From contig JAFEMH010002567.1 in assembly GCA_022495995.1 (NCBI GenBank), positions 1 through 64,000 of the forward strand: a DNA stretch of 64,000 nucleotides. The letters are read 5' to 3'. The notes below the pieces were generated by a model. That model was not told the DNA's origin, did not search any database, and was given only the letters and a program-made list of their open reading frames with translations. Each line of letters begins with the position of its first letter. Position 1 is the first letter of the stretch. Source of the DNA: Adenophora triphylla var. japonica. Taxonomy: Eukaryota > Streptophyta > Magnoliopsida > Asterales > Campanulaceae. Positions 1-64,000 of the stretch are shown one piece after another. The position numbers and the translations under genes are program-made.

Positions 1-419
1 ATTATGCATGTTTGTATAAGAAGGTTATATAATTTAGTGGGAGTATTTATGAAATACGTTATTTAATCTCTTAAATGAAATCGGTACTTATATGTGTTCA
101 TATGTGTTGCATATTTTTGTTGTAGAAATAGCATTAAACTATAATTAATCCTTATTATTGCGATTCGTCCTTATGAAGGACAAGTTCGAAAAGAACGGTA
201 CAAGTTATTCTGATTTGATCAGATGCTCAAGAAGTGTTCTTAAGCAAAATTGTATGCGTTCTTGGCGAATCTATTCTGCTTGAACCCACTGCAAACGTTG
301 CAAAGGGCAGATAAGGAGCAACATAAGAAACATTTAGATGATTCCTATGATGTTGTTTTCCCTATACTTGCCACCATGTTTAAAGGATCTTAAGAAAAAC
401 CTTGAACACGTGAAAATTG

Positions 420-1002
420 CTTTTGTTCTAGCACAACGCATAAAAGGAAATGTTCCAAGTGCAAGCTAGACAAAAGATATATGTTGTGGTGAAGGCTTTT
501 AATGCATGAGATGCAAAAGGAGCAATCCGCAAGTGTGTTAATGGTTAACACAAGAAAGGGGTTCAAAAGGGAAGGCAAGAAGGTAAAGCAAATGTTGCTA
601 AACCTAGGGCAAAAGTTGCCAAAGCAGAAGAGGCTAAACCCAAAGTGTCTCAAAAGGATGCAGTTTGCTACCGCTGCAATGAGATTGTTAATTGGAAGCA
701 AAGTTGCAAGGCTTATTAGGAAGGCCTAAAAAGTGAAGAAGGGCTGATATGATTGCTCTTACTTGAAGTATCTATATGGTAGATATTTTCTTTTCGACTT
801 CTTGTTCTTGGGTATATGATACCGGATATAGATCCCACATTTGTTTAAATGTGCAAGAAATAAAGAATAGAAAGTTTGCTCAAAGAAGGTGAATTAAACC
901 TATGTGTGGTAATGAAGTAAAAGTTCTTTGCATTAGCCATAGGGACTTATGAAGTCACTTTACCTTGTGGACTAGTACTTGTTTTTGAACAAGTGTGACT
1001 AC
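420..1002 (+). pseudogene. C1 gag C-terminus and protease remnant
   Basis: The three frames together show a basic, Lys-rich stretch (540-640), then a degraded CCHC knuckle (CYRCNE...C, about 664-700), then a protease-like block reading WVYDTGYRSHI around 808-845, with the DTG catalytic motif typical of copia aspartic proteases. Several frameshifts and stops separate these blocks. The reading frame stops at the TatA junction (1002) and resumes at 18890 with NYVPNLSRS, the usual YVP-L continuation of copia protease regions, which shows the break is an insertion. Bases 1-420 look like more gag sequence, but I could not place motifs there. Confidence 0.75.
998..1002. repeat. Target-site duplication of TatA, left copy (actac)
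   Basis: The five bases before the TatA LTR are actac; the five after its other end (18890-18894) are actat. One mismatch. Removing TatA and one copy restores a copia reading frame. Confidence 0.8.
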
Positions 1003-2401
1003 TGTAAGTACCCCACTCTGGATCACACCCGTTTCAAACACACGGGAAACACCGCAGACTCATCAACACAGTCTCAACGACCCCTCTCACTCAAAACCCT
1101 CTCTAAACCCCCAACCAAACCAAGGGAGGAGCCTTTGCAGGATAAAAAGGGACAAAAGGACCTTTCGGGAATTTTCGAGGAAATTGGAAAAGCAATAATG
1201 GTCCGTACGGACCTCTTTGCTTTAATAATTGCGAATCTTCTTAAAGTCCACAATATTCCCTCAAATCCAGGGAAAATGATTACCCTCATGCTTAGTTGGT
1301 CCGTACGGACCTCTTTGCATGCAAGATGGTCCGTCACGGACCTTATTGCATAGGGAACACCATAATTACGAATATTCACCATCATCACATATTCCCTCAA
1401 ATCGAGGAAAACCAAAATTTGGATAACCGGGAGGTCCGTACGGACCTCTTTGCAATTTTTCCTACTATAAATAGAGGGCTCCCCCTCCCATTTTCACACA
1501 CCTCCCTCTTCTCTCTTCCTCCCTTAGCCTTCGGCTCCCCTCTAAGTCCTCTCGAGGCATTCCCGGCCCCTTTCGGATCCTTCCGAGGCCTTAGAGCCCC
1601 TCGTGGTGCTCAGAAGCCTCCCGAGCGCTCCCGAGCGGCTCCGCGCTGCCAGAGGCACTCTCGAGGTACTGAGGCCCCTCGTGGTACTCAGAGGCCTTGC
1701 ACAGTCTTTCCACGGTGTCCGGCTCTTTCGAGTCAAACCGGCGATCCCAAACCACGCCGAAACTGCGCCCAGAGTGACTCCACCGCCACCCTGACGCACG
1801 CACGCCCGAACCTCTGCCCAGAGTGATCCCGACGATCCCCACGCACGCCGAACCTGCGCGAACGCGGCACTGCAACCTCAACTCACGCCGAAACTGCGTC
1901 GCGGACAAGCGGCATCTCCGAAGCAATCCCGATCCGTGCAGGAACGCTACTCCGACCTCAAACACTATTCCCCGGCGGAGAAGGCAGGACACGAACCAAC
2001 ATTGGTAAGGCTTCCTTCCATTACTATTTCAATACATTTCCATACATAGCATACAATGTAGACATCCGATACGACATGCATTTTTAAAAGCACACACACA
2101 CACACACAACATTTAAAGGATATTAGGGGTATCAGAAAGACTCGTTTTACGAGGCGACTCGGGTGAGCTCTAATATTCTAATATTCTCTTCCGAGGAGTC
2201 ATCGACCTCCGAACTCAAAATCTCATCACACAAAAACAGAGTTTAAAATTATCTTTAAGCGATGCCCTTTTCAATGTTTTGGGCTTAATAAAAACGGCGT
2301 GGCGACTCTACAAAATGCGAAAACAAAACGGCGAGACACCGCCGCCACGCGAAAGATGCCGGATGCGGGGCTGCGAAGCTGCTCGGATCCGGGTAATTTC
2401 G
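1003..2401 (+). repeat. TatA 5' LTR
   Basis: Direct-repeat partner of 17474-18889. It opens with TGTAAGTACC and ends before the PBS. It holds four palindromic GTCCGTACGGAC sites, a TATA box (ctataaatag, 1465-1474), a CT/CG-rich leader, a CA microsatellite (about 2093-2108) and, about 100 bp before its end, a tggcgactc string that mimics the true PBS. It differs from its partner by many one- to three-base changes, mostly at CNG trinucleotides. Confidence 0.9.
1201..1474 (+). promoter_or_regulatory. TatA 5' LTR promoter: four GTCCGTACGGAC palindromes plus TATA box
   Basis: Perfect 12-bp palindromes occur at 1201-1212, 1299-1310 and 1434-1445, and a 13-bp variant with one inserted base at 1329-1341. 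Most are followed by CTCTTTGC. The last is extended to the 18-bp perfect palindrome GAGGTCCGTACGGACCTC (1431-1448), just 17 bp before the TATA box at 1465-1474. The position immediately upstream of TATA suggests a U3 regulatory element; binding factor unknown. Confidence 0.75.
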
Positions 2402-2403
2402 GT

Positions 2404-2421
2404 TGGCGACTCCATTGAGGA
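2404..2421 (+). other. TatA primer-binding site (Arg-tRNA type)
   Basis: TGGCGACTCCATTGAGGA lies three bases after the LTR end. TGGCGACTCC is the start of the Arg-tRNA-complementary PBS known from Tat/Ogre elements; the 3' half diverges from the usual CACTGGGGA. Confidence 0.8.
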
Positions 2422-3617
2422 CTTTTTGTTTTAAAAATCTTTTTAAACAAAACAAAAGATTTTTAAAACGATGATGAGGGTCAAACTTTCATTTTACCCC
2501 TTCCTTTAAGCTTGTTGTGTGTGTGTGCACGTGCTTTACTTTTTATTTTCCAAAAAAAAAAATAAAAATACAAAAAAATGCATCAATATACATACGTGCA
2601 TACATTTAAAATTCTTCAAAAACTTACGTTTTACTCGGAAAAAGAATTTTAGAGACCACACACTACGCGCCTTCTTTGCCTCGGTTACACCGCACACTAC
2701 TCACTTCTTGCCTCGGTTACACCGCACGCTACGCGCCTTCTTTGCCTCGGATACACTTGCACACTACAACCCTCGGCCGGAGTGGTCTCGGTTGCGATCC
2801 GTTTAGGTCTTCCTAGGCCTCTTGGACGCGCACGGGATCATTCCAAACATCCCATCCTAGCCGGCGTCAACCACACGTTTGAGTCTTGAGTCACACTCTG
2901 TCCCGGACTCGGTTGGTTTTTACCCGGTCCGTGTCATACGGCTGGATACATATACCATGCCGGCCATTTTACGAGTCAAGGCTCGGAACTCAAGATCCCT
3001 TGCGCAAGCAAAGCGATGAAAGGTCATGCTAAAATCTTGACTGATCTTGATTTCCGAAGCTACACCCGAACGATGTTCCGTCCCGGATATACATCCATGC
3101 TCACATGACACCATGTCATCACGCCTTTGATACGTCGGCCATGACAATATGACCCGGCCAACGCCTAACGTCACGGATCCCTTGCGCAAGCAAGCAAGAG
3201 AAGGTCATGCCGAACTCTTGACGATCTTGACTCGGTGGCCGGCTCGGTTCACTATTCACATGGCTAACGCATCAAAACGAACATGGCGAGGCTCGGTCCT
3301 TAGGTTCGATTTTCTTTTAGGCCGGTGGAAACCGCTTGCACTATAGGACCCTCGCACAGGCATCCACCTGGGATGTCGAAATACGGGTGCAAAACGAGGG
3401 GCTTATAGCCGCGCGAGATGGTCTCCCGGCTGACCCGGGATCTAGCATAGTTGCGAAAAAGAAGAGCAATCTTTTCCAACCTACCTAGGATTCGGAGAAA
3501 GCATGTTTTAAGTAAATTAAAACAACAAAAAAAAATCAGAAAATAAAAGAAACGGAAACCGCATGCCACGTGAGCTTTCCCCCTTTTATCCCGTTAGGCC
3601 ATTCTTGTGTCTAAACC
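2422..3617 (+). other. TatA leader between PBS and gag, with short repeats
   Basis: No convincing coding sequence. At 2655-2775 a unit of about 40 bp (GCCTCGGTTACACCGCACAC core) is repeated about three times. A diverged duplication of about 55 bp recurs at roughly 2992-3055 and 3176-3235, each copy starting with the palindromic TTGCGCAAGC. A long leader is normal for Tat-lineage elements. Confidence 0.5.
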
Positions 3618-5590
3618 TTGCCCGTCACCCCCTCCAGCGAACCGAGAGTGGTTGAGAATACTGGAAGCCGCCTTTTCGGTATCGAGGTCACAAGGTCCGA
3701 TAGCCACTTCCGGTTCAACGGTCCGCAGCGTCCATTACTCCCCGTGACGGGATCAACGGATAACGGTGAGGGAAACGGAACCCCGCCACTAAGGAACCTC
3801 CGGACAATGGAGGAGGTCTTTGCGAGCCTTCGAAACCATCAAGAAGCGCCAAGAGGAACGGCAAGCTTTGGATCGTAGACACCTTGCGTCTTCGAGGAAC
3901 CGTTGCGGTTCCCCGGCAGACGGAACCTTTGTTCTCGCTAGAGGACGAAGACATCACCCGGCTCCCCCGGTTTCTCAAAGCTATCGGCAAGTTCCGCCTC
4001 CGCCAAGCTACGAGATCCCGGCAACGCAAAGCGGCTCTCGCTCAAAGCTCCCCTCGGGCGTCGGTCAAGCGGCTCAGGCATGCCCGCCTCGGCACGGTCG
4101 GTTTCCGGCTCACGCACATCAAGCTCGGTACCAACGGCACACATACGTGCTGCTCACGAGATCCCAATGCATCTCGGTATCCCCCGGATTCAATCCTTTG
4201 CCTCTATACGAGCCTCGCAATCACAATCAAAAGTCCCCATGCTTACCGGGGATAGGCATCCCAGCGGATATCCGACATCTCAAGCTTGCCACTGCTAGTA
4301 CGCGATTGGGGCTAACGAATCATTTCCCCGGTTCCCGAAACCTGACCCTTAGCGGACTGGCAATCACGCCCTCGGCTTGACACCCCGGGGTATGGGTTGG
4401 TATACACTCAACTACCTCCCAAGACTCCCGAATGGCGATCCCGTCGGCCCGATCCACCCCCGTCTTCGGTTTCCGTCCACAGCGGTAACCCACCTCGAGC
4501 AGTGATCCTCGCATGGCTTGGCTAATCGAACAAATGAAAGACATGCAAGGCAAGCTAGCTAATTCTCGGAAGGACTCCCTCACGCCTGCGATCCGAACAA
4601 AGTGGTCCCTCTCCCTCCAGAAGTTCGGGATGCCGGAAATGGAAAAGTTTGACGGGACGAGAATGCCCAAAAACCCACATCGACACCTACGTCACGGGTA
4701 TGAGAGCGAAAGGGGCAACCCCTCAACGAGATGGCGAGATCACTTTCGGCATTCCCTCAAATCCACGGCATTAAGGTGGTTCCTCAACGTGAAGGCGAGA
4801 AAACCGCTCACGTGGGATCGAGATCGGTGAAATCTTCTGGAGAAGTACCGCGCCAACCTTGAATGGGAGACAAACCGCCATGACACACGCAAGCCACCCT
4901 TAGAACAAAAGGATGACGAACCGGTGGGCGAGTTCTACAAAAGATGGGCTGGAAACTAAGCGAGATAATGGATCCACTTTCCAAGAAGAAGCGAGATGGA
5001 CATCTTCCATTCACGCCTCAAGCCATCTTTGAGGACCTTGATCGGCCACCATTTCTATCCGGATCTCCGTGCCATGGTCAACGCCGGGACAAAGTTTGAA
5101 AAGACTACGAGTCTTGAAAGGCAACGGCAACCCTGCCTCATCTTACCGCTATCGAACAAACACTGGCAACTTCAACTCCTTCCCCGACCAAAGGAAAGGA
5201 AGCGGCCAGGAACAGTGCACTACATTCGAACGGAGCTCAAGTAAACCGCGATCAAGCGGCCCCGAAGAATAACAATCCCCTCGCTTCCCACAGTTCCGGC
5301 ATTTAGATAACCTGGAAATGCCCTTGGGTCAAGTATTTGAAGCTTTGGTGAAACGAAATCTTCTCAAGCCACTCGAGAATTTCCAACCGAAGACTCTCAA
5401 ACCCAACATGGATATGAGCAAGCCTTTGCGCCTTCCACAACTACCCCGGCCACACCACCGACAATTGCTTCGTGCTCAAGCGGGTGGTCCAGGGCTCATT
5501 GAGGAGGGAAAATTGGAACGCCCTCGTGGTCCCAATACCATCGGAAATCCATTCCCCGAACTGACGGGGGTAAACTTCAATAGCCTTTGA
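3618..5590 (+). pseudogene. TatA gag remnant
   Basis: Frame-shifted gag. The N-terminal part (3618-3878) contains a MEEVFASL block like the start of Tat gag proteins. The capsid-like core reads KFDGTRMPKNP at about 4640-4680 and SLKSTALRWFLNVKA at about 4755-4800, then EFYKRWAG near 4930 and DIFHSRLKP near 5000, the typical gypsy gag order. A Pro-rich linker with GLIEEGKLERPRGPN (about 5490-5535) leads toward protease. At least four frame changes are needed, several of them single-base and lying at CNG strings, so part of the damage may be sequencing error. I cannot see an intact zinc knuckle. Confidence 0.75.
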
Positions 5591-5889
5591 CGAAACTCCA
5601 AGCGAGAGCGGACCCCTGCAATTTCCGAGACCGTCGGCATCTTTGTCCCGCTACGGCCAGGAGCGTGAAACCGGAGTCAAGAGATCTCGTGACCGGGAAT
5701 TCCGACAAGAACGCCCGAGGGCAAGCTGTCTCCCTACGATCTTTGCCCCGGCCAGAGGCATACAAATGGATGGATCGAACGTTCCCCGAAGAGGCGGAGT
5801 CAAACGGTAGCACGGGAAGCGGTTTAGCCTTCATGACGATGACTTGCCAATATGTGAGAATCGGCACAACGAAGCCCTCCTCATCCTCA

Positions 5890-6790
5890 TAAAAATAGAG
5901 ATGTTCTTCCTCCCGAACGTCTTGATTGATAACGGCTCCGCGATCGACATCATCGCTTTAAGCACCTTTGAAACGACTCCGCATCGGACCGTTCTCTGAT
6001 AAGGCCTTCACCTCGGGTAATCCGAGCCTACGACTCAACGCACGACCAATCGTAGGAGTCATCAATTTGAGGATCCAATTCGACGTACAACTGGAGTCGG
6101 TAGAGTTCCAAGTCGTGGAAATCAAACCCACCTTCTCTACCTTTGTTGGGGCGACCTTGGATACATCGGATGAAAGCGGTATCATCCACTCTTCACCAAT
6201 GCGTGAAATTCATCAATGCTAATGGAGCGATCGAAGTAATCCGCGGAAGCGGTGCAATGGCAAGTGCTTGGCCGGTAAGCTATGACCCGAGAAGAAGGTC
6301 CCGACATGACCGAATACTCTTCCCCGAGATGATTCTCCTACCTGTCCCGCTACGAAGTGGATCCTTACATCCACGCTCTAAGCCGCTGACAGTGGAAATC
6401 GAAGAACTCGTAGGTCGGGATGACAACTCGACATATGCGGCTTGTGAAGAATGCTTGAGAGAGGATCAAGAGATGGATGCCCTAATGGAGATTGATCAAG
6501 GAGTAGACCACTTACTTCGCCGAAAACCCTCTTGCAAGCGGCTCATCACCGATCCCCGTACAAGACAACCCTCTAGCCGACACTCTCGGATCTTACGGGG
6601 ACGGCCATCACGGCCTAGTTCAATTGACATTCCGGTGTCCGACACGGATGAGCAGTGGCGCAACCTCCTCCAAGGCTTAATCGGGGAAGGAGATATAGCA
6701 TGCCCGCTCGAATCGGACATTGTAAACGTCGTCCAAGCAAAGATCCCGAGATAAAGAGGGCGGATTCTATGAAAGTGATCAACATCAGCA
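5890..6790 (+). pseudogene. TatA protease region
   Basis: Aspartic-protease-like segment: VLIDNGSAIDIIALSTF at about 5920-5970 holds the catalytic D-N/S-G triad as seen in Tat elements, followed by a beta-rich stretch and, after a frameshift near 6140, the conserved LGRPWIH block (about 6145) and STLHQCVKFI. An acidic tail (ECLREDQEMDALME) continues to about 6490. The order gag-protease matches the lineage. The frame breaks again before 6760, where the normal transition to RT is lost. Confidence 0.75.
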
Positions 6791-7480
6791 AGAATCAACT
6801 CCGAATCAGCGAATGCTTCGCCCTCCTAGAAGTAGCCCTCAGCAACTTCTATCATCAAAAACCCCCAAGGACTGGTGGAAACACTAATGGAGGGACATCA
6901 TCAGAGGAACAGCCAAAAACCTCCGCAATCTGGTTTGAAATCGAACCGCATGCAAGCTACTTTCCGGGACTCGTACGAGGAAGATTGGCCACTGAACCCG
7001 GCACCACTCCTCTAGAGCTACGGCCATCAGAGAGTAATGAAGCTGGTCCAATCCCTCGTCGCCTATAGTCTAGCTTGAGTCTTGTTGTCTGTGTATTCAC
7101 ATCTTTTGAGTCTTTTGACGGCTTTACGCCCGACGATTGTGAATCTTTGATCAACAATGTACAGTCTTCACGCTTTCAATAAAAGGTCCGACCTTCCTAA
7201 AAAATCATTTCATTGCATCTTTAACAAATGATGATATTAACTAATCAAAACAGTTAATAACAATTCATCTATACAAAAGGCAAACACATTAATTAAATAA
7301 ATGCATCAAGCAAACATTTAAGCATGTTGTCAAACGAGAGAAAAACCGGGCCCAAGGCTGAGAAGGTTTTAATCACAACGATTTGCAAGATTCTTTGAAG
7401 AGCGAAAGAGACGCAAGTCCGACGCCATTTCCGGCCACAAACCGGATTTTCCAATACCTCAAGAACAGGAAATCACCTTC
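6791..7480 (+). other. Site of missing RT-RNase H; AT-rich filler
   Basis: Tat elements carry RT and RNase H between protease and integrase, normally well over 1.5 kb. Here only about 700 bp separate the protease tail from the integrase zinc-binding block, and no YxDD-type RT motif is visible in any frame. 7071-7380 is AT-rich and appears noncoding. A large internal deletion or replacement is the simplest reading. Confidence 0.65.
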
Positions 7481-8732
7481 ATGAACAAGGAAGACCCACA
7501 CACGAAGGGAGGTCAAAACCAAGAGCATCATGGCCCTAAAACGCCTTGCCTCTCACTTCGTCATCCTCGGGGATATGCTATACAAGAAATGCTACCATGG
7601 GCCACTCCTACGCTGCATCAGCCAAGAAGAAGCAAACAAGTTCATGAACGAAGTCCGCAATGGGGCTTGCGGTCCCAGCATGAAACGCCCGAGCCACGAT
7701 GCAAATCATTCTCGGGATGGGCTACTCTTGGATCTCCGTGGAGCGGTGCATCCACTTTGTCCGAAGGCTGCGACAAGTGCCAACGGTTCTCCAACCTCAA
7801 TCATCTACCTCCCCACGATCTCTCTTGCATGACTACACCTTGGCCCTTTGCCACTTGGGAATTGACGTCATCGGGAAAATTGCTCCGCCAGCGGCAACGG
7901 TCACGAGTTCATCTTAGTAGCCATCGACTACTTCACCAAATGGGTCGAAGCCAAGTCTACAAGGTACTCACCTCCAAGAAGGTCGCGCATTTCCTCAAGG
8001 AAAACATCATGCGCCGATACGGCATCCCAAATGAGGTCATATCGGACAACGGCTCACACTTCGAAGGGGAATTCGACGAGGCTTGGCTGAATTCAAGATC
8101 ACACGCCACAAATCTTCTCCCTAGGCCACAAACAAACGGCGCCGTGGAAGCAGCAAACAAAACCCTCGAGCGGATCGTCCGAAAAATGACCACCCGAGGA
8201 CGAGATTGGCCCGAGAAGCTGCACCTTGCACTTTGGAGCTACCGCACATCGGTCGGAAACGACCACGGGAGAAACCCCATTTGCCACGACATACGGGATG
8301 GAAGCAGTCCTTCCCATCGAGCCGGAAATTCCCTCGCTCAGAGTCTTTGTGGAAAATGACATCAACGAAGTCGAATGGCTCGAAGCCGACACGACGAATT
8401 GGCTCGCTAGACGAGCGACGACTAAAGGCCATGGAACACGTCGAGCCTATTAAAGCGGGATGGCTAGAGCTTTCGACAAGAAAGTCAAATCCCGAGACAT
8501 CGGGGAAGGTGACCTTGTACTCAAAGAAAAGCCTCCCGCTCGAACCAACCAGCTGGGAAAATGGGAACCCACATGGATCGGCCCTTTCGTAGTTCAAAAG
8601 ATCTTCTCCGGAGGCGCCATGAAGGCGACAGACCTAGACGGCAATCCCTTCATGAATCCGGTCAACGGAAGCAAACTTCGCGAATACTTCGCTGAAGAAG
8701 AACAAGCGTGCATCTCTTGGCACTCCATGTAG
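7481..8732 (+). pseudogene. TatA integrase remnant
   Basis: Three frames together give a full Tat-type integrase: a zinc-binding region (RLASHFVILGDMLYKKCYHG, about 7537; CHKCQ-like remnant near 7770), the core with first Asp in GIDVIGK (about 7858), second Asp in VISDNGSHFEGEF (about 8036), Glu in NGAVEAANKTLERI (about 8136), then LWSYRTS, GETPFATTYGMEAVLP (about 8270-8320) and the C-terminal FDKKVKSRDI...GDLVLKEK...WIGPFVVQKIFSGGAMK (8460-8732). About four small indels break it; two I can localise (near 7955 and 8120) remove one or two bases at C-N-G strings. The final stretch from 8460 is an open frame ending in a normal stop. Confidence 0.85.
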
Positions 8733-9515
8733 TGTCGAACTACGCGGACACGAGCCCTCTAGTCAGGAGACGTAGGCAACCTTAATTGGTCCGGTCTAAA
8801 AATACACAAAAAGTCAAAAGTTTGAATGTCAATCAAGACCTCCATCAAGCTACGCACTTTTCAAGAACACGCCCCAGCGAGTCACCTTGACCAAGTCAAA
8901 CGACGGCGGCAACATCAAAGGACATTCGAGGGTCGCTCGGCATCAAACGGTGACTCATGTACGCTTCCAAGCCGGGGCTTGTCTTCGCCCTCACGCGCTT
9001 CAAAAAAAAAAAAGAGAGCTCGAGCAAGGGCTCACAAAAAAATTAAAAAAAAGAGAGCTCGAGCAAGGGCTCACAAAAAAAAAACAAAACAATAAATAAA
9101 AGAAGCTCAAGCAAAAGCTGTGGAAAAGAGGTCAAGAGCCCGACGCCAACAAGAGGCAAGAAAACTGTGGAAAAGACCGTCAAAATGACTTGTCAAGGGA
9201 GCATTCAACCTCTCAGCCAAGCACAAAGCCTAAGCAAAAGGGATTGCCGTCATAGCCCAGACTGCTTCAAGTACGCAAATGCAACAGAAAAGTCCAAGGA
9301 CGGACGCCGACAAAGTGCACAAAAGAAACAAAGGCAAACAAGAGATCTTGCGTCTCGACAAAGCTTTAAAAGTAAATCACAAATCACTAACGGTTACAAC
9401 ATTTCTTGATGAGTTCAAGCACGGTCTACTCTCAAGTTCACAACATGCTAAAAGATAGCTTAATACATTTAACAAATAATGTGTTTGCAAATGCAATGAA
9501 TGGATACCTAGGAGG
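8733..9515 (+). other. TatA post-integrase region between convergent transcription units
   Basis: Just after the integrase stop, 8737-8790 carries GAACTACGCGGAC...GACGTAGGCAACC, a block that recurs in TatR (about 35113-35162, opposite strand) and, in a related form, before the 3' LTR. At 9001-9080 two copies of AGAGAGCTCGAGCAAGGGCTC are separated by A-tracts. The antisense gene 2 stop is at 9516-9518, so the pol and antisense genes converge here. A block at about 9400-9430 is shared with TatR. Confidence 0.5.
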
Positions 9516-11034
9516 TCATTCCGCGCCATCTGCGCTTGTCCCCTCGCCATTCTTTCCTTTCTTCCCTCGTCCCCGGCGAGTCTTCTTTCGCTCCACGTGA
9601 ACCCAACTCTGCGTCTCTCGGTCAGAGATCGGGGTCCTCCCGTAGAGTCAAACAATCCAACGCTCTCGGGGCTTCATTCGCCGTGCTTCGGCTCGGATCT
9701 CCTCCCTGCGAGTGCAGCCAAGAGGACCTCTCCCTGTCGGTCGGTCAACTCTAGTCTCGTAGTCAAACAAAGTGTCTCCCGTCACATCGAAAGGGTCGGA
9801 CCCGGGCTTCGGCACTCCTAAGGCAATAGCTACTACGGCAGCCGGGTCCCAGAATCGCTACACGCACGCTCTCCAAGACCACTTGGGGCCTTGACCACGT
9901 TGCTCATACCGGGCCGGGTGCGAGTCGTCAATACGACACTCTCCCAGACGTCTAAGGAGTACCACGGGAGGGAAGCGGGATACTTCCATACCCTCGGAAA
10001 ATACAAGAAGGCACACAGAAGGCTGCCATACAAAGAGGAACTACCTCCGCGTAGTAGCAAGGTCATCCCGGCCAACAAAGGCTCCTGCTTCATCCCAAGC
10101 TGCCGGGAAACAAGCGACGGAATATAGAAGGAGGATCAAGACAAACCTGGAACTACGACGACGTAGGACCCTTCGTGCAAGGTCCTCCTAGTCTCAATCC
10201 TCCGGTCGGAACCCACCGGCGGATCGATGCGTACCAAGGCTGTGCCATCCATCTCTCCCAGCGGGTGATCCATATCCAACACAAGAGGTCGGCGAGCAAA
10301 TGACCACGGGCTAAACGACGTCGGAGCCTCGGGCATGGCTGGAGTCTCTCTCGCGGCCACAAGGTGAGCAAAGCGGGGCTTCCCCCTCTCATGAACCGAT
10401 CCCCGGTCGCCGGACGGTCGATACCATGAAGAGTCTCCCCCGGCACCAACGGGACAATATCCTCTCCCGGCTCTGCGGTGCCCTACCACATCTAGCAAAG
10501 CGCCATCGCAAATGCGAGGAGGCGACCATGAAGAGCGTCGCTATCGTGCGCACAAGGCGAATGCATCCCAAGAGACGTCACTCTCATCATCAAACATGAA
10601 CCGCTCCCGGCATCTCGAAATGTTGATATGACCCGAATCAAGGATCATGCCTGCACTTCTTCCAACGAAGTACGAAGAAAGCACGCCAGCTTCACGCTCA
10701 CAGCAGCACCACCAATCAAAGGAAGCGAGATGGCCTCCACCTCCGGTCCCCCCATCAAAGCCCGAAAATCCTCAAAAGTGGGCACCATTTCATTATAGGA
10801 GAAACAGTACACATGCCTCCTAACATCCCAGAACTTCGCGGCAGCCCGCAACAAATCCCAATCAGGAACCAACTCCTTAAAAGACCAAATCGAGCAAAGA
10901 CGAAACCTTACCTCGAAAGCCCGTCTCTGATGCCTCATACAACGCCGCATCCACGTTTTCAGCTGCTCAAGGAAGTGTGCTTGCCTCTCCTGCGAAAGCC
11001 TCGGCAAAATTCTAGGGACGTACGAAGAATCCAT
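9516..11034 (-). pseudogene. TatA antisense gene 2: PMD-like protein, broken
   Basis: The reading starts with ATG at 11034 (MDSSYVPRI...). The first 129 codons are open and contain DWDLLRAAAKFWDVRRHVYCFSY (about residues 58-80) and PTFEDFRALMGGPEVEA, the signature of the plant mobile domain (PMD) as found in MAIN/MAIL-type proteins and in retrotransposons. The rest, in shifted frames, parallels TatR gene 2 through DIVPLVPGETLHGI, GGSPALLTLWPRERL and VPGLS-SSFYIP to a basic RGRG-KKGKNG tail ending at 9516. Several stops and frameshifts make it non-functional as assembled. It lies in reverse to pol, with no introns visible. Its role is unknown; PMD proteins in plants are linked to silencing and genome stability. 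Confidence 0.75.
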
Positions 11035-11200
11035 GGCAAAAATGGAGGTTCCTAGAGAAAATGGGGAAGAAAGCTCGAAAATGGCTGCAAATGGGGAAAT
11101 AGGGAAGAACCAGACACTGGAAAGCCTTTATCTCCTTCCCAAAAGCAAGGTTGGTCCTTACGGACCTCTTTGCATGCTAAGTATGTCCGTACGGACCTCC
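11035..11200 (-). promoter_or_regulatory. Upstream region of antisense gene 2 with two LTR-type palindromes
   Basis: GTCCTTACGGAC (11154-11165, one mismatch to the LTR palindrome) and GTCCGTACGGAC (11185-11196, perfect) lie 120-160 bp before the ATG. The first is followed by CTCTTTGCA exactly as in the LTR. On the - strand a weak TATA-like GATAAAGG lies near 11130. The palindrome orientation on the DNA is the same as in the LTRs. Confidence 0.6.
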
Positions 11201-11471
11201 TTGAAAAAAGAACCCATTTCCCCTGCAAACAGTACAACAACCACTGTCCTCAGCAGGACCTTGCTCCAAACTGCCCAAACACTGGCCAAAGCCATTCCCG
11301 GCAAACAAACACTACCCACAAACGTACTCTCAGCTCACGTGGCATGCACAAAAATATAATAATAATAGCAACCATTTCTAGGACAATTCCCGGGAATCAC
11401 AAAAATGACATTACATCTTAAAATAAAATCTTTGTTTGCCGTGCAAATATGAGTGTTTTATTACCGGAATA

Positions 11472-14400
11472 TCAAATGTCTGTTGCTAAACAAAAAAAAA
11501 AAAGAGAAGATATGGAAAGAGGGAAAGCAAATGGACCACTAATCCGACTCTTGACATCATCATCATCCTCGCCGAGGTCCTCCAGAGAGAAGTCGGGCAT
11601 CCCTGTGAACTCGCCCGCCACATCCTCGTCATCAGAGTACCGAGCCCCCGCCGGAGGCTGCCACTCAAAGTAATCTGAAGGATCAAATCCGGCGAAAGGA
11701 TCAAAGAAAGAAGGCTCTGACGGACCCTCGCCCTGTGCATCCTGAGGAGGGAAGAACTGATAAAAGGGCTGCTGCCCCAGAGCTCCTGAAGACGTCCCGG
11801 CATCCATACTATGCCGCCCCCTCGAAGGTCCCTCCTGCTGCGGCTCCGGCTCGGCTCTAGGCGGAGGAACGTCTACAGAATGCCTCGAAGGCATAGGCTC
11901 GTACGCCGGCACGCGTCGCGAAGACCGGCAAGATATCTTCGACGCCATCTTCTTCGCAAACGACCTCATCGCCACATAACGGCGAGTCAGCATATCATAG
12001 GCTCTCCCCGGGACCTGCACCAACAAGCAGCCAAGGAAACGCTCAGCAATACAGTTACACTCGACAACAAAAAGAGAAAAATGCAGAAAAGATGCCAAGA
12101 TGGAAAAGAGTCAGCACACTCACCGATCTGTCGGGATCCACTCTGTATGCAGCAGGAGCCTGCTCAGGAACGGGTACAGACACCCTCCTCCTCGATCCGT
12201 CCCCCCGGACATACGTGAAATCCGGCCCCGGCATCGGAACCTCTAGGGGAGCCTGCGGGCCAGCCTCTCTCTCCATCGCCGGTACTGCGGCGTCCTCAGC
12301 TTCCTCCTCACGAAGGCCCCGTACTCCTCTCCATACAAGATGAACTCCTCGGCGCCCACACCGCCCAGGTACCTCTCAAAATCAAGCACATCCATATCCC
12401 GGGAATCAAGCATCCCAAAAGGAGGGTCCCTCGGAGCCACGGGAAGCACACAGGGGCCATCTTTGCCCGGAAGACCCGCTCCCCCGGATACATAACATCG
12501 CAGTCGGGCCCCGCGGCATCTTCCCGGCTGCTTTGCCACCTCGGGAGCCCCCTCAAACTCATCCCCCTCATACCGAGCCCACGGGAACAAAATGAACCCC
12601 TCCGGGCTACCCCTCTCTAGACGCTCCTGCACATCCCCGTAGGCGATGGTGAGCTTCCCCCTGCTGGTCCTCCTCTTCCTCGCCGTACGAGCCCAGCCCT
12701 CAAAGATAGCGAGTGCGCGGCAAAGAATGGCCCAGGGATCTCTATCCCACTTGGGAAACACCGAAAAATCTCGTAGAACCACACACTGTGACAAAAACGA
12801 GAAAAGGCTCGGTGCAAAAGAAAACGGAGAAAAGACAAGTTGCTAAATCAAAAACGGCAATAAACTCATACCTCCAAAGCAAAGTCAAAACGAGGCCAAT
12901 GGGCGCACACCCAGGCTAAACCGGTCCAAAGAGAAGTAGAGCTCGGCCAAGCACGCCTCGCCCCAAGCAATGTCACATACTCTCTCCAGATCAACCAAGC
13001 TCTCCAACAGAGCAAAGGGAGCCGCAGTAGCGTGGTTCGAGAACAAAGTCTCGGACAATGCATACCACAAAAAGGAGCGCGCCAGCTGCTCCGCCGTCAC
13101 CTGGCCGGTACCCCGGACATAGGCCCCAATACTGGCCGTGATCTTCAGCTCCACGTCGCTATATAGAATCCCCAGGCCCCTGCGAGGACGAGGCTCAAAG
13201 CCCAGCAGCTCGGTCAACACAACATCGGAGATCATATCTCTCCACCGTACCGGCCCTCCTTTGAAGGAAAGCCGGTAATCGCAGCAAAGTCGGTCGGCAT
13301 CACCGTCACCTCTCCCCAACTCAGATGGAAGGTGTGGGTGGTATCCCACCAATACTCGGAAAGGCCAAGGAAGACGCTCTTGTTCTTCCTCGTGTCAGAA
13401 ACTCCGGCCAGGTTCTCGACGAACACCCCCAGGCCAGAAGCGTAGACCAGCCTCCTGGGACTCGGCCTACCATCCACAGAAATATCGGGCATCCGCTGCC
13501 ACAGCTCAACAACAGCCTCGAGCGATCCCCGAGTCTTCATCCTCTTGGCCTTCCCGGCCATAAGCCCCGCATCCTGCAGGTAAACACAGCAAAGGTACGT
13601 CAATCACAGTACTTAATATAAAACAAAAGGCACAAAAGTCCGTCCCAACACGGAAAGCCATGAAAGTAACCCGTCACAAAACACGGCACACATTGCACAT
13701 ATTTTTCACATATATCCCGTCACAAAACACGGCACACATTGCACATATTTTTTCACATATAACCCGTCACAAAACACGGCACATATTGCACATAATTTTC
13801 ACATACATTATACATATAATTTTTCCCATGCAGTCCGTCACAAAAACACGGCACACACTGTACACATTTTCTCAAAAGAAAAAAAAAAAAAGGGGGATTA
13901 AGCCCTACACGACACATTTTCAAAAAAGTCCGTCCCAACACGGCAAAGGCACATATAACCCGTCACAAAAACACGGCACATATTGCACATATTTTTCCCC
14001 ACAAAGTCCGTCACCCAAAAACATGGCACACACGGCACGACACATATGCATAACACATTTTTCAAAAAATCCGTCCCTACACGGCACACACTTTCAGACA
14101 AAACCCGTCACAAAACACGGCACATGTCACATTTTTTCACAAGATTTGTCACTACACGACAAACTTTTCTCATAATGTACATACATAAATAGCATACGGT
14201 ACAAAACACCAAAGCATGCATTTCATTAGAGAGGCACTTTATTTTCACAAATAAAAGCTAATCTATACATTTCTGCACAAAATACACATACCCACAATTT
14301 TTACATGTCTATTTTCAACAATTCATCAAGAATTTCACAAAAAGCATAAAAAAATAACAAAAAATTCAAAAATGCGAAAAACTAAAACCTAGTTCTAGCA

Positions 14401-14612
14401 TTCAAAAATTCGAGCAGGGAATCAAAACGGAACGGATTTCTTACCTCCCCGACGTTCCTAGAACGACGATTGTGCACCTCCGGATTCGGATACAAGACAT
14501 CCGGGTTCTTCGAAGATGGAACGAACGAAATCCAATTTCTTTGGAGCTCCATCCGTTGCTCGACCACTTCTTGACTGCGTTGACGACGACTCCTTCGAGA
14601 TCCTTCCGCCAT
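11472..14612 (-). pseudogene. TatA antisense gene 1: four-exon PMD-like gene, broken
   Basis: Exons inferred from GT-AG borders and homology to TatR gene 1: exon 1 14612-14455 (MAEGSRRSRRQRS, basic), exon 2 13573-12872, exon 3 12785-12124, exon 4 12014-11472. Exon 2 has ELWQRMPDISVDG, WWDTTHTFHLSWGEVTVMPTDFAAITGF, then after a one-base shift near 13267 VRWRDMISD, EQLARSFLWYALSETLFSN and CLAELYFSLDRFS, all colinear with TatR. Exon 3 opens with VWFYEIFRCFP. Exon 4 begins VPGRAYDMLTRRY and ends in an acidic, Pro/Ser-rich tail. At least three frameshifts interrupt it. The exon structure and PMD-like central part make it a plant-mobile-domain relative; the terminal exons are unknown. Confidence 0.75.
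13650..14180 (-). repeat. Minisatellite in intron 1 of TatA antisense gene 1
   Basis: Degenerate tandem units of roughly 40-50 bp built on CCGTCACAAAACACGGCACA followed by TTGCACATATTTTTCACATA. About ten imperfect copies fill most of the intron (14454-13574). The unit contains the inverted pair CCGT...ACGG. Confidence 0.7.
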
Positions 14613-14815
14613 TGCAAGCGATTCAAGCGAAGAAAATGGAGGATTTTGGTAAAAATGGAGGTTTTCTCTCTTTCTCTCTCTCGGATGCACGAACTGGAGA
14701 AGAAGAAGTGAAGGGGGCCTCGGTTTTTTTAACCCGGTCAAAACCTGGGAACTGTAAAAAACCAAGGTGGTCCGTACGGACCTCTTTGCAGCCAGGTTGG
14801 TCCGTATGGACCTCT
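14613..14815 (-). promoter_or_regulatory. Upstream region of antisense gene 1 with two LTR-type palindromes
   Basis: GTCCGTACGGAC at 14770-14781 (perfect) and GTCCGTATGGAC at 14800-14811 (one mismatch), both followed by CTCTTTGCA as in the LTR, lie about 160-200 bp before the ATG of antisense gene 1. A CT/GA-rich stretch (14660-14710) lies in the leader. Together with the gene 2 upstream region, every recognisable promoter of TatA carries the same palindrome. Confidence 0.65.
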
Positions 14816-14904
14816 TTGCAAGGGGTGGCCAAATTACTTTCCTGCCCTTATAATCTTTGCCCCTGGCTGTCCTAAGGCCTTTTCCAGCAAATCCAAGTGC
14901 AGAA

Positions 14905-15765
14905 TGGTCCCTAACCCTTCAATTCAACCACCGGCCGTCAGTGTAAGACCGGTCCTCGCCCACTTCAACGGCAATTCAACCACCGGCAGTCAGCGTAAGC
15001 CCGATCCTCGCCCACTTCAACGGCAATTCAACCACCGGCCGTCAGTGTAAGACCGGTCCTCGCCCACTTCAACGGCAATTCAACCACCGGCCGTCAGTGT
15101 AAGACCGGTCCTCGCCCACTTCAACGGCAATTCAACCACCGGCCGTCAGTGTAAGACCGGTCCTCGCCCACTTCAACGGCAATTCAATCCCCGGCCGTCA
15201 GTGTAAGACCGGTCCTCGCCCACTTCAACGGCAATTCAACCACCGGCCGTCAGTGTAAGACCGGTCCTCGCCCACTTCAACGGCAATTCAACCACCGGCC
15301 GTCAGTGTAAGACCGGTCCTCGCCCACTTCAACGGCAATTCAACCACCGGCCGTCAGTGTAAGATCGGTCCTCGCCCACTTCAACGGCAATTCAACCACC
15401 GGCCGTCGGTGTAAGACCGGTCCTCGCCCACTTCAACGGCAATTCAACCACCGTCGCCGTGTAAGACCGGTCCTCGCCCACTTCAACGGCAATTCAACCA
15501 CCGGCAGTCAGTGTAAGACCGGTCCTCGCCCACTTCAACGGCAATTCAACCACCGGCCGTCAGTGTAAGACCGGTCCTCGCCCACTTCAATGGCAATTCA
15601 ACCACCGGCCGTCAGTGTAAGACCGGTCCTCGCCCACTCCAACGGCAATTCAATCCCCGGCCGTCAGTGTAAGACCGGTCCTCGCCCACTCCAACGGCAA
15701 TTCAATCCCTGCAGCCGCCGTAAGCCCGATCCTCGCCCACTCAACGGCAATTCAAGAAGAAGCCA
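14905..15765 (+). repeat. TatA 52-bp tandem array
   Basis: About 16 head-to-tail copies of a 52-bp unit containing CCGGCCGTCAGTGTAAGACC and CTCGCCCACTTCAACGGCAA. Most copies differ by only one or two bases, so recent expansion is likely. Degenerate copies continue to about 16300 mixed with another unit containing GGAGCCAACACCTCC. It lies between the antisense genes and the 3' LTR, where Tat-lineage elements often carry tandem repeats. Confidence 0.9.
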
Positions 15766-16340
15766 ACACCTCCCAGTACGAATATCAAGGCACGAGACGC
15801 CTCCAAAACGCCAGACGGCAATTCCAGAAGGAGCCAACACCTCCCAGCACGAATATCAAGGCACAAGACGCCTCCAAACGCTCAACGACAACTCAACCAC
15901 TGGCCCTCAAAAGAGGTCCGAAGTCATCTTCCCAACAAAAAAGGGCCCCTACAAGGTCACGCATCCCCAGCAATTCAAGCACCGGCAGTCAGTGTAAGCC
16001 CGAACCTAGCCCACTTCAACGGCAACGCAAGCACCGGCCATCAAAAGTAAGCCCGAGCTCCTCCCCCAACAAGTCAAAGGGAAGTCATACAAGACTGCAT
16101 ATCCCCAGCACCGACCATCATCCTTGCCCACTCAACGGCAAAACAAGCACAAGAAGGAGCCAACACCTCCGAGCACAAGTCCCAAGGCACGAAGCGCCTC
16201 CAAAATGCCAAATGGTGAAGCAATCACCGGCCGTCATCCTTGCCCACTTCAACGGCAACGCAAGCACCGGCAGTCATCGTAAGTCCAACCTTCTACTCAA
16301 CATGCAAAAACACAAAGGCATCTACGCCTCTCGCAATCAA
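15766..16340 (+). repeat. Degenerate continuation of the 52-bp array
   Basis: Diverged pieces of the 52-bp unit (CCGGCAGTCAGTGTAAGCCC, near 15982) alternate with two or three copies of a unit containing GGAGCCAACACCTCC...CAAGGCACGA...CGCCTCC (near 15770, 15835 and 16157). No coding potential is supported. Confidence 0.6.
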
Positions 16341-16354
16341 AGCACAAGGCAGCC

Positions 16355-16670
16355 ATGCCTCCACAACTGCGGCTAGAAGACGATTCAAAGTCCTCGCGCA
16401 TAACATCAACTGCGGCTAGAAGACGATTCAAAGTCTCGCGCATAACATCAATCAAGGCTAGAAGACGATTCAAAGTCTCGCGCATAACATCAAGCTGCGG
16501 CTAGAAGACGATTCAAAGTCCTCGCGCATAACATCAACTGCGGCTAGAAGACGATTCAAAGTCCTCGCGCATAACATCAACTGCGGCTAGAAGACGATTC
16601 AAAGTCCTCGCGCATAACATCAACTGCGGCTAGAAGACGATTCAAGTCCTCACGCATGACATCAAACCTC
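16355..16670 (+). repeat. TatA 43-bp tandem array
   Basis: Seven copies of a 43-bp unit with core CTGCGGCTAGAAGACGATTC and TCCTCGCGCATAACATCAA. The last copies degrade into AGAAGACGATTCA fragments up to about 16730. Confidence 0.85.
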
Positions 16671-16839
16671 AGCCAGAAGACGATTCAGAGTCTTCAAACA
16701 TGGCGCAACCACATTCAGAAGACGATTCAAGTCCTCACAGCCCGGAAGGCTTTAAACCACTCGGTTCGGAAGACCGTATAAACCTCCCAAATCACTATCT
16801 CCGGCCCGAAAGGCCTTAAACCACCCGATTAGGAAAATC

Positions 16840-17400
16840 GTAAAATTTCCATCCCAGGACACCACCACGTCCTCACAATTGACCTCGGCGGTCACCACAT
16901 CCCAGGACACCACCACGTCCTCACAATTGACCTCGGCGGTCACCACATCCCAGGACACCACCACGTCCTCACAATCGACCTATGCGGTCACCCAGGACAC
17001 CACCACGTCCTCACCACTAACCTCGGCGGTCACACAACACTTCAGGGCACCACCACGCCCGCACTCACAGATTTCACGACCTCTGAACTACGACCAGGCT
17101 TGATTCCCGCCAGGGATACGTAGGAATCCTATCACAGGGTCCAGCCATCGACCTATGCGGTCACCCAGGACACCACCACGTCCTTACCATTGACCTCGGC
17201 GGTCACACAACACTTCAGGGCACCACCACGCCCGCATTCACAAAACACTCACCCCACACCCGAACTACGACCAGGCTTGATTCCCGCCAGGGATACGTAG
17301 GAATCCTATCACGGGGTCCGGCCCTGCGGCCTAAGCGGTCACACAATAGGACACCACCACGTCCTCACACTGACCTCCCCGGTCACTTTATCTCCCAGCA
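16840..17400 (+). repeat. TatA 48-bp tandem array with a higher-order repeat
   Basis: Three clean copies of a 48-bp unit (CAGGACACCACCACGTCCTC plus GACCTCGGCGGTCAC) at 16855-16998, then diverged copies. A longer block including GAACTACGACCAGGCTTGAT and GGGATACGTAGGAATCC occurs at about 17085 and again at about 17265, giving a higher-order duplication of about 180 bp. The GAACTACG...GATACGTAGG block has an opposite-strand counterpart in TatR at 28795-29150. Confidence 0.8.
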
Positions 17401-17463
17401 CGCGATCCAGATTAGGACCCTTATCTTATCGGCGACCCCACTTCTTTCATAAGTGACGTCGTC

Positions 17464-17473
17464 GAGGGGCTTC
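17464..17473 (+). other. TatA polypurine tract
   Basis: GAGGGGCTTC directly precedes the 3' LTR start. The same string precedes the TatR LTR on the opposite strand. Confidence 0.8.
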
Positions 17474-18889
17474 TGTAAGTACCCCAATCTGGATCACACC
17501 CCTTTCAAACACACTGGAAACATCGCAGACTCATTAACACAGTCTCAACGACCCCTCTCACTCAAAACCCTCTCTAAACCCCCAACCAAACCAAGGGAGG
17601 AGCCTTTCTGGGATAAAAAGGGACAAAAGGACCTTTCGGGAATTTTCAGGAAATTGGAAAAGCAATAATGGTCCGTACGGACCTCTTTGCTTTAATAATT
17701 ACTGAATCTTCTTAAAGTCCACAATATTCCCTCAAATCCCGGGGAAAATGATTACCCTCATGCTTAGTTGGTCCGTACGGACCTCTTTGCATGCAAGATG
17801 GTCCGTACGGACCTTATTGCATAGGGAACACCATAATTACAGAATATTCACCATCATCACATATTCCCTCAAATCGAGGAAAACCAAAATTCTGGATAAC
17901 CAGGGAGGTCCGTACGGACCTCTTTGCAATTTTTTCCTACTATAAATAGAGGACTCCCCCTCCCATTTTCAGGGACACCTCCCTCTTCTCTCTTCCTCCC
18001 TTAGCCTTCTGGCTCCCCTCTAAGTCCTCTCGAGGCATTCCCGGCCCCTTTCGGATCCTTCCGAGGCCTTCCGAGCCCCCTCGTGGTGCTCCGAAGCCTC
18101 CTCGAGCGCTCCCGCGACGCTCCCGCGCTGCCCCGAGGCACTCTCGAGGTACTCTGAGGCCCCTCGTGGTACTCCGAGGCCTTGCCTGGTCTTTCCACGG
18201 TGTCCCGGCTCTTTCCGAGTCAAACCGGCGATCCCAAACCACGCCGAAACTCTGCCCGAGTGACTCCTGCCACCACAATGCACGCCGAACCTCTGCCCGA
18301 GTGATCCCGACGATCCCCACGCACGCCGAACCTCTGCCCGAACGCAGCCTGCAACCTCAACTCACGCCGAAACTCTGTCCGCAGACAACCGGCATCTCCA
18401 GAAGCAATCCCGATCCGTACCGGAACGCTACTCCGACCTCAAACACTATTCCCCAGCGGAAGACAGACACGAACCAACATTGGTAAGGCTTCCTTCCTAC
18501 ACTATTTCAATACATTTCCATACATAGCATACAATGTAGACATCCGATACAGCATGCATTTTTAAAAAAAGCACACACACACACACACACAACATTTAAA
18601 GGATATTAGGGGTATCCGAAAGACTCGTTTTACGAGGCGACTCGGGTGAGCTCTAATATTCTAATATTCTCTTCCCGAGGAGTCATCTGACCTCCGAACT
18701 CAAAATCTCATCACACAAAAACAATTTAAAATTATCTTTAAACTGATGCCCTTTTTCAATGTTTTGGGCTTAATAAAAACGGCGTGGCGACTCTACAAAA
18801 TGCGAAAACAAAACGGCGAGACACCGCCGCCAACGCGAAAGATGCCAGATGCCGGGGCTGCGAAGCCTGCTCGGATCCGGGTAATTTCA
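17474..18889 (+). repeat. TatA 3' LTR
   Basis: 1416 bp, starting TGTAAGTACC and ending TTTCA before the 5-bp target duplicate. It carries four perfect GTCCGTACGGAC sites (17671-17682, 17771-17782, 17801-17812, 17908-17919; the last within GAGGTCCGTACGGACCTC) and a TATA box (ctataaatag, about 17939-17949). All four palindromes are perfect here, whereas one in the 5' LTR has an extra base. Confidence 0.9.
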
Positions 18890-18894
18890 ACTAT

Positions 18895-21722
18895 GTTCCG
18901 AATTTGAGTAGGAGTATCATTTTGTTTCTTATGAGGAGGATGAAGGATATAAATTTTCTTATTGAGAATAAGAAGCTTTATATGTATTTAATGATATGCA
19001 TTATTGTAATGCATATATCATTGAATGGTCTTTATATCCTTGATGTTAAGATACAAAATAATATTGAAGATATCTATAATATAAGTGTGAAATCTAAACC
19101 GAATGATGTGAACAACACGTTCACATGGCATTGCCGGCTTGGTCATATAAATGAGAAACGTATAATCTAAACTCCATTAACATGGACATTTAGACTCATA
19201 TGATTATGAATCATTTGAGGTATGTGAATCTCGTTTATTTGGTAAAATGACCAAACCACCCTACACTAAGAGTAGTGGAAGGGTAGTGGCTTATTGGCCC
19301 TTATACATGAAATGTATATGGACTATTAAGTAGCATTGCTAGGGGAGGAATTCGGTATTTCATCACATTCACCGGTTACTTATCTAGATATGACTATGTC
19401 TATCCGATGAAGTCCAAAGGTGAATCGTTTGAGATATTTCGAATATTTCAAGATGAAGTACAAAAACCAATCTTGGCAAAACTATTAAAGTACTTCGATT
19501 AGATCGAGGTAATGAACATTTGAGCCAAGAGGTTGACAATCATCTTAAAACTGTGAAATCGTTTCAGAGTTGACTCCACCCAGAACACCACATTGTATGG
19601 TGTGTCTGAGAGGAGGAATTGAACCTTGTATGACATGGTTCGTTCGATGATGTGTCAAGTTCACTTTCCTATTTCCTTTTGAGGATATGCATTAGAAATA
19701 ATGCGGTTACACTGAAATGTGTCCCTACTAAATCGATTCCTAAGTCCCCACATGAGATGTGGCGTGAAAGAATGTCTTTCATAAAGATTTGGGTTGCGAA
19801 TCTTATGTAAAGAGACTTGTCTCTCATAAGTTAGCACCAAATCTGACAGGGTTAATTTTAGATATTAGTTTTACAACTGCAATGAGAACAAAGTGTTTGT
19901 TGCTCTATATGATTCGTTTCTTGAGAAACAGTTTCTCAATAAAGGATCTAGTGGGAGTAAAATTGATCTTGAAGAGTTCAAGAACCTGAAAATAACATGG
20001 AACCAAGAGTAGAGATGGAACCAAGTTCACAAGGAGTTGTGGAACCGGTTCAAGTTACACAAGTCCATCGTAGATTGGATAGGTTACAGTCCGAATCCGA
20101 GAAATATTGATTTCTCATATCGAAAAGTAATAAAGTGGAAGTCATTGAGAATGATGATCCTATTTACTATCTAGAGGCGATGTCCACTCCTAATTCGGAT
20201 AAATGGTTAGGAACCATGGAGTCCGAATTACAATCCATGTCTGATGATCAAGTTTGAAACTTGATTGAGCTACCTGAAGGTGTAAAAACTAAAGGGTGCA
20301 AGTAGGTCTTCAAGACCGACATGGATGGAAGGTGTATACTTTCATGACTAAGGATTGTAGTAAAGGGATTTAGGCAAATTCATAGTATTGACTATGTTGA
20401 AACCTTTTTACCCATTACAATGCCGAAGTCTGTTAGAATTTCAATTGTCATAGTCGCATATTATGACTATGTGATATGACAAATGGATGACAAACGACTT
20501 TCCTAAATGGAAAGATTCTTAAGGATGTGTACAGTACACAACCCGAAGGTTTGTCGATCCAAGAAATTCTAATAAAGTATGCATGTTGCAAAGATCCATA
20601 AGATGGGTTGAAGCAAGCTTCGAGGGGTTGGAATCTTCATTTTGATGAATCAGTCAAAGAGTTTGACTTCATCAAGTACAAAGATGAACTTTGTGTATAC
20701 ATGAAATTCAGTGGGAGCATAGTATTATTTCTATTGTTATATGACAATGATATCTTACTCATTGAAAATGAAGTTCCGACACTTAAGACTGTCAAGTCTT
20801 GGTCAAGGAAAGGTTTCTCAATGAATGATATGGGTGAAGCCGCTTACATCCTTGGTATCAAGATCTATAGAGATAGATCTAAAAGGATAAGTTGGTTTGA
20901 GTCAAAATACTCATATTGATAAGGTTCTTAGATGATTCTAAGAAAGGTAACTTGTCAATGGTTCATGGCATTACTCTTAGCGAGACTCAGTGTCCCATGA
21001 CAACTGATGAGCAAAAGAGAATGGATGAAGTTCCATATGCTCCGACATTTGGATCTGTCATGTATGCCATGAATTGTACTAGGCCCGACGTCTCATATGC
21101 TTTGAGCATGATGAGTCGATACCAATCTGATCCTGGTGAGAACCATTGGATGGCAGTCAAGACGATTCTTAAATTACTTAAGAAGAACTAAGGATACGTT
21201 CTTGGTATTTGAAAGATTGGAAGTTAATCTTGTTGTAAAGGTTACACGGATGCTAACTTCCAAACTGACAAAGTTAATTAAAATCGCAATTAGAATTTGT
21301 GTTTATGCTTATTGGAGGTACGATTTTATTGGAAGAGTTCCAAGCAGAAAAAAATCGTATCCGATTCTACTACTAAGGCCAAATTTTAGCAACATATAAT
21401 GTAGCTAAAAGAGGCAATTTGGATCAAAAGTTCATTAGTGTTTTGGAATTGTTCCAAGTATCACTAATCCAGTGGAACTTTGTTGTGACAATTATGGTGT
21501 CATTTGTGCAAGCAAAAGAACCAAGGTCACATCAACGATCCAAACACATTTTGAGATGTTTCCACCTCATTCGAGAAATCTGTGAAAGGGAAGACGTCAA
21601 GATATGCAAGGTACCAACGGATGACAACATCTCGGACCCTCTCACCAAGCCTTTACCACAAGCTAAACATGATGGTCATGTTAGGTCCATGGGTATAAGA
21701 TACATGAATGATTGGGCCTAGT
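18895..21722 (+). pseudogene. C1 protease-to-RNase H remnant
   Basis: Continuation of the C1 polyprotein after the TatA insertion. Recognisable pieces: YVPNLSRS (about 18892), TWHCRLGHINEKR of the integrase zinc region (about 19123), KSPHEMW and WGCESYVKRL (about 19745-19815), RT core fragments (KGCK-VFKTDMDG; MKQASRGWNLHFDE, about 20608; YILGIKIYRDRSK, about 20850), PYAPTFGSVMYAMNCTRPDVSYALS (about 21034) and the RNase H end ADPLTKPL-like DNISDPLTKPLPQAKH (about 21625). The frame changes many times and stops are common, so it is long inactive. It ends with IRYMNDWA and a stop at 21720. Confidence 0.85.
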
Positions 21723-21723
21723 G

Positions 21724-21735
21724 CAAGTGGGAGAC
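21724..21735 (+). other. C1 polypurine tract
   Basis: CAAGTGGGAGAC sits immediately before the 3' LTR, the GTGGGAGA type usual for copia elements. Confidence 0.65.
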
Positions 21736-23192
21736 TGTAGGTGTTAGTGCCCTAGGCCTAGAGAGATATACCTTTATGTAATGTCATTGTTCATTTATAT
21801 AAGAGAATGTTTCTTTGATTATTATATATGTTTGCATGTTTAGTTATAATAATCGTGTCCCTAGTACTTATGAAGCACTAGTATGAAGTCTAATGGATAA
21901 TCATGTGATGATTATATGCATGGAGATGCACATTAGATTCATGGGTACTTGTTAGAGAACAAGGTACTGGACTTGACCCACTATGAGATTTATGTCATGG
22001 TCATATGTCATAAATAAATCTCATATAGTTATATCATTGATATCCTTTGACCTGAGATTATTATCATCTTCCGCTCGATGAATATCATGTTTGATATAGT
22101 TTAACGTTGTCTTTAACCGGATGACAATAAGGGCTATCATTGGCATGGTATGATTCTTGTTGGGAAGAATGATAAGTCAAGATGGAAAATTGTCCCTCGT
22201 AAAGAGAGATGTTTGCTAGGCCACTCGTAAGTAAGATTGATGTAGTGCATGGCCATGCCCGAATGAATTAATGTGATTAATATCATTCGATTGATCAATT
22301 TACTTAGTAACGAGAAAGCATTGAACAATATGAGTTGACGTGGACCATGACTCATGTTCAATATAACATCGTGTGACAATGGGATTGTGATATGTTCTAT
22401 GTAGGAAAATCGAACTTGATATTATATTATTTGGGTAGGCATGATGGCTTGCTAGAGTTCGCTCATGTCTTATGAGGATCGATGTGATCGAACTCATTGC
22501 CAACATAGTATAGTCCTATGGGGTCACACGCATCGAACGAATTGTCAAAAATGAAGAATATGGAGTTTTTGTTCTCAGGGGACGACTCGTCCCCAGGCCA
22601 GAACCAACTATTCCCCTTAAGGGGGACGCCAGATTCAGAAGATGGGTGCCAGGGGACGACTCATCCCCTGGGGGACGACTCGTCCCCTGGGCACTGGACT
22701 GACGCGAATTTGACTTAAAATTAGGGTTTTGCAAAGGGATTTTATTTATAACGTATAAATACAAACCCTTAGTTGCCCTAGCAGTAAATTTCCATGGTTT
22801 TGGGTTTAGAGAAACACAAAATAGATTGATTCCAATTGAGAATTGAGAATCAAAACACCATTCAATTCCATATTTCTTCATCGATTGAAAGGAGTTTCAA
22901 TCAAGGATCTAGCAATCCGTCTAGAAGAGTTCTAGGGTTCGTTCATCGTGTGGATACACATAGAGGATCTTCGCTATTCAAGATCTTTCGTTCGTGATTC
23001 ATTGATCGTTCATCGAGGATTCACAAGATCAACAATTTGGAGTTGGAACGCGTTTATCAACGACAAAAGCACACAAGGTTGGTAATTCTATTTCATACTT
23101 CTTAATTAATCATCTAGAACGGATTCTAGGGCTCCGGGTTTTCGAGTTAATTTTGCATTATTCCGCTGCGCATGGACCCTCGAAACCCAACA
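21736..23192 (+). repeat. C1 3' LTR
   Basis: 1457 bp from TGTAGGTGTTAG to CGAAACCCAACA. It is homologous over most of its length to the solo LTR at 38048-39543 (shared start, shared block near 22020-22420/38340-38760, shared CCGCTGCGC near the end). The 5' LTR is outside the window. A TATA box (tataaata, 22754-22761) follows a palindrome cluster. Confidence 0.85.
22578..22761 (+). promoter_or_regulatory. C1 LTR palindrome cluster and TATA box
   Basis: GGGGACGACTCGTCCCC (8-bp perfect arms around one base) occurs at 22578-22594 and 22671-22687, with a one-mismatch copy at 22652-22668. CCCCTTAAGGGG, a perfect 12-bp palindrome, is at 22613-22624. The TATA box follows at 22754. The cluster stands out as GC-rich in AT-rich surroundings. 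Confidence 0.7.
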
Positions 23193-23197
23193 CAGTC

Positions 23198-25640
23198 TTG
23201 GTGGCATTGGGGCTTGAGCACAACCAAAGTGGATTTTTACTATGGTCAATTTGAAGCAGGTTTAAGACTTCCCCTTCACCACTTCATTTGTGAGTTTCGT
23301 GAGTGCATGGCCGCGGTTGCCATGCAGCTTGGTGCCAATACTGGCAGAATGTTGGTTTGTTTTACCATGATATGCCGGTTTGTAGGGTTTGAACCGTGTA
23401 TGTTCGTATTTAGGAAATTCTTTAAGGTTGTCATGAATGACAAGACCTTTGGGAACATCACCCCATCTAAGACTAAGGCCCCCAAACTGTTTGTTAACTT
23501 GCTCGACAAGGTGTCGGGTGGAATAGCCACATGATTTTAGTTCAGAGTAGAAAGGGATGAGAGTTCCCCTTGCCTGAGGAGGATTCTGAATTCATGAAGG
23601 AGGACGAATACTGGGTCCCAGAGTGAAGTGATGAGCTCGCTTGTAAGTTGACATTGGTAGCTCGGAGGAGCACTATAAGTTGGGCCACCTTGGGGTCGAA
23701 CAAGGATTTCTTTATCCAGGTAGGGATGATGCTGGGTGGAGATGGAAAGGTGGCTCCTTTGGTCCCTATCATTAGGAGTCTTAGATACCCATATTGGGTA
23801 ATTCATGAGAGGGAGAGGTTTAAGACCCAGTGTCACTACTGCAAGAAGAAACTAGGCCACTGCATGAGCCTCTTCCATTATGGTGGTTAAGTATTTGTCT
23901 TATTTTACATAATGTTTCAATTATTTGCTCACTTATCTGTATGCCAACTCTCTTTTTGTTGGTCGTGCAGTTCTTTCCCCGGAGCAAGAAGCTCAAATGG
24001 ATCGTATTGTTGATCTAGGATATAGGAGGAGGAGTAGGAAGGAGCACGGGAAGGCTAATGCCCGGGCTAGCAGGGAGAAAGAGGCCATGGACAGGAACCA
24101 ACTGCTTCCCAAGGAGGGTGTGTGGATGGTCCCCATTGATGGATCTGGGCAGGTGGAGCCTATAGAGCAGCCGGTGCAGGTTGAGGTGTTTGGGGCAGAA
24201 AGAGAGAGAGGTTGATAGGAAGATGGAGCAGGGGTTGGGGTCCGAGCCAAGGCAGGGAGCAATGAGACAGGATCCCCATAATATTATAGACTTGGAGCAC
24301 GAAGATGAGGAGCTCGAGGAAGTTGAATTCGACCTACCACTTGGCCGGCTTAGAAAAAGATCACGTGTCGAGCAGGCGTCCGATCATGCTGGTACTTCTA
24401 GGGTTGCTATCTCTACTTCCAGCTATCCTCCCTCATAGGTTCCTTCCACTAGAAGCACATAGGAGGTGCAGACCATGGTGGACAAGCTAAGTGATGTCCC
24501 CCCTCTCACTGGGATCGACAGTCTAAGTCGCCAGAACCCTGAGATGCGACTGGGACAAATAATAGTGAGGAGGGCGGCTGATAGGGATATGCTAGTTCGG
24601 TTTGCTAAAGAAGGGCTTACTCCATAGGAGTGACAGGTCCAAACTCTTGGCCCCCGAGATACTACTTGAGCTCTTTTCATACTTTTCCATTCATTTTGCT
24701 TGCTGCTACTTTAATCATCATTGTCTTGACCATTTTTGCTTTTTACTGTACAGTCCCTAGCTTTGACCGAGCAAGCCAAGTGTAGCTGTAGGGCTGCAAT
24801 AGAGAAGGAGCAGATCGCATCTGCCAATTATTTTAGGAAGGCCAGGGAGGCCGCCGAGATCAGACTGAAGATAAAGGATGCTGACTCCCAATGCCAAGCT
24901 CTCTAAGTAGCTCACTTCAATGCTGATAGGGAGAATGATGAAGCATTGGTCGCACTCAAAGTAGATAAGGAGCAGGTTGCTCCTCTACAGGCTGAGGTAG
25001 ATTCTTGGGCCCCCACAAAAAGTTACTCTGGAGGAAGAGGTAGCTCTGGTTAAGCAGGAGAAGGCAAAGGTGGAGGGGCAACTCGAGTAGCTGTCTGGTT
25101 TGGTCTAGGATCATAGCAGTAGGATCAAACAAATGTATAATGACCACCAGGCAGCTCGACTTAAGTGGGAGGAAGAGGCTCTGGCCAGGGAAAAGGCTGT
25201 TGTTGAGCAATTCAAGGCCAGTGATGAGTTCTACCATATCATAGTATCTCAAGCTAGAATTTCTATGATGTTGGGCACCAACACATGGCACATCGGGCAA
25301 TAGTGGAACCCTCCATCAACTTGAGTGTTGATAAAATAGCCCGGTGGGCTTATGAGGACTGCTACGACGGACATGCTGGAAGCGGCCACTCCCTTGTGCC
25401 ATACAATGACAATGATTTGGCCATTATAGCCAAGTAGGATGCTGAGGATGGGCTGGAGCCTTGGGTTGCCCTGCCATTGATCCAAGAAATATTAATGCTA
25501 TTATTGAAGAGCTAGCTGCTGCAGATGAAGATGAAGATGAATATGAGGTCACTCAGGACCAAGTGTTTGAAGAAGCAGAACAACAACAACAGTAGCCAAA
25601 GCAGGGGTAGGAGCAGCAGGATGGAGACCAAGAAGATTAA
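23198..25640 (+). pseudogene. TatL antisense gene: PF04195-like domain plus coiled coil
   Basis: The left end is truncated by C1 (the first residues of the open frame come from the LTR). FYYGQFEAGLRLPLHHF and ICRFVGFEPCMFVFRKFF (about 23235-23430) match the putative gypsy-type transposon domain (PF04195). After a frameshift near 23535, YWVP and HCMSLFHYGG follow, then an intron ending in gtgcag near 23970 and an exon with VLSPEQEAQMDRIV and Arg/Lys-rich sequence (to about 24215). Later parts (24780-25250) form a Lys/Glu/Ala-rich probable coiled coil, and the end (about 25500-25640) is acidic and Gln-rich. Several stops break it. The function of such genes is not known to me. Confidence 0.65.
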
Positions 25641-25859
25641 TATGTTTAGTTTTGATTTTTTGTAATGAAGAAGTTCCAAACAATTTTTTTGCTTATTGTT
25701 TTTGGTTATTTATGCCTTGGCCCAATTTGGGAGGCACTTCACTTTATAACTCCATTTACTTGTGTTAGTCTTAGCCCATTTTTTGGAGACTAACTTTTTA
25801 TATGCTAGTTAATTTGATCCATCTCTGTTTGATCTGAGTGTCTCTACTTTATTGTCAAA
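25641..25859. other. AT-rich stretch, no feature seen
   Basis: T-rich sequence downstream of the PF04195-like gene, probably its 3' untranslated region. Nothing else is supported. Confidence 0.4.
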
Positions 25860-26245
25860 CTAGCATGATAAAGAGATTGGCCAAGGTTTTTGTCGGATCA
25901 ACTTATATAACGAGATTGACCAAGGCTTTGGTTGAACCTGTTTAGTAAGAAGTTGGCTAAGGTTTTAGTCGATCTTGTTTAAAAACAAAGTTGACTAAGG
26001 TTTTAGTCGAACTTGTTTAAGAACGAGGTTGAATTAAGGCTTTAGTCGAACCTGTTTAAGAACGAGGTTGACTTAAATCTTTAGTCCAACCTGTTTAGAT
26101 GTTGACTTAAGGCTTTAGTCGAACCTATTTAATAACGAGGTTGACTTAAGGCCTTAGTCGAACCTGTTTAAGAACGAGGTTGACTTAAAGCTTTAGTTGA
26201 ACCTATTTGAGATTTCGAGATCGACTAAGAGTCGGACCTGAATTG
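25860..26245 (-). repeat. TatL 39-bp tandem array
   Basis: About nine imperfect copies of a 38-39-bp unit with AACGAGGTTGACTTAAGGC and TTAGTCGAACCTGTTTAA. It lies between the integrase tail and the antisense gene, both read toward it. Confidence 0.8.
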
Positions 26246-26329
26246 AACGTATTACAAACATGGGGCAGTAATGTGGATAGAACTTCTTGGGAACCCTTTT
26301 TATTGAAGAGTAGATCGTTACATAGAGAA

Positions 26330-26930
26330 TACTTCAGAAATAATATCTAATTAAGTGGCTAGCATGCCAAGGATGTTTCAGCTCACTGCCTCCAAGATTG
26401 CCAATCATGTAGGTCCCCTCTTTAACTACTCTTGTGACAATGTAAGACCTTCCCAATTAGGTGACAACATGTTTTTCTCGACTTTGCGCCCTGTCACTTC
26501 GATTTTCATAAAGACATAGTCTCCAACATTGAATGACTTTTTCTTGACCTTCTTGTCGTGGTACTCCTTGGTTTTTTCTTGTAGTTGACCATTTTAAGTT
26601 GGGCCATCATCCGTATTTCCTCGAGTAGGTCTAAGTCGATCACCTGTTGGAGTCATTTTGATTCTGATCAAACAATACAACCCTTGGTGTAGGAATATGT
26701 AGCTCGGTCGGTGCCATGGCCTCCGACCCGAAATTAAGAGCAAATGGGGTTTCCCCAAAAGGCCCTCGGGTGGCTGTGCGGATTGCCCATAGAGTAAGGG
26801 GGAGTTTGTCCAACCATCTACCTGCTCGCCCATCTAGGTTCTTACTTAGGGCCATTAAAACTAGTTTGTTGGCTGCTTCTGCTTGCCCGTTGCCTTGCGG
26901 ATAGTGTGAATGTGGCCCTGGGAATTTTCC
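26330..26930 (-). pseudogene. TatL integrase C-terminal fragment
   Basis: On the - strand: YPQGNGQAEAANKLVLMALSK (the Glu of the DDE triad is in QAEAANK), WLDKLPLTLWAIRTATRG, GETPFALNFGSEAMAPTE, then after a stop KVIQCWRLC, VTRVVKEGTYMI and LKHPWHASHLIRYYF, the canonical end of a Tat-type integrase. Everything upstream of the YPQGNGQ block is missing; the sequence changes to LTR-like at about 26935. Two or three lesions interrupt the rest. Confidence 0.8.
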
Positions 26931-26939
26931 TCTTTTCTT

Positions 26940-28667
26940 TTCTTTTTATGAAAAAGGGGTCGTCGTTCACCTCAGTTTGAAGACACCGGTTTTATGAAAA
27001 ATGGAGTCGCCACGCCATTAGGTTAAGTTACTCCTTGGGAAGAACGTTTGACATTCTCCCAAGGAGCCTTGCAAAAGCAAGTTTCCTAGGTCCAAAATTT
27101 GTGCTTGTTTGTGTGCTTGTGTGCATGCGTGATTTGAAAAGAGAAAAGGATGTGCCAAGTTCATTATTCGAACGTAACAACCATTTTTAGAAGGTTTTAG
27201 TTCGGGATACCTTGGACTTTGGTGTTTTCGGGATTTTGATCCCATGCTCACTTTGGACTTATGATCATCATTACGGGACTTATCTACCCTCCCGTTATAT
27301 TAATCAACCATCATAGGCGTATGGGCCTTGGTATGTCTTAACCTAACTTTCCTTGGGGATTTTTAGTCACATGTGATCAAAAGGGGCTTGTTTTTAAGTC
27401 CAAGAATGAGACTCTTTAGAAAAGAATGAAACTTTGTCCATCGATCCTATATCTTGAGACAATGATGATTCGTAGGGACATTTTTATGTTCATCTCAAGT
27501 GATTATCAGAGATTTCGGGACCAAGACTCATCGGTTTCTAAAGGGACAAATAGTGTGGCATTTTTATAGTGGGATTGATGTAAAGATAGAGCCTTTACAC
27601 CTATCCTCCCCATGGAATGCATCAAGAACCACAGGACTAGGGGAATGGGATGTAAAGATTGAATCTTTAAGATCATCCTATGTCTTTTTGTGCCTTAGAA
27701 GGCTTTTAGACAATCCTTGGAAAAAAAGATCAATCTTTAGGGACATGGGGGAAATAACATTAATGTAAAGATTGCATTTTTAATATGAACAATATGAGGA
27801 GTATCATTAATCTAAAGACATAATGTAAAAGGGATGATCATGGATTTTCCTATGTCCTTAATACCTCATAAGGTGGACAATCCTTGGAAAGCTAGATCAA
27901 TGGGAAAGGGGATGACATAAAATAGATAAAGATTGCATTTTTATACATAAATGTAAAGGGGAATCACATCATCATATGGTAGATCATCCCTAGAACAAGC
28001 CACTTGTGGAATCTTGTTCATCCTAGGGAGAGGATCTCCATTTGAATCCTTTGTGTAGGGGAGTGGGAAATATAGGAATTACATTGATAAAGATCAAAGC
28101 TTTATGACAATAACAAATTTAAATAACAAGTAAAAATAGAACAAGCGTATATAGGAGTGTATCAAAGGTAAAGGAAGGAGAGATTACCAATATTGGTTTT
28201 TCTCTATCTTCCAAGGGAGTTTTCCTAGGCAATATCTATTTAGGAATAGATTAAGGTAGAATTAGTGTATGAGAGAGGAGGGTTTTGTGTGTTTCTAGGG
28301 ACTGGAATTCGAGGTGATATTTCTGCAGAGTAACAGTGCTCTGAATTCTCTTTCAAAATGAATAGAGGAGGCCTCTATTTATAGGCTTCTGGTTTGCTTC
28401 TAATGAAGCCGCCCGACGTGATCTTGCGGCTAATGAAGCCGTCCGGCGTCTTCTTCCATCGCGTCAGCATGTTTCTGGAATCATGCAAGGTGGCAGCTTG
28501 GAAGCTTCTTTCCAGCGAGGTCCTGTTCAGAATTCTAATTCCTAATAGGTCCTTCCTTGCTTGGAAAGTATTGAAAAGTTCCCGAATTGCCCCTAAACTT
28601 TATGAAAGTTTGGGGAACTGATAGGAAACTTTAACTGGAAGGCATGAGCCAGATTTGGGTACTTACA
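26940..28667 (-). repeat. TatR 3' LTR
   Basis: Starts (on the - strand) TGTAAGTACCCAAATCTGG, as the TatA LTR does, directly after the polypurine tract. TATA box ctataaatag at 28375-28384 on the - strand. Its far end is uncertain: a GTGGCGACTCC string at about 27005-27015 resembles the one inside the TatA LTR about 100 bp before its end, so the true end is probably near 26940, where integrase sequence of TatL begins. Variants of GATGTAAAGATTG recur several times at 27570-27780. Confidence 0.7.
28374..28450 (-). promoter_or_regulatory. TatR LTR promoter: GCCGNNCGGC-type sites and TATA box
   Basis: GCCGTCCGGC (28438-28447; GCCG/CGGC arms around two bases) and the imperfect GCCGCCCGAC (28408-28417) each follow TAATGAA. 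They lie 24-73 bp upstream of the TATA box (28375-28384, - strand). The same kind of pair occurs upstream of PMD gene 2 at 33201-33239. Confidence 0.6.
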
Positions 28668-28677
28668 GAAGCCCCTC
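28668..28677 (-). other. TatR polypurine tract
   Basis: GAGGGGCTTC on the - strand, abutting the LTR start; identical to the TatA tract. Confidence 0.8.
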
Positions 28678-29227
28678 GGTAACGGTACTTGCAAAGCAAG
28701 TGGGGTTGTCGATAAAAGTGAGGATCCAATCTGGCGAACTGCTGAGATGGATTTGGATTAGGTGACTAAGGAGGTCGAGTGGCTGAACCTTTGGAAGGCT
28801 ACCTACGTATCCTGAAGAGGAATCAAGCCAAATCGTAGTTCTGGATCCACTGGGGAAAGGATGTCATGTGTGACGGATTGGCTGAACCTAAAGTAGGCTA
28901 CCTACATATCCCCAGGGAATCAAGCCATGATCGTAGTTCGAAATCCGATGGGGAATGGCGAAGAGAAACTGGTCCCTTGCTATGAAGAAGGAAATGTGAC
29001 CTAAGAGGTCGAATGGCTGGACCTTTTAATAGGTTCGCGCACCACTAAGGAGATGGTATAGGAATGGGGTGACCAATGTGGTTAGATGACTGGACCTTTC
29101 GAAAGGCTACCTACGTATCCCGGAGGAATCAAGCCATGACCGTAGTTCAGGATTCTCGCTAGACAATTAGGTATAGGTCTAAGATCCTCGAAATTTTGAC
29201 GGTTAATAGAGGAGTCACCTTAAGAAA
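28678..29227 (-). other. TatR 3' untranslated region with repeated conserved block
   Basis: 28680-28740 aligns (inverted) with the sequence before the TatA 3' LTR. A block CTACGTATCC...GAATCAAGCC...CGTAGTTC recurs about three times (28801-28840, 28898-28945, 29108-29145), the counterpart of the GAACTACG...GATACGTAGG block in TatA. No coding sequence. Confidence 0.6.
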
Positions 29228-29577
29228 CTAAAGCTTACGTCCTATCAAGGAGATAGAGGGAGCTAAAGTTGGAAAACTAAAGCTTACGTCGCTGTCAAGG
29301 AGATAGTGTAGCTAAAGTTGGAAAAACTAAAGCTTACGTCGCTATCAAGGAGATAGAGGGAGCTAAAGTTGGAAAGACTAAAGCTTACATCGCTATCAAG
29401 GAGATAGAGGTAGCTAAAGTTGGAAAGACTAAAAATCTTACGTCGCTATCAAGGAGATAGAGGTAGCTAAAGTTGGAAAACTAAAGCTTACGTCGCTATC
29501 AAGGAGATAGAGGGAGCTAAAGTTGGAAAACTAAAGCTTACGTCGCTATCAAGGAGATAGAGGGAGCTAAAATTTGC
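29228..29577 (-). repeat. TatR 50-bp tandem array
   Basis: About seven copies of a 49-50-bp unit containing AAAGCTTACGTCGCTATCAA and GGAGATAGAGGGAGCTAAAG. Confidence 0.85.
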
Positions 29578-30150
29578 ATTTGACAATTTGGAGGCTGTCA
29601 CCTGACGTTATTCCGTTCTAATGGAAGTAACGGATGCTAAATCTTGCGGCGCTATCTCTTTTTGACAGAGATAGAGGGAGCTAAAGCTTAAATTTGAAAA
29701 TTCGGAGGTTGTCGCCTGACGTTATTCCGTTCTAACGGAAGTAACAGAAGCTAAATCTTGCGGCGCTATCTCTTTTTGACAGAGATAGAGGGAGCTAAAG
29801 CTTAAATTTGACAATTCGGAGGCTGTCACCTTACGTTATTCCATTCTAACGGAAGTAACGAAAGCTAAAGCTTGCGGCGCTATCTCTTTTTGACAGAGAT
29901 AGAGGGAGCTAAAGCTTAAATTTGACAATTCGGAGGCTGTCACCTGACGTTATTCCGTTCTAACAGAAGTAACGAAAGCTAAAGCTTGCAGCGCTTTCTC
30001 TTTTTGACAGAGATAGAGGGAGCTAAAGCTTAAATTTGACAATTCAGAGGCAGTCACCTGACGTTATTCCGTTCTAACGGAAGTAACGAAAGCTAAATCT
30101 TGTGGCAATTTCTCTTTTTGACAGGATTAGAGGGAGCTAAAGCTTAAATT
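29578..30150 (-). repeat. TatR 114-bp tandem array
   Basis: Five copies of a 114-bp unit with CACCTGACGTTATTCCGTTC and GCGCTATCTCTTTTTGACAG. Each unit includes GAGATAGAGGGAGCTAAAG, also the core of the neighbouring 50-bp unit, so one array probably seeded the other. The array ends about 70 bp before PMD gene 1. Confidence 0.85.
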
Positions 30151-30217
30151 TGAGAGAAGAGAGAAAAGAGAGAGATAAACGCCAAGATCTTCAAAGATTC
30201 GGGTTTCTACTGCTTAG

Positions 30218-32856
30218 ATGGACCAAGGAGGACACATCATGCCTCGCCAAGCACGCCATGATCTATCACAGGCCGCAAGATTGAGGAGGAGAGAGTTCGT
30301 GAGGACCGATCGAAAGTACGACTTTGCGGTGCCTACTTCTCAGATTTATCCCGATAAAAGGGATCACAAATCCATGAAACCTCAATCTATAGGGGTAAGC
30401 ACTTTTGATTTGCTCAATTTTAACGATTTTGGTTGATTTTTGATTGATTAGGGCGAAATTCGAAATTTGGGAATTTCCTTGGATTTTTTGTGATTTTGTT
30501 GATGATTTCATGGATTCAACGATTGACCTACGAAGCTAGATACATAGGTAATCATGCATGTGCAATTTACTTGAAGAAATATGAGAATGACTCATTTTTT
30601 GAAAATAAAGTGAGAAAAATAATGCCAAAAATGGGACGGAGTTCTTGCATGTGCTAGAACTAGGTCAACTCCTGATACTGGATGTGAAAATGAGATTTTG
30701 GACGATGAAGATGATTCATGCGTGCCAATTTGAAAGATTAAATTTATATGCAAAGAATTTTGTGAAAACTGGGATTTTTTGTGCTTGGGATAGCATGTGC
30801 TCGGTGTGACGTGTTTCAAATGATGAAAGACACGTGTTCTAGGCAAATGATGCTAGAAAATTTCTTATGAATGCTTTTCTTTGGCATTGTGTGCACTATT
30901 TTATGAATATATGCATGTTTCTGAGATAAGTTGAAGGACTGACGTACATTTGTTGTGCTTATCTGCAGGAGAGCAAATCACGGGGACCCGCTGAGATTGC
31001 GGTGAAATTGTGGGCGAGGATGCCAGACTTCGAGAAGGATGGCCACAACCCTAAGCAGCTAGTTGTGGCTACAGGTCTCCATTCTTTTCTTGAGGCTATC
31101 AGCAGAGGCATTCATGTGATGACCAAGAGCAAGGGATTGGTCCTAGCTCTTTATGAGTTCTAGTGGGATACCACTCATAGCTTTCACCAGGGCTGGGGAG
31201 AGGCTATGGTGACTCCCGTCGATTTTACGGCTATTACAGGCTTACGGTTCACCGATCGGCCTGTGACTTGGAGGGACCACATTTCTGATGCGGAGTTCAG
31301 AGATTTTGTGGGGTTTGACATCCGTCAGAAGGGGCTAGGGATGGAAACTCGTTTGGTGGAGATTCAGGTTCTCAGGTGTATGGAGGGATTTACAGCCAAT
31401 GACGTGACTGCTCACCAGCTCGCGAGGGCTTTCTTGTGGTTGACTTTATCTGTCACCATCTTTGCCAATTCTGGGACGTTAGTGATGATTTGTTTGTTGG
31501 ACTCTTTGGATGATTTGTCTATTGTTGGGGAGGTCTCTTGGGGTGAGGCTGGATTGGCAGAGCTTTATTTTTCTTTGGATTTGTACAGCCGGAACAAGAC
31601 TGCTTCTATAGATTGATTCTCCTTCGCTTTGGAGGTATTCTCATTCTTCTTTTTGTTCTTTCCCTTTCTGTACCCTCAAAATTCATGAGAGAGAATAACC
31701 CTTATGTTCTGATATGCAGGTTTGGTTTTGTGAGGTGATTGGGTTCTTTTCGTGGAACCAGCAGAGTGATCCCGCTACCTTCCCGGCTATGGAACGCTGG
31801 AGAGGTGAGGCTCGGGATAAGTTCAATGCGAAGACCCGAATCACTTTTGATTACAAGATGGTGAGGCCTGTCATCAACGGGGACAGCTGTGAGGGGGTGA
31901 GCATCTACCCTTGGGGGCAGTATCCAGCGGCTCTAATGGGCGATGCCGTGGCCGTGACTCGACAGAGGAGGTGGCTGATAGGCTTGACCTGTGATGTCAT
32001 CTACTTGGGGGACCGGTTTTCTCGGCAGCATGGTCATGTCCCTCCTTTGGGCGCCATTACTCCTCACGATCCTCCTCCTTTCATACTGCATCCCAAGGAT
32101 TGTTTAGAGGATAAGAGGGATAGGTACAGGGTCGGTTTGGCGGCGGAGGACTACTTTGATCATGCCACCCTGTATGCCACCTTTGTGGAGGAGCGTTTGA
32201 GGATGCCACAAAGGCTGGTGAAGATAGCTGCTGCTCAGGGGTACGGGGAGGCAAAGCCAACCGATCCACCTGTTCCTTCAGCTCACCTATCTTATGTGGT
32301 GAATGGGGTGCCAAGGAGGCTGATGGTGCCTGTGCCCGACACGAGAGACACCGAGTTTACTCTGCCAGTTGATAGCACTGTAAGTAAACTCTGGATTCCT
32401 TTTTCTTTTCGACTTTTACTTTTTTTTTTCTTTTCTGTCCATGCTTTTTCTGCAATTCCGGACCTTTTCCTAGGATTTTTTGAGCTTTTCTCTGTCTCGC
32501 AGGTCCCTGCTCGCACTTATGACACTCTGGTGCGACAGAACAAGGGCTGGAAGCAGCTAGCTCTGTCTCTTTTGAGGAAGCTGGCTTGCGCGTCGAGGGC
32601 TGCAGGGAATGCGCAGGAGCCTGAGTGCAAGAGGAGGCACATCGATAGTGCGGCTTCTTCGACATCAGCCTCAGGGTATCACTCGTCTTCGACCAGCGGC
32701 ATGCCTCGGGGGCAAGGGCCTAACACTGGCATCTTGGAGTAGCTGGCGGAGTATGAGCATGTGCTCGTCAAATTGTCTGCCGTGAGCGACGATGAAGACT
32801 TGATGAGGGACCCTGAATTCTACGAACTGAGCAGCAACGAGGAGTCGGAGGCTTAG
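30218..32856 (+). pseudogene. TatR antisense gene 1: four-exon PMD-like gene with three stops
   Basis: Exon 1 30218-30394 (MDQGGHIMPRQARHD, basic), exon 2 30969-31634, exon 3 31720-32379, exon 4 32503-32856. All borders are GT-AG and all phases agree. Exon 2: KLWARMPDFEKDG, WDTTHSFHQGWGEAMVTPVDFTAITG, VTWRDHISDAEF, HQLARAFLWLTLSVTIF, GLAELYFSLDLYS. Exon 3: VWFCEVIGFFSWNQ to LSYVVNGVPRRLMVPVPD. Exon 4: VPARTYDTLVRQ, then a Ser-rich and acidic tail ending EESEA. Only three in-frame stops spoil it (TAG 31161, TGA 31614, TAG 32740) and no frameshift is needed, so it is far better preserved than the TatA copy. Central exons look PMD-like; the end exons are unknown. Later ATG codons in exon 1 (30239) are possible starts. 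Confidence 0.8.
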
Positions 32857-33374
32857 GGTCTTTTCTGTTCGCACTTAGAGAGAGAGAGAGAGAGAAAATA
32901 AATAAATGATGTATGACAAACAATTTGCATTTATTTTTTATTTGGGGGCCAATTGTGGCGAAATACAAGTAATAATTTTTTTTTCTTTTATTGTTATTTT
33001 GCTATATCACTTGAGCCTCTGGGCATTTTTTTGCATGGAAATGGGACGAAAGTTAGGCCAAAATGTATTATGATGGTGTATGAATGTATAAATGGTGTTT
33101 GAGAATGATTTTGTGCAGCTTTTTTGAGAAAGTGGGGTGAAAATCCCACTTGGGCAACAACTTTGGCTGCTGCATATTTTTTTTTGCAGCAGCAAATGAA
33201 GTCGCCCGGCTAGGCCTTGAGAAAATGAGGCCGCACGGCTAGGTCTTCTGCCTGGACTGATTTTCTGCAAATAAAACCAAGGAAGGGTCTTTATTTTTCA
33301 TTTCCAATTTTGGCACCTCCCAACTGATTTCAAAGTAGGTTTTTAGCTAAAAATAGGTGAGTCCAATCATTGCC
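32857..33374 (+). promoter_or_regulatory. Spacer between PMD genes with two GCCGNNCGGC-type sites
   Basis: Holds a short GA microsatellite (32876-32895) and T-tracts. At 33201-33210 GTCGCCCGGC and at 33230-33239 GCCGCACGGC each follow AAATGA(A/G)G, matching the paired sites of the TatR LTR in both core and flank. They lie about 136-174 bp upstream of the gene 2 ATG, the same distance range as the palindromes upstream of the TatA antisense genes. Confidence 0.55.
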
Positions 33375-34876
33375 ATGGAGAAATCGGTCCGATTGCAAAA
33401 GGGGAAAAGGGATCATTTTCTTTTCAACCTTCAGTCTTGGATGAGGTATAACTTTCAATCTCACAAGGGGCTTTTTGATAACACCTTCAAAATCAAATCT
33501 TTGTGGCATTTGAAGGATCTTCCACCCGATTGGGACCTTTTGAGAGCAGCAGCAAGATTTTGGGACGTTCGGAGACACGTTTACTCCTTTTCCTACAATG
33601 ATATCATTTCCACCTTCGAGGATTTCGGGGCATTGATTGGGGGTCCGGAAATCGAGGCTATTTCGATTCCTTTACCCGGGGATTTACCAGTGATCCTAAA
33701 GCTGGCATCTTTTCTTCAAATTTTTTCGGAAGAAGCTGAAGGGATGATGATAGCTCCCGATAGGATCGACATTTCTGATATTCCGAGCAGATTCATGTCT
33801 CCGGGTACTGCTAAGACCATAGTGTGTATGGATGCTTTCATTCTCTGCGTATTTTCTTTCCTTTTCACTGCTGAATCCTTTGGAGTGTGCCATAACGGCC
33901 TTTTGGACATGGTCAGAGACTGCAGGGCTGTGAGAGATATTGTCCCTCTGATTTTGGGAGAGATGCTGCACGGCATTGGTAGGATGGCCAGGGGGGACAT
34001 TTTAATGCGGTCAGGGAGCCCAGTTGTACTGACTCTGTGGTTGCAGGAGAGGCTCGAGGCTTTACCTGGGGCTTTGCCTACTTAGTGTCCTTGGGTAATT
34101 TCTTGGAGGGGTGCACCGAGACAGCAGGATCAGGGTCACTGGGAGATGATGATGGCTAGGCTGTCTACCTCGGATGTTCGTTGGTGGGTGCCTCATTGGA
34201 GGTTACAGACTCGTAGGATATTTCAGGAGTCCTACATAGTGAGGGTTCCAGGGTTATCCTTATCGTCCTTCTACATTCCTCGCTTGGTATCGAGATAGTT
34301 CGGGGCCTTACAGGAGCCATTGGATGACTGGGAGGACATTCGCACCATGGAGGTGGCATCTTTAGACCTTAGAGGTCCAGATAGCTTCTCCTTTTTCTCG
34401 AGAGCATGGACATATGCCGCTTTTCCACCCAGGGCCATTCTCAAGAACAGGAAGAGTACCATTTTGACTACAGCTTACCTGGATTGGTATGAGAGGGAGA
34501 TGGGGTGACTCAGATTGTCTTTGGAGAGAGGCGTCAGGCCTTATTGGGTGCTGATAGTGAATCTAGCAGGGCTTTGAGAGAGGCTGAGGCAAAGGCTAGT
34601 CGCCATAACCAGTCGGGCAATTTTATCAGAGACATGGAGGTCAAATATGAGAGACTATCAGAGGTTTCCCCTCCCACTGAGGCTCAGCGGGAGGAGATAA
34701 AGACTCGTGCCAGGGTAGAAAAGGCACTTATTAACACAAGTTTGATCGAGGCTCCAGTGAGGGCGCCTGAGATAGGGATGAGGGAAACCGACATCAATGA
34801 GAAGAAAAGATAGAACACTCGACGAGGCCGAGGTCGGGGAAAGAAGAACAAGGAGGACGCTGTTGCTGACAACTGA
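33375..34876 (+). pseudogene. TatR antisense gene 2: PMD-like protein, lightly damaged
   Basis: Start chosen at 33375 (MEKSVRLQ) because homology with TatA gene 2 begins there; an in-frame ATG 18 bases upstream also exists. PMD signature: DWDLLRAAARFWDVRRHVYSFSY (about residues 55-77), STFEDFGALIGGPEIEAI, then DIVPLILGEMLHGIGRMARGD and SGSPVVLTLWLQERLE (about residues 195-230). After stops at 34083 (TAG) and 34296 (TAG) the frame stays open through YIVRVPGLSLSSFYIPRLV, WEDIRTMEVASLDL and AWTYAAFPPRAIL; a one-base loss near 34504, one more TAG (34811) and an RGRGRGKKNKED tail follow. Single exon. Probable nuclear protein from its basic tail, by inference only. Confidence 0.8.
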
Positions 34877-35394
34877 TAGACCTATTCTAAGCATCCACTT
34901 ATTGCCTTTTGCAAACACATTAGTTGATTAGGTCTTTTATTGTATATTTTTGTCTTCGTAGCATGTTAGGAGAGTCAAGAGTAGACCGTGCTTGAACTCA
35001 TCAAGAAGTTTTTAATTTGTAAAAACAAGAAATATTATCTTAGATTTTTTCAAGACACATTTCATGGAAATATGAATGTCTTATTTATTGTTTAGATCGA
35101 ACAATTTCTGGCTGCCTACGTTCCCTTTTTACAAGCCTAAGGGGCTCAGGTCTCCGTAGTTCATTCTAATGAACTTTTGGATTTTTGTTGTTTTTTTTGG
35201 TGTAACCCTGTTTTCTGCCTAGACCGCCCTTTTCAGGGTTTTCAGCCTAGCTGGGTATTACTCTTTTTGCACTATTTTTTTTGGTGCGACCCTGTTTTCT
35301 GCCTAGACCGCCATTTTCAGGGTTTTCAGCCTAGCTGGGTAATACCCTTTTTGCACTTTTTTTTCTTTTTTATTATTATTTTTTTTTATTTTAG
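34877..35394 (+). other. TatR convergent intergenic region with conserved blocks
   Basis: 34905-35010 is strongly similar to the region after TatA antisense gene 2 (on its - strand), including GAGTAGACCGTGCTTGAACT followed by CATCAAGAA. 35113-35162 (- strand) has GAACTACGGAGACC...GGAACGTAGGCAGCC, the post-integrase block. 35195-35375 holds a 102-bp direct duplication (CCCTGTTTTCTGCCTAGACC...TTTTCAGCCTAGCTGGG). Confidence 0.6.
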
Positions 35395-35862
35395 ACATAA
35401 TAACGACGAAGCTTGTCACCGTTGACAGGGTGAACAAAAGGATTGCCATCAAGGTTTGCGAGCTTCACTGCTCCTCCCGATAGTATCTTCTGTACCACGT
35501 ATAGGCGATAGTATCTTCTGTACCACGTACAGGCCGATCCAAATGGGTTTCCACTTTCCTAGAGGGTTGTCTCTGGTAGGGGGCTTCTCTTTCAGTACCA
35601 AATCTCATTCTTTGATGTCTTTGGCCTTGACCTTTTTGTCGAATGCCCTGGCCATTCGCCTCTGATAGACTCGAGTATGTTCCATGGCTTTTAGCCTCTT
35701 TTCATCAAGCAGGGCGAGCTCGTCATGTCGGCTGCGCAACCATTCTACTTCGTTGATGCTGTTTTCCAAGAGGACTCTCAGTGACAGAATCTCCAACTCT
35801 ACAGGCAGAACTGCTTCCATTCCGTAAGTCAAGGCGAAAGGGGTTTCTCCCATAGCCGTTGG
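35395..35862 (-). pseudogene. TatR integrase C-terminal fragment
   Basis: On the - strand: GETPFALTYGMEAVLPVELEILSLRVL, INEVEWLRSRHDELALLDEKRLKAMEH, RMARAFDKKVKAKDI, then LVLKEKPPT, LGKWKPIWIG and YVVQKIL. This is the end of a Tat-type integrase, closely resembling TatA at 8270-8732. The N-terminal part is missing at about 35862, where sequence changes. GATAGTATCTTCTGTACCAC is duplicated in tandem at 35480-35530, a late local lesion. Confidence 0.85.
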
Positions 35863-36047
35863 GCCTTTACCATTACTTTTATTCCGTTCAACATCTTTAG
35901 AGCTTTTTCCTAAATCAACAAAATCCTATCACCTCCCTTAATGTGTTATTTTATTTCAAAAACATATTTACTTAAAACTTTGTTTAAAACCTGAAACAAC
36001 TTTCTGGATATTGATTCTAAATTTTTATTTGGATATCAGAGGCAATA
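35863..36047. other. AT-rich spacer, no feature seen
   Basis: Lies between the TatR truncation point and the Pack-MULE target site. No coding or repeat structure noted. Confidence 0.4.
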
Positions 36048-36399
36048 AATTTGAATGGGCAAATTGCATTTTAGTTACCTGAGTTTGTCGAGATGTTTAA
36101 ATTGGTTATCGAATTCGCATTTGTTACAAGTTGGTTATTGAGTTTGTCTTTTTGTTGCAATCAGGTGAAATTTTGGATGAACCGTTAAAAATCTAACGAA
36201 TAACATAACATGTGCCGCCCACGTGAGTTACTTAAGGCTATTTTGGTATTTTCCATCGAATTTGACCCCCATAATTTTAATGGGGGTTAGTTGACTTTTT
36301 CTAAAAATGAGGGGAAGGTTAAATATAAAAAAAACCCACTTCTCTTCCTTCCATCCCCGAAATAAAACCTACCTTTCCATAACTTCCGGCCAACCTCCA

Positions 36400-37148
36400 T
36401 AATTTCCGGCTAATCACCTTTTTCCCCCAACCTCTTCACCGCCACCGTCATTTCGACTTCCAACACCGCCTTATACGCCATCCCAAATGTTCCTTTACCC
36501 AATACCTCGGTTGATTCCCTCAACAAATCTTCCAATTCAAAACCCTCTTGTTTCCCAAAGAATATCAATTTCTTCACTTCCCCTTTTCCTTTTTCGCCAG
36601 TAGCCATCCCGGCAGCTGTCGCCATTGAGGGATAGGAGTTACTGCTCAATGCTTCGGAATTTTCGGCTGTTTTATCCTTTTCCCGTGGATTTTCAACTTC
36701 CACCGAAAACAAGATCAAGACGAACAAGATTGCTCAGGGAGAAAATCTCATCAGGTATATGACCCGAAAACAAATTCGCTTGCAAGTATAGATTCTGGAG
36801 ATTCCGGAGGGCAAAAATGTCGGCCGAAAATGGACCGGAGAGAGCAATGAAACGGAGACTGAGAGTATTGAGTTCGGTCAAGTTGGCAATGGTGTTGGAT
36901 GGGATTTGACCGGAGAGACCCATACCCGAAAGATGAAGCTCAATGACTCGATTGGAAGTACAAACAACACCAGGCCATGTGCAAGGAGTGAAGGGTTGTA
37001 AGATGTTTTAGAGTAGGGATCTGTCACCAACTGCTCGACGGAGGGCAAGAATGGCTAACCTATTGGCGGCAAGGTCAGAAATGCCGGCGGGAAGAGAGAT
37101 TAAAGAGAATGAAGCTAAGATTGTTAGAAAGAGAGAGAAATTCTTCAT
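36400..37148 (-). pseudogene. Captured LRR receptor-like kinase fragment
   Basis: ATG at 37148 begins MKNFSLFLTILASFSLIS, a signal peptide, then ISDLAA and LRRAVGD, the LRR N-cap (CTWPGVVC), and repeats such as LSGQIPS, LTELNTLSLR and LRNLQNLYLQANLFSGHIP (36740-36930). After about 36715 the sequence jumps to a juxtamembrane segment and [20 protein letters not shown] and [16 protein letters not shown] (about 36420-36530), the Gly-rich loop and VAVK lysine region of the kinase. The transmembrane segment and the rest of the kinase are absent. One stop (near 37010) and one frameshift at the join show it is not a working receptor. Closest known type: RKL1/RLK90-like inactive receptor kinases. Confidence 0.85.
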
Positions 37149-37295
37149 TTTGAAGTGAAAATGTTAGTGGCCCACAATCGATTTGTTGGGCTACAAAGTG
37201 GGTTTGATGTAGTTTTCATCATCTTCTTTGTGTTTGATTGCTCAAATTTTTTGAGAGAGGAAGTAGAGTGAGAAGATAAAGAGAGAAAGAAAGAG

Positions 37296-37298
<3 letters not shown>

Positions 37299-37362
<64 letters not shown>
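37299..37362. repeat. GA microsatellite inside the Pack-MULE
   Basis: About 32 uninterrupted GA units close to the inner border of the right inverted repeat. Confidence 0.95.
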
Positions 37363-37368
<6 letters not shown>

Positions 37369-37653
37369 TTTTTTTTTATATTTAACCTTCCCCTTATTTT
37401 TAGAAAATGTCAACTAACCCCCTTAAAATCATGGGGGTCAAATTCGATGGAAAAGACCAAAATAACTCTTAAGTAACTCATGTGAGCGGCACATGTTATG
37501 CTCTTTGTTAGATTTTAACAGTTCATTCAAAATTACACCTGATTGCAATAAAAAGACAAAATCAATAACTAACTTGTAACAAATACAAATTCGATAAACA
37601 ATTGAAACATCTCTCGACAAACTCAAGTAACTAAGATGCTGCCCAATCTGAAG

Positions 37654-38042
37654 TGTGAAACTAGATGCTTAGGTTGAGTTCGTACGCTAGATTTGTTTAA
37701 AAACTAGAAAATATTAATGTCATAAAGGGATCTAATAAATTACAAACGATATTTTCTTGACCTTGGACAAAAAGTCATTCAGGTTGATGTTTATATTTAT
37801 TCCTCTGATTTTGTTAGAAAATTGTGTCTCAGTTTCATCTTTTAGGGCAAATTTGGCAAATATTTCAACTCTTAAATCCTAATTACTTAGGGGGGGGGTT
37901 ACATCTCAACTGTCATAATGATCAATTACAAAATTATCCAGAACATGAATAATCTTAAAACCAAAATATTCCAAACTTTCAATCTAGCCTTCATCATTAC
38001 TGCATACTTGAAAGAAGGAGAAAATAAGATAGGGTAAGCGAA
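37654..38042. other. AT-rich spacer, no feature seen
   Basis: Separates the Pack-MULE from the solo LTR. Only a G9 run near 37890 is notable. Confidence 0.4.
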
Positions 38043-38047
38043 CAATG

Positions 38048-39543
38048 TGTTGGTGTTATGCCATTGGATTATATTTATTTTGACTCATAACTAATACCAT
38101 TATGTAATCGTCTTTACCATTTATAATAGAGAATGTGTATCTTGAGTATTATATGTATTATATGTTTATTATAATATTCTATTACCCTAGTTATTGTGAA
38201 TAACTAGTATAAGTTGGTAATGGATAATCATAGAGATGATTATATGCATGGGGATGCACATTACACTTATGGGTACTTGTTAGAGAACTAGGTACCGGAC
38301 TGATCCATCAATGAGATTTATGACATGGTCTATGGTCATATATGTCATGGTTAAATCTCATGATAGTCGTGTCATTGGAATCCTTAGTACCTGAGATTAT
38401 CATCGTCTTCCACATGATGAACGTTGTGTTTAATGTAGTCTAACACTATCTTTAATAGGATAGCAATAAGGGCTATGTTGGCACGACTGAATTCTTGTAG
38501 GGAAGAATGATAAGTCAAGGTGAGATTTGTTCCTCGTAAAGAGAGATGTCTGCTTGGGCCCCTCGATAAATTGTGTTGATGAAATGTGTGGCCACACTCA
38601 AGAGATTTAATAGAGATCAAATGCACTTGGATTATCAACATATTTAGAGTCGAGAAAGCATTGAACAATATAAGTTGACGTGGACCATGACTTATCTTCA
38701 ATATGACATCGTGTGACAAAGGGATTATGACAATGATCTATCAATGAATCAAACTTTGATGTTATATTTATTTGGGTGGACATAATGGCTTGCTAGAGAC
38801 CACTTATATCTTGTGAGGTTGATGTTTCAACTCATTACCAATATAAAATATAATTCCTAAAGGGTCATACTCAAAGAACGGATTGAAAATGGCTCAAAAA
38901 TGGAAAAGGGGAGGGGGCGATCGCGCCCTACGGTAGGGGCGATCGCACCAAGCTTCTAGATAAGGGGAGCGTCCGCTCCCAAGCAAGGAGAGCGACTGCT
39001 CCCAAGGTCTGGCAGATTCCATTTTGGATTTGGATAGGGCTTTTATCCCTAACTTTTAGGGACATTTATAAAGTATAAATAGCCCCTTTTACCTCAGTCA
39101 ACACACACGAAATTTAAGGCTTGAGAAACACAAATCTCTTGATTTTGATTACGAATCAAAGATCAAAACACCCTAGATTTAATTCCATATCGGCCGTAGA
39201 TTGTTGAAAAGAGTTTCAACAATCGAGGATCATCTAGCAATCCAACAATATTCCATCTTGGTTCATTCGCGTGTAGATTACCGATAGAGGGTGATTGCTT
39301 TATCACCTAAAGCTTGAAGGCCTACCGTTGTTGATTCATCGCAAGGAAGAACAAGGAAGAAGATCAAAATTTCGTCTACGACTCAAAAGGTGAATTACGA
39401 TTCGTGTACGAAAAACAAAATTGCAACAAAGGTTAGTAAATCTATATTCATAGTTTTAATCTCTTCATATTAGACAGATTCATGGCTAGGGTTTTGTTTT
39501 TATGTTAATTCTTCCGCTGCGCTTGTAACCCCAAAACCCAACA
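38048..39543 (+). mobile_element. Solo LTR of the C1 copia family
   Basis: 1496 bp from TGTTGGTGTTA to AAAACCCAACA, flanked by CAATG (38043-38047) and TAATG (39544-39548), a 5-bp target duplication with one transition. No internal region adjoins either side, so it arose by recombination between two LTRs. It aligns with the C1 3' LTR along its length, except for the promoter palindromes, which are unrelated in sequence. Confidence 0.85.
38917..39081 (+). promoter_or_regulatory. Solo LTR palindrome cluster and TATA box
   Basis: GCGATCGC at 38917-38924 and again at 38939-38946, both inside GGGGCGATCGC; GGGAGCG-TC-CGCTCCC at 38965-38980; and a decayed relative GGAGAGCGACTGCTCCC at 38987-39003. 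The TATA box tataaata follows at 39074-39081. Position matches the C1 cluster exactly. Confidence 0.7.
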
Positions 39544-39548
39544 TAATG

Positions 39549-40010
39549 CTCAACAAGCATATATATAATCCCTCCGATTATTAAGGAGGAGTTGACTTGA
39601 AAGAGTGAAAGAGTATCAAAGGTATAAATTTCAAAATAACGGCATGAAGTAAGTTTAAAATACGAATTTCAAAATTTAAGTGAATTGATAAATTGTGATA
39701 GCAAACATTTCAAAATTTCTAGATGACGAATCGAACAAAAGAACTAATTCGTGTGATCTAATTATCTTCAACCGTTACATACCAGTTTTGAAGACAATGA
39801 AACCATGATCAAATAAGTGATAAATGGACATTATCTAACTAAAAATCCCGGAAGGCATAAAAGCTCACAAGGAGCACAAATGCTAAAAGTGATTCCTTGA
39901 CACGAGTTGTTTATACGTGTATAAAAATGAACATTTACGATTGATTCCAAATATTTATAAGTGTATCGCTGAACAAAAATACATGAATTACAAAAGAATT
40001 ATCGACATTT
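39549..40010. other. AT-rich intergenic sequence, no feature seen
   Basis: No ORF of note, no repeat recognised. Confidence 0.4.
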
Positions 40011-40014
40011 TTAA

Positions 40015-40268
40015 TCCTCATACTTTATTTAAACTTCCGTTTTAACAATCATTATTTTTTAGCATTTTTTAACCCTTTTACTTTATATATGCACTCATTT
40101 CCCTCCAAAGTATTGAAAATTAAGGCATTTTTTATAGCTATTTTAGCTATCATACTTTAGGCTTTTAGGAGAAAATGAGTGCATATCCAAAATAAAATGG
40201 TTAAAAATGATAAAAATAAACAACGATTGTTAAAACTAAAGGTTAAATAAAGTACGAGGGTTCAAAAT
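40015..40268. mobile_element. Foldback MITE
   Basis: Inverted repeats of about 95 bp: left arm TTTTAATCCTCATACTTTAT, right arm (reverse) TTTTGAACCCTCGTACTTTA, both continuing with TTTTAACAATC and TGCACTCATTTT. Almost no loop. Borders and target duplication are not certain, so the superfamily is open. Confidence 0.6.
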
Positions 40269-40394
40269 ATTGATTGACCATTACAAAACAACAACAAAGA
40301 TTTGTCAAAGAACGCTATAAAACGGAGTCAAAGCAAATACTACACATGGCCAGTTCAATGTTTTAAGAATGGATATTTTCAAACACAAATTATT

Positions 40395-41270
40395 GGGAAA
40401 AATGTGTTTTTTCAAATGGTTAGAAAAAACGTGTTTTTAAACAATGCACGGTGACATTTTTGTAATTAACTGAAGTTTTTCAAAAAGCGCGAGCGATGGC
40501 ATTTTCGTATACTGGAGGTTATCAACTGATGCTGACAGTCGTTAACTTTGGTGATGAACTACTATCATTACCATCGGTACTCTTGAACACATGTACTACA
40601 CTTTTGAACTCATGTGCTGACACTCATTAATACACATGCTATAGAACTTAATAACACGATTTACAAAAACTTCAAAGGCCCATTTGAATTCGCATATGAC
40701 GTCTTTTTGGGTTTATAAACCCTATATCATGGGTCGAAGTCCCGTGATTTTAGTAGGCCTCAAAATTACCTTAATTTGATATGATGTGCGTTTCGTGGTT
40801 TATCAGAGTAAAAAGTTATGCCACGCTTTGCGCACGCGCCCAATAAAACAATCACTGTTATTAGTAAAACAGATACACTGACACTCCTTTTAACTAATGT
40901 TGGCTATACCAGCTTAATGCAAGTGTTAGTGTTTTTGAGCGCTAGATGCATGTGCTGACACTTCTTCTAACTAAAGTTGACAATACCGTTAATGCCAATT
41001 AGTGTTTTTGAGTGCCAGGTAAATGTGGACACTCCTTCTAACTGATGTTGACTATACCGTTGATGCCAGCAATAGTGTTTTTGAGAGCCAGGTATATGTG
41101 CTGACGCTCCTTCTAACTAATGCTAACACTACTTGTGCAGTGCGCACGAAGTTCCAATTATTTACAAAAATGCCACTGTGCATTTTAAGAAGTGATAGTT
41201 ATTTATAAAAATGCCACCGACCCGGTTCAAAAACATGTTTTTCTACTCATTAGGAAAAACGCGTTTTTTA
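40395..41270. mobile_element. Non-autonomous MULE-like element with minisatellite
   Basis: The ends are inverted repeats of about 75 bp with a distinctive double motif: AAAAA-G-G-TTTTT, 8-10 bp, then AGAAAAA(A)C(G/A)TGTTTTT, then TGGCATTTTT-type sequence. The right arm (reverse complement of about 41150-41270) shows the same order. A similar double motif occurs at 61870-61914 near the right-edge gene. No clear target duplication was found, so the superfamily assignment is tentative. Confidence 0.5.
40869..41135. repeat. 72-78-bp minisatellite inside the MULE-like element
   Basis: Three and a half copies of a unit with CTGACACTCCTTCTAACTAA, GTTGACTATACCGTTAATGC and TAGTGTTTTTGAG-GC. The unit starts with CTGACAC, close to the CTGGCAC motif in the introns of the right-edge gene. 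Confidence 0.75.
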
Positions 41271-41421
41271 TAATATCAACTCATTTTCAAAATTAAACGA
41301 AAGCCCTAACAATTAAAATGGTAAACCAAATAACCAAACAGAATTATAATTCCTTACCTCAAGCGACGTTTTTGATAAAATCTCAAAATACGATAAAACC
41401 TTTGACAATACTTCAAAAGTA

Positions 41422-41653
41422 CTCCCCCGTCCCAAAATGTTTGTCCTATTTGACTTTTTTGTTGAACTTTGATCACAAATTTATGAGAAATTAATCATGT
41501 TCATGAAATTCTAAAAGTTGTTGTTGATAATATTATTAATGGTGAATCAATAGGATTTTTTAGAATTTTATGAACATAATTAAATTGTCATATATTTGTG
41601 GTCAAAGTTCAACAAAAAAGTCAAATGGGACAAACATTTTGGGACGGAGGGAG
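41422..41653. mobile_element. Stowaway-like MITE
   Basis: 232 bp with terminal inverted repeats CTCCC(C/T)CCGTCCCAAAATG...CATTTTGGGACGGAGGGAG and TA on both sides (41420-41421, 41654-41655), the signature of Tc1/mariner-derived Stowaway elements. The arms extend about 50 bp through TTGACTTTTTTGTTGAACTT. Confidence 0.9.
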
Positions 41654-41655
41654 TA

Positions 41656-41999
41656 TGACATTCAAAAAATATATTATCTATTATTAATATATAACAAAAG
41701 GACAAACTTGTCATTTAACTTAGCGGCTGATCTGCAGATTCCATAATCTTTAGGACTTTTCTGTAGTATCCAATAATGTTTGGACTAGAAGAAGTTTCAT
41801 GAATATGTTGACTCAAACTAAAATTATCCTCATAACACGTGGCTAGATGAAATTTGCTTCATCATCTTCAAGCCAAAGAATTACAGTAACATTCCTCCAC
41901 TTCTTTCTCAGGGTTCATAATTTCCAATTTTCAACATCTGGAATTAGAGTCGTGAAAGGGCTTGATGATTAAAATCAGAAGTGAGAGAACTTTATAGAA
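41656..41999. other. AT-rich leader of CopD, no LTR recognised
   Basis: No coding sequence. It should contain the CopD 5' LTR or leader, but I could not define one. Confidence 0.35.
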
Positions 42000-42015
42000 A
42001 TATGTAACTCCAAAG

Positions 42016-43385
42016 TTTGATTGTCATATGATGGATAATTTCTTGAGGAGCCAAGAATCTGGGGGATAAAGGGATTCCAGCAATCAACAGTTGTGGATTC
42101 AGCTGCAAGTGAGTTGTAGAGGAAGAGTGTCGAAGAAGCTAAACTCATGGATCTGAAAGTTAAGAAATTTATGTTTCAAGCAATTGATAGGGAGATTATG
42201 GAAACAATCCTTGACAAAAGAACATCAAATGCAATCTGGGATTCGATAAAACATAAGTACAAGGATCCTCCAAGGTGAAACGAGCACAACTGCAGGCATT
42301 GAGGAAGGAGTTCGAAATGCAGACTAAGAAAGAAGGAGAAAAGGTTGATAGCTTTATTGCGCGAACACTTGTAGTAGTCAACAAGATGAAGGTTAATGTT
42401 GAAGACATAAAGCCAGTCATAGTGGTGGGTAAGATTGTGAGATCTTTGACTCCTAAATTCAATTATGTTGTTTATTCAAGAACAAGAATGTAGGGCCGGG
42501 CCTTTAAGAGGAAGAACAAGCGTTGCATGCATGTTTCTTATGATGACAAGTCAAGGAGGGGCAGAGGCTATTTGCGAGGAGGTCGAGCTAGAGGAAGAGG
42601 AAGGTCAATTCAGAATAAAGCCACCGTAGAATGTTTTAATTGTTACAAGTTGGGACACTATCAATATGAGTGTCCTAACTGGCAAAAACAGGCTAACTTT
42701 GCTGAAAATATAGAAGAAGATGAGCTCCTGTTGATGGCGGATATCAACCTGGATCAAACCAAAAGGGAAAAGTTTGGTTCCTTGATTCTGGGTGCTCCAA
42801 TCACATAACCAGAAACAAAGAATGGTTCTTGGAGCTGAAGGAAGGATTTAAGCAAACGGTGTAGCTTGGAAACGACACAAGTATGGCAGTGGTAGCTAAG
42901 GGAGTGTGCAAATTCAAGTGAATGGTATCTCTTAAGTAATTTCAAATGTTTACTACATACCTGAGCTGAAAAGTAATTTGTTAAGCATGGGGCAACTACA
43001 TGAGAATGGTTTATCTATTTTAATTCAACAAGATACTAGTAAAATCTTTCATCCTACAAGAAGGTTGGTTATGCATTCTAACACGAGTAGGAATAGAGCA
43101 TTTTATTTGTTCGCAACAAATAAATATTCTATATGCCTTAAAACTGAAGTTGTTCCTGAAAAATAATCGCATTTACGGTATCGTCGATTTGGCCACTTGA
43201 ATTAAAAGGGGTTGAGAACACTTACAAAGGAAGATATAATAAATGGTGTACCTCTGGTCTAACTTTTAGAGAAATTGTGTGTGACTTGCTTGGTTGGCAA
43301 GCAACACAAAGACTCTATGCCAAAACAGAGTTCATGGAAATTATCGAGGCAACTTCAGCTTGTACATTCTGATTTATGCGGACAC
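42016..43385 (+). pseudogene. CopD gag, protease and integrase start
   Basis: Frame-shifted gag with LKVKKFMFQAIDREIMETIL (about 42155-42210), KRAQLQALRKEFEMQ (42278) and a CCHC knuckle CFNCYKLGHYQYEC (about 42631-42672). Protease motif FLDSGCSNHIT at about 42778-42811. SMGQLHENGLSI (42983), then YRRFGHLN and QLVHSDLCGH (about 43360-43385), where CopE interrupts. Gag style suggests a Tork- or Tnt1-like copia. Many stops; inactive. Confidence 0.8.
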
Positions 43386-43649
43386 TGTAGAATAACATAA
43401 CCCTAGTACAAAATACAACACGGCAAAGGATAGGAGAATAATTTCCATGATATTCTTTAATACTGAGGATACAAAGATATATATATATAGATCCTAAGCT
43501 AAGATACACTAACATAGAATATCTACAGCCACCAATTTAATTTATCTATACAAAGAACCTAAACACCAACAGGCAAATGAACTGAACAAATGCTGAGATA
43601 AACTTCAGCATTGAAAGCTAATACTCCCAGCCGTGTAAGTCATCCAATA
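43386..43649 (-). repeat. CopE 3' LTR
   Basis: 264 bp, one difference from 48165-48428. Read on the - strand it starts TATTGGATGACT and ends ATTCTACA, so the termini are TA...CA instead of TG...CA. A TATA run (tatatatatata) is near 43478-43490. Confidence 0.9.
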
Positions 43650-43662
43650 CCCTCCCTCAAGC
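43650..43662 (-). other. CopE polypurine tract
   Basis: TTGAGGGAGGG on the - strand, directly before the 3' LTR; it overlaps the pol stop codon. Confidence 0.8.
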
Positions 43663-46600
43663 TAGACGACCGAAGGGTAGACGTAGCTTGACAGACAATG
43701 CTTGAAACCGTGGTTTAGACAAGCCTTTAGTAAAGATGTCAGCCAGTTGATCATCAGTGGATACATAGTGAAGCTTAAGAAACCCACGAGTGACCAACTC
43801 CCGAATAAAATGATAATCAATCTCGATATGTCTCGTGCGTGCATGAAAGACGGGGTTACGAGCCATATGTAGAGCAGATAAATTATCACAATAAAGAGAG
43901 GGAGGAGTGAAAGGTAACCGAAGTTCCCGGAATAGAAACGAGAACCAACGAAGTTCAGCCGTGGTAGTCGCAAGAGCACGATACTCAGCTTCACTACTAG
44001 ACCGGGAAACTGTAGTCTGTTTCTTGGCTGTCCAAGAAACGAGATTAGGACCAATAAAGATACATGCACCAGTGGTTGAGCGACGATCATCAGGATCACC
44101 CGCCCAATCGGCATCAGAGTATGCACGTAAAGCAAGAGAAGGTGACCGATGGAAGGTGAGGCCAAGAGAAATGGTGCCACGGACGAAGCGAAGAATACGC
44201 TTGGCTGCCACCAGATGCGTGGTGCGCGGTTGATGCATAAACTGACAAACTTGGTTAACAGAGAACGCAAGATCAGGCCTAGTCAAAGTGAGATACTGGA
44301 GACCACCAACAAGACTCCGATAAGTGGAAGGATCGGGCAAGGGGTCTCCATCCTGACCAGAAAGCCGAGAGTGAGGCAGACACGGAGAAGAAGAAGGCTT
44401 GCAATCAGACATGTTGAACCGAGCCAGAAGGTCAAGAGCATACCGAGATTGCCCAAGTTGCAATGTATCACCATTTTTCGTAGCTTCAATGCCCAAGAAA
44501 AAACTGAGGTCCCCAAGGTGACGACTATCAAAAGTACCACAAATATCATCAATAACCGAGGAAACCACAACGGAAGACGAACCGGTAATGATAATATCAT
44601 CGACATAAACCAGCAGAATAGTGGTTGCTTCGGACGTATGGCGAATAAACAAGGAGGAATCAGACTTACTGTTGAAGAAACCATGATGAAGAAGGAAATC
44701 ATGTAGTCGCTGAAACCAGGCACAAGGAGACTGCTTAAGGCCATAGAGGGCCTTATGAAGCTTACAAACATGGTGAGGAGAAGAAGTATTAACAAACCCG
44801 GGTGGTTGTTTCATGTAGACTTCCTCTTGCAATACACCATTCAGAAAAGCATTACGCACATCCAGTTGCTTAATATCCCACTGTCGAGAGTGTGCCATAG
44901 TCAAGACAGTGCGGATAGTTGAAGGCTTAACGACAGGACTGAACGTCTCATCATAATCAAGACCCGCTTGTTGAGTAAACCCCTGAGCCACCAAGCGAGC
45001 TTTGTGCCGGTCAATGGAACCATCAGCCTTTCTTTTGACCTTAAAAATCCACCGACACCCAACCACGTTCATCTGGGGTTGAACGGGTACTAGAGACCAC
45101 GTCTGATTTTTATCTAATGCGGAGATTTCATCTGCCATTGCATTCTGCCAATGAGGGAATTTTGATGCTTGCTTAAAAGTACGGGGCTCGTAAAACAAAT
45201 CTTCCTGAACAGCAGTGAAACTAGAAGGAGGAAAGCACTGTGCAGTAGTCTCATATAGATCATGTAAGCCGCGATAACGAAGAGGAGGTGAAGAAGAGGA
45301 ACCTGAATTCGACATTGCCTGGGAGGAAGAGTCCGAAGTAGCGGGGTTGTTCTTGTGAAAGCGAGAATCTGTTGGACTTTTCTTTGGCGGCAAGTAGAAG
45401 GAGTGGAGGGGTCGAGTGACAATTCCGGCAATCTGTAGGGCACCGGGAATGCTGAAATCTCGGTCGACCTTGTCCCAAAGGAGTGGACTGTCTTTGAAGA
45501 AAAATGAGAGTTTGGAGGAAAGGGTGCCGTCGGGAGCCGAGCCGGAGATTGGAGACCGAAGCTTGATTGTGGGAGGGCTGCCCATAGATGAGTGTGCAAC
45601 ATGAAGAGCAGAGTCATCGTCCATGCGTGTGTTGCGAGGTAGAGGCATCCAAGTTGTCCCTGAGAGCAATTTATTTGTACAACTATTTTGCCAAGGAAAA
45701 TCAAATTCATCAAATACCACATGGCGTGATATATATACTTTCTGAGAATTTAAATCCATGCAACGGTATCCTTTACGGACATTATCATATCCAAGAAAGA
45801 TGCAGTGTAGTGATTTTGGCATAAGTTTATGAGCATTGGTAGGAACGATGTACGGAAAGCATGAACAACCAAAAACTTTAAGAAAACGATAATCAGGTTT
45901 TCTTAGCCATAATTTTTGATAAGGAGAGACAAATTTATGTTGTTGCATGGGAAGACGATTAATGAGATAAACGGCAGTATTGAAGGCTTCCAACCAAAAA
46001 TTGTAAGGAAGTTTGGCTTTGGCCAAAAGACATAGGCCCATTTCAACAATATGGCGATGTTTACGCTCTACGACCCCATTTTGTTGCGGGGTGTAAGGAC
46101 ACGTTATTTGATGAAAGATGCCAACCTGCTTAAGATAGTTGACGAAAACTCTACCAGTAAATTCACCCCCTCCATCAGTTTGGATTTTCTTAACCATGTG
46201 TATGGCAGAGATTTTACGAGATAATTGATTTTCAATCTGAGTTTTAAACGTTGAGAAAATTTGTGTCACATCAGATTTATGAGTCATGGGGAAAAGCCAA
46301 ACAAACCGAGAGAAATCATCAACAATTGATAGATAAAAACGAAATCCATTTAATGATGAAACAGGGGCGGGGCCCCAAACATCTAAATGAAGCATGTCCA
46401 AAGGATGTAAGGCATTAAAAATTCTAGAAGAAAACGGCAATCTACTAGATTTTCCTAATGGACACCAATGACAACAGTGGTGTGCATCAAACTTATTACT
46501 TAACGGTAAACTAAAATTTCGACACAAAACTTTAAAAATTGGAGTAGAGGGGTGACCCAAACGAGCATGCCAGATGTCTTGACTCGAACGTTCACCAAGA

Positions 46601-46690
46601 AGAGCAACAGGACTGTTCGGAGACTCGGAATCAAACGAAAGCTTGTACAGACCGCCAGAGTTGCGCGTAAATAAGAATCGCCTTCGTCCG
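43657..46690 (-). CDS. CopE pol: integrase, reverse transcriptase, RNase H
   Basis: An uninterrupted frame of about 1000 codons from the gag-pol frameshift to the stop at 43657. Integrase: zinc region WHARLGHPS...CHWCPLGK, core Asp residues in LHLDVWGP and IQTDGGGEFTG, Glu in NGVVERKHRHIVEMG. RT: WIFKVKRKADGSIDRHKARLVAQGF, QLDVRNAFLNGVLQEEVYM, ALYGLKQSPCAW, catalytic YVDDIIITG. RNase H: AYSDADWAGDPDDRRSTTG, SRSSSEAEYRAL, CDNLSALHMA, HIEIDYHF, DIFTKGL. All catalytic residues I can check are present. The open frame extends upstream to 46941, but that part overlaps gag-protease out of frame and is not real. Only the frameshift near 46670-46690 prevents a single copia polyprotein. Confidence 0.9.
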
Positions 46691-48100
46691 ATTGTCCTTA
46701 ACACGAAAACCAGACGAGTCAAGTTCAAAGAAGCAATCATTATCCTTAGAAAACTGACGAATGGATAATAAAGGACGATGAAGATGTGGAACGAACAACA
46801 TATTATTAAGTTTGAAAGAACGGTTGTTAATGTGCACAGCGGAACTACCAATACGAGAAATATGTAACTTAGAACCATTACCAAAAGTAACTGCATCTTT
46901 ACCTGAGTAAGGATAAGATCCGGAGAGAGAAGTGGGGTCATCAGTCATGTGATTCGTGGCACCCGAGTCGAGAATCATCGGATTAGCACGAGCCATGTAA
47001 GCAGAAAATTCCTGGCACTGTCGTCCACTATGCCCACGCTGAAAGCATAATTGACAAGTTACCTCTGGGTTTGGCAGTAACCCACGACTGGTGTTCCCAT
47101 TGTGACCACCACGGTTTTGTCCTCTGCCACCACCATTATTCTGACCACGACCGCGTCCCCCAGATCCGTTGTTGTTCCAGTTTCCATAGCCTCGATTGTT
47201 GTTGTTGTTGTTGTTCCAATTTCCATTCCAATTACCATTCCACTGACCCTGATTTCCATTACCATTATTCTGTCGTCGGCCATTGTTCCTGTTGTTACCA
47301 CGGCCGCCACCACGAGACTGATTTCCACCGCCACGATTCTGAGAAAAAGGGACCGGAGAAGGGGCTGATCCTGTACCATTAGTATGAACCGCATCAAGGG
47401 CAGTGGTCTGCTGTGTAGGGACAGCAAACTTCTGCAGTAACATCTCCTCCTTGAGAAGCAAATCGTTGAGAGCATCCAGGGTTAGCGGACTACGGGCGTG
47501 AACTGCTGCAATCGTAGTTAAGAATTCCTTGAATTCCTGACCCAATCCACCACAAATACGTTGGATCAACACAGCATCATCAACCGGATCACCCGCAGCA
47601 GTGAGGGCATCAGAGATTGACGAAGCACGGAGCAAATAATCAGCAACCGATGTGTCCGGGGCCTTTTTGAGATCATGAAGCTTCTCCTTAAGGGTTTCAA
47701 TTTGGAGAGCAGAGGTGGCGCCGAAACGTTTTGCGAGGGCGGCCCATGCCGCCGGCGCAGTATCACAGGAATTTAGATACGGTAGGACAGGTGGGGTGAC
47801 CGTACCTTTGATCCATCCACAAACCAAATCGGTGGCAGATTTCCACACCGCATGGTTGGGGTTAACAGTGCCATCGCTAAGAGTGGCAACCGGTTGTTCA
47901 GCATCGATGACACACAATAATCCATGAGTACGAAGAAGGGTTTTGAAAAGCGTACTCCAATTAACATAATTTTCTTTGGTGAGATAAGTTTGGCCCATGA
48001 TAGCCGTAGGGTTATAGAAAATTGGCAGAGAGGCAGCCGAAAAGGAAGAGGAAGAGGAGTCCATGGTAACGGAAGGTTGAGTACCCGACGAACCAGTCAT
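46631..48100 (-). CDS. CopE gag-protease
   Basis: 489 codons from ATG at 48100 (MTGSSGTQPSV). Gag core: YLTKENYVNWSTLFKTLL, WAALAKRFGATSALQI, LIQRICGGLGQEFKEFL. Then an Asn/Gly/Arg-rich stretch (about residues 255-330) and a CCHC knuckle CQLCFQRGHSGRQC (about 350). Protease motif MILDSGATNHMTDDP at about residue 370, followed by LNNMLFVPHLHRPLLS and NDCFFELDSSGFRVKD. The true frame passes to pol near 46680 by one base; the last 15 or so codons after that are not homologous to copia proteins. The leader from the PBS to the ATG is only about 60 bp. Confidence 0.9.
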   Translation of the reverse strand: MTGSSGTQPSVTMDSSSSSFSAASLPIFYNPTAIMGQTYLTKENYVNWSTLFKTLLRTHGLLCVIDAEQPVATLSDGTVNPNHAVWKSATDLVCGWIKGTVTPPVLPYLNSCDTAPAAWAALAKRFGATSALQIETLKEKLHDLKKAPDTSVADYLLRASSISDALTAAGDPVDDAVLIQRICGGLGQEFKEFLTTIAAVHARSPLTLDALNDLLLKEEMLLQKFAVPTQQTTALDAVHTNGTGSAPSPVPFSQNRGGGNQSRGGGRGNNRNNGRRQNNGNGNQGQWNGNWNGNWNNNNNNNRGYGNWNNNGSGGRGRGQNNGGGRGQNRGGHNGNTSRGLLPNPEVTCQLCFQRGHSGRQCQEFSAYMARANPMILDSGATNHMTDDPTSLSGSYPYSGKDAVTFGNGSKLHISRIGSSAVHINNRSFKLNNMLFVPHLHRPLLSIRQFSKDNDCFFELDSSGFRVKDNRTKAILIYAQLWRSVQAFV

Positions 48101-48153
48101 GACGAGGAGGAGAATAGAGAAGAGAGGAAGAATTGATCGAAGGATCGAGATTA

Positions 48154-48164
48154 GGCTGATACCA
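48154..48164 (-). other. CopE primer-binding site
   Basis: TGGTATCAGCC on the - strand directly after the 5' LTR; the first nine bases match the initiator Met-tRNA PBS common to plant copia elements. Confidence 0.85.
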
Positions 48165-48428
48165 TGTAGAATAACATAACCCTAGTACAAAATACAACAC
48201 GGCAAAGGATAGGAGAATAATTTCCGTGATATTCTTTAATACTGAGGATACAAAGATATATATATATAGATCCTAAGCTAAGATACACTAACATAGAATA
48301 TCTACAGCCACCAATTTAATTTATCTATACAAAGAACCTAAACACCAACAGGCAAATGAACTGAACAAATGCTGAGATAAACTTCAGCATTGAAAGCTAA
48401 TACTCCCAGCCGTGTAAGTCATCCAATA
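48165..48428 (-). repeat. CopE 5' LTR
   Basis: 264 bp, one base different from the 3' LTR. Same noncanonical TA...CA termini on the - strand. Confidence 0.9.
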
Positions 48429-48433
48429 GACAC

Positions 48434-48974
48434 ATCATCCCTGCTTCTAACGGTGATAAAAGGTATTTTATAAGTTTGATGATTTTTCACGAAAAACTTG
48501 GGTTTATTTTTTGCATGAAAGATCAGAACCCTTTGTTGCATTTAAGAATTTCAAAGTAGGTGTTGAAAGGAGGTTGGTGCACATATATCATGTTTAAGAA
48601 CAAATAGAAGAGGGGAATTCGATTCCAATGATTTTGATGAATTATGTAAAGTTAAAGGCATACGCAGCAGTTGGCAGCAGTGTACACACCGCAACAGAAC
48701 AGAGAAGCTGAGCAAAAGAACAGAACAATCATAGATGCAATACGATCAATGTTAGCGGAGAAGAAAGTCCCATAAATGCTTTGGCCTGAAGCTGTAAAGT
48801 GGTGCGTGCATATTCAGAAACCAACTGGCTGTGAGAGGAAAACTCCCAAAAGTAAAAGGGTGTGTTTTCTTGGGTGTTATTGATGAATCTAAAGCCTATA
48901 GGCTATATGATCCATTCAGTAGGAGTATTATTATCATCAAAGATATGTTATTTGAGAAGGAAGAAAGTTGGTAC
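48434..48974 (+). pseudogene. CopD integrase, second piece
   Basis: Resumes the CopD frame after CopE: IIPASNGDKRYFISLM (about 48434), then a short deletion, QLAAVYTPQQN and EQKNRTIIDAIRSMLAEKKVP (about 48670-48770) with the integrase Glu in the EQKNR block, GCVFLGVIDESKAYRLYDPFS (about 48858-48918) and FEKEESWY at the TrimF border. Stops at several places. Confidence 0.8.
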
Positions 48975-49576
48975 TGTTGGGATTTTGGTTCAAATTCTAA
49001 TTCTAAATTGGATTGAGAAAATTATGGGTAGGATTTTATTTCCTAATTGGACTAGAAGTGAGAAGACTGTTTCCAAATACAAGTAGGAGATGAATTTGTG
49101 AGTCCTTGTGAGTGGAGGACAAAACGATATTACTAATTGTATAAGGAAAGGGTTTTTATTTTACCTATATAAAGGGTATGAATATCATTATTTTGGGTGT
49201 GCCTTGCTGATACCAAAAGGGGCTCATTTATGGGAGATTGGGTTAATTATTAATATGTACAACTATTAGAGAGAGATGTACATTGATTATGTTTGTATTC
49301 AAGTATGTTGAGAAGGATGAGAATACCTCCACTCTTGTAATACTAGGTTATTGGTGTGTGTGAGTCTTTGCGAGTTTGTTTATTAAAACTTGCATTCTTG
49401 TAATTACATGATAATATAATGAAAGTCGTTGATCGTTCCGTACATGTAGCCCATTGATGTTAGGGTGAACCACGTAAATCTTGTGTTATTTATTTTCTTG
49501 TTATATTTTGTGCTTGTCCAAATTAATGTGGTATTGCATAACATAAATGGTTTTTATACGTTTCCGCCTACGCCCA
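48975..49576 (+). repeat. TrimF LTR 1
   Basis: TGTTGGGATTTTGG to CCTACGCCCA. 49130-49560 is colinear with 57211-57640. A TATA-like tatataaaggg is at about 49168-49180. No palindrome cluster was seen in this LTR. Confidence 0.8.
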
Positions 49577-49862
49577 GCTGTGATATCAAAGATTTTGGTT
49601 TAGCTCATGGGTGTAATTCTTTGTAATGTGCAATGAGATTGAAGATTTTAGTGTTATTTTGTTGAAGATTAATTTGGGACATTTGTGAAGAACAAAAAAA
49701 TTTGTGGTAGAAACAAGATTTATGGAGTACGATCAAAGAAGGGAAGATCATGGAAGTTTAGAGTTGAAGACGATCGCTGATGACGTGGTGGAACATGGAG
49801 ATCATGGAAAATGCAAGTTGAAGATGACAACAATGTGGTAGAATTTGAGTCCAGGGGAGATT

Positions 49863-50013
49863 TGTTGAGATTTTGATTCAAATTCTAATTTTAAATTGGA
49901 TTGAGAAAATCATGGGTAGGAATTTATTTCCTAATTGGACTAGAAGTGAGAAGATTGTTTCCAAATACAAGTAGGAGAGGAATTTGTGAGTCCTTATTAG
50001 TGGATGACAAAAT
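49863..50013 (+). repeat. TrimF LTR 2, left part
   Basis: TGTTGAGATTTTGATTC onward, matching the first 150 bp of LTR 1. It stops at the CopG insertion, whose duplication AAAAT is 50009-50013 and 57206-57210. The right part is 57211-57655. Confidence 0.85.
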
Positions 50014-51370
50014 TGTTGGAAAAAAAGTGTGTTTTGAAGGAAATAATGAGTTATTTTCTTAATTTGTTATTTGTTAAAATGACAAATTGATTGTTGGATT
50101 GTGTTCTACTCCATGAGTACATTGAAATCATATATTCATTTGTCAAAAATGGTTGAGAAATGAATGAGATATGAAGGCTCAAAGTTAATGGGTTGGAATG
50201 GGTAAAATGTGGTTATCCCACATTGGAAAAAGATGAAAAAGTGGCTAAGTTTAAATACTCCTACACTTTGGTAGGGAGTAAGATTGTGGTACATAGAGGC
50301 TCTCTCTCGCGCACAGGTGCACAGGGGGGGGGTGAAAATCATGGACCGAAATAGGCTTCGGACTACCGAACTCATGTGCATGCGTGTGGACACGAATGTA
50401 GCTCCGAAATAGCCTGCCCGCGCGAGCCCGCTTTTTACAATTTTTTTTTTTCCAAACTTGACCCAATGTTTCTGGAGGTGAGGCGGGCGCCTCGACTCCA
50501 GTAGGTGCGGCTCATTTGTGACCATTACGAGGCGGGCACCTCACGTTCCCCGAGGCGGGCGCCTGGGCTCCAGTGGCTCTACGAGGAAATGGTTTTGCAC
50601 TGTTTTGTAACAGCTCAAAAGGCTGTTAATGAAGGGGTAAATTCCAACAGCCATATAACAAACTTGACCCAATGTTTCTGGAGGTGAGGCGGGCGCCTGG
50701 ACCTGCCTGAGGCGGGCGCCTCGACTCCAGTAGGTGCGGCTCATTTGTGACCATTACGAGGCGGGCACCTCACGTTCCCCGAGGCAGGCGCCTAGGCTCC
50801 AGTGGCTCTACGAGGAAATTGTTTTGCACTGTTTTGTAACAGCTCAAAAGGCTGTTAATGAAGGGGTAAATTCCAACAGCCATATAACTGTAAAAGGGAG
50901 GTAATGAGCAAAATAATTATGCAATTATGTTGAAATAATTGTATTAATTAAGAAAATTAAAACTTGATTTAATTTTCTGTTATCTCCTTTGATTATATAA
51001 TGGCAAGAACACAACAACAGAAAGACAGATTTTCCAGAAATTCCCTACTCTCAATTTCGTTGCATATTGTTCATCTTTCCCTTGGCCTCCTTGCATTGCA
51101 TTCGTGGTGATAAAGTTCAAGCATCGACTTCAGTTCGCCGGAGGTATTCTTGTGCAACCACCGTCCGGTATATCCGTTTCATCCTGGGAGGCAAGCGTTC
51201 CATAACAACTCAAGCACAACGTGGTGAGGGGGCGTAATTTGTCTTAAGGAGAGTGTGATTTCACACGACTCGGACAGCGAAAAATTCATTTTCTTCTCTT
51301 GTATTTTCTATTTCTGTTTTAAATTAGTTTCTATATTTCCAGCAGAGATTTTGTAATAGTTATTCCAACA
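50014..51370 (+). repeat. CopG 5' LTR
   Basis: 1357 bp, about 204 bp longer than the 3' LTR because a unit of 206 bp (starting AACTTGACCCAATG at 50455 and 50661) is duplicated in tandem. A TATA-like attatataatgg is at about 50992-51003. Confidence 0.9.
50480..50800 (+). promoter_or_regulatory. CopG LTR palindrome cluster
   Basis: GAGGCG-GG-CGCCTC (6-bp arms) at 50480-50493; GAGGCGGGCACCTC (one mismatch) at 50529-50542; GAGGCGGGCGCCTG at 50552-50565; the tandem duplicate repeats the set at about 50687-50793. The 3' LTR has the same series at 56519-56620, two of them as GAGGTGGGCGCCT. The cluster precedes the TATA-like box by about 200 bp. Confidence 0.65.
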
Positions 51371-51372
51371 AT

Positions 51373-51387
51373 CTTAAGACAAATTAC
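51373..51387 (+). other. CopG putative self-complementary primer-binding site
   Basis: CTTAAGACAAATTAC, two bases after the LTR end, is the exact reverse complement of GTAATTTGTCTTAAG at 51234-51248 inside the LTR (and at about 57068-57082 in the 3' LTR). No TGG tRNA-type PBS is present at the LTR border. Confidence 0.5.
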
Positions 51388-51450
51388 TGTCTCTTCGTTG
51401 GAAGGAAAACTATTTAAAACATTGAACTAAAATTGTTTGTTTGGTTTCAG

Positions 51451-53205
51451 ATGGCTACTCAATCAAACATGGAAACCAACGCTGGGAACAACTCCGAGAA
51501 TCCTCGTGTGGAGGAAGCGCTTCGTGTGGAAACCAACTCTCAAAGGGTGGTTGTCCAAACTGTTTCGAACCATCATGGTGAGAAACCGGAAAAGTTTGTT
51601 GGCCAAGACTTTAAAAGATGGCAACAAAAGATGCTTTTCTATTTGACTACCTTGAACTTGGCGAGATTTCTTAAGGAAGATCCGTCACAGTTGGGTGAGA
51701 ATGAGACGGATGGGCAAGCCATCTCGGCTCTTGATGCTTGGAAGCATTCCGAGTTTCTTTGCAGAAATTACATCCTCAATGGATTGTCGGATACGCTATA
51801 CAATGTGTATAGTGTTAAGAAAACTGCAAAGGAACTTTGGGAGTCCTTGGAATATAAATATAAGATCGATGACGCGGGCACAAAGAAATTCATTGTGGGC
51901 CGTTTTCTCGATTACAAAATGGTGGACTCAAAAACTGTTAAAAGTCAAGTGGAAGAGTTGCAAATAATCATTCATGAAATTCATGCCGAAGGGATGGTAA
52001 TTAGTGAAAGCTTTCAAGTGGCGGCAATAATTGAAAAGTTGCCTCCCGCTTGGAAAGATTTCAAGAATTATCTTAAACATAAACGAAAAGAAATGAATGT
52101 TGAAGCGCTTGCTATTCGTCTTCGGATTGAGGAAGAGAATAGAATTGCGGAGAAGAAGTTGAATAATCTTCTTGTGGCGAAAGCCAATGTGGTGGAGCAT
52201 GTTGATAGCTCCAAGGCCAATGGCAAAGCCAAAGGCAAGTTTGGTCCCAAAAAGGGTGGTTCTAGTTTGAAGCCAAAGGGAGGAATCTCCAAGAAAAAGT
52301 TCGGTGGAACTTGTTACAATTGTGGCATTGTGGGCCACAAGTCTTCCGAGTGTAGGAAGCCAAAGAAACAAGCAAACATGGTGGATGTCATCTCGAATGA
52401 AGTTTCCGATATGCACTTGGCGGCGGTAATTTCTGAGGTGAATTTGGTGGGTTCAAACCCAAATCAGTGGTGGATTGACACCGGTGCTACTAGACATGTT
52501 TGATCAAACAAGGAAATGTTTAGTAGTTTTGAAGCCCTTGAAAATGGTGAGAAATTGTTCATGGGAAATTCTGCCACCTCCAATGTGAAAGGTCAAGGAA
52601 AGGTGGTGCTGAAGTTGACTTCCGGGAAAGAGTTGACTCTCAACAATGTGCTCTATGTGCCCGAAATCCGGAAAAATCTGGTGTCCGGATCGCTTTTGAT
52701 TAAGCATGGGTTTCGTGTTGTGTTTGAATCCGATATGGTTACTTTGTCTAAAAGTGGAATGTTTGTAGGCAAAGGTTATGTTTGTGATGGTATGTTTAAG
52801 CTTAGTGCTATGGTTGTTAAAAGCAATGTAATGGCTAACAAGCCTAAGATGAATGTGATGAATAAGAATAATTCTTCCGTTTACTTGCTTGAGTCTTCCA
52901 ATTTGTGGCATGGTAGACTAGGACATGTTAACTATGATACTATATGTAGATTAATTAACATGAATTGCATACCAAAATGTAAAATAGACTACAAACATAA
53001 ATGTGAAACTTGTGTAGAGGAAAAGTTTACAAAACCTCCGTTCCATTCGGTTGTAAGAAATAATGAACCACTTGAGTTGGTTCATACGGATTTATGTGAC
53101 TTCAAGTCAACACAAACACGAGGGGGCAATAAGTACTTTATGACTTTTGTTGATGATAGCACAAAATATTGTTATGTGTATCTTCTCAAAAGTAAAGATG
53201 AAGGC
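51451..53205 (+). pseudogene. CopG gag, protease and integrase N-terminal part (one stop)
   Basis: Start chosen at 51451 (MATQSNMET); an in-frame ATG lies 18 bases upstream. Gag: [58 protein letters not shown], Lys-rich stretch, CCHC knuckle [14 protein letters not shown] (about 52312-52353). Protease [11 protein letters not shown] at about 52470, where TGA (52501) interrupts; the same frame then continues with [50 protein letters not shown] and [10 protein letters not shown] one-base insertion near 53203 shifts the frame. Otherwise well preserved. Confidence 0.85.
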
Positions 53206-54590
53206 TATAGAGAAGTTTGTTCTCTATAAAAATGAAGTTGAAAATCAACTCAACCGGAAAATAAAGGTCATAAGAAGTGATCGTGGTGGTGAGTATGAAT
53301 TCCCTTTTGAAGGTATTTGTGCTCAACATGGGATTAAACATGTTACAACACCACCATACACCCCACAATCCAATGGAGTTGCCGAGAGGAAAAATCGGAC
53401 TCTAAAGGACATGATGAATGCCATGTTAATAAGTTCGGGGTTACCGGATAACATGTGGGGAGAGGCCGTCTTGTCGGCAAATTATGTGTTGAATAAAATG
53501 CCCCGAAAGAAAATAAATAAGAGCCCCTATGAATTGTGGCATGGAAGAGTGCCATCATACCAATACATGCGAGTGTGGGGGTGTCTTGCAAAGGTTTCAA
53601 TACCACCTCCCAAAAAGGTGAAAATTGGACCAAAAACTATTGATTGCATATTTTTTGGGTATGCTCACAATAGTAGTGCTTATAGGTTTCTTGTGCATGA
53701 ATCGAAGATTCAAGATATACACAAGAATACTATAATGGAGTCAAGAAATGCTTCTTTCTTTGAGAATGTGTTTCCGTGCAAAAGAGATGATGCAAGTTCA
53801 TCTAAACGGAGACATAATTCAATAGAAGAAGAAGAAGTCGAAGGAACAAATCATCATGATGAAAATGATGAAGCGGAGGTAGAACCTCGACGGAGCAAAC
53901 GAGGTAGGGTAGAAAAATCTTTTGGCCCAGATTTTCTAACCTATATGCTTGAAAGTGAACCACAAAGTTATAAAGAGGCCGTGAGCTCTTTCGAAGGACC
54001 TTTGTGGAAAGAGGCCATTAAAAGTGAGATTGATTCCATTTTACAAAATCACACTTGGGAATTAGTGGATCTTCCTCCGGGAAGTAAACCACTAGGATAT
54101 AGGTGGATTTTTAAAAGGAAAATGAAGACGGATGGAACAATTGACAAGTATAAGGCAAGACTTGTAATTAAAGGTTACAAGCAAAAGGAAGGCCTTGATT
54201 ACTTTGATACATATTCTCCGGTTATGAGAATAACATCGATAAGGATTGTACTTGCGATAGCTGCATTGCGGAATCTTGAAGTACATCAAATGGATGTTAA
54301 AACAGCCTTTCTAAATGGGGATTTAGAAGAGGAAATTTACATGGAGCAACCGGAAGGATTTTCTGCGCCGGGGCAAGAAAATAAAGTGTGCAAGTTAGTA
54401 AAGTCATTGTATGGCTTGAAACAAGCACCAAAACAATGGCATCAAAAGTTTGATCAAGCCATGATGGAAAGTGGATTTAAAATAAATGAATGTGACAAAT
54501 GTATCTATGTTAGAGACACGGGAAATGGCTATGTCATTTTATGTCTTTATGTAGATGACATGCTTATCATAGGAAAATTTGTGATAAAAT
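53206..54590 (+). pseudogene. CopG integrase C-terminal part and reverse transcriptase
   Basis: After the shift the frame is open for about 460 codons: VIRSDRGGEYEF (integrase second Asp), TPPYTPQSNGVAERKNRTL (Glu), WGCLAKV, then an acidic linker, WKEAIKSEIDSIL, YRWIFKRKMKTDGTIDKYKARLV, QMDVKTAFLNGDLEEEIYM, SLYGLKQAPKQWHQKF and the RT catalytic YVDDMLII (about 54550-54573). A second one-base insertion near 54577 shifts the frame to the next piece. Confidence 0.9.
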
Positions 54591-55503
54591 AATAAAATCC
54601 ACTAAAGATATGTTGAACTCAAAGTTTGACATGAAAGATATGGGGTTAGCCGATGTAATCCTTGGCGTGAAAATTTCAAGAATGTCAAATGGACTTGCTT
54701 TAAGCCAGTCACATTATGTGGATAAAATTCTTGAGAAATTCAGCAAGGATGACTTAGCTATTTCTAGAACCCCAATAGACATGAGTCAACATCTATCAAA
54801 GAATAGAGGTGACACAGTTTCTCAAGTTGAATACTCCAGAATCATTGGAAGTCTAATGTACTTGATGAGTTGTACTAGACCAGATATTGCTTACACGGTT
54901 AGCAAACTGAGTCGATATACAAGTAATCCCGGAGCGGAACATTGGAATGGTATAGTGAGAGTACTAAGGTACTTAAGATATACTCGCGATTATGCTTTAC
55001 ACTATACTAGACATCCAGCGGTAATTGAAGGGTATAGCGATGCTAATTGGATATCTGATATAAAAGACTCAAGGTCTACGAGCGGATTTGTATTCACATT
55101 AGCAGGAGCAGCTATATCATGGAAATCTTCTAAACAAACGGTTATAGCTAGATCCACGATGGAATCTGAGTTTATAGCGTTAGATAAATGTGGTGAAGAA
55201 GCCGAATGGCTACGCCAATTTATAGAAGATATTCCAAGATGGACGAAGCCCGTACCATCAATATGTATACATTGTGATAGCCAATCAGCGATTGGAAGGG
55301 CACACAATCATATGTATAATGGTAAGTCTAGACACATTCGTCGAAGACATAATACCATTAGACAACTACTCTCAACTGGTACAATATCCATTGACTATGT
55401 TAAGTCAAAGGAGAATTTAGCGGATCCGTTAACCAAAGGGTTAAATAGAGAGTTAGTTGAAAGCTCGACGAGGGGAATGGGACTTAAGCCTCTTAAAAGT
55501 TAA
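54591..55503 (+). pseudogene. CopG RT C-terminal part and RNase H
   Basis: [55 protein letters not shown], RNase [71 protein letters not shown] and [11 protein letters not shown], ending at the normal stop 55503. The only break relative to the previous piece is a single base. Confidence 0.9.
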
Positions 55504-56052
55504 ACACAGCGGAAAACCTAATCTAGATGACTGGAGATCCCAAGAACTTGATTCAATGGGACAACCTAACTGTTAAAAGACTTGTAGCGTCACTGTGGGG
55601 GAATCAACCCCAAGTCCATTCCTGTTAGTGACATCCCGAAAGGACAAGGATAAGCCTATGGCTTTTAATGATTCTTACGCGTCGAAAATTTGAGCGGGGT
55701 AATACGGGTTACCTTTAAGAAATCACCTATGTGAGAGAGAAGTGGGGCCGCTTCGAGGAGAATTGTGTGAGGCTCAATTTTTATACCCTCTCGCAGAACC
55801 AGGCGTATGTTCAGGGCCATGATTGAACATAGCTATGAGAATTGAAGTATGTTAGGACGATACTTGTGTCAAGCATATGATCGGCTACACAAAAAGCATA
55901 ACGATTCAAGGACATCGCGTCTATCGATTTGCGAGTAGAGTAAATATGCTTGTACGAGCGAAGATTCAATGGGCATTCCCACATCTTCGTATGCAAGTTT
56001 TCGTCTGCCGGGCTTTATCACCAATTCCGCATTATTCCTTCATGTGGGGGAT
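55504..56052 (+). other. CopG 3' untranslated region and polypurine tract
   Basis: About 550 bp without coding potential, ending CATGTGGGGGAT before the 3' LTR. A Lys/Arg-poor AT/GC-balanced stretch; no repeats seen. Confidence 0.6.
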
Positions 56053-57205
56053 TGTTGGAAAAAAGTGTGTTTTGAAGGAAATAATGAGTTATTTTCTTAA
56101 TTTGTTATTTGTTAAAATGACAAATTGATTGTTGGATTGTGTTCTACTCCATGAGTACATTGAAATCATATATTCATTTGTCAAAAATGGTTGAGAAATG
56201 AATGAGATATGAAGGCTCAAAGTTAATGGGTTGGAATGGGTAAAATGTGGTTATCCCACATTGGAAAAAGATGAAAAAGTGGCTAAGTTTAAATACTCCT
56301 ACACTTTGGTAGGGAGTAAGATTGTGGTACATAGAGGCTCTCTCTCGCGCACAGGTGTGCAGGGGGGGTGCAAATCATGGACCGAAATAGGCTTCGGACT
56401 ACCGAACTCATGTGCATGCGTGTCCTGCGGACACGAATGTAGCTCCGAAATAGCCTGTCCGCGCGAGCCCACTTTTTACAATTTTTTTTTCCAAACTTGA
56501 CCCAATGTTTCTGGAGGTGAGGTGGGCGCCTGGACCTGCCTGAGGTGGGCGCCTCGACTCCAGTAGGTGCGACTCATTTGTGACCATTACGAGGCGGGCA
56601 CCTCACGTTCCCCGAGGCGGGCGCCTGGGCTCCAGTGGCTCTACGAGGAAATGGTTTTGCACTGTTTTGTAAATGTACTCAAAAGGTCATTAATGAAGGG
56701 GTAAATTCCAACAGCCATATAACTGTAAAAGGGAGGTAATGAGCAAAATAATTATGCAATTATGTTGAAATAATTGTATTAATTAAGAAAATTAAAACTT
56801 GATTTAATTTTCTGTTATCTCCTTTGATTATATAATGGCAAGAACACAATAAGAGAAAGACAGATTTTCCAAAAATTCCCTACCCTCAATTTCGTTGCAT
56901 ATTGTTCATCTTTCCCTTGGCCTCCTTGCATTGCATTCGTGGTGATAAAGTTCAAGCATCGACTTCAGTTCGCCGGAGGTATTCTTGTGCAACCACCGTC
57001 CGGTATATCCGTTTCATCCTGGGAGGCAAGCGTTCCATAACAACTCAAGCACAACGTGGTTAGGGGGCGTAATTTGTCTTAAGGAGAGTGTGATTTCACA
57101 CGACTCGGACAGCGACAAATTCATTTTCTTCTCTTGTATTTTCTATTTCTGTTTTAAATTAGTTTCTATATTTCCAGCAGAGATTTTGTAATAGTTATTC
57201 CAACA
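56053..57205 (+). repeat. CopG 3' LTR
   Basis: 1153 bp; lacks the 206-bp duplication of the 5' LTR but retains a 23-bp segment (GGACCTGCCTGAGG) that the first copy in the 5' LTR lacks. Scattered substitutions distinguish the two LTRs. Confidence 0.9.
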
Positions 57206-57210
57206 AAAAT

Positions 57211-57655
57211 GGTATTGCTAATTGTATAATGAATGGTTTTTATTTTACCTATATAAGGATATGATGATCATTATTTTGGGTGTGCCTTGGTGGTACCAAG
57301 AGGGGCTCCCTTAGGGGAGTTGGGTTGATTAGCAATATGTACAACTATGAGAGAGATGTACATTGATTGCGTTTGTATTCAAGAATGTTGAGAATGATGA
57401 GAATACCTCCATTCTTATAATACTAGGTTTGTGGTGAGTGGTGAGTATTTGCGAGTTTCTTGATTAAAACTTGCGTTCTTGTATTACCATGATAATATAA
57501 TGAAAGACGTTGATCGGTCCGTGTACGTAGCCCATTGATGTTGGGGTGAACCACATAAATCTTGTGTTATTTATTTTCTTGTTATATTGTGCGGTTGTCC
57601 AAATTAATGTGGTATTAAATAACCTAAATTGTTTTTATATGCTTCTGCCTACCCA
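57211..57655 (+). repeat. TrimF LTR 2, right part
   Basis: Continues TrimF LTR 2 after CopG (GGTATTGCTAATTGTATAAT...GCCTACCCA) and is colinear with 49135-49576. Note that one target duplicate (57206-57210) precedes it. Confidence 0.85.
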
Positions 57656-57910
57656 TCAGGGTCTATGACAAAACAAAAGAAGAGTTAGAGTTGGATGTAC
57701 CGAAAGATGTTGACAAGGGTGGAAAAGAACATATGCAGCAGTCTTGATTTTACTTCCCAAAATGAAGTAAACTCCCTAGAAGTTGCATATCAAGGGAGGG
57801 TGAAAGATTGAGAAAAGAATCATCATGGATGGCTGATTATGAAACAGGTGAAGGTCTCTCATCAAAAGAAGACGAAGAAGTTATGCATGCAATGATGATA
57901 GTTGTTAGGT
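57656..57910 (+). pseudogene. CopD linker before RT, third piece
   Basis: Short, frame-shifted piece ending SWMADYETGEGLSSKEDEEVMHAMMI (about 57825-57903), a linker motif found just before copia RT. Stops and shifts upstream. Homology ends near 57910. Confidence 0.6.
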
Positions 57911-59237
57911 ATGCATACTTTAATCCTCCTAGCTTTTGCTTAGATTTGATTGATACCATAACCTTGTCTCTATTTTAAGGACTTTAGGCCCATATGTAAT
58001 GAAGCTTAGACTTCAATTTTTTCGCTAAGTCCATTTTATAGAATAGGTTTTAATTAGGCTTGAAGACTGGCACAAGACTCATTGGACATGAGGTTTCAGC
58101 TCAAGATGTTTTAGACCGCACCATCAAAACCGCATGTGCAAACCGATCCAAGCAAACTGCTCTGTGGAATTCTCTATTTGAAACTGCATCTTGAATACCT
58201 TAGTGCAAACCACATTAAGTGAACCGCACTTGTTAACTGCAGTGTAATTCCAATCTTGAGACCGCACTATGGAACCTCCTCTGGTGAAACCGCACTTGTC
58301 AAACCGCATGCGCACCAGACCGCATCCAATGATTGAAGACTTGAAGTGAACCACATATGACTGTTGGAATCCATGTCAACAATGAAAAAAGTCAACCACC
58401 AAATCTTGTCACATGACTAAGTATCAGACAAGATCTGCAAGGATCTTGAAAAGGTGACAGGTGTCTTTCATACCTTATTTGCAGCTGGAGTCTGATCAGC
58501 TTTATCTGCAATTGCTGTACCAAAGGACAAAAGTGGATTTGTGAACCAATCAGAAAGCACCAGTACAGTCCTTGCAAACAGCTGTGTCCAACAGCTATAT
58601 CCTTGGTGCTTGGGTATAAATACCCCTAATCTTCAACACTTGAAGATTGCTTGAGAAAATTGAAAATTGATGTGAGTTCATAAGAAGTTGAAGCTCTGCC
58701 CAGAAAATATTCAGCTCTTTGAATCTTCATCATCTTCCTTCAAGAAACATTTTCCTGCCCAGAAATCAAGCCTTATACACCATCAAGAATCATTGTGCTC
58801 TACATCTTTTAGATTCAAAGAGCCTTGATCTTGTTTGTCACACACACACCTCACTTGTATAATCACATAGATTATTCATTTGAGATATACCGATTATAGT
58901 CTAGGATTTGATCTTCATAGAATAGATTTTAGATCTGAGTATTACTCTTTGTACTTTGTAATCTCTCATACTCAATATAAAATCTAACTCTTATAAAATC
59001 CAAGATAACCATCTTGGTAGTGGATGTAGATCATTTATGATTGAACCACTCCAAATTCTGTGCTCTTACATTTCTGCATTTTTATCTTCTGTGCTTGCTA
59101 ATTACTTATTTTTATCTCTGTTTGATCTTATATACAGTTATCCATTATTGTGAATTATGTTTGAAGTTAACTTTGTCAAACCTCACATTTCAGTTTTATA
59201 AACCGCACTGAAAAACCGCTTTAGAAACCGCACCTCA
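57911..59237 (+). repeat. LtrH: LTR-like noncoding stretch with ACCGCA direct repeats
   Basis: No coding sequence. ACCGCA and close variants occur about ten times between 58113 and 58330, and again three times at 59205-59232. A TATA box tataaata is at 58615-58622, followed by a leader-like region and T/A-rich possible polyadenylation area. The layout (repeats, TATA, leader) is that of an LTR, but I could not define its ends or find a partner. Confidence 0.45.
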
Positions 59238-61866
59238 TGTCACGACCCTAAACCTAGGCATTATTTTGGTTACATGTGGAGCCCGTGGGGGTGGGGTGCG
59301 TGGCAGCTCATTTATGCATTTCATGCTATTTGTTAGTTTTATGTGTTCATTTTGATATAATGATAACTTAATTGATACTTTAGGATGTTGATAAGATTTC
59401 TTTATTTATTTAATGATCACTTGAAATAAATGAGAGTGGTATAGTGGAAATATTAATTGTTGAAATTTTATAAATAAATGTATAGTTTTTGTTGAGGTGC
59501 TTTAGTGTCAAAGTGGAATTTTAAAGCAGTTAGTTGTAGTAAGTAAAAGCTTGGAGGAGCTAAAGTGTAACTTGGGTTAATATATATCCTATGCTTAAAT
59601 CCATGGAAAGCCTCATTACCTCAAATCAATTGCCAAGTTTCTTTCTCTGTTCCATTGTAGAAAAAGAAAAGTCTAGGGTTATTTCATCCTTTAAAAATTC
59701 ACTATAAATCAACCATTGTTCCGTTCTTCGATCCGTCTTCACCAAAATATTCGGAAAGCCGAGAGGATCGAGTCTAGCTGATTAAAGTTTTCTTATTTTC
59801 GAATTAATTTGTAAGTTATTATGTCTCTTCCTTCAATACTTGTTCATTTGAAGTTTGAAGTTGTTATTGTTAATGTATAAAATATTGCATGTCAATTTTA
59901 GGCATTTTATTGGTTTTGGAATTAATGGAAATTAGTTTTGGATGAGTATAATGGATTGTTAGTATAGTGATTGGTTTGAATTGGAAAGGTTGATATATTG
60001 TGTTACATGGTATTTTGGCCCATTTTATTTGGTTTTAGAATGGATTGGAATAGGTTTTGGAGGATTATAATGAAGTAAGGGTATATTGGTTTTGTTGAGG
60101 TTGAAATAGGTTAATTATAAATGTTGTAAGTTATTATGATTTCCTTCAAAATCTTACTCATGAAATGTTAAAGTTGATAATTTTGTTATATAAATGGTTC
60201 TTGGTATTTTAGAATATTTTTCTTAAGTTAAAATTGTATTTGGAAGAGATAAATTGAGGTTTGGTCATGGTTTAATGGTTAAGGTAAAATGATAAGAGTA
60301 AATTTAAGTCTAAGGTTATATTGGTTGTTATTGAAGTGTTGCATGTGGTATTTGACCACTTCTCTTAGGTTTAAATGGGTAGAAATGGGTTGGAATGGAT
60401 TGATATGAGTGGTAATGAAGTTGGAAATTGGTTTTGTTGCTTAAGGATCAGAGAGAATGAGTATATGAACAAATATGGTTTTGATGTTGCTGGTGTTACT
60501 GATGTTGTAAACTCTGATCTGAGTTTCTGCAGAAGGGCACGAGTCGTGCCCTGTGGCACGAGTCATGCCATGCATTCGTACCTAGTCGTCCCCTTGGGTA
60601 CGAGTATATCAAATAGTAGGAAAGATGGCACGAGTCGTGCCATGGGGCACGAGTCGTGCCTTGGGGCACGAGTCGTGCCCTGCCCTGTTTACCCTAAACC
60701 AGTTTTCAAGCAAATTAAACCTAATCTACCTAGTATACATTTAATTCCTCTTTGACTCTAATCCTAGTACAGCATTAGAGCTTTGCAATAAAGTCTTAAC
60801 TTGTCTAAAATGATATAGGAAAGGTCTTTAAATATGCTCTTGAAAATGGTTGAAAGGCGTTATGAAACCTTAACCAAAGTTGTCAAAACTTGGTAAATTA
60901 ATATTGAACCTTTATAGAAGGTACTCAATGTTGTGTAATGAATATGTAGGGCTTGCTTGTGATACATTGTGCCCATACTTGGTTACATATCCATAGTTGT
61001 TGTTCAAATAGTGTATGAACTACATGTTACACTATTTTATTGGCTTGAGCATGAGTACTATTACCATGTTGTTAGATTGATATTATTTAATAGTGTTTAA
61101 AATGTAAGTTGCACTATTATGATGATTTTAACATGAGTAATATTTCCATGTTATGTATTGTTATCCCGATTGTGGATTTATATTTAAGTAACTGTTATGT
61201 GCTTGAACGTTTATATCAGCTGGTGTTTAGGGGTATAATGGAATACGATCAATTATGGAAAATGTTCTATAAGGTGATCGAATTACATTATACCTGTGAC
61301 TGTCCCCTTCTATGGCCACAGATTGGGGTGTTAGCTTCTGTATTGACCCAAAAGCCTTACAGTTAGCTAGTATCTTATGGGGATCCAGTGAATATGCCTA
61401 AGCAGTTCACGAAGGGAGTATTTATTACTCTCACGTTTATCTTATGGGGATCCGGTGAATATGCTTAAGCAGTTCACGAGGGAGTATTTATTACTCTCAC
61501 GTTGTACGACATATTATTCAGACGGGAAAGGTAAACTGAGGTAACGTAATGTGTTTACCGCTTTACCAATGTGTATTGTGTAACCATGTTATGTATTGCA
61601 CCTTAGTTGGCATATTGTTGCATTCATAATAGCTTGCTGAGATTTCTTCTCACCCCTTCTCCCTTTACTGTTTTAGATCGCGCTGAGACAGGTGACCCGA
61701 ACCAGTGAGGCCGGGAAAGGAGTTTGGACTATTTTCTTTTGGGTTTTGTCAGGGTAAGTTGTATGGTTGGTTGATAATTGGGAGTATAGATGGGATATTT
61801 ATCTTTTGGGGAAAACTTGTATTTTGTATTATGTTGTAAACTGTTTTAATTTTGTAAAGCAAAAAT
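59238..61866 (+). repeat. GyLTR: probable gypsy LTR starting TGTCACGACC
   Basis: TGTCACGACCCTAAACC is a common start of plant Ty3-gypsy (chromovirus-like) LTRs. A TATA box (cactataaatc) is near 59698-59708. The 3' part contains a 62-bp tandem duplication (61373-61500; TCTTATGGGGATCC-GTGAAT and AGTTCACGA-GGGAGTATTT). No internal domain adjoins. The right end seems cut at about 61866 by the next element, so length and solo status are uncertain. Confidence 0.55.
60535..60680 (+). promoter_or_regulatory. GyLTR palindrome cluster
   Basis: GGGCACGAGTCGTGCCC at 60535-60551 and 60664-60680; TGGCACGAGTCATGCCA (60554-60570, one mismatch); TGGCACGAGTCGTGCCA (60626-60642); GGCACGAGTCGTGCC (60646-60660); and a decayed copy near 60577-60605. 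Arms are 7-8 bp around one base. No TATA box was seen directly downstream, unlike the other LTRs. Confidence 0.65.
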
Positions 61867-61869
61867 CTT

Positions 61870-61914
61870 GTAAAAAGTGCATTTTTTGTTAATCTTAACA
61901 AAAAACGTGTTTTT
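61870..61914. repeat. Probable MULE terminal motif
   Basis: AAAAAGTGCATTTTTT, then 8 bp, then AACAAAAAACGTGTTTTTC. The same double motif forms both ends of the element at 40395-41270. It lies 200 bp upstream of the right-edge gene, suggesting that the gene is inside a related, larger element. Confidence 0.45.
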
Positions 61915-62239
61915 CACCCGCGATTCAATTTAACGGACGGTTCATACGCTTTTCCGATCCGGTTCAATTTCTCGTGGCGTAGTTGTTCAATTTGATTTTT
62001 CCTTTCGTCATTTGTGCCCTTCAATTCGATTTTTCGTCATTGTTCTTCATCAATTTCCACCAAATTTCTTCATCTCCGAACTGTTTTCATTCATATTTTT
62101 ACTTTTTATCCGACATTATGACCGGCCAAGCCAAAGAAATCAGGAGCAAGCAGCGTAACAAAGGTATGATTTTACTTGTTTTCAGTCATATTTTTCTTCG
62201 ATTTCCACCTATTATTATGGATTGATGCATTGACACATT

Positions 62240-62575
62240 ATGTTCATGACACTGGTACTTTAGAAAACATAAGCAAACATAAGCAAATGTTGTCACTATT
62301 GAAACCCTAACTATGGTACTTTGAAACCGTTGCACTGTCACATTTACTTGCACTGGCACTATCGAAATAGTTGCACTTTCACATTTAATTGCAAACATAA
62401 GCAAATGTTGACACTATTGATAACACTGGCACTTTGAAACCGTAATACTGGCACTTTGACACCGTAAGACTGGCACTTTGACACCGTAAGACTGGCACTT
62501 TGAAACCATAACACTGGCACTTTGAAATCATAACACTGGCACTTTGAAATCATACTGCTGGCACTGATGTAATGT
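62240..62575 (+). repeat. CTGGCAC repeats in intron 1 of the right-edge gene
   Basis: About eight exact CTGGCAC sites; from 62430 they form a tandem of about 21 bp, ACTGGCACTTTGAAACCGTAA and variants. Confidence 0.85.
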
Positions 62576-63564
62576 TTTTTGATATTTATTTTCAGTTCTA
62601 TCAAAGCGTAAAAGAGTTGTGGATGATGATGATTTTGATATCACTAGTAAGAGGCCTACAGGGGGTGTTAAATTTGAGCATTCGTGTACTCCTAAAAGAC
62701 TTGTTGAGCTCTGTATAACTCCAGACCAGCAGAGAGATGTTAGGGCTATTGGATTTGAATCTTTGTTGAGTCTTGAGGTTAAGGTATTGTCGCTTAGGCT
62801 TGTTCAGTTTCTTGTTGAGAGATTTGAACCACTAACAAGGATACAAGTAATTAATTCATCAGAGAAATATGTTATTACAACATCAGATGCTTTTGATATA
62901 TTTTGTCTACCTAGGAATGCTGCAAAGGCTAAGGTAAATCGATCATCAAGCGTAAATATGGAATTGAGAAATCGATATTTTGAAGAATTTGGGCGTACTC
63001 AAGATGGTCTTCCTGCCTATAAACTTTTGAAATGCATTTCTGAGTTACATCAAGGTGGGGATGAATTTAAACGCTTGTTTGTGCTATTTGTTGTTGGAAT
63101 TTTTCTTGCCCCAGTAGTTACGAAAACAATTGACGTGTCACTGTTAAGCCTTGTGGAAGACGTTTCACAGATTAGCAAGTTTGATTGGTGTCAATATGTT
63201 TTGGACAAATTATGTGAGGGTGTATCGAGGTTTAGGAATCACAAGAATTCAAAAAACTGTAGTGGATGTGTGATGGTGTTGGTGATTGCTTACCTTCACA
63301 GATTTCCATTTCAAGGGGTGAAAGAATCAACTGTTCTCCTTTGATTAATCATTGGAATGCTCAAAAATTCAAAGTGAGGATTGATTCTGAAGCGAAAGTT
63401 GGTTGGGGAAAATTAATTTTTTATGGAAAGCATGTTATCCTATAAGTAGCGTTGAAGACGATTTTGTGGAGGAAGTACCCTGTGATTTTCAGGAAGAATA
63501 TATTCCGTTAAGGATTGAAAGTGCTGTAAAGGAAAGAAATGAAGAATCAAGCAATGTAAGTACT

Positions 63565-63905
63565 GTCAATTTGAAATGCTTACACTGGTACTTTGAATTT
63601 CTTATACTGGCACTACTGATTACTTACACTGGCACAATGAATAACATGTACTGGCACTTAAAATACACATATTGGCACAAATTTTTGGCTGCTCTGGCAC
63701 TATTGATTACTTGCAGTGGCACTTAAAATACCCACACTGGTTCAATCATTTGGCTGCACTGGCACTATTCATTACTTGTACTTGGACATTTAATATTATG
63801 TACTGGCATTTAAAATACACACACTGGCACAATCATTTGGCTGCACTTGCACTGGCACTATTGATTACTTGGACTGGCACAATTACAATCTGAAACTGGC
63901 ACAAT
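63565..63905 (+). repeat. CTGGCAC repeats in intron 2 of the right-edge gene
   Basis: Nine or more exact CTGGCAC sites plus near matches, at irregular spacing, mixed with ATTGATTACTT and ATCATTTGGCTGCA. Same core as in intron 1; none in exon 2. Confidence 0.85.
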
Positions 63906-64000
63906 TGAACTCATTCTTACTATTTTTCATTGATGTAGGCTGCTAAGGAGTCATGGGATATATTGAGGAAGGACCTTGATAATGCTGTCCATGGACACAT

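What the first reader, a model, noticed from the sequence alone, without database searches (positions are those of the whole stretch)
1201..60680. Short GC-rich palindromes clustered in LTRs of several unrelated families
TatA (GTCCGTACGGAC), C1 (GGGGACGACTCGTCCCC), solo LTR (GCGATCGC; GGGAGCGTCCGCTCCC), CopG (GAGGCGGGCGCCTC), TatR (GCCGTCCGGC) and GyLTR (GGGCACGAGTCGTGCCC) each carry two to six palindromic sites. In four or five of them the cluster lies 20-200 bp upstream of the TATA box. Each stands out from AT-rich surroundings and each family has its own sequence. C1 and GyLTR share the core ACGA-N-TCGT. CopE and TrimF lack such clusters. A convergent feature across gypsy and copia suggests selection, for example dimeric factor binding, transcript hairpins, or CG-dense sites for methylation sensing.
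Basis: seen in the sequence. Interest (0 to 1): 0.85.

Follow-up and report, generated by a model that had tools for sequence, protein, structure and literature searches.

The report
Palindromic promoter boxes in plant retrotransposons
Several plant jumping genes in this stretch carry repeated short mirror-symmetric DNA sites, in most cases in front of their start signal, probably as landing pads for paired regulatory proteins; one of them carries the same sites in front of two extra genes of its own that are read backwards.

Summary
The palindromes are real and far above chance. A blind scan found 14 pairs of repeated GC-rich palindromes, all in the LTRs of TatA, C1 and CopG or in the GyLTR region; 60 shuffled windows gave 0.05 pairs on average, at most 1. 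Four element interiors tested are not enriched.

Corrections: C1 and the solo LTR are one copia family. TatR is weak. GyLTR is not shown to be an LTR.

New observations. (1) Between C1 and solo the cluster holds the least conserved window (38%), yet both copies are palindromic upstream of the same TATA box. (2) TatA's LTR module, two palindromes 30 bp apart, recurs inside the element 118 and 156 bp upstream of the start codons of two antisense reading frames (DUF7745-like; PMD).

Best reading: promoter-proximal binding sites for dimeric regulators. They work like Sirevirus 'RM boxes' but sit in elements that fail the Sirevirus tests applied. New variant of a known kind. There are no binding or expression data, and no further copies of these families could be reached.

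The parts
1003..2399 (+). TatA 5' LTR (element about 1003-18888, Tat-type gypsy)
   Evidence: 93% match to the second copy; TG start, 5-bp flanks ACTAC/ACTAT, PBS-like TTGGCGACTCCATTG after it; LTR end approximate
1200..1446 (.). TatA U3 cluster: GGTCCGTACGGACC at 1200, 1298, 1433 and a one-base-insertion copy at 1328
   Evidence: TATA at 1466, 19 bp after the last site
17474..18888 (+). TatA 3' LTR
17670..17920 (.). TatA 3' LTR cluster: four perfect copies at 17670, 17770, 17800, 17907
   Evidence: TATA at 17941
11153..11197 (.). Internal copy of the TatA palindrome pair (11153, 11184; 31 bp apart) upstream of antisense gene 1
   Evidence: aligned with the LTR module
10648..11034 (-). Antisense gene 1, ATG at 11034, DUF7745-like, stop after 129 codons; GATAAA at 11132
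   Evidence: PF24924 E 1.6e-4, 21.3 bits, below its curated cut-off of 26
14769..14812 (.). Internal copy of the TatA palindrome pair (14769, 14799; 30 bp apart) upstream of antisense gene 2
   Evidence: aligned with the LTR module
12888..14612 (-). Antisense gene 2: ATG at 14612, first exon ending at a GTAAG, then PMD pieces 13235-13603 and 12888-13394 in different frames; intron and joining inferred; GTTAAA at 14733
   Evidence: PF10536 E 1.6e-9 (37.8 bits, above the cut-off of 34.9) and 1.3e-7 (31.6 bits, below it)
21736..23192 (+). C1 3' LTR (copia); calls used 21737 as start
   Evidence: RVT_2 upstream at 20602-20916; PPT-like AGTGGGAG at 21726; aligned to the solo LTR
22578..22687 (.). 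C1 cluster: GGGGACGACTCGTCCCC at 22578 and 22671, CpG-decayed copy at 22652
   Evidence: TATA 22754
38048..39543 (+). Solo LTR of the C1 family; calls used 38046 as start
   Evidence: 77% to C1, flanks CAATG/TAATG
38913..39003 (.). Solo LTR cluster: sites at 38913, 38936, 38965, 38988
   Evidence: TATA 39074
28405..28450 (-). TatR pair of imperfect palindromes, 30 bp apart, 21 bp upstream of TATA at 28383 (- strand)
30218..31613 (+). TatR antisense PMD gene (first exon from 30218, PMD piece 31164-31613; joining inferred), preceded by 114-bp repeats holding a different palindrome
50014..51370 (+). CopG 5' LTR with a 230-bp tandem duplication; calls used 50013-51371
50480..50794 (.). CopG cluster: seven copies of GAGGCGGGCGCCTC with 0-2 changes
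   Evidence: TATATAA 50994
56519..56627 (.). CopG 3' LTR cluster: four copies with 1-2 changes
   Evidence: TATATAA 56829
60535..60680 (.). Gy array: five copies of GGGCACGAGTCGTGCCC with 0-3 changes, partly in 19-bp tandem
   Evidence: identity of the surrounding element not established

Best explanation
The clusters are promoter-proximal regulatory arrays in the U3 part of the LTRs. Each family carries several copies of its own dyad-symmetric site, bound as double-stranded DNA by dimeric (most likely host) transcription factors that drive or gate LTR transcription. In TatA the same two-site module is also placed at two internal antisense promoters, so the LTR and two accessory genes (DUF7745-like, PMD) would answer to one regulator. 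Shown: the sites, their non-random clustering, their place upstream of TATA (not shown for Gy), the re-use inside TatA, and differing letters with symmetry kept between C1 and solo. Inferred: protein binding, activation, that the antisense promoters are active, and who the binder is.
For: Blind scan: 14 of 14 repeated-palindrome pairs fall in TatA, C1 and CopG LTRs or the Gy region, shuffles 0.05. The 28 motif copies that I listed in seven LTRs (TatA 4+4, TatR 2, C1 3, solo 4, CopG 7+4) all lie upstream of the TATA chosen, although only 33% of the TatA LTR, and 21% of TatR's as I bounded it, is upstream. A window-wide scan with 2-4 mismatches found no further copy of the TatA, C1, solo-a, CopG or Gy motif downstream of a TATA in these LTRs. 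TatA's motif (up to 3 mismatches) occurs at only two internal places in 15 kb, each a pair, each upstream of an antisense ATG: 118 bp before gene 1, 156 bp before gene 2, with GATAAA and GTTAAA between; 30 mononucleotide shuffles gave no copy at up to 1 mismatch. The asymmetric flank of the unit has one direction on the + strand at all 12 TatA sites although LTR and antisense promoters point opposite ways, as expected if the symmetric core is what counts. C1 versus solo: cluster windows 70, 38 and 51% identical, 16 of the 18 other windows 62-89%, both palindromic; in the one site pair that aligns, an A.T pair is G.C on both arms and the centre base is gone. Sirevirus boxes upstream of TATA and of ENV are the published parallel (PMC2829016).
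Against: No binding, expression or methylation data. Within one insertion there is no sign of constraint: TatA LTR pair 0 of 16 CpG columns in palindromes differ versus 20 of 165 elsewhere (too few to tell), CopG the reverse, 3 of 17 versus 1 of 62. Gy's cluster follows the TATA-like sites on its + strand. CopG's cluster is 199-500 bp from the TATA chosen. The short core ACGANTCGT also occurs once in the solo LTR downstream of its TATA (39397). Nearness to an ATG alone is weak: 46% of positions in TatA's interior have a start of an ORF of 55 codons or more 90-200 bp away on one strand or the other; on the minus strand 21, 15 and 6% for 55, 70 and 100 codons; and the gene starts were read after the palindromes were seen. 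TatR's LTR motif is not repeated at its own antisense PMD gene. The TATA-like hexamers of the antisense genes are poor matches. Other copies of the families were not available.
Confidence: 0.52

Rival explanations
1. RNA hairpins. The U3 of the 3' LTR is part of the genomic RNA; palindromes fold within a site or pair between copies, feeding small RNAs or affecting packaging or RNA processing.
For: RNA folding z of -8.1, -9.1, -5.4, -5.5, -1.3 and -10.5 for the TatA5, TatA3, C1, solo, CopG and Gy clusters. In maize Sireviruses small RNAs map to palindromic LTR regions (as told in PMC5311732 and PMC10760457, passages; the 2016 paper itself is not held).
Against: Any repeated palindrome folds this way. 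Spacers of 0-2 leave no room for a loop unless inner pairs open, and the centre is symmetric too; but copies can pair with each other, so this is not decisive. By inspection of the list decayed sites show A.C mismatches about as often as G.U-compatible ones (few cases). CopG folds little better than shuffles.
Confidence: 0.15
2. Mutational origin. Imperfect inverted repeats are made perfect by strand switching during reverse transcription or replication and duplicated by slippage; no function needed.
For: Letters differ while symmetry is kept in C1/solo; CopG's 5' LTR has a 230-bp tandem duplication holding the cluster that its 3' LTR lacks; quasipalindrome template-switch mutations are known in E. 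coli (PMC7202029, start of abstract in the listing).
Against: Does not predict a place upstream of TATA, lack of enrichment in interiors, near-identical sites 30-130 bp apart, or the presence of TatA's module before two antisense genes.
Confidence: 0.15
3. CpG-dense sites read by methylation or demethylation machinery, letting the LTR escape or sense silencing.
For: CpG per 100 bases, cluster versus rest of LTR: TatR 12.5 vs 0.7, solo 8.5 vs 1.4 and 3.6, Gy 7.5 vs 0.7 and 1.5, CopG 6.7 vs 2.6 and 2.8, C1 4.8 vs 2.3 and 4.2. C1 and Gy copies show CG to CA decay. Sirevirus boxes form CpG islands (PMC2829016).
Against: TatA is the other way, 4.6 (5' cluster) vs 8.3. CpG observed/expected is not consistently raised: TatA5 1.03 vs 1.18, C1 0.50 vs 0.76 and 1.11, solo 0.87 vs 0.51 and 1.08, CopG 0.77 vs 0.73 and 0.87; raised in TatR 1.54 vs 0.21 and Gy 0.90 vs 0.36 and 0.51. 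CpG needs no 14-18-bp symmetry.
Confidence: 0.1
4. An element-encoded DNA-binding protein is the binder: TatA's antisense products bind the palindromes in the LTR and at their own promoters, a feedback loop like retroviral trans-regulators.
For: The module is at the LTR and before both antisense genes. Retand antisense ORFs (TRP28) have been proposed to bind DNA and regulate; Grande's antisense gene has its own promoter (PMC11963269, PMC7264820, passages).
Against: No TRP28 hit in the 46 TatA pieces scanned. I saw no report of DNA binding by PMD or DUF7745. CopG has a cluster and no accessory gene that I saw. TatR has a PMD gene but does not share its LTR motif with it.
Confidence: 0.08

Closest known systems
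Sirevirus repeated motifs (RM boxes), Bousios et al. 2010, PMC2829016 (passages incl. part of the abstract; sections 6 and 9 read)
   Same: Multi-copy, element-specific palindromes of 10-20 bp, mostly in the upper half of the LTR upstream of TATA; in envelope-bearing members also upstream of an internal gene.
   Different: There called Sirevirus-specific and absent from classic retrotransposons, 8-32 copies per element, CGG-CCG core in 12 of 13. Here they sit in a Tat gypsy element, in a copia (CopG) that fails two Sirevirus tests and in a copia (C1) that fails one, with 3-7 copies per LTR, other cores, and in TatA also before antisense genes.
[quoted passage not shown] 2016, not held; seen only through PMC5311732 and PMC10760457 passages)
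   Same: Variable, rapidly evolving palindromic region in the regulatory part of LTRs.
   Different: Small-RNA mapping could not be tested here.
Additional antisense ORFs (aORF-3R) of Tat/Retand/Grande elements (PMC7264820, PMC11963269, passages)
   Same: Antisense genes between pol and 3' LTR; Grande's gene23 has its own promoter.
   Different: Sharing of a palindromic module between LTR and antisense gene promoters was not mentioned in the passages I read.
Gypsy-borne plant mobile domain (PMD-A), Ikeda et al. 2017, PMC5418596 (passages)
   Same: PMD genes inside gypsy elements, as in TatA and TatR.
   Different: The passages treat phylogeny and silencing, not promoters of the element-borne copies. 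Which PMD clade these belong to was not tested.

Membership tests
Sirevirus (CopG) | 9-bp PBS TATCAGAGC after the 5' LTR | tested here: not met
   Absent from the whole window on both strands; CopG's LTR is followed by ATCTTAAGAC
Sirevirus (CopG) | AGGGGGAG PPT 10 bp before the 3' LTR, several copies in the linker | tested here: not met
   AGGGGGAG occurs at 26797 and in reverse complement at 1479 and 17954 only; CopG has TGTGGGGGATTG
Sirevirus (C1) | AGGGGGAG PPT before the 3' LTR, several copies | tested here: not met
   C1 has AGTGGGAG at 21726 (also at 20710 and 19950); G to T at the third place is a common 'classic' change in PMC2829016 section 6
Sirevirus (C1) | PBS TATCAGAGC | not testable with these tools
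   C1's 5' end is not identified in the window
Sirevirus RM boxes | Palindromic repeated motif in the LTR upstream of TATA | tested here: met
   TatA, C1, solo, CopG and weakly TatR; not shown for Gy
Sirevirus RM boxes | CGG-CCG core and at least 8 copies per element | tested here: not met
   Cores differ (TatA has CCG..CGG; C1 ACGANTCGT) and 2-7 copies per LTR; by number TatA would pass, 12 copies counting both LTRs and the interior
Tat-type gypsy (TatA) | Tat-type PBS and GAGGGGC PPT | tested here: met
   TTGGCGACTCCATTG after the 5' LTR and GAGGGGCTTC before the 3' LTR; the signatures themselves are recalled
Tat-type gypsy (TatA) | Reverse transcriptase of the lineage | tested here: inconclusive
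   No RT, integrase or gag family among the 46 ORF pieces scanned, of 91 listed of 75 aa or more; TatA is broken or non-autonomous

The most novel reading that the evidence does not exclude
Dyad-repeat U3 arrays are a general, repeatedly evolved control device of plant LTR retrotransposons, gypsy as well as copia, in which symmetry and place are conserved while letters turn over; in Tat elements the same module ties the LTR and antisense PMD-type accessory genes into one regulon, possibly with the accessory protein as its own regulator.
Probability: 0.2. Interest if true: 0.8.

Novelty: new variant of a known kind. Interest (0 to 1): 0.55.

Why it matters
Palindromic LTR boxes were described as a Sirevirus speciality (PMC2829016). 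Finding them in a Tat gypsy element and in copia elements that fail the Sirevirus tests applied suggests a convergent solution, and makes a testable link between LTR control and the puzzling antisense PMD genes of Tat elements. The C1/solo pair gives a natural test of 'symmetry without sequence'.

Tried and rejected
Relatives elsewhere: viral contigs searched with CopG pol and with a CopG+CopE alignment found none confirmed by tblastn. An exact 16-mer of the TatA palindrome gave 5 stretches in IMG/VR contigs; I judged this chance, without a calculation in a call, and did not examine them. The C1 LTR had no megablast match in plasmids.

Single common factor: rejected as unproven. C1 and Gy share ACGANTCGT, and the weak blastn matches between them (78% over 46 bp, 76% over 38 bp) are at the palindromes; other cores differ. 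A resemblance of TatA's core to SBP-box GTAC sites is recalled only. TatA and TatR modules: both have a 30-bp pair about 20 bp before TATA or with one member there, but the letters do not align convincingly, so homology is not claimed. The first exons of the two antisense PMD genes look alike in layout but blastp found no match. Insertion targeting of palindromes (PMC6911290, passages) concerns target sites, not LTR content. Literature: 9 searches in the held PMC library, most with capped listings (for example 20 of 127 papers, 12 of 593). Of six exact palindrome strings five are in no held paper; the sixth (GGGGCGATCGC) is in six papers whose titles concern other subjects. In what I saw I met no report of palindromes shared by LTR and antisense promoters; supplements were not searchable.

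Full report
What is there. The window is plant DNA packed with LTR retrotransposons (judged from the elements; no organism was identified). The seven quoted palindromes are all present. I set the elements out from self-alignment, flanks and domain hits: TatA, an 18-kb Tat-type gypsy element with both LTRs; C1, the 3' end of a copia element; TatR, the 3' part of a Tat-like element on the minus strand; a solo LTR; CopE, a minus-strand copia with 264-bp LTRs 99.6% alike; a TRIM-like element with CopG, a copia with both LTRs, inserted in it (AAAAT on both sides); and the 'GyLTR' region, whose nature I could not establish. LTR limits used in calls may be off by a few bases.

Is it more than chance? 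Two tests. Counting GC-rich palindromes in 22 regions against dinucleotide shuffles, the LTRs of TatA, C1, solo and CopG and the Gy region are enriched (p at most 0.04 for the TatA 5' LTR, at most 0.01 for the other six, uncorrected), while the TatA, TatR, CopE and CopG interiors, the CopE LTRs, the TRIM parts, TatR's LTR and the intervening stretches are not. In a blind scan for repeated palindromes over all 64 kb, 14 pairs appear: TatA 5' LTR 2, TatA 3' LTR 5, C1 1, CopG 5' LTR 3, Gy 3; 60 shuffles in 500-bp blocks gave 0.05 pairs on average and 1 at most. That scan did not pick up solo or TatR, nor the internal TatA pairs, where one member of each pair is imperfect. Pairs within one array are not independent, TatA's two LTRs descend from one copy and CopG's repeats partly from a duplication, so the count of independent cases is four (TatA, C1/solo, CopG, Gy), or five with the weak TatR.

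Corrections to the finding. C1 and the solo LTR are one family: 814 aligned bp at 77%, and again 120 bp at 75% at the 3' end. TatR has one exact 10-bp palindrome and one imperfect copy. Gy has no second LTR in the window. On its + strand the TATA-like sites 59702 and 59469 precede the cluster and the next lies at 63017; on the minus strand a TATATAA at 60186 would put the cluster upstream by about 345 bp. Read by eye, a GTAAG at 59811 and a TTTTAG at about 61675 would make the cluster part of a leader intron if the + strand is right. CopG's sites are 199-500 bp from TATATAA; a nearer CATATAAC at about 50882 was not adopted.

Symmetry without sequence. C1 and solo LTRs align along their length, with the same TATAAATA. 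In 75-column windows the three that hold the cluster are 70, 38 and 51% identical; of the 18 others 16 are 62-89%, one 55% and one (the first) 50%. So the lowest window lies in the cluster. Both copies are palindromic there, with different letters. In the one site pair that aligns, AGGGGACGACTCGTCCCC against AGGGGGCGA-TCGCGCCC, an A.T pair is G.C on both arms and the centre base is gone; the solo arm is itself not quite perfect. This is one family pair and one site, so suggestive only. In the Gy array the outermost pair is G.C in two copies, T.A in two and broken in one.

The module inside TatA. The LTR holds two palindromes 30 bp apart (1298/1328; 17770/17800). The same module, about 55 bp, occurs at two internal places, 11153/11184 and 14769/14799, and the motif (up to 3 mismatches) nowhere else in the interior. 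On the minus strand each place is followed by a TATA-like hexamer (GATAAA at 11132, GTTAAA at 14733, both poor) and an ATG 118 and 156 bp on. Gene 1 matches DUF7745 (E 1.6e-4, under the curated cut-off); gene 2 has PMD pieces (E 1.6e-9 above and 1.3e-7 below the cut-off) after an inferred intron. An ATG nearby is not rare by itself: 46% of interior positions have one on either strand for ORFs of 55 codons or more; on the minus strand 21% for 55 codons, 15% for 70, 6% for 100. From the ATGs, 129 and 76 codons precede a stop. The weight rests on both places lying before recognisable accessory genes, judged after the fact. TatR also has an antisense PMD gene (31164-31613, E 4.8e-15) with a spliced-looking first exon from 30218, but upstream of it lie 114-bp repeats with another palindrome (TTCCGTTCTAACGGAA or close to it), not the TatR LTR motif.

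How it most likely works. Arrays of dyads upstream of a TATA box are what binding sites for dimeric transcription factors look like. In TatA the asymmetric flank keeps one direction at 12 of 12 sites while the promoters would point both ways, so the symmetric core is probably what matters. The binder is unknown; a host factor is likelier than an element protein because CopG, in which I saw no accessory gene, has such an array too. Hairpin, methylation and purely mutational readings remain open (rivals). For methylation, CpG per length is raised in the clusters of TatR, C1, solo, CopG and Gy but not TatA; CpG observed/expected is clearly raised only in TatR and Gy.

Selection. There is no sign of constraint after insertion: TatA LTR pair 0 of 16 CpG columns changed in palindromes, 20 of 165 elsewhere; CopG 3 of 17 against 1 of 62. 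That is expected, since single insertions drift; selection would show only across insertions, which I could not obtain beyond C1/solo.

Against what is known. Bousios et al. 2010 describe such boxes in Sireviruses, upstream of TATA and, in envelope-bearing members, upstream of the envelope gene, and call them Sirevirus-specific, absent from classic elements. CopG fails the Sirevirus PBS and PPT; C1 fails the PPT; TatA is gypsy by PBS and PPT. So these work like RM boxes without being Sirevirus RM boxes. A 2023 maize paper notes that cis-regulatory regions of various TEs are often arrays of repeats, sometimes palindromic (PMC10760457, passage), so the general idea is not new. PMD in gypsy elements and an antisense gene with its own promoter are published. 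The sharing of one palindromic module between LTR and antisense gene promoters I did not meet in the nine searches listed and the passages read.

Noticed in passing
12888-14612 (-) and 30218-31613 (+): Both Tat-type elements carry a PMD gene antisense to the element, apparently with a first exon of about 60 codons ending at a GTAAG, next to tandem-repeat arrays; the two first exons do not match by blastp.
   Followed up: partly
29440-30153: TatR: five 114-bp tandem repeats upstream of the antisense PMD gene, with TTCCGTTCTAACGGAA-type palindromes (two perfect, others with one change) and an inverted repeat CTATCTCT...AGAGATAG.
   Followed up: partly
50453-50888: A 230-bp tandem duplication in CopG's 5' LTR only, covering the palindrome cluster: a likely post-insertion gain.
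   Followed up: partly
48975-57652: A TRIM-like element (LTR about 600 bp, interior about 290 bp) whose second LTR is split by CopG.
   Followed up: no
14816-15801 and 16364-16708: TatA 3' region: 52-bp and 43-bp tandem arrays between the antisense gene and the 3' LTR.
   Followed up: no
41424-41650 and 36090-37613: Two large inverted repeats (105 nt, 88%; 101 nt, 90%), perhaps MITE-like or foldback elements.
   Followed up: no
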